Source: a virus. From it: 21,673 nt of DNA. Each line of letters begins with the position of its first letter. The first letter of the stretch is position 1. The stretch is from the IMG/VR virus record IMGVR_UViG_3300023176_007343, positions 1-21,673 of that record; one strand, 5' to 3'. Below the pieces are notes generated by a model, which ran no database searches, had not been told where the DNA came from, and saw nothing but the letters and a program-made list of their open reading frames with translations. This document shows, one piece after another, positions 1 to 21,673 of the stretch. A program made the position numbers and the translations under genes.

Positions 1-72
1 ATCATTAAACAAAGTTCCAAAACCAATAATGGTTTTACGAATAATTTCGTGATAGTGATAAGTTCCTAACAT
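1..72 (-). CDS. 15: gp15 tail sheath stabiliser / tail completion protein, N-terminal fragment (cut by window edge)
   Basis: Only the first 24 codons lie in the window. They start at an ATG at 72-70 that overlaps the stop of gene 14 (TAATG), and the frame stays open to base 1. The peptide begins MLGTYHYHEIIRKTIIGFG and continues TLFND. This resembles the start of T4 gp15 as I recall it (an MFG-Y-FY opening, then basic residues, then a G-x-LF-N segment), and gene 15 is the expected gene after 13 and 14. In T4, gp15 forms the hexameric ring that ends the tail tube and sheath and joins the tail to the neck. No strong Shine-Dalgarno is visible, so translation is probably coupled to gene 14. The assignment rests on a short peptide plus gene order. 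Confidence 0.72.
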   Translation of the reverse strand, partial: MLGTYHYHEIIRKTIIGFGTLFND

Positions 73-1442
73 TAATATGTACCAAAGGGATTAGATTCTG
101 TAAAGTCTAGAATAAGATCTGCTTCTGTCTCAATCGTTTCATTTTGTTTATATTTATCAGTCGTAGTGTTAGCGGTTGATACATTTATTACATATGAAGC
201 ACTAGATGCTGCTCCAACAACCAATTCTCCAGGATAAAATGTCCCTGTTACAATTCCAACTCTCAGAATATTTGTATCAGTATCCCAATTTTTAACTCTT
301 GCAGATGAACCAGATATTGAACCAGTTACAATCTCATTAAATTGATATGTTCCAATTCCTGTAGTTGCAGCAGCTCCAATAGTGATGGTTGGCGCTACAG
401 TATATCCAACTCCAGAATTTACAATTCTAATTCCAGTTACTTCTCCATTACCATTAATAACTGACTTCGCTGTTGCCGTAGTTCCTCCCCCTACAGGTCC
501 TGAAATAGTTACCGTAGGTGCAGTTGTGTATCCATTACCAGATTGTGTTATTGAAATAGTTCCAATTCCACTAGTAGTAATACCACAAGTAGCAATAGCA
601 CCAAATCCTCCACCACCACTGATAGTAACTGTTGGATTTGTGGTATATCCTAAACCAGGATTAATCAAAAGTATTTCTTTTACAGAATTAACACCACCTT
701 TAAATGTTGTAATAGCAACTGCCTCTGCAGTCACTCCACCGACAGGAGCAGCAGATATCGTTACTGTAGGTGTGCTTGTATAACTGTAACCATCATTGTT
801 TAAGAATATTTCTTTAACTCCACCAATAACTTTAGTGGTTATTGCCGTTGCATCAGTTCCTGAAGATAAGAGATTAAGGTCTACGATATATCCAGTATTT
901 TCAAGAACAGTATCTATTTCTTCAATGGTTGTATCTAAAGTTTCGTCTTCATATTCGAAGAGTTCACACTTGAGTTCATAAACATAATTCTTACCTAACT
1001 GATAGAAAGGATTTTCATGTTCTACAAACTTTACTTCAAATAATCTTTGACCGAGAGGAAAATAAATTAAATCCCCTTCTCTTGGTCTAGTAGAAAGTTC
1101 ATACTCAGTATCACTTCCAGCATCCAAAAATGGAGAAATAAAATCTTCAAATCTTTCTTTTGAAATTGTAAGAGATAATTCATCTCTTATACTCATACCA
1201 AACTTTGTTAAAATATCTCCAGCACCACTATATCCATCATATGTGTTTACATATGCTTCAAGCAAAAAATTATCATCAAATTTTGATGACTGAACTTCTT
1301 CAATAATAGTTTGTCTTCTTACAAATTTTCTTGGTATATAAGTTACTTCAACACCATAAATCTTGAGTTGCTCATTAATCAACTCCTGTACCAATCTTTG
1401 CTCTCCAGCAGAGCCTTGTAAGAAAAAGGGATTAAGTGCCAT
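72..1442 (-). CDS. 14: gp14-like neck protein with a large repeat insertion
   Basis: 456 residues, against about 256 for T4 gp14. Residues 1-195 look like the conserved neck protein: the MALNPFFLQG start, QRLVQELINEQLKIYG at about 15-30, and YVYELKCELFEYEDE at about 153-167. The last ~25 residues, with the TESNPFGTY end, look like the usual C-terminus. Between about 200 and 425 lies extra sequence: four repeats carrying GYxYTxxPTVTIS (218-230), GLGYTTNPTVTI (263-274), GNGYTTAPTVTI (302-313) and GVGYTVAPTITI (344-355), then a segment at about 364-418 of the 'F-N-E-x-V-x-G, S-x-S-x-A' type seen in phage structural proteins. In T4, gp14 joins gp13 in the neck that closes the filled head for tail attachment. 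The start overlaps the gp13 stop by one base (TAATG). The gp14 call is firm from family resemblance and position. The role of the insertion is unknown; exposed decoration is an inference. Confidence 0.88.
   Translation of the reverse strand: MALNPFFLQGSAGEQRLVQELINEQLKIYGVEVTYIPRKFVRRQTIIEEVQSSKFDDNFLLEAYVNTYDGYSGAGDILTKFGMSIRDELSLTISKERFEDFISPFLDAGSDTEYELSTRPREGDLIYFPLGQRLFEVKFVEHENPFYQLGKNYVYELKCELFEYEDETLDTTIEEIDTVLENTGYIVDLNLLSSGTDATAITTKVIGGVKEIFLNNDGYSYTSTPTVTISAAPVGGVTAEAVAITTFKGGVNSVKEILLINPGLGYTTNPTVTISGGGGFGAIATCGITTSGIGTISITQSGNGYTTAPTVTISGPVGGGTTATAKSVINGNGEVTGIRIVNSGVGYTVAPTITIGAAATTGIGTYQFNEIVTGSISGSSARVKNWDTDTNILRVGIVTGTFYPGELVVGAASSASYVINVSTANTTTDKYKQNETIETEADLILDFTESNPFGTY
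168..845 (-). repeat. Insertion in gp14: four ~40-residue GxGYTxxPTVTI repeats plus a trailing module
   Basis: The repeats begin at gp14 residues near 218, 263, 302 and 344, a period of 39 to 45 residues. Each carries a Gly-rich turn, an aromatic Tyr-Thr, a Pro, and an alternating T-V-T-I strand, followed by a Gly/Ala-rich stretch and a strand of the 'V-x-x-I-x-I-x-N-x-G' kind. Residues 364-418 hold a different module. At DNA level the copies have diverged, so this is not a fresh duplication. The flanking sequence reads as ordinary gp14, so the block looks inserted rather than appended. Confidence 0.8.
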
Positions 1443-2299
1443 TATCCAATAAAGTCGTAAGGTGGAAGTTCATAATCCATAGCCATTCTGGATTTAATAT
1501 CTGCTAATTCTCTTTCAGCATCTTCATAAATTTCCCTACCATTCAATTCAATGCCGCCAGGAAGTTTAACTCCTCTAAATTTAATTAAGTTTTGACCCCA
1601 CTGCCTCTTAATTAAAGAAGTTAAATATTTCTTCAAGAAACTATCATTATATACATCTGTGAATGTATTTGGATCCAATATTCTGTAGCAGTCTAAAATG
1701 AGATAATTTCCAACATTCTGTGCCTGCCAGTCAATATCCAAATAGAGTCTATCTTGTCTCTTATTAAATCTAATCTGCTTATCAGTAGTAAGTAAGAAAT
1801 CGATATCTTCCAAATAACTCTTGACCATAGAATATTGAAGTAATTCTACAGAGTTAAAATAATATAGGTCATTCAAAAATAACTGATATTTGATACTAAA
1901 CATTCCACCAGATATTGCACTAGTATCAAATCTGAAAACCTTTTCAATACCAACTACAGAATCTGGAACTTGAATAAAATTCGAAGTTTCATAGTAATTT
2001 GAAGTAGTTGTTCCGTATCCTGGAATGGATGTAGAAGTAGCACTTGTTGTTACAATTCCTGCCGTATTTGTGCTTGAACTATTGCTAGTCGCTCTTCCCC
2101 TATCGATATCTGCCTGAGTAATTTCATACTTCAAATACATCCTTTCAACACCGTCGAAATGGCGCTCCTGAAAGTATTGAAGGGCATCATCAACCAAATC
2201 GTCTATTTGGTCATCATCGACATTTATCTCCAATACAGGGGCACCTAGACGCCTTAAACAGTAGTCTATCAGTCCCTGGCGTGTTGATGGCTTAGCCAT
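1442..2299 (-). CDS. 13: gp13 neck (head completion) protein
   Basis: 285 residues; T4 gp13 has 309. The N-terminal stretch TRQGLIDYCLRRLGAPV (about 6-22), followed by an acidic IDDLVDDALQYFQERHFDG segment (about 32-50), is the typical opening of gp13 in marine T4-like phages. Residues about 70-100 form a Ser/Thr-rich linker (alternating S/T, ending SIPGYGTTTS). The later part contains VGIEKVFRF and a long conserved-looking stretch with QLFLNDLYYFNS, RLYLDIDWQAQ and KYLTSLIKRQWGQNL. The C-terminus is YELPPYDFIG. With gp14 this protein makes the neck that seals the DNA-filled head and accepts the tail. The start at 2299 is supported by a GGAGG Shine-Dalgarno nine bases upstream and by TAATG coupling to the preceding fibre gene. 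The low-complexity linker may be specific to this lineage. Confidence 0.93.
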   Translation of the reverse strand: MAKPSTRQGLIDYCLRRLGAPVLEINVDDDQIDDLVDDALQYFQERHFDGVERMYLKYEITQADIDRGRATSNSSSTNTAGIVTTSATSTSIPGYGTTTSNYYETSNFIQVPDSVVGIEKVFRFDTSAISGGMFSIKYQLFLNDLYYFNSVELLQYSMVKSYLEDIDFLLTTDKQIRFNKRQDRLYLDIDWQAQNVGNYLILDCYRILDPNTFTDVYNDSFLKKYLTSLIKRQWGQNLIKFRGVKLPGGIELNGREIYEDAERELADIKSRMAMDYELPPYDFIG

Positions 2300-3339
2300 T
2301 AGAATTGTCCTCCATCAATTGTTGAAGTCCATACAGGAACTCCGCTTACTTCTTCTGTTGTTAATATGTAGTAGCTTTGTGATATTGCACTTTCAGTACT
2401 TGCCGCACCAATCAATTTTCCATTATTATTAAAATATGTGATACCATTTGGACCATCAAAATTTCCAACATCATAATATAATCCTTGAACAAAAGTTGCG
2501 ACTCCAGAAACACTAAGTTGATCATCAATTGTTACTGTACCACCAGCAGAATCAATCGTTAAGTTTCCAGATGAAGTATTAATCTCATTGGTACTTGTAA
2601 TTCCAATCTGGATATTATCTACAACTGCTCCAGTAGCAAAAGTTCCTACTCCAGAAAAATTTGCATGTCTCCATGCTTTTCCAGAAATACCGATATCATA
2701 AGAATCATTATCATTTGGTACGAGGTTTGAAATGAATTCACCAGAAACATTAATATCATCAGTATTTCCATCACCAAGATTAATCGTACCTCCTCTAAAT
2801 GTTACTACTCCAATAAATTCAGAATATCCGGCAACATAAAGACTTCCGCCAATACTTACATTCTTATTAACTCCAAGACCACCATCAATTTGAACTGCAC
2901 CAGTGTCTGGATTTGCTAGAGTATTATCTGTAGTATTTGTATAAGTTGTAATTCCAGAAAATATTGAATCTGAAAAACTATTTGACCAACTTAAATTTCC
3001 ATTACCATCAGTAATTAATGCTGCTGATGATACTCCATCAGTCGCTGGAAAATAATATGTTATTGCAGCACCAACCGATGCTGGTGCAGAAAGGGTGATT
3101 GAAGTTCCAGCAGATCCTACGGAATGTGCTGAAACAAGATTTACACCGCCGCCAGCACTAACAGTTTCCTTTTTCCAATATCTAGAACTTCCGAAAAATT
3201 GTTGATTTGCGGCAGTACCATCAACACCAATATAAAAATTATATTCATCAGTAACAAAACCAGGTTCACCTGCTTGGAAAGAAGCTATTCCTACATTAGA
3301 TTGCTGACCTCTTTTAAACTGTAGTACAGGGGTCGCCAT
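2299..3339 (-). CDS. Fibre-like virion protein in the fibritin (wac) position
   Basis: 346 residues. The N-terminus has QFKRG (7-11), GEPGFVTDE (24-32) and FYIGVDG (35-41). This is the 'RG ... GE-P-x-F-x-TD ... x-IG-DG' pattern found at the N-terminus of many phage tail fibres and of major tropism determinant-type proteins. Residues about 93-118 match the frequent fibre motif 'Y-x-FPATDG ... LITDGNGNLSW'. Later segments, SIGGSLYVAG, LVPNDNDSYDIGISGKAWRH (about 205-225) and LTIDSAGGTVTIDDQLSV, look like the repeating beta shaft of trimeric fibres. I see no S74 peptidase/chaperone domain. T4 places fibritin (whisker) directly before gene 13, so this is a candidate collar or whisker fibre by position, not by sequence similarity to wac. 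It has its own late promoter at 3374-3368, and only a weak GGG Shine-Dalgarno 14 bases upstream. It ends in a TAATG overlap with gp13. Confidence 0.72.
   Translation of the reverse strand: MATPVLQFKRGQQSNVGIASFQAGEPGFVTDEYNFYIGVDGTAANQQFFGSSRYWKKETVSAGGGVNLVSAHSVGSAGTSITLSAPASVGAAITYYFPATDGVSSAALITDGNGNLSWSNSFSDSIFSGITTYTNTTDNTLANPDTGAVQIDGGLGVNKNVSIGGSLYVAGYSEFIGVVTFRGGTINLGDGNTDDINVSGEFISNLVPNDNDSYDIGISGKAWRHANFSGVGTFATGAVVDNIQIGITSTNEINTSSGNLTIDSAGGTVTIDDQLSVSGVATFVQGLYYDVGNFDGPNGITYFNNNGKLIGAASTESAISQSYYILTTEEVSGVPVWTSTIDGGQF
2309..2313 (-). promoter_or_regulatory. Shine-Dalgarno GGAGG for gene 13
   Basis: A full GGAGG on the minus strand, nine bases before the gp13 ATG, lies inside the last codons of the fibre gene. 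It is the strongest ribosome binding site in the window and suggests gp13 is translated well independently of coupling. Confidence 0.8.
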
Positions 3340-3367
3340 TTTTTAGTTTTTTTCCCTTTTATAATGG

Positions 3368-3374
3368 TATTTAG
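3368..3374 (-). promoter_or_regulatory. T4-like late promoter core CTAAATA, upstream of the fibre gene
   Basis: On the minus strand this reads CTAAATA, the variant of the T4 late -10 element (TATAAATA) seen in marine T4-like phages. It lies in one of only two real intergenic gaps in the window, four bases after the stop of the 81-residue gene and about 30 bases before the fibre ATG at 3339. It would direct transcription of fibre, gp13, gp14 and gp15. Position and motif agree; no -35 element is expected for this promoter class. Confidence 0.72.
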
Positions 3375-3377
3375 TTG

Positions 3378-3623
3378 CTAAAAAGTTCCAAAATCAATAG
3401 ATTGATTGTCTACAGCATCTGCAAGGTCTAAGATTTGTGCAGGGTCAACATGCTTATACACTTTTTCAACAGAATCATAAATCAATACTGTATTATCTGC
3501 TCTAGCATCTACATTAACATCTGCAATATTTTCTAATTTATCAAGGAATGTACCAGAAGGTGCATTTGAGGCAATTACTTTAATTGCGTTTTGTTGTCCG
3601 ATTCTAACTCTTACATCAGACAT
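3378..3623 (-). CDS. Small conserved-type structural protein (81 aa)
   Basis: 81 residues, no assigned function. The N-terminus, MSDVRVRIGQQNAIKV, is followed by a segment with LENIADVNVDARADNTVLIYDS (about 30-51). The second part resembles the 'DG-x-L-x-YD-x-x-x-x-x-W/Y' repeat commonly seen in tail fibre and spike proteins. The C-terminus is acidic and ends SIDFGTF. There is no signal peptide or membrane segment. The start at 3623 overlaps the stop of the 112-residue gene (TAATG) and has an AAGGAG Shine-Dalgarno ten bases upstream, so the two small genes are made together. The position between baseplate and neck genes and the fibre-like motif suggest a minor virion component or fibre connector. 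That is inference. Confidence 0.75.
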   Translation of the reverse strand: MSDVRVRIGQQNAIKVIASNAPSGTFLDKLENIADVNVDARADNTVLIYDSVEKVYKHVDPAQILDLADAVDNQSIDFGTF

Positions 3624-3961
3624 TATCGTGTTACTCCTTGACTTACTAATACCATTCCTTCAACAACTCTAGTAGTTGTATTTGCAGTATCTGTAATCAC
3701 AACATCATAAACATATCTACCAGGTTTTAAACTTGCAGTTTGAGATGTCGTCAATCCCAATTGAATTTGTCCGCCAGATTCATTGTAAATGCTAGTAGTA
3801 AAGGTAGTTACACCAGTACTCCCAGCATGTTTTCTCATTTGAGAAGAAATATTATATCCAGCAAGATTTAAAACAGAATTTGTCGCAGAACTTTCTAAGG
3901 TAAATATGCGACTAAAATCTGTTCCAGTATTAATAGTTAGATTACTTACGTAAACTGCCAT
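3623..3961 (-). CDS. Small beta-rich virion protein (112 aa)
   Basis: 112 residues, predicted mostly beta from alternating hydrophobics. Visible features are FSRIFTLES near residue 16, a SSQMRKHAGS segment near 40-49, GGQIQLGLTTSQTASLKPG (about 63-81), and RYVYDVVITD followed by RVVEGMVLVSQGVTR at the end. The pattern 'polar strand, S-x-x-RK, G-x-I-x-L-x-L-T-x-x-Q-T-x-x-L-x-x-G-x-Y-x-YD-x-x-x-D, R-x-x-EG-x-x-x-V-x-x-x-VTR' is that of small immunoglobulin-like phage baseplate or fibre adaptor domains (BppU N-terminal-like). I infer a baseplate or fibre-attachment role and cannot name a T4 equivalent. A late promoter-like CATAAATA sits 20 bases upstream, overlapping the stop of the preceding gene. 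The Shine-Dalgarno is weak. Confidence 0.78.
   Translation of the reverse strand: MAVYVSNLTINTGTDFSRIFTLESSATNSVLNLAGYNISSQMRKHAGSTGVTTFTTSIYNESGGQIQLGLTTSQTASLKPGRYVYDVVITDTANTTTRVVEGMVLVSQGVTR
3634..3639 (-). promoter_or_regulatory. Shine-Dalgarno AAGGAG for the 81-aa gene
   Basis: It reads AAGGAG on the minus strand, ten bases before the ATG at 3623, and lies inside the 3' end of the 112-residue gene. It supports the chosen start in addition to the TAATG overlap. Confidence 0.7.
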
Positions 3962-3980
3962 TTTCTAAGATATTTAAAAA

Positions 3981-3988
3981 TATTTATG
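3981..3988 (-). promoter_or_regulatory. Late promoter-like box CATAAATA, upstream of the 112-aa gene
   Basis: It reads CATAAATA on the minus strand, one base off the T4 late consensus TATAAATA. The first TAA within it is the stop codon of the 59-residue gene. Its end is 20 bases before the ATG at 3961, almost the same spacing as the perfect box in front of gene 8. It would start a transcript carrying the two small virion genes and probably reading on into fibre, gp13 and gp14. Confidence 0.55.
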
Positions 3989-4163
3989 CTAAACCAGATA
4001 TAGCAAAGTTTTTAATGACCTCTTGTTGCTTCAAATAGAGTTTAAAATAAGACTTTGCAAAATTTTTCAATTCATCAACATCTAATTCATCAATAAGTCT
4101 TGAATACTTTTCATATTCAAACATTTTATTCATTGTTTCTAACTCAATTTTGTCTGGGTCCAT
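3984..4163 (-). CDS. Small hypothetical protein (59 aa), overlapping its upstream neighbour
   Basis: This 59-residue frame falls just below a 60-residue cut-off. It starts at the ATG at 4163-4161 and ends at TAA (3986-3984). A GGAG Shine-Dalgarno lies seven bases before the ATG, better than that of most genes here. It overlaps the preceding 67-residue gene by 20 bases in another frame and fills what would otherwise be an unexplained gap of about 180 bases. The peptide is acidic at the N-terminus (MDPDKIELETMNKMFEYEKY) and continues with LIDELDVDELKNFAKSYFKL, which looks all-helical. It ends IKNFAISGLA. No transmembrane segment or known domain is visible. Position suggests a small virion component or assembly factor. 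The function is unknown. Confidence 0.85.
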   Translation of the reverse strand: MDPDKIELETMNKMFEYEKYSRLIDELDVDELKNFAKSYFKLYLKQQEVIKNFAISGLA

Positions 4164-4347
4164 TGATTAACTCCATAAGTAGGGATTTGATTTCGCCAAT
4201 ATCTTTTTTCATCTCTTGGATTTCCATTTTCTGTCGGCGTCTCTCCTCCTTCATTCTAATGTAGTTATTATATTCATTAGTATCAGTATTTACAATAGCA
4301 CCTGAATCATTACGATACAGGTGCTGTTCACCTTCTACTCTTTTCAT
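4144..4347 (-). CDS. Small coiled-coil protein (67 aa)
   Basis: 67 residues. The N-terminal part, MKRVEGEQHLYRNDSGAIVN followed by TDTNEYNNYIRMKEERRRQK, has the look of a conserved marine-phage small protein: a short motif with 'LYR-D-x-x-GAI-x-NTD-x-x-EY-x-x-Y'. From about residue 30 to 62 it is a strongly charged helix (KEERRRQKMEIQEMKKDIGE, then IKSLLMELI) with heptad-like hydrophobic spacing, so probably a coiled coil. It starts two bases after the stop of the 2,459-residue gene, with no clear Shine-Dalgarno, and is probably coupled to it. A coiled-coil partner or chaperone for the large baseplate protein is possible but not shown. The function is unknown. Confidence 0.8.
   Translation of the reverse strand: MKRVEGEQHLYRNDSGAIVNTDTNEYNNYIRMKEERRRQKMEIQEMKKDIGEIKSLLMELINGPRQN
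4171..4174 (-). promoter_or_regulatory. Shine-Dalgarno GGAG deciding the 59-aa gene
   Basis: It reads GGAG on the minus strand, seven bases before the ATG at 4163, and lies inside the 67-residue gene. It is the main reason for calling the overlapped short gene real. Confidence 0.65.
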
Positions 4348-4348
4348 A

Positions 4349-7300
4349 TTATGCTAAAGCGATGACTTTCAAATTCTTAAATATTGGTGGATATGCTTCA
4401 TTGGTACCACTAGCAACAATTTTAATTCTAAATCCATTAAATTTATCTAAGTCATCAGCAGTGAACTGATATTCATAGAATTCTCCGTCAACACTCGCTG
4501 GGAGGAATGCGTCCGCCTTTCCATTATTTTTTGTAACATCAACTACTAAATCACCAAATCCATCAGCATTAGTATCCTTCAGATTATCATATCCTGGGAA
4601 TAACTCATATGTCTCAATATTGTTGCTGGATTCAACTTTAAAGAGTTGGTAAAGGACTCTAAAGTCGGCGGAAGAATGTCTATAAGCATCAACAAGAACT
4701 TTGAGTGATGTTGCAGGTTGCTCAAGGTCAACTTTTTGAGTTACATAGAGATATGCGTGTGGATCTCCAGCAACAAGATTTACGCGAGGATCTAATACAT
4801 AATCTGCGATTGGTTTATTCAATCTATTTCTATGCAACTCAACAGTTGCACTAGAATAATCAATGAATGGTGAAAGATTCTTGTCTCCACTATTATCAAG
4901 TGTTACTGCATAAGTAAATGATCTGCTTTGAGGGAGAGTACTCAGAATTGTATCAGTGGTTTCATTTGGTCTAGATGCAATTGTCCTCACACTGGAAAGA
5001 GGTGTTAAAGCATTATTATCAATACTTTGATAACCCTGATCTGCAAACAGTGTTTCAGTTCCATCAGCACTTCTTCCAGAAACAGTTCTTATCTGAGAAT
5101 TTGCTGAAACCTTATCACTAATACCGTCAATAACAATATTTGTCTTAATTGCGTTGAATTGAAGGTTTCTAGTTGCTTTTACATTTTTACCACCAACAGC
5201 ATTTTCATCTGTGAAAGATCTCATACTGGTTCCAGAAGTAATAGCACCTAAAGTTCCACCTAAGAATGAAGTTGTAGCAGATCTGTTGATTTTCAGGAAA
5301 TATTCATCAATTCCAGTATCATTAGAAATAATGCCTGCAGCACCAGTATTTCCATTTCCAGAATGTGTAACTTCATTACCTTCATCACTGTTTATTCTCG
5401 TCAGAGAGATTCCATTCAACTCATACTTGTAAACCTTAGAGTTTGCAGCGTGTGATGTTGGATTAACTCCTCTAGTAACGGTAAGTTGTCCAGAACCAAT
5501 TGAAGTATATCTCATAATCTCATTATCAATCTTCAAATATCCGCTAGTAGCAGTACTATTTTCAAAAGTGGTAAAGATTGCAGTGTTTGCTACTGCAACA
5601 GTTGTATCTGTTGTGTTTATAGCAACATCAAGAGTCGTTGGGATACTATCTGGTTGAATTCCTGTGAGAGATACTACATGACCTAAACCATGCATACCGT
5701 GATTAATTTGTGCAACTCTAATTGTGTTACCATCAAATCTAGTATCAGTAGAATCTGTGCTACTTGTAATTGTAGTAGAAGCCAAACTTACTACAGTTGT
5801 AGGTGTATTGAAATAGCACAGAGGATCTGTAGTAGTAAAGTCCTCACCCTGAACATTCGTTAAGTATAAAGTGTCAATTCCACCGATTTCATCTACTGTA
5901 ATTTGAGCACCTTTTCCTTTTTGAACTTGTGATGTTGTAATTCCAAGAAGATCTCCAACAACATAACCAGAACCAGCCGTTGTGATTGTTACACCAGTAA
6001 CTATACCAACAGCACTAACATAAACAGTTGCCTGTGCACCAGTACCAGATGCTTGAATGGAGTACAAATCTACATTAGTAAATTCACCTGCAGAATAACC
6101 TATTCCAGTATTTGTTATGGTAATGAAATCATTGATTGTACCTGTATCAGTTATACCGCCACCAACATTTTCAATAATACCTGATGGGTTTGTTAATCCT
6201 GTTGAGACTGTTCCGTGACTAACTTTAGTACCAATAGTTAGATCACCATTGAGAACATCTGTAACACCAAAACCAACACTAATTTTTCTTGGAAGAGTTA
6301 AAATTGAATTCTCTTCGAGTTGATATTCTGGACTGGTATTACTTAAGTTGTTGTAGAAGTATACGGTTCCTGGTGTAGTTACGAATTCAGCTTTGTTTAT
6401 TCTGAACTTCATATCTTCATTTTGGTTTTCTGTCCAAAGAGAACCATTTTGAGATCTGAAGAGAGCACCACCAGTATATTGCTTAGCACTAACGATACTT
6501 TCTGATTCTGGTAAAGAATTTGGAGATACATCAGCATTGCCTGTTTGTGAAATCCAAACTTCGTAGTCGTTAGATGATGGTGAAAGTAAAACAATAGCGT
6601 ATTCAGTACCTGCTTTGAGTGGTACAGGTGTTTTGAATTTAAAATTAGTAACTTCTGAGGCATCTGGAGAAACAGATACTTCACTTGCCTGAAGAATTAC
6701 CTGAGAATCTGATATAACCAGATTTTGTGATGGTTTTGCATCATCAGTTACTTCAACAAGTTGTAAAGTAACAGTTGGTTCTCCATCACTTTCAATTATG
6801 TTATCCGTTATACCAGTACTAATTCCAGTTTGTGTTCCTGGTTTTGTTTTAAACCAAACATCAACAGATGTACAAGTAATATTATCTTCACCTGTGAAGA
6901 AAGTTTGGGCAAGTGGATCAAGATGCTTCTTCATCTTGACTGTAGTTTGCTTAACTAACTCAATAACACCAGTTGATGTGTATAGAGCTTCAGCATTACC
7001 TATAGATGGTTTTCCAGGACCATCAATAGCATTTGTTTTGCTTGTCGTTAGTTTGAATGTTTTGGTACCAGTTGTGAATAATTTATCTTTATTGGTTACT
7101 ACCTCTTGAAGATTGTTTTTCTTATATTTCTTCTTGGTATTGCCTAATAAAGTTATATCTGGTACTGTTACTGTATTTGTTTCAGAATCTTTTGTGAATC
7201 CTTTTTTAATTTGCTTTTTACTTAACTTTTTCTTCTTGGTGAAGGTATAAACATACTTTGGTTTTCTGAGGAAGAATGAACCAATAATACTTCCAGAAAT

Positions 7301-10300
7301 ATCTGAAACTAATTTGATATCGTTAACAATAGCAGATGCTGATGTATCTTGACCAATCATTTCAATTGTTGTGAATCCAGATTTAATATATCCACCAAAT
7401 TCATCAATAGCAGATGCTGCTAAAATGTCGATGTCAATATTAAGAATTTCTGAATTTGCTGAATAATTTTCTGGAATATTTGTGGACTTTGTGGTATCAT
7501 ATGGATTAATAGAATATGTTTTGTATGTGTTTACATCAATTACATCCTGACTGTTTGTAAGAGAACTCCCACTAACAGTTGTTGTTGTTTCTAATGGACC
7601 ACTCTTGTGATTTGGTGGAGCAATTCTACCTCTGAAAATTTCTTCACCATCATAATTAGTTGCTTTTACAGTAGCTCCTGGAACAAAGGTTCCAGAAGTC
7701 ATTGTGATTTGTAAAAGTTTTGGAATAATATCAATTTGATTACTTCCATCAAAGAATGCATAGTGTTGTGTAAATGGTTTCAGGTTGTTTGCTTCAAACT
7801 TAACATTCCTAGATCTCATATAAACGGCATCAACCGTATCTAAGACCTTTGTCTTAGTCCAAGTTTTTGTCTGAGCACCAGATTGATTTACTGTCTTAGT
7901 TTGAGTTACTTTTACTTCCGTAAAGTTATCAACACTAGGAGTAAGAATTATAGTTCCATTATAATTTAAAATATTAAATGGATTTATATTTTCAGTTGTG
8001 GTAGCAAGTAGATTTTTTATCTCAGTTTCTACTTCTGTATAATTTAAAAGTATAGAATTACCTGTTTTTATAATATTTTTATCTGGGAATACTGATGGTG
8101 GTAAGTTATCAACACTCGTGTCTAATGATGCATCAATCGTTGCAATTTTTGGTGCAAAGGATGTTATTTCTGTAAATGCTTCCAGTTGCTCATTTTGAAC
8201 ATCAATCTGACATTTTATCTTCGACTCTTGCAAATCAATTTTGCTTCCATCATTGAAAGCATCTACAAAGAATCCGCTCTTGAATTTATCAAATCCATTA
8301 GCATCTTTTACTTGAAGTGTTTTTGTATCAACTTCAAGAAGAGATAAAGTTGTAAGATTTTCTAAAGTAGAAACTCTTTTATCAATATCTCCAATATCTC
8401 TCATTGTATACCTTCTATTATCTTTGAAGGTGATACTTACATCGTTAATATCATACAAATATGCAGGCAACTCTATAGTTGCGAGAAGCATTAAATCTTC
8501 TTTGTTTACAATTTCTGGTTCTACAGGATTTAAAGAAGAAACCCCCTTGATAACACTGAATATCCCATCTTTTTGGAGAACGATTCTATCTATTCTTGGT
8601 AAGTAATATTCATAACCAAGAATAGAATCTTCTTTAGGAGTGACTACAAGAGTTGGATTTGGACCAGTTGCAAAGTTTCTACTTACAGGTGCAAATGGAG
8701 AAGCATTTGTTACAGTAAATTCTGATACTCTTGGTCTAAAGTCGAGAGTATCAGATGCTCTTAATTCCCCATTAATATCGGGAATGTCTTCCTTAAATCT
8801 TTCAGCATCATAAGAATTTACTGTGTAAACATCGCCAGTATCCGATGCAAGAACATCGTAATGGTCAAATACAATTTTGAGTCTATGGCTAGGAATGTAA
8901 GAATCATCTTTTCTTACAATTCTGGAGTAATCATAATACTCACTTCTTCCACCTTTATCTAAGGTATATTTTTGAGTTATATCCTGATAATTGCCCTTTG
9001 TGAAAGATACTACAATAGAATCCACTTCAGATTCATCAAATGTAACTAATTCACCAACATCAAATGATTTGTTATTCAGAAGAACGACTTGTGCGTTTGA
9101 TGCAGAGTCTATTTGAACAACTTGAGCAATTGCTCCGCTAGTTTGTCCTTTTACTTTTTCTCCAACAATTGCATTAGTATTTAAAGCAGCCGCAGCAGAA
9201 ACTTGTATAACATCTAGTGTTGGATTTGCAGCACCTAAAGATTCATAAACTGCTAATATTTTAGCAACATCTGGAAGATTTAATGAAATTTCCTTATCTT
9301 GAACTCTTAAACCATAGAAATTATTTTGAGTTAGACCATTAACATTAATAGAAGTCTTGGAAAGAATTACATCTCTTTGTGCACTTCTTGTATAAATCTT
9401 CTTCTTACTAGTAATTCCTTGCTTCAACAGCGAAGCATTGACTGTTGCCTGACCACTTACGAATGATAATCCATCAAAATTTGCTCCAGACCCACCTCCA
9501 GTTAAGGTTAAATCTGGATCTGTAGAAACAACACCATCTGCTTCATTGAAGAACGAATACTTTTCTGCACTATATGACTTATAAAGAGCACTTGATATTC
9601 CTGTTGGTGCAGTTAAAGATCCATCTCCAACAGCATCTACAGTTATGTTGTTTAATTGAACTGTAATACTTAATTGAGAGTCTTTAAGATCTACTGCTGA
9701 AATATTTTCACTTGGAAGTTCTGCGTATAATCCACCACCACTCTTAATTTCGCCAACAGCAAGAGAAATGGGTCCAACAAATTCAGTGGCTGGAAGAGCA
9801 CCATCACACACTTCAGCGGGTTGATTAGTGATAGCTTCAACAGTTAAAGTTGTAGAACCTGCTCCAACTGCAGTTACTCTGTTAAATGTTGGTACAACTT
9901 CATCTGATTTATTGTATTTAATAATAGATCCAACTTTTGCACCTAAGAATCCATCTTGAAGCGAAGATGTTACATTACCGCCAGTTGAAATAGTCGCATC
10001 AAAATTTCCAAGTTGTTTGAACTTCTGATCTATTAAAATAGTGTCTGCAGTAAAATCGAAGGCGGCATCGCCTCCCATTGGATCTGCCTGATAAATCGCT
10101 TTTACATCTTGCTGACCATGTTTTGTTACGGCAGTAATAGTTCTTGAATTTTCTTCAACTTCATTGATAATGATCTGTTCACCGACAACAAAACTTCCAG
10201 ATACCTGAGTTAAAGTTAATGCTGTTCCATTAGTAACATCATTTAGCAAATATCCAGAGGCATTGCTAGTTTTACCTCTAATATAAGAAGTATCATTGAG

Positions 10301-11728
10301 AGTAATATTAGTGTTGATGGTTAAATCTGTATAGACATTTACATCATACAGATACAAATTCCAAGATGAAGCGTCATCTTCATAAGAATTTCCATCTAAA
10401 TTGAAAGAATATACTCTAGCGTCTCCAATAGTTGTTGCCGTACCAACACCGTCGTTGTTTAATCTTCTATCCAACAAACTTACAGTATTTTGATTTCCAA
10501 TACCGATAAGCGGAGTTCCAGTTACATTATTTACTTTTACTAAAGTTCCAAAATCTAAAGGAATTAGACCACTATCAACTTTATCTGTATCCCTTGATTT
10601 TTCGGTATCAATGATGATGGTTTCTTCGTTTTCAATCCTATATCCCTTAACATAAGAAATTCCAGGAGAGAATTTTACAGACATCAAGTCATCTGATGGA
10701 GTATTTCCACTCGCAGTTGTTTCACCTTCAGTATAAATTCCCTGATTACCAATTTCATTATCAAGAGTTTCTTTGATTTCAATTTGATACTCTTTTACAG
10801 AATAATGACCAGATTCTTCGTAAGTTCTTTTTGCAAGTTTGTCGTCTAACTTTGTAGCAGCAGGAGATGGTAAAATATTTTCTACACCATTTATAATCTT
10901 AACGAGTTCAATAAATGATGTGTCGTTAAAATCATCGAGTGATTTTTTGGTAAGTTTTGTCGTTATTTTTAACCTATCTGCTCCAGGAGCAGAGAAGTTT
11001 GAAAATCCCTTAGCATTATCATACAAAGAGGGATCATCCTTAGCATTTACTAACTCTTCGTCTATACTTAGACCAACTCTATAACTTGGAGTATTTGTAT
11101 AGGCATCCAGAACAATATTATCAGCAGCAACATCAACAAATGTTCCTCTTATAAAGTAAACACCTTCTTCAATAGAAAACTTAGATCCTATGTTACAAGC
11201 ATTATCACTAACTAAAGTTGCAATACTTTCCCCAGCATTAACTACAACATTACTGTAAGTAAAAGATTCTTCTGTTGTTAAAACTTCACCATTTGTAAAG
11301 AATACGGTCTCATTATCGGTACCAGACTCCGTATACTGAACAAATAATGTGAGGTTTGTAATTCCTTCTGATTCAGAAATATTTAAATATTTGTCTACCT
11401 TAGCAACTATACCAGATGTTTGTCCTTTTATCTTTTTGCCGACCAGTTGATCAACATAAGAAGACAAATTAATTCCAAGATGACTAGAATTAATTTTTAC
11501 AGAAAAATATTGATTATTGAGAGCAAAATTGCCTGGAATTACTTTTTGCCCTTCAGAAAAAGAGTTGCGCCCAAAAGACTCAATTTGATTTTGTAAAACT
11601 GATTGGAGAGTTGTTAATTCTCTAGCCTGAATTGGAAATCCAGGTCTGAACAAAACCTTATAAAAATTATTAAATTTATCAAAATCGTCGTAATATGGAC
11701 CTACATTGAGATTTGTTTTTTGTGCCAT
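4349..11728 (-). CDS. Giant DUF4815-type baseplate/virion structural protein (2,459 aa)
   Basis: The start, MAQKTNLNVGPYYDDFD, then FRPGFPIQARELTTLQSVLQ and NQIESFGR, is the typical opening of the DUF4815 family in marine myoviruses. Later family blocks are YYDYSRIVRKDDSYIP to DTLDFRPR (about 928-1005) and YTMRDIGDIDKRVSTLENLT with FKSGFFVDAF (about 1110-1160). A Lys-rich patch sits at about 1494-1541. Residues about 1600-1720 hold a PLAQTFFTGEDNITC module that resembles carbohydrate- or wall-type beta sandwiches by its 'FKTKPG ... AGTEYAIVLLSP' pattern. GxGY repeats occur at about 1870-1930, an ERG-like module near 2080-2100, and a C-terminal beta domain from about 2310. No membrane segment is seen. 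It sits between gp8 and gp13, where T4 has genes 9-12, so it is probably the outer baseplate or fibre-anchoring protein. The family call is strong; the exact role is inferred. It starts three bases after the gp8 stop. Confidence 0.88.
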   Translation of the reverse strand: MAQKTNLNVGPYYDDFDKFNNFYKVLFRPGFPIQARELTTLQSVLQNQIESFGRNSFSEGQKVIPGNFALNNQYFSVKINSSHLGINLSSYVDQLVGKKIKGQTSGIVAKVDKYLNISESEGITNLTLFVQYTESGTDNETVFFTNGEVLTTEESFTYSNVVVNAGESIATLVSDNACNIGSKFSIEEGVYFIRGTFVDVAADNIVLDAYTNTPSYRVGLSIDEELVNAKDDPSLYDNAKGFSNFSAPGADRLKITTKLTKKSLDDFNDTSFIELVKIINGVENILPSPAATKLDDKLAKRTYEESGHYSVKEYQIEIKETLDNEIGNQGIYTEGETTASGNTPSDDLMSVKFSPGISYVKGYRIENEETIIIDTEKSRDTDKVDSGLIPLDFGTLVKVNNVTGTPLIGIGNQNTVSLLDRRLNNDGVGTATTIGDARVYSFNLDGNSYEDDASSWNLYLYDVNVYTDLTINTNITLNDTSYIRGKTSNASGYLLNDVTNGTALTLTQVSGSFVVGEQIIINEVEENSRTITAVTKHGQQDVKAIYQADPMGGDAAFDFTADTILIDQKFKQLGNFDATISTGGNVTSSLQDGFLGAKVGSIIKYNKSDEVVPTFNRVTAVGAGSTTLTVEAITNQPAEVCDGALPATEFVGPISLAVGEIKSGGGLYAELPSENISAVDLKDSQLSITVQLNNITVDAVGDGSLTAPTGISSALYKSYSAEKYSFFNEADGVVSTDPDLTLTGGGSGANFDGLSFVSGQATVNASLLKQGITSKKKIYTRSAQRDVILSKTSINVNGLTQNNFYGLRVQDKEISLNLPDVAKILAVYESLGAANPTLDVIQVSAAAALNTNAIVGEKVKGQTSGAIAQVVQIDSASNAQVVLLNNKSFDVGELVTFDESEVDSIVVSFTKGNYQDITQKYTLDKGGRSEYYDYSRIVRKDDSYIPSHRLKIVFDHYDVLASDTGDVYTVNSYDAERFKEDIPDINGELRASDTLDFRPRVSEFTVTNASPFAPVSRNFATGPNPTLVVTPKEDSILGYEYYLPRIDRIVLQKDGIFSVIKGVSSLNPVEPEIVNKEDLMLLATIELPAYLYDINDVSITFKDNRRYTMRDIGDIDKRVSTLENLTTLSLLEVDTKTLQVKDANGFDKFKSGFFVDAFNDGSKIDLQESKIKCQIDVQNEQLEAFTEITSFAPKIATIDASLDTSVDNLPPSVFPDKNIIKTGNSILLNYTEVETEIKNLLATTTENINPFNILNYNGTIILTPSVDNFTEVKVTQTKTVNQSGAQTKTWTKTKVLDTVDAVYMRSRNVKFEANNLKPFTQHYAFFDGSNQIDIIPKLLQITMTSGTFVPGATVKATNYDGEEIFRGRIAPPNHKSGPLETTTTVSGSSLTNSQDVIDVNTYKTYSINPYDTTKSTNIPENYSANSEILNIDIDILAASAIDEFGGYIKSGFTTIEMIGQDTSASAIVNDIKLVSDISGSIIGSFFLRKPKYVYTFTKKKKLSKKQIKKGFTKDSETNTVTVPDITLLGNTKKKYKKNNLQEVVTNKDKLFTTGTKTFKLTTSKTNAIDGPGKPSIGNAEALYTSTGVIELVKQTTVKMKKHLDPLAQTFFTGEDNITCTSVDVWFKTKPGTQTGISTGITDNIIESDGEPTVTLQLVEVTDDAKPSQNLVISDSQVILQASEVSVSPDASEVTNFKFKTPVPLKAGTEYAIVLLSPSSNDYEVWISQTGNADVSPNSLPESESIVSAKQYTGGALFRSQNGSLWTENQNEDMKFRINKAEFVTTPGTVYFYNNLSNTSPEYQLEENSILTLPRKISVGFGVTDVLNGDLTIGTKVSHGTVSTGLTNPSGIIENVGGGITDTGTINDFITITNTGIGYSAGEFTNVDLYSIQASGTGAQATVYVSAVGIVTGVTITTAGSGYVVGDLLGITTSQVQKGKGAQITVDEIGGIDTLYLTNVQGEDFTTTDPLCYFNTPTTVVSLASTTITSSTDSTDTRFDGNTIRVAQINHGMHGLGHVVSLTGIQPDSIPTTLDVAINTTDTTVAVANTAIFTTFENSTATSGYLKIDNEIMRYTSIGSGQLTVTRGVNPTSHAANSKVYKYELNGISLTRINSDEGNEVTHSGNGNTGAAGIISNDTGIDEYFLKINRSATTSFLGGTLGAITSGTSMRSFTDENAVGGKNVKATRNLQFNAIKTNIVIDGISDKVSANSQIRTVSGRSADGTETLFADQGYQSIDNNALTPLSSVRTIASRPNETTDTILSTLPQSRSFTYAVTLDNSGDKNLSPFIDYSSATVELHRNRLNKPIADYVLDPRVNLVAGDPHAYLYVTQKVDLEQPATSLKVLVDAYRHSSADFRVLYQLFKVESSNNIETYELFPGYDNLKDTNADGFGDLVVDVTKNNGKADAFLPASVDGEFYEYQFTADDLDKFNGFRIKIVASGTNEAYPPIFKNLKVIALA
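5425..5490 (-). repeat. TRGxxPTSH module in the 2,459-aa protein
   Basis: The encoded segment 'LKIDNEIMRYTSIG ... LTVTRGVNPTSHAANSKVYK' has the same order as two segments of the neighbouring giant protein: D-E-x-x-x-V/Y, a strand, V-x-RG-x-x-x-T/S, H, then V-Y. It is one of three copies in the window. Confidence 0.6.
5955..6110 (-). repeat. Two GxGY repeats in the 2,459-aa protein
   Basis: Two consecutive segments, 'ITNTGIGYSAGEFTNVDL' and 'ITTAGSGYVVGDLLGI', are separated by an Ala/Gly-rich 'GTGAQATVYV' stretch. This is the same order of elements (strand, G-x-GY, strand, G-A-A strand) as in gp14, gp8 and the gene 7-position protein. Confidence 0.65.
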
Positions 11729-11731
11729 TTC

Positions 11732-13285
11732 TTAGAATTCCAGGATAATTTTAACGTCTTCTTTTTGTCTAGGGCTTCTTGTAATTGCAGGACGATTATC
11801 AATATAAATTATTTCTCCTGACTTTTTATTTATCTCATAATTGGCGATTCCATTTGTGAAGTTAGCGTCAAGAGATACTATTTGATTTGATACTGTAGTT
11901 GTAACTCCACTAAATCCCGTTTCGATAGCTCCACTAAAACTAGTAGATTCTATTGTTCCTCCACCAGACTCAAAAGCGTAAGATCTTGCATCTGTTGAAA
12001 CAGTGCTATAATCACTTTGATCTCTATTTGTTTGATTGAAGTGTAAAGATCTATCTTGGAAATACTTCAACACTCTGGTTGTTTCATCATAAGAAGCAAC
12101 AATACCTCTTGCTGTACCTTCAGTGACTGTTTGTGTGATTCTATCTCCAACAGCAGGTTCTCCAGAAAATGCTGCTGTTAATTTTATAGCACCAAGTGCC
12201 GAGAACTGATTGCTAGTAATTACATTATTCGATCCAAAAGCAGTTGGATTTTTTACAATACCAATTTCGGAAAATACTGTGTCTGATGGAAAATCTTTTA
12301 CAGAATCATCAAATCTAGCATAAACTAAAACTCTATCAGCACCTAACTCTTTGTATAAGTCAAATCCATGACCTCTTGATGGAGGAATAATTGGAATGAG
12401 GTGTGCGGGAGTTGTAATTGTAGATGGTTGATATGCGCTTAAATCAACCATTCCGTAAGTATATCCACTACCACCTGCCGAAATCACAGCACTTGTTACT
12501 TGTCCACCAGTAATAGTAACAACAACCTGACCACCAGTTCCATCTCCAAGTATTGGAAGTTCTACTTGGTTTGCGGTTTTATAACTTGCACCAGGATTTT
12601 CAATATAGACTTTTTTTATTTGATTTTGATTTTCATCAGAATCTCCATTTTCCCTAACTGCTGTTATTTGGGCATTGGTTGATGTACTCCAGTTGTTTGG
12701 TAATGAAATATATTCTGTTGAATCAAATTTTACAATATCACTTGGAGTTACTGTAAACAGATACTTCCACAAATATCCATCACCACTATTCCCTGCAGCC
12801 GCTGGTTCTAAATCAGTAAATGTTGGCTCGTCTAATGAAGCATTTCCATTTGTATTGATTCCAGAAGAACCATTATCAATACAAATGTATACCTTATACT
12901 CGCTATTCATTACATAATAATTTGAATCATATAAGCGAGCAGATTGTGTTATTGGAGATGGATTTGTAAGACTGTAATCATGTCTGTACATTTCATACTT
13001 GGTTCCCCTTGCCCAATCTATTCTTCTTACAACTCTTCTAACATTATCAGTCGTTGCTCTCTTCCCAAATATCATATTATCTCCAACAAAATTGGAGTAA
13101 TCAATACTATCATCTGGATTTGGTGTATCAGTATTCCAAGTAGCACTTCTTTCTGCAGAACCAGCAGTCGCAGTTGGATTTGATAAACCTACAAAAACAT
13201 AATATGAGTTATCAGTGTCCGAAATTGAGTCAACAAAGTTACTCGCATTCAATATTCTAAATTGATCCGTAACTATCGCAGGCAT
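11732..13285 (-). CDS. 8: gp8 baseplate wedge protein
   Basis: 517 residues, against 334 for T4 gp8. The gp8-like features are MPAIVTDQFRILNASNF at the start, YYVFVGL (about 28-34), RVVRRIDWARGTKYEMYRHD (about 84-103), NYYVMNSEYKVYICIDNG (about 122-139), GDGYLWKYLFTVTPSDI (168-184), PPSRGHGFDLYKELGA (301-316), and a C-terminus ITRSPRQKEDVKIILEF. Two wedge-internal GxxY repeats (VYIENPGASYKTA and ISAGGSGYTYG, about 226-278) may account for part of the extra length. In T4, gp8 dimers join gp7, gp10, gp6 and gp53 to build each of six baseplate wedges. It has a perfect TATAAATA late promoter 19 bases upstream but no recognisable Shine-Dalgarno, so the mRNA leader would be very short. The identification is firm on the conserved motifs and the order gp8 then gp13/14. 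Confidence 0.9.
   Translation of the reverse strand: MPAIVTDQFRILNASNFVDSISDTDNSYYVFVGLSNPTATAGSAERSATWNTDTPNPDDSIDYSNFVGDNMIFGKRATTDNVRRVVRRIDWARGTKYEMYRHDYSLTNPSPITQSARLYDSNYYVMNSEYKVYICIDNGSSGINTNGNASLDEPTFTDLEPAAAGNSGDGYLWKYLFTVTPSDIVKFDSTEYISLPNNWSTSTNAQITAVRENGDSDENQNQIKKVYIENPGASYKTANQVELPILGDGTGGQVVVTITGGQVTSAVISAGGSGYTYGMVDLSAYQPSTITTPAHLIPIIPPSRGHGFDLYKELGADRVLVYARFDDSVKDFPSDTVFSEIGIVKNPTAFGSNNVITSNQFSALGAIKLTAAFSGEPAVGDRITQTVTEGTARGIVASYDETTRVLKYFQDRSLHFNQTNRDQSDYSTVSTDARSYAFESGGGTIESTSFSGAIETGFSGVTTTVSNQIVSLDANFTNGIANYEINKKSGEIIYIDNRPAITRSPRQKEDVKIILEF
12445..12620 (-). repeat. GxxYK / GxGYT repeat pair inside gp8
   Basis: gp8 residues about 223-283 contain 'KVYIENPGASYKTANQVELP' and then 'VTSAVISAGGSGYTYGMVDL', separated by a Gly/Val-rich 'GGQVVVTITGG' stretch. 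This is the repeat family found in gp14. It sits between the conserved YLWKY block and the PPSRGHG block, so it appears to be an internal elaboration. Confidence 0.65.
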
Positions 13286-13303
13286 CTTAATAGGTTTTTT
13301 CTG

Positions 13304-13311
13304 TATTTATA
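13304..13311 (-). promoter_or_regulatory. T4-type late promoter TATAAATA, upstream of gene 8
   Basis: A perfect TATAAATA on the minus strand lies in the 36-base gap between the gene 7-position gene and gene 8. In T4 this element alone is recognised by the late sigma-like gp55 with gp33 and the gp45 clamp. It ends 19 bases before the gp8 ATG, so the expected transcript would begin only about 12 bases before the start codon. It is the best match in the window. Confidence 0.85.
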
Positions 13312-13321
13312 CTACTATGAA

Positions 13322-16300
13322 TCAAAGTATAGTGTTTATACCAATCAGAGCACCAGTATCTCTCAATCCAAATCTTTCACTTCTTCTTTGAATGAATGGG
13401 AAAGTTGATAATCCAGAATCAATAGTTAATCCAGTAACACCAATAGATATTGGATTATTAGATCTCGTAAAACCAGAAATTTTTCCAACAGAGAAGTTTC
13501 CGACAGGACTTGATGTTGCAATTCCACTTGTGTTAATTCCAGTTGTGTTAATACCAGAATGTACATTACATGTAATTAATCCAACATTTACACCTGGAGT
13601 AGATACTGCAGAAATGATGTATATATTATCCACATAAGTGGTTCCAATACCAACCGTTGCAGCATCAGAATCATTAACAGAAGTGACTCCAGAACCAACA
13701 AGTGTATTGTAGATATAAATTGGATCACCAACTTCAAGACCTTGTGCTACATTGAGAGCATCACCAACATTATCAAGTCTAGCCAAATCAAAAGTAATAG
13801 CAAGAGGATGACCTCCAGTTCCAACAGAAGTTGAAATTCCAGTCAAAACACCGACAAAGTTTCTAATTTGATTTGCAGAACCAAAGTTGGTTACAAGTTC
13901 AGAAGAAACATTTGTTGTTGGAGCAAGGACATTTGGTATAATTGAAGTAGAGTATCCAAGTCCTCCTGTTCCTATTGCTACAGAAGTAACAGTTCCAGAA
14001 GCACTAACAGTTGCTGTTGCTGTTGCTGCAATTCCTGTATTTGTATTTGGAGGTGGTGCAATAGAAAGGGTTATAGTTGAACTTGGAGTATATCCAGATC
14101 CACCAGTGGTAATAGCAATATTTGAAATTGTTCCTCCAACAGATACTGTTGCACTAAATGCAGCAGCAACTGGATCTGTAGTACTTCCAATAATCAACGC
14201 ATTCAAATCTGTATTTTGAATGGTTGCTAACGATTCTGTTTCTTCATATTCAAATAACAATCCATTATCAACAAATATTTCAGTATCAGTCGTACTAAAA
14301 TCACCAATTATTTTAGCACTTGGATAAATTTGTGGTTCAAGTGTATCTCTTGTCTTGTATATGTCTTGATTATTAATTCTCTTATCAACCTTTTGCTTAA
14401 TCCAATCAAATGGTTTGTAATTAACCTCATCAATTCCAAGACCAGTATAGATATCAGTCTCAACACTATCTGAAGTTGGAATACCAACAACAGTTCTGTT
14501 TGATTCTTGATCTACAGTAGTCAAAATTAAATTATTTCTCTTGAGTCTAATTTCATCACCAATCTTAATAGTTTCTCTAATTTCAGTAAAGACGCTATCA
14601 GTTCCTCTTGTTCCTCTGTAGAAGAAGATTGAAATATCATCTTCAGATTTTGGTGCAGTTGTGAAAGTGAAAGAAGATCCGCCATCAAAAGTGTAGTTAA
14701 CGCCTGGTTCTTGAATCACACCGTTAATGAATATTAAAAGGATGGAATCTAAATCAATATTTAAAGAATCTGCATCATTTGGATCAATTTCAATACTCAA
14801 CAATTCACTGTTATAATAAAGTGGGAATCTTGTTCTAATACCGTTTTGAAGTGCACTAATAGGATCGATGTAATCAAGTTCTCCAAACTGCCATGCTGAG
14901 AAGGAATCGTTAAATGTTTCCAATACTGTTAACTCAAAGTCCGCAAGTGGGGATGCAAGATTTGCATCAGTTACAAGACCAACTGGTCTGAATACATCAC
15001 CTTTCTTAAATCCATATCCAGGTCTAGCAATACTGAATGATTTGACCTCAAACAAAGTAGAACCAATACCGACAGTATTTGCAGCACCAACTTCCAGATT
15101 GAGAAGTAAGTTTGAACCAGTGTCGGTTGTTGCTCCAATTCCAAGACGAGATACACCTTCAACTCCAAGGTTTGAATATGAAGGTTCTGATACAAATATT
15201 TGTGGATTGTTGTATCCAGTACCACCAGCACCAACAGTAAATGTTAAAGTTCCACCAGCACCAACAGTTGCTGTTATAGTAGCTGCGTCACCGCCAGCAT
15301 CTTGTGTTGGGTCTGATACCGCAACACCAACGGCTCCAAAGTATCCAGAACCAACAATATCAGTAGTTCCTAATCCAACAGATGTGATTGCTCCAGTACC
15401 GTCAATAACCGCAGTTACAGAAACACCTACAAGAGGAGCGAATCCAAGACCTGGTGTAGATGCGAGGGAAACAATAACCCCACCTCTTGGGAGTTGATTT
15501 TGATTTACATCATATTCGGAGATTAATAATCCACCAGCAGTTGTAATTCCACTGAATACCACGCTAGAAATACCAGCATTTTCGGAGAATTGATAATTGT
15601 TTCCGGTATTATTATCAGTTGTTGGTGTTTGGAAAATATCATTGATGAACAATACTCCACTACCAGTCTCAATTCCAGTGGTATTTGCACCACCAACAGT
15701 AAGAGTGTATGTTTGACCAATACCAGTGAACGAATCGCTTATGTTGTCGTAGATTTGATTACTTGAATAATCTTTTCTTAAATATACTCTTCCATTGAAT
15801 GTTGATTCTGGAGATTCCAATTCTGAAGAATTCAATATATCTAAAGGATCTCCTAATGGTGCTTCAGTAAAGTGAATCTTGTTTTTAACAATATTAAATG
15901 AACCAATATAAACTCTAGCAGTCGTAAGACCTGCGTGAGTAGTTGCTGAAGATCCAACAAATCCTCTTTCAACTTCAACAAGTGCAGTTGTTCCAATTCC
16001 AGTGATTGGACCCGAAGAAGTAGTTCCAAATCCAACTGAAGTTACATTGAGATATTCATCTTCAATTCTAAGGATATTTCCTGGAGTTATGCTAGAAATT
16101 CCAGAGAGAGCAAAGATAGTCTCTGTAGAATTAATTCCAAATGTGAGAGAGTGATTGATTGCTGTATAAGCAATAGGACTCTGGACAACACCATCAATGG
16201 AGATAATAGATTTCTCCATCTTCTTGACCATTTCTAATTCGTGAGCATTGCCCTTTCCACTCACATCCGTAAATGTAACTCCAATACCAGATGTAGTTGC

Positions 16301-19300
16301 AAAAGCTGCTACTGTTGCAATCTTAAACTGGTCATTATTAATTTTAATTGCATAAACTGTTGATGGAAGAATGGTCGTTGTACCGATACCAACGCCACCA
16401 CTACTAGTTTGTCCAATACTTACAGCAGTAGCAGTATTACCAAATGTATCACCTGGTCTATAAATTAACTCTTCACCAGTGCTGAAGAAGTGGTCTTTAA
16501 TAGTGAATACTCCAGTAACGGGATTCAATACACTTGCATTAGATGGATTGAATGTCTTCATAAAGATTGGAGTTTCATCATGTAACATCTCAAATTCTGT
16601 TACATTAACTCTATTTCCATTTGGTGCATTATATTGAGCGACCAATACATCTTCAGTGATTGGTCCATATGAGAGAGTATCTGGATCATTTACCAAATCA
16701 ATTTCAGATTTAATAATTTCACTATAAGATTGAATTAAAACATCTGTGGTAATTCCAGCATCTGGATAGAACCTTAAGTCTAAATTAGTTCCAACGATTG
16801 CTCCAGCAAATGTTCCAATTCCTGTTGCACTATTAGCAGACAGATAAGAATACTGAGAAGTATATACATCTGTTCCGTCATTAACAACCAGTAATTGATG
16901 CAGTGCGGAGGTTGAACCGTAACTAACTCTAGCAAGTGTTTTAATTGTGGTAAAGTTGGTCGTAGAACCCAAACTTACTACTGTAGAAATTCCAGTCGCT
17001 TCTACAAAATTACTTTGCAGTTGTACAGTATCTGCCTGATCGGCAGTTTGACCAGTAGTAGTAAATGTATATGTGCTGATTCCAGCGGCAGTAGTTCCAA
17101 ATCCGACGATTCTAGACCTCACATTTACTGCATTTGACTCTGTGCTGTTTGTAAACTTAAGACTTAAGGTATTAGACGATATATCGGAAGCAAATGTTCC
17201 TATAAAGTTTGAAGACAACTCTACAGATTGATTATTATCAAAGAAGTAGTCGCTGATGTTAGTGTCTACTCCATCATGGTCAATATACATTTCAACATAA
17301 GTTCTTTCCTTAGAAGTTGGGTTAATAACTTCAGAAATTACAAATATTGCGTTATTAGTATTTGTTGAGACTCCAATAATCGTTGCAGTTGATCCAATAC
17401 CAACTGATGTATTGATTCTAGAAGTAAGATTAATAAGACCAAGAGATTGAGTTCCAATACCTGCTAATTCACTATTGAAATTATTCTTTAAGACCTTAAT
17501 ATCATAGTCTTTTGTATATTGCTCTGTTGGGGTGAATCTTAACGAAAGATTTCCAGAATCAGAAATATTACCAGAGACATCACCCAATGAAGAATCTGTA
17601 TTATATAAAGATGCTTTTTCTACAGTTACAATATCATCAGAAACTGATGGTAAAGTTACAATCTCTGTAGATTGCTTTTCATTATTATCTGGGTCTGTAA
17701 TTTGAACTAAGAATCTACTATATCCATCATCGATATTGTAATTATCAATATCAACATAGAAATTGCTTATGATATTACCACTTGAGAACTGGCTGCTAAT
17801 GTTGTCTATAGAAAGAACTCTATTTGAAATACACTTAATATAATCCGTTAATTTTCTATTCTGAACTTTAACAAATTTTGATTTATTGTTCTCAACATCA
17901 ATATCAAGACCATAATCATAATTATTAATCGTATCAACTCTATTATCACTGATTAAATCAATGAGTGCAAATGTTGTTGATTGTTGAATTGATGTTGTAG
18001 CAAATCCAACGGTACTAGTAATTCCAACATCAGCAAAATTCTTAAGACCTGTAGTATGAAGAAGTCTATTTACTGGATTTACTAGCTGCTCATAGGTAAT
18101 TGGACTCTTGACCGTGTAGGAGAGATTTTGATAGTAGTCATTATCAGGAATAACCTGATAATCTAAATTCAACTTTCCAATATCATCAGACCAACCGACA
18201 TCTTTTTTCAATGAATAGTCAATTCTGAAGAAAGATTTTGTCTCTTCTATAGTTTTAATAGTTGCTCTAGTTCCAGTATCATCTCCAACAATAACATCAT
18301 TTTCCTTCAATTCATAAGATCCATAAACTTTAATCTGGTCATTTAGAGACTCTGTGATTACCAGATTTCTTGGTACTATTGTTGTTCCTTCTACAGTAGA
18401 AAGTTTTTCACCGTCATTGAAATCTTTGTTAGTTTGTGAAACTTTAAATACTGGATAGTCACTCTCTTTAATAAGAATTGCGTAACCAGATTGATTAGTC
18501 TTAGCAATACCTGGATTGGTAGTAACTCCAGAGATATTAATTTGCAGTGTAGCTGGATTATTTGCAGGTCCTGCAGCGTATTGAGTTACTGTGAATAAAG
18601 TGTAATTATGATCTTCAGAATTAAATCCTTCTCCAGTAGTGCTATAGAGTCCTACACCTTCAACATAAATCTTTTCCCCAACACTAAAGAGAGATGAAGA
18701 AAGACCAGCAATTGGAGTTGCTAATGTAAATGTTACAATTCCTGTTGCTTGGGTATATGCAACTTGATTTACATTAATACCGTTACTATTATCAACTGCG
18801 TAAACCTTACTCAAGTTTTCAGACAATCCTGATGGAGCAGCAACTACATCAACAGACTGAATAGATGTTCCCTGAAGATTTGCTTCCAAAACTCCATTAT
18901 CATATTTTTCTCCAGTTTCTGGATTGACCAATACTAAGTTTGGTGGAGTTGTATAGTTAGATCCACCAGATACAACTTCAACGCTTGAAACTGTACTTCT
19001 ATTAATAATAGTGATATTGGGGGAAATGAATACCTCTGGACTTAATGTCTTATCAGCAGAATAATCAAATCCTGGATTGTTAATTTTAACCGACTTAATT
19101 TTTCCAATATTTGTCGATGTTGGAATAATATCAGCACTTACGCCTTCAGTTGAAGTTATTGATACAAATTCTGGAAGTTTCTTGTAGTTTTGTCCACCAT
19201 AATTAATCTTCATTGTCTTCACACCACCCTTAGCACTTGCGGAGGTAGTTGAATATTCGAGGGTAGAAGTTGTATTCTGGTTGTGTGTTAATACTTCTGG

Positions 19301-21673
19301 TAGTGCCTTAAGATTTGCTTGGAAAGTAGTAACAGCAAGTCCACTGGAAGAAACTTTAAAGTTTCCATTATAAAGACTATCAACAAATACTATCTCCGAT
19401 CCATTCCCAACACCTTTATCGGAAGTGCTAATAAATCCAGAATTTTCTATATTATAATAGAGTTGTAATGGAAGACCAGCGTCATAATTCAAAGTTACTG
19501 TTGCACTTGCAGAAACACCAATAGTCCCAACACCTATAACACCGAATGTAGTTCCAGATCCAACAGAAATAAATTCGTTATTAAAATCTTTATCTGTAAA
19601 GATTTTGAAATTATATCCACTAAGAGAAGAATCTGATACATCAAATACAAGATTATTATTCTTTATTGGTTTCAGTTGTGGATTAATCAATGATAATTCT
19701 TGACTCGCTCCTCCAGTAGAAGCAAAAGATACTACCGTTGGTGGTTCTAATAAGGCATCGTAATATGTCTGAGTAAGATTGATTTGATTATCATCTATTC
19801 TATAGACATAATATGATCCAGTATCAAGACCAGTGATATTATTATCTGTATAATCATAGAAGACTTTCTCTCCAGTCTTAAGACCATGATTAGTCAAAGT
19901 TAATACATTAGTTGTGCTGTTAACTCCGACTGATGTAAATCCAATAGGATTAATCAATAGTTTGTCTTTATTACTATTATACTTAACTCTTACTGCTGTT
20001 GAAGTTCCAATACCAACTGACTGATTTGGTTTTAGATCTAAAGTAATTGAATCACCAGCGGTTAATTCATGACTTGTTGTTACACCAATATTTGCGGTAA
20101 CTCTCTCAACTCTTGCTGTTACTTGAGTTAAGTTAGTTTCTAAAGAATACTTGTAGTCATTGTCGTCGGCATTTGCAGTAAATGCAGTAAAGAATAAACC
20201 ATTGGTATTAGTTGTTAATCCAACTTGTGTGGTCAGACCAATAAAATCTTTAGACTTATTAATTACAAACAGTGTTTCGGTATCACCACTTTGTGGTATA
20301 GTAAATGCTGCTGCACCAGAAGTAGTTGCAACAGATATTGCATTTGCACCACTAGGGCGTGTTAATATTACTTCCTGATTCGTCTTAAATGGATGATTGG
20401 GGATATAAATTGATTGAGTTGGAACTGAAATAAATTGTGTGAATTGACCTATTTCGTAATCATTGGAAACATCTATACCTGCAGTAGTTCCAATACCGAT
20501 TGATTGTTGTGGATTGAAGAATTTTATACTATCGAGAGGTGGTTCGAAGTAATCGACAGAAAGTGGTATTGTAAATGTATCTGGAACAGTAAATACTTCT
20601 GCACCATCAGTATGGGCAGTTCCTGTAACTCCTCTTTCAATTCTAATTACTTTGTTCTCTGGGAAGACATTAAGAGCACGAACTCTTTCAGTTCCAATTC
20701 CTAATGTAGACCCAACAGAAACAAAACTTGGATTTGTGGTTACATAGATGTCTGTTACTACACCAGCAGTTGCATTTATTGCTAGTTGGTCTAACAGATA
20801 TGTGCTTTCTGATGTAACGCCAATTACATGAGAATTTGTTAGTCCTCCAATAAAGCTTGATACACCAGAGATTACTACAGTATCCCCATCACTAAATGAG
20901 TGATTTGAAGTTGTTTGTACTAACAAATTAGAGGAATTTTTCCAAACAACAGAAGAATTTGTGAATGTGTCTACTGTTGTGGTAATGTAATTAATATTCT
21001 TACCTTTAATGGAACCAACTTCTGCTGCTAATCCACTTCCATCTGTTCCAGTGCTGTCAAAAACAGCAACATCTCCAACTTTATAAAGATCTCCAGGCTC
21101 GTTAATTACAAACCCCTGAACATAACCTTTGGATATAGACTCAATAGTAGCACTTTGTGGAATTACCTCATAAGGCTCCAATAAGAAGTCATTGTCCGCA
21201 CCCTCATCAAAGACATTATATGGGAAAGTATTTCTTACAAGAGTTGTGCTATTAAAATCAAAACCTTGATCTAAGTTTTGCTCAAGTGGAATAGATTTGT
21301 AAGAATTTCCAATGAAGTATGGGAATTCTGATTTTGTGGAGTTTGTGTCTATGGATGCAAAGTATGCATAGACTCCATTTGGGAATTCTGGAGTTCTTCC
21401 AAATCTTCCATTATATTCATCAAGATTTCCAGAGTTATCAAAAGTATAGTCTTCTACAAAGAAACCAGCGGAGAATCCAGAAGGTCTATCTGTTACATTT
21501 GATGTGTTTAAAGTGTAACCAGACTGAAGTGGAATAACAGTTGATCCTGTATCATCAGAATCTGTATATGAATATGGTCCATAGATTGGATTTCCATCAT
21601 ATGCCCATCCAATGATTGGTGAGTGTGTAATATTATCAGTATCTAAGGTTTCAAAAACACCGTCTTGCAATTG
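13322..21673 (-). CDS. Giant virion protein in the gene 7 position, 3' part (5' end outside the window)
   Basis: At least 2,783 residues. The frame is open through base 21673, so the TTG at 21670 is not the true start. I number residues from that codon. Residues 16-121 form a YHYH-like domain: HSPIIGWAYDGNPIYGPY (16-33), LDEYNGRF (83-90), TPEFPNGVYAYF (93-104), FPYFIG (116-121). The rest is long, beta-rich and repetitive: GxxY repeats near 15180, 18940, 19050 and 19190, two RG-x-x-x-T-x-H modules, three FxNGVxQxP modules, and many GIGTT motifs. It directly precedes gp8, as gene 7 does in T4 (gp7 about 1,032 residues), so it probably fills the gp7-like wedge role, but I see no direct gp7 motif. 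It could instead be a fused wedge and adhesion protein. No membrane segment or signal peptide is visible. Confidence 0.75.
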   Translation of the reverse strand, partial: QLQDGVFETLDTDNITHSPIIGWAYDGNPIYGPYSYTDSDDTGSTVIPLQSGYTLNTSNVTDRPSGFSAGFFVEDYTFDNSGNLDEYNGRFGRTPEFPNGVYAYFASIDTNSTKSEFPYFIGNSYKSIPLEQNLDQGFDFNSTTLVRNTFPYNVFDEGADNDFLLEPYEVIPQSATIESISKGYVQGFVINEPGDLYKVGDVAVFDSTGTDGSGLAAEVGSIKGKNINYITTTVDTFTNSSVVWKNSSNLLVQTTSNHSFSDGDTVVISGVSSFIGGLTNSHVIGVTSESTYLLDQLAINATAGVVTDIYVTTNPSFVSVGSTLGIGTERVRALNVFPENKVIRIERGVTGTAHTDGAEVFTVPDTFTIPLSVDYFEPPLDSIKFFNPQQSIGIGTTAGIDVSNDYEIGQFTQFISVPTQSIYIPNHPFKTNQEVILTRPSGANAISVATTSGAAAFTIPQSGDTETLFVINKSKDFIGLTTQVGLTTNTNGLFFTAFTANADDNDYKYSLETNLTQVTARVERVTANIGVTTSHELTAGDSITLDLKPNQSVGIGTSTAVRVKYNSNKDKLLINPIGFTSVGVNSTTNVLTLTNHGLKTGEKVFYDYTDNNITGLDTGSYYVYRIDDNQINLTQTYYDALLEPPTVVSFASTGGASQELSLINPQLKPIKNNNLVFDVSDSSLSGYNFKIFTDKDFNNEFISVGSGTTFGVIGVGTIGVSASATVTLNYDAGLPLQLYYNIENSGFISTSDKGVGNGSEIVFVDSLYNGNFKVSSSGLAVTTFQANLKALPEVLTHNQNTTSTLEYSTTSASAKGGVKTMKINYGGQNYKKLPEFVSITSTEGVSADIIPTSTNIGKIKSVKINNPGFDYSADKTLSPEVFISPNITIINRSTVSSVEVVSGGSNYTTPPNLVLVNPETGEKYDNGVLEANLQGTSIQSVDVVAAPSGLSENLSKVYAVDNSNGINVNQVAYTQATGIVTFTLATPIAGLSSSLFSVGEKIYVEGVGLYSTTGEGFNSEDHNYTLFTVTQYAAGPANNPATLQINISGVTTNPGIAKTNQSGYAILIKESDYPVFKVSQTNKDFNDGEKLSTVEGTTIVPRNLVITESLNDQIKVYGSYELKENDVIVGDDTGTRATIKTIEETKSFFRIDYSLKKDVGWSDDIGKLNLDYQVIPDNDYYQNLSYTVKSPITYEQLVNPVNRLLHTTGLKNFADVGITSTVGFATTSIQQSTTFALIDLISDNRVDTINNYDYGLDIDVENNKSKFVKVQNRKLTDYIKCISNRVLSIDNISSQFSSGNIISNFYVDIDNYNIDDGYSRFLVQITDPDNNEKQSTEIVTLPSVSDDIVTVEKASLYNTDSSLGDVSGNISDSGNLSLRFTPTEQYTKDYDIKVLKNNFNSELAGIGTQSLGLINLTSRINTSVGIGSTATIIGVSTNTNNAIFVISEVINPTSKERTYVEMYIDHDGVDTNISDYFFDNNQSVELSSNFIGTFASDISSNTLSLKFTNSTESNAVNVRSRIVGFGTTAAGISTYTFTTTGQTADQADTVQLQSNFVEATGISTVVSLGSTTNFTTIKTLARVSYGSTSALHQLLVVNDGTDVYTSQYSYLSANSATGIGTFAGAIVGTNLDLRFYPDAGITTDVLIQSYSEIIKSEIDLVNDPDTLSYGPITEDVLVAQYNAPNGNRVNVTEFEMLHDETPIFMKTFNPSNASVLNPVTGVFTIKDHFFSTGEELIYRPGDTFGNTATAVSIGQTSSGGVGIGTTTILPSTVYAIKINNDQFKIATVAAFATTSGIGVTFTDVSGKGNAHELEMVKKMEKSIISIDGVVQSPIAYTAINHSLTFGINSTETIFALSGISSITPGNILRIEDEYLNVTSVGFGTTSSGPITGIGTTALVEVERGFVGSSATTHAGLTTARVYIGSFNIVKNKIHFTEAPLGDPLDILNSSELESPESTFNGRVYLRKDYSSNQIYDNISDSFTGIGQTYTLTVGGANTTGIETGSGVLFINDIFQTPTTDNNTGNNYQFSENAGISSVVFSGITTAGGLLISEYDVNQNQLPRGGVIVSLASTPGLGFAPLVGVSVTAVIDGTGAITSVGLGTTDIVGSGYFGAVGVAVSDPTQDAGGDAATITATVGAGGTLTFTVGAGGTGYNNPQIFVSEPSYSNLGVEGVSRLGIGATTDTGSNLLLNLEVGAANTVGIGSTLFEVKSFSIARPGYGFKKGDVFRPVGLVTDANLASPLADFELTVLETFNDSFSAWQFGELDYIDPISALQNGIRTRFPLYYNSELLSIEIDPNDADSLNIDLDSILLIFINGVIQEPGVNYTFDGGSSFTFTTAPKSEDDISIFFYRGTRGTDSVFTEIRETIKIGDEIRLKRNNLILTTVDQESNRTVVGIPTSDSVETDIYTGLGIDEVNYKPFDWIKQKVDKRINNQDIYKTRDTLEPQIYPSAKIIGDFSTTDTEIFVDNGLLFEYEETESLATIQNTDLNALIIGSTTDPVAAAFSATVSVGGTISNIAITTGGSGYTPSSTITLSIAPPPNTNTGIAATATATVSASGTVTSVAIGTGGLGYSTSIIPNVLAPTTNVSSELVTNFGSANQIRNFVGVLTGISTSVGTGGHPLAITFDLARLDNVGDALNVAQGLEVGDPIYIYNTLVGSGVTSVNDSDAATVGIGTTYVDNIYIISAVSTPGVNVGLITCNVHSGINTTGINTSGIATSSPVGNFSVGKISGFTRSNNPISIGVTGLTIDSGLSTFPFIQRRSERFGLRDTGALIGINTIL
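13880..14130 (-). repeat. GGSGYTPSS and GGLGYSTS repeats near the C-terminus of the giant protein
   Basis: Two repeats of the shared family, 'NIAITTGGSGYTPSSTITLS' and 'TSVAIGTGGLGYSTSIIPNV', are linked by an Ala/Thr-rich strand (ATATATVSASGT). The spacing of about 45 residues equals that in gp14. Confidence 0.65.
14705..14740 (-). repeat. FINGVIQEPG module in the giant protein
   Basis: 'LIFINGVIQEPGVNYTFDGG' followed by 'SFTFTTAPKSEDDISIFFYRG' is the frequent phage fibre and tail module 'F-x-NG-x-x-Q-x-PG-x-x-Y ... F-T-x-AP-x-x-x-D-x-I-x-I'. Related copies, in less regular form, occur near 15640 (FINDIFQTP) and 16190 (IDGVVQSP) in the same gene. Confidence 0.65.
15170..15470 (-). repeat. 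PGLGF / GSGYF / GGTGYNNP repeats in the giant protein
   Basis: Three consecutive repeats carry 'ASTPGLGFAPLVGVSV', 'DIVGSGYFGAVGVAV' and 'VGAGGTGYNNPQIFVS', each followed by a Gly/Ala-rich strand. They are the same module family as the gp14 insertion. Confidence 0.6.
15911..15990 (-). repeat. ERGFVGSSATTHAG module in the giant protein
   Basis: The segment 'VEVERGFVGSSATTHAGL' is preceded by 'ILRIEDEYLNVTSVG' and followed by 'TTARVYIG'. It parallels the copies at 20591-20650 and in the 2,459-residue protein. Confidence 0.6.
18915..19210 (-). repeat. Three GGxxY repeats (GGQNY, PGFDY, GGSNY) in the giant protein
   Basis: The segments 'MKINYGGQNYKKLPEFVSIT', 'VKINNPGFDYSADKTLSPEV' and 'VEVVSGGSNYTTPPNLVLVN' follow at intervals of about 40-45 residues. 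They share the strand, G-G/P-G, Y, Pro, strand layout. Confidence 0.65.
20591..20650 (-). repeat. ERGVTGTAHTDGAEVF module in the giant protein
   Basis: The segment 'VIRIERGVTGTAHTDGAEVF' is the cleanest copy of the V-x-x-RG-x-x-GT-x-H-x-x-G-A-x-V module and is preceded by 'GTERVRALNVFPEN'. Confidence 0.62.
21308..21625 (-). other. YHYH-like domain in the giant protein
   Basis: The order 'G-WA-YDGNPIYGP', 'LDEYNGRF', 'TPE-FPNGVYAYF' matches the YHYH protein family (G-x-x-x-DG-x-PIYGP ... LDE-x-NGRF ... TPEYP-x-GTYHYH). The signature His residues are absent: YAYF stands where YHYH is expected. The fold is probably kept while a metal or catalytic function, if any, is lost. This is recognition by motif, not by search. 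Confidence 0.72.

Follow-up and report, generated by a model that had tools for sequence, protein, structure and literature searches.

Why does a phage neck protein carry a block of repeats in the middle of its chain, and does that block decorate the particle? The question arises in the viral DNA analysed here (the window, 21,673 nucleotides in all), in which an open reading frame on the minus strand (72..1442) encodes a gp14, the head closure protein Hc2 or neck stopper, of 456 residues against 256 in the T2 homologue of T4 gp14. The internal insertion reported in the initial annotation is real; the same annotation had taken the block for an elaboration that would project decoration from the collar, at a place where whiskers and host-sensing fibres sit in T4.

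A T4-type stopper with repeats in its C-terminal arm

The protein matches the neck-protein core PF11649 over residues 3-184 (Pfam, E 2.4e-32), the head closure Hc2 profile phrog_460 (PHROG profiles, E 1.4e-138) and the T4 gp14 sequence in the PDB (phmmer, E 1.5e-25). As T4-type gene order requires, its gene sits between that of its upstream partner gp13, the head-tail adaptor Ad2 (1442..2299, minus strand; phrog_211, E 2.2e-47), and that of gp15, the tail sheath stabiliser, which leaves the window after its 5' end (1..72, minus strand; translation MLGTYHYHEIIRKTIIGFGTLFND, matching the gp15 of relatives) and whose first codons overlap the gp14 stop. The cultured phages S-SRM01 and P-SSM2 have gp13 and gp14 in the order of the window, and the longer order of S-SRM01 (baseplate wedge initiator, baseplate wedge, 'VriC' protein, small genes, gene in the gp13 position, gp14) matches it as well. 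We conclude that the window gp14 is an ordinary T4-type stopper and a typical member of a family found in cultured phages.

Several features lie ahead of gp13. A 346-aa protein (2299-3339, minus strand) has an N-terminus resembling Mtd_N of the major tropism determinant (E 2e-4, below cut-off), and an 81-aa ORF and this protein (2299-3623 for the pair, minus strand) each match one half of phrog_13853 (positions 2-55 and 56-151, respectively), a pattern that would fit a single gene divided by added sequence. The interval between a VrlC-like 2459-aa gene and gp13 (2299-4349) is only about 2 kb long, whereas many cyanomyophages carry a large host-recognition island there. Pelagimyophages have a hypervariable host-recognition island between VrlC and gp14, and such an island is on record for cyanomyophages too (PMC7029224).

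Within gp14, whose parts all lie on the minus strand, residues 1-180 (903..1442) are the core, comprising the N-terminal helix and the stopper barrel recognised by VIA-align and phmmer. The first strands of what we call the carrier module follow (residues 183-204, 831..896; model strand 186-192), ahead of four copies of a repeat with the consensus GxGYTxxPT(V/I)TI within residues 205-362: repeat 1 (205-246, 705..830; motif at 218, HMM i-E 2.7e-19), repeat 2 (247-290, 573..704; motif at 263, i-E 1.5e-11), repeat 3 (291-328, 459..572; motif at 302, i-E 3.1e-12) and repeat 4 (329-362, 357..458; motif at 344, i-E 6e-7). The trailing part of the carrier (363-424, 171..356) has the consensus GxxxxNExVxGxxSGxxARVKxWD...GxFxPGE and matches the carrier HMM over 364-440 (i-E 2.7e-34); the tail (425-456, 75..170) consists of a model helix at 432-442 and then DFTESNPFG, and is a predicted gp15 contact. 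Because the repeat HMM was built from the gp14 of relatives, its matches (207-246, 253-288, 289-330 and 330-372) document conservation and are not an independent discovery. A chance origin of the motif is ruled out, since 20,000 shuffles of the block gave at most 1 motif against the 4 observed. By Pfam the block has no recognised binding domain, and it has no sequence match in the PDB. The four repeats and trailing module had therefore been read correctly at the outset. Of the two ends then called gp14-like, the core stands (residues 1 to ~180), while the last ~25 residues are gp14-like only in the short motif [S/T/N]PF[D/G] that is common to most T4-type gp14. The block limits first given, residues 200-425, correspond exactly to positions 168-845 of the window and hold in that sense, the structural start being nearer residue 183.

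The AlphaFold model was built from a diverse 89-sequence alignment; a shallow alignment had given a poor core, which the wider one improved. In this single-chain model (pTM 0.48), residues 1-165 take the T4 stopper fold (VIA-align, Z 13.0 to 9lu4_M; 127 residues, chain 26-177) and residues ~186-422 form a beta block whose ten-residue mean pLDDT lies mostly in the range 80-94. The separate beta domain beside an intact gp14 core that had been anticipated is thus seen in the model, which predicts a separately folding beta region and leaves its orientation to the core loose; the position on the outer face that had also been expected is thereby only presumed. Strand 186-192 and the trailing module align jointly to single small barrels in solved structures, with the repeats falling between them, and for this reason we place the structural start of the block at about residue 183. 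The best match (9f4a_A0 761-847, VIA-align) has Z 8.4 and rmsd 2.6 over 80 residues; unrelated barrels score Z 5.7-6.3. With a Z as modest as 8.4, we infer that the trailing module is probably a carrier barrel and the repeats an excursion from it. A Foldseek search of the PDB with the block found nothing significant, and among the VIA-align matches listed none exceeded Z 8.4, which does not imply a new fold.

Family distribution of the block and turnover of the arm

Every full-length gp14 among the viral-contig relatives of the window (cores 62-93% identical) has the block at the same place, and shorter versions occur only in other lineages. Exactly four repeats were detected in 93 genomes, and loss of the repeats was seen in none of the full-length relatives that belong to the window's clade. 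In 362 of 372 cases the best match of a repeat was the repeat at the same position in another genome, which rules out a recent tandem duplication in the window; mean identity was 43-64% at the same position across genomes versus 31-39% between positions within a genome. Over 250 pairs, the median dN/dS was lowest in the core (0.16) and rose through the tail (0.22) and the carrier (0.34) to the repeats (0.39). To judge from these comparisons, the repeats are orthologous by position and the block is old and kept, as first proposed, under weaker constraint than the core. By the criterion set in the initial annotation, its presence at the same place in all full-length close relatives makes it a normal trait of the window's lineage.

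Most T4-type gp14 have 60-79 residues past the core. Arms longer than that of the window exist, with 365-383 residues past the core and, in the cultured phages S-8S53 and S-PRM1, with 459-470 residues and 7-8 units; the protein of L057 reaches 851 aa with 9 units. A 369-aa gp14 in two contigs (L077:547-1653 and L080:3001-4107) is without the carrier and the NPFG tail, for which reason both were left out of the count of short natural versions. L077 has a fibre-like reading frame after gp14, and no gp15 was detected adjoining the 369-aa gp14. Downstream of gp14 in L024 and L047, gp15 is spread over two or more reading frames, possibly through frameshifts or sequencing errors.

Turnover of the arm is seen directly in a second cyanophage group (the ACG-2014d, S-RIM2 type), in which cores 86-100% identical to that of ACG-2014d are joined to several different arms. 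The majority of this group has an arm of ~201-206 residues with two repeats; the arm of five contigs (L095-L099) has 121 residues and consists of the carrier alone, that of L116 has 299 residues, and those of L155, L162 and L167 have 561-571 residues with six or seven FG-GAP_2 repeats (E 4e-77, 1e-74 and 1e-69 across the three). Comparison of L167 with the two-repeat contig L129 demonstrates how such a change looks in DNA: between flanks that are 88.5% and 89.5% identical, L167 has an in-frame insertion of ~1.1 kb at one point (FG-GAP_2, E 1e-74), and the breakpoint in L155 and L162 is identical. The FG-GAP forms come from these three metagenomic contigs, and no cultured record covering 80% of one was found. 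At least five changes are required to account for the four architectures on a core-DNA tree. L116 hardly differs in its core from the two-repeat L151, and L095-L099 form one clade (SH-aLRT 99) beside two-repeat genomes, including L088. Because L095-L099 are nested inside the two-repeat clade, their carrier-only state may be a loss rather than ancestral. MA10 and S-CRM01 were excluded as proof that the carrier came first, the carrier scoring 8.2 bits in S-CRM01 and none being reported for MA10. The carrier is interrupted by the repeats in the two-repeat form, where its HMM matches only downstream of them and from position 15 onward; in the window type a complete carrier match follows the repeats. 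That the repeats occupy different loops of one module in the two forms suggests that the two-repeat and four-repeat arms arose by separate insertion events.

A further kind of cargo is seen in cultured S-SSM7, the excised gp14 arm of which matches Laminin_G_3 above the curated cut-off (Pfam, E 1.4e-7), while the whole gp14 stays just below it (26.6 bits). Matches of the S-SSM7 insert in the PDB were set aside as short stretches of engineered repeat proteins. A 752-aa gp14 in L224 (3001-5256) has an insert of ~180 residues; the laminin-G reading of that insert was made by eye alone, Pfam gave no family, and we did not retain it. FG-GAP and laminin-G are families of the adhesion or sugar-binding type. 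Overall, the sequences suggest that the gp14 arm behaves as a modular insertion hot spot in cyanophages, in which repeats, propellers and laminin-G-like domains are gained, lost and swapped, and that an arm recently emptied, lengthened or refilled in this way is a mounting point for neck-exposed domains.

The block also matches a baseplate wedge family (phrog_708, E 4e-24), a tail fibre family (phrog_5342, E 2e-21) and further families of virion structural proteins. In the window itself, gp8 and the 2459-aa and 2783-aa proteins contain weak copies of repeat or carrier. These modules are, given such matches, common parts of cyanophage structural proteins and not an invention of gp14. Their recurrence across many structural protein families, together with the faster evolution of repeats and carrier than core and the existence of carrier-only relatives, would also be expected if the arm were a permissive loop that tolerates spreading structural-gene modules with little or no function of their own. 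We consider this improbable, because dN/dS is well under 1, four repeats stand in register in the 93 genomes and repeats are never lost in full-length relatives of the window's clade.

Possible roles of the arm

The best-supported statement about this locus is structural and evolutionary, namely a slowly changing core and tail with an exchangeable module in the gp15-contacting arm. In T4, residues 178-256 of gp14 are disordered in the free neck and make extensive gp15 contacts in the virion, and it is domain III of gp13 that binds the whisker fibritin (PMC12270204). The argument from the whisker site of T4 therefore fails; with 178-256 as its T4 counterpart, the block is placed by homology in the gp15-contacting arm. 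We propose that this C-terminal arm carries a separately folding beta carrier from which the four GxGYT repeats would loop out and that, with the core and the extreme C-terminal motif kept, the head-tail junction would be surrounded by six copies of the block; by analogy with T4, gp14 would form a hexameric ring on the gp13 dodecamer with the block in the gp14-gp15 joint. In the cyanophage family the arm would then be an insertion port whose cargo changes much more than the core, and exposed, weakly binding domains might help the particle to contact the cyanobacterial surface. We put the probability that the arm is an outward domain mount, most likely for weak host-surface contact, at roughly 0.55, with exposure and surface binding of the block itself presumed. 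Host contact is preferred as the role because, where the repeats are replaced or extended, the domains concerned belong to adhesion or sugar-binding types and because, in lactococcal 936 phages, a neck-located carbohydrate-binding module binds host cells (PMC6669499); FG-GAP propellers and laminin-G-like domains in the same arm elsewhere thus lend indirect support to the original decoration idea.

Module turnover on similar cores and the presence of related modules in baseplate and fibre families speak for display. Against it, four repeats persist stably across the window's clade, which is not what a fast-changing adhesin would show, the window block has no recognised binding domain, pTM is 0.48 and FG-GAP forms are known from three metagenomic contigs only. 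A broader proposal, put forward tentatively, is that cyanophages in general use the gp14 arm as a display site with rapid exchange of domains, a neck counterpart of tail-fibre adhesins that provides a second, weak host contact.

The main rival is that the block makes no host contact and clamps the gp14-gp15 junction against the pressure of packaged DNA and sheath contraction. The arm is, after all, the gp15-binding segment in T4 (PMC12270204), phage 812 has neck decoration proteins that bridge stopper and terminator and supposedly stiffen their junction (PMC12886913), and gp15 of many relatives has an extra module of ~80 residues in its C-terminal part. Long gp14 is accompanied by long gp15 in 27/29 cases versus 20/93 (Fisher p 3e-12, ancestry uncontrolled); with ancestry controlled, however, the association is unsupported (only 3 independent pairs, sign test p 0.5-1) and little if any power is left, so that correlated elaboration of the two proteins was not retained. 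Moreover, gp15 is of near-equal length (259-263 aa) alongside the carrier-only, two-repeat and propeller forms of gp14, and a clamp gives no obvious need for FG-GAP or laminin-G domains. We regard reinforcement of the joint as rather unlikely. The gp15 gene downstream of gp14 itself comes in forms of ~265 and ~348 residues in L064, L170 and L172, and the ~80-residue module of the long form has a motif ending in TVxRG, of which the window's 2459-aa protein has one copy, at residue 2070.

The block could also be a docking platform that anchors neck fibres or other structural proteins, as gp13 domain III does for the whiskers of T4. The Mtd_N-like gene directly before gp13 occupies the place of the whisker gene in T2 and T4, and decoration proteins on the phage 812 stopper probably attach neck whiskers (PMC12886913). 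Nothing ties the Mtd_N-like gene to the block, however, and the genes ahead of gp13 vary between phages, making this the least probable of the alternatives considered.

Cyanophages rank among the most abundant T4-like viruses, and we know of no resolved account of how they discriminate between closely related hosts within Prochlorococcus and Synechococcus. If an outward mount is the right reading, this neck ring protein would combine a constant core with exchangeable domains, some of them adhesin-like, and would offer a site of host contact, overlooked so far, outside the tail fibres. In the open-access papers searched we found no description of the gp14 arm as an insertion port with propeller or laminin-G-like cargo. 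Because the cultured P-SSM2, S-SSM7 and S-RIM2 carry different versions of the arm, the idea is directly testable.

Comparison with known systems

T4 gp14 (PF11649; PDB 9lu4, 9mkb) shares with the window protein the sequence and fold of the core, the order gp13-gp14-gp15 and the terminal PF motif; it differs in having ~67 residues past the core, versus ~279 in the window, and neither repeats nor carrier module. The gp14 of cultured S-SRM01, P-SSM2 and S-SM2 (phrog_460), by contrast, have the same block at the same place, with up to 61% full-length identity, and differ from the window protein solely by sequence divergence. The best structural counterpart of the carrier barrel is a barrel in the baseplate wedge (9f4a_A0 761-847; 5hx2_A 758-842), in chains that we take to be gp7 of T4-type baseplates; with 11% identity and a Z moderately above that of unrelated barrels, homology is not implied.

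Outside the T4-like phages, the neck passage structure proteins of 936 phages resemble the plan of gp14 in combining a constant, neck-attaching part with variable exposed modules (PMC6669499). They differ in fold, in being separate collar proteins and in having their modules C-terminal to a coiled coil, whereas the module of the window is internal to the stopper. Pfam and PDB sequence searches gave no carbohydrate-binding or adhesion domain in the window block; such domains are found in the arms of L155, L162 and L167 (FG-GAP_2) and S-SSM7 (Laminin_G_3). A further counterpart is the stopper gp97 of Staphylococcus phage 812, a stopper ring protein with an added external beta-sandwich domain that is missing from the homologues in E217 and Pa193 (PMC12886913). 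By that paper's domain description the extra domain of gp97 is part of the folded stopper, whereas the addition in the window consists of repeats in the C-terminal arm.

Follow-up and report, generated by a model that had tools for sequence, protein, structure and literature searches.

A single family of beta-repeats is common to four neighboring virion proteins, gp14, gp8, a gp10-like protein, and the gp7-position protein, which are encoded in a 21,673-nt stretch of viral DNA (IMG/VR record IMGVR_UViG_3300023176_007343) referred to here as the window. The first-pass annotation had described a GxGYTxxP module in these genes, and a profile built from gp14 sequences alone retrieved it from the others above reversed and shuffled controls. 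The repeat is probably an ancient beta accretion module that acts as a rigid spacer or outer decoration of the neck and baseplate.

The main genes of the window lie on the minus strand and comprise those for the gp7-position protein, gp8, a 2,459-residue DUF4815 protein, gp13, and gp14, together with small genes. By gp14 identity, the nearest isolates are the cyanophages S-SRM01 (61%), P-SSM2 (56%), and S-SKS1 (54%). The neck (head closure) protein gp14 (positions 75 to 1442) matched PF11649 (2.4e-32; 112.8 bits) and phrog_460 (1.4e-138), and the baseplate wedge protein gp8 (11735 to 13285) matched PF09215 (3e-14; 53.2 bits) and phrog_438 (2e-159); with a curated cutoff of 25 bits, both are T4-type proteins. 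The DUF4815 protein (4352 to 11728; PF16075, 8.7e-55) occupies the gp10 position, is annotated as VrlC, and is the gp10-like protein of this analysis. The gp7-position baseplate protein (13325 to 21673) matched phrog_2885 with an E value of 0, carries a YHYH domain (PF14240, 2e-25), and is truncated by the window edge after at least 2,783 residues. As had been proposed, the cores of the four host proteins are mutually unrelated, belonging to four different Pfam families (T4_neck-protein, Phage-Gp8, DUF4815, and YHYH).

The evidence that the repeats form one family comes from profile searches. A profile made from the four gp14 copies of the window was too narrow and gave no significant match in other genes; the copies in the other genes of the window were retrieved with a training set from 88 genomes, which consisted of 349 repeat copies from 88 gp14 proteins and of gp14 sequences exclusively. 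At a threshold of at least 4 bits, this profile gave 43 matches outside gp14 in the window and seven isolates, compared to 0 in reversed and 0.26 in block-shuffled sequences. At 8 bits or more, 249 non-gp14 matches were found among 1,098 open reading frames (ORFs) from 168 loci, compared to 0 in reversed sequences. Because the controls were near zero, Gly/Thr-rich composition alone is excluded as an explanation. An independent check was provided by PHROG: the gp14 profile phrog_460 matched residues 208 to 418 of the window gp8 (6e-5) and residues 2494 to 2594 of gp7 (7e-5). In addition, a planctomycete copy from outside the training set matched the PHROGs of gp14 (3.6e-14), gp8 (6.5e-7), and gp7 (9.7e-12), which are among the 20 PHROG families, mostly of virion proteins, that it matched in all.

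Iteration of the profile over all genes yielded the consensus sIssititNgGsGYtstPtvtIsgpggtGatAtAvA. Across 163 copies from the different genes, G11 was present in 100% and Y14 in 97%; in some copies, GxGYTxxP is replaced by GxGYxxGD. It is extremely improbable that such repeats arose by convergence, as Gly/Thr-rich beta structures without common ancestry. The repeats are indeed short and of a low-complexity-like character, and the naive four-copy profile failed, but the ordered motif with its nearly invariant Gly and Tyr, the almost complete lack of matches in the reversed and block-shuffled controls, and the independent PHROG cross-matches all argue for homology.

In the window, four copies were located in gp14, two in gp8, two in the gp10-like protein, and about 10 in gp7, all on the minus strand. 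The four gp14 copies lie at 714 to 821 (copy 1, residues 208 to 243; 43.6 bits with the broad profile), 579 to 686 (copy 2, residues 253 to 288; 45.2 bits), 468 to 569 (copy 3, residues 292 to 325; 36.4 bits), and 354 to 440 (copy 4, residues 335 to 363; 24.0 bits). In gp8, repeat 1 (12506 to 12625, residues 221 to 260; 14.2 bits) and repeat 2 (12386 to 12502, residues 262 to 300; 6.5 bits) have residues that are invariant in 46 gp8 proteins: G232 and Y235 in the former and G271, G272, and Y275 in the latter. The two gp10-like repeats lie at 6026 to 6124 (residues 1869 to 1901; 5.7 bits) and, for the repeat of the GxGYxxGD subtype, at 5876 to 6001 (residues 1910 to 1951; 6.5 bits). These numbers agree with the counts given at first for gp14, gp8, and the 2,459-residue protein.

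The gp7 copies were placed by mapping the copies of 88 gp7 proteins onto the window. Copies lie at 14012 to 14131 (residues 2515 to 2554; 17.4 bits; nearly all orthologs), 13859 to 14014 (75/83 orthologs), 18911 to 18994 (residues 894 to 921; 21.3 bits; 48/54 orthologs), 15140 to 15265 (53/88), 15263 to 15421 (25/78), and 19118 to 19234 (11/52), and there is one at 14945 to 15079 (12/89) that the first-pass annotation had not listed. A further copy lies at 19016 to 19099 (residues 859 to 886; 12.7 bits). The annotation had counted about eight gp7 copies in four blocks (13880 to 14130, 15170 to 15470, 18915 to 19210, and 21075 to 21105); all four blocks were supported, but the total is about 10, and two copies are weak, one at the last block (21023 to 21154; recognized in 3/50 orthologs) and one at 15389 to 15496 (2/73 orthologs).

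An AlphaFold2 (AF2) model of gp14 gave each repeat as a long strand, a short strand, and a long strand; in copy 1 the strands span residues 208 to 219, 226 to 229, and 240 to 248 (pLDDT of ∼90). Local structure alone was used from this model, in which pLDDT is ∼90 over most of residues 190 to 360 and good to residue 422 and the core is poor (∼30 to 45). The same long-short-long order was seen in the locally confident part of the gp8 model, which is poor overall (mean pLDDT of 44.7). A Foldseek search of the PDB with the whole gp14 model, including its poor core, gave no meaningful match (best E value of 0.024; TM score of ∼0.1), and sequence and profile searches of the PDB gave no solved structure for the repeat (profile E values of 0.15 or more). 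Viral predicted structures in BFVD do match; most are phage virion proteins, and Sylvanvirus entries are also present. The module, of ∼36 to 45 residues, would run from a long strand with GxGY at its end through a Pro turn to a short strand and then, past a turn rich in Gly, to a Gly/Ala strand. Single copies as well as tandem arrays are found, in regions of tail and neck proteins beyond the conserved cores.

Alignment with T4 proteins showed where the repeats lie. The window gp14 aligns with T4 gp14 to approximately residue 177, and the array and a second module (described below) lie beyond. In T4, the gp14 core ends at residue 177, and the rest of the protein (residues 178 to 256) is a C-terminal arm to which the virion's sheath terminator, gp15, is bound (PMC12270204); the array (residues 185 to 371) follows the conserved stopper core at the position of this arm. 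Residues 2 to 196 and 485 to 517 of the window gp8 align to residues 9 to 211 and 302 to 334 of T4 gp8, with the repeats in between. The cores of T4 gp14 and gp8 are homologous to those of the window proteins, whereas the T4 proteins lack the repeats and T4 gp14 bears the short gp15-binding arm instead; a search of the T4 genome gave 0 repeat matches.

Conservation was then compared between the faces of the repeat, with facing assigned from strand alternation and not from coordinates. Inward positions of the gp14 repeats were conserved at 0.60 to 0.87 and outward positions at 0.27 to 0.46. The first-pass annotation had suggested one surface chemistry or a common partner over baseplate and neck, and these values do not show one. 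A related possibility is that the repeats are a common interface element, with those of gp7, gp8, and the gp10-like protein packing together and the gp14 array gripping gp15. The gp15-binding role of the T4 arm that the array replaces and the strong conservation of gp14 copies 1 and 2 and of both gp8 copies are in line with such structural glue, which we nevertheless consider quite unlikely given the variability of the outward gp14 positions. The gp8 repeats were conserved at 0.73 to 0.77, compared to 0.80 for the gp8 core, and this near-core level hints that they are more than a passive spacer in gp8. We infer that the module is most likely a self-folding, rigid spacer or outer decoration, exposed at the surface, that enlarges the neck and baseplate.

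A second shared module, module B (GssSGatArVvswd...FivGEtv), is common to gp14, gp8, and the DUF4815 protein and is weakly present in gp7. A module B profile gave 442 non-gp14 matches, compared to 1 in reversed sequences. In gp14 it follows the repeats (177 to 329, minus strand; residues 372 to 422; GxxSGAxAxV...FxxGE; 63.0 bits) and is modeled as beta strands. The gp8 copy lies at 12047 to 12118 (minus strand; residues 390 to 413; 15.3 bits), and further profile matches in the window are at 10127 to 10282, 9005 to 9154, and 7664 to 7732.

The distribution of the repeat over adjacent genes had been taken to indicate a module that spreads between neighboring structural genes, with repeats expected to cluster across genes within one phage. 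No such clustering was found: copies in different genes shared an identity of 0.304 when they came from one phage and 0.306 when they came from different phages. Permutation of the gp7 sets among 11 phages gave P values of 0.84 for the mean and 0.63 for the best match, with a permutation standard deviation of 0.004, at which recent exchange is well resolved and exchange older than these genera is invisible. In a tree of the repeats, the phage label within genes required 106 changes (101 ± 2.4 when shuffled) and was unclustered, while the gene label (47 changes versus 70.7 ± 3.2) and the gp14 copy index (8 versus 20.6 ± 1.6) were clustered. Both tests, by permutation and by tree, rejected recent exchange within a phage.

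The copies instead occupy fixed orthologous sites across cyanophages. In 33 of 36 cases, the nearest match of a gp14 copy in another phage was the copy of the same index, and both gp10-like repeats were found at the same site in 73/73 measured orthologs, with 87 to 105 residues between the flanks. The gp14 array usually has 4 copies and ranges from 2 to 8; expanded arrays were seen in S-CAM9 (8 copies in 657 residues) and S-SSM7 (6 copies in 762 residues). This variation in length, and the presence of one family in four neighboring genes, could be read as signs that recombination or gene conversion still carries the module from one structural gene to its neighbor in the same phage. We regard that as very unlikely in view of the lack of within-phage clustering, the fixed sites, and copies in distant genes. 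Whole-genome searching of P-SSM2 located the repeat in tail fiber and gp5-type (hub) lysozyme genes ∼86 to 112 kb from gp14, and in S-SRM01 it is likewise present in tail fiber and hub lysozyme genes distant from gp14. These copies show that the module is not confined to adjacent genes, and the idea of spreading between neighbors is corrected accordingly. Under the accretion model, duplication would have carried copies from gene to gene before the divergence of the sampled cyanophages, and inheritance since then would have been vertical and in place, with occasional array expansion.

The repeat was also found more widely. ACG-2014b has it in a 6,422-residue protein. Three proteins of Xanthomonas phage X1 also carry it: one of the wedge, one of the sheath, and one of 216 residues. 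In the X1 record (OQ427096), the 216-residue protein stands alone (152684 to 153334), and the tail sheath protein lies at 43139 to 45115. Among bacteria, a giant protein of Singulisphaera carries the repeat, and 5/149 Planctomycetota genomes contain it in ORFs of 985 to 6,533 residues; because the bacterial genomes were scanned with one peptide pattern, the bacterial distribution is undersampled. Through these giant ORFs, modules of phage virions and of bacterial exoproteins are linked in an unusual way. A tblastn search of plasmids with the repeat and a BLAST search of phages with the planctomycete copy both gave nothing, for which the BLAST low-complexity filter may be responsible.

In having small tandem beta modules in several virion and bacterial surface proteins, the family resembles phage Ig-like and BACON domains. 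In crAss-like phages, tandem BACON arrays occur in tail proteins and are proposed to bind cell surfaces (PMC6949934), and array positions in BACON cluster 1 form stable orthologous clades (PMC6949934), as the repeat positions do. The likeness raises the question of whether the module is adhesive, with Thr/Ser-rich outer faces that weakly bind host envelope polysaccharide and copies in neck, baseplate, and fibers that together give avidity. Binding of this sort has been proposed for Ig-like and BACON domains, and the repeat is present in tail fibers and the baseplate of many phages and in giant bacterial proteins. Adhesion is nonetheless unlikely, since no outward residue motif is conserved and gp14 also carries the repeat, although the neck is remote from the site of host contact. 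The repeat further differs from Ig-like and BACON domains in its three strands per ∼40 residues and its invariant Gly/Tyr core, which do not form an Ig sandwich; in having no match to Pfam models, those for Ig-like and BACON domains included; and in its presence in a neck stopper, a baseplate wedge, and a sheath protein.

Neither Pfam nor NCBIfam has a family entry for the repeat, and in Pfam nothing beyond chance was found even at E values up to 10. In PHROG, the module is embedded in longer profiles (phrog_460, phrog_708, phrog_701, phrog_2885, phrog_1922, phrog_5342, phrog_19630, phrog_438, and others), with no separate module entry in any library checked. A text search with the motif string returned no relevant paper, and word searches of two cyanophage genome papers did not reveal the repeat. 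Because there is no meaningful Pfam or NCBIfam match, the repeat is filed here as a separate, uncatalogued member of the general Ig-like/BACON kind. It is doubtful that tailed-phage virions in general are built with this uncatalogued fold in one assembly or binding role throughout the particle. Such a block would span neck, wedge, hub lysozyme, sheath, and fibers and would also belong to giant exoproteins of bacteria and perhaps to a giant virus (Sylvanvirus).

Marine cyanophages have very large virion proteins that lack annotation, and the module explains a portion of these; PHROG families that include it number at least 20. With a published profile, annotation would improve, and structural studies of neck and baseplate in abundant ocean phages would have domain borders to go by. 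In S-SKS1, the annotation divides the gp7 region (17897 to 23286) into two wedge genes and leaves long stretches nearby unassigned; the region is possibly split or frameshifted. In the window itself, a 112-residue protein (3626 to 3961) matched phrog_3304 (“L-shaped tail fiber protein assembly”), with a weak match to LtfC. The gp8 of IMGVR_UViG_3300023180_000498 is 100% identical to that of the window, indicating a near-identical relative in the collection.
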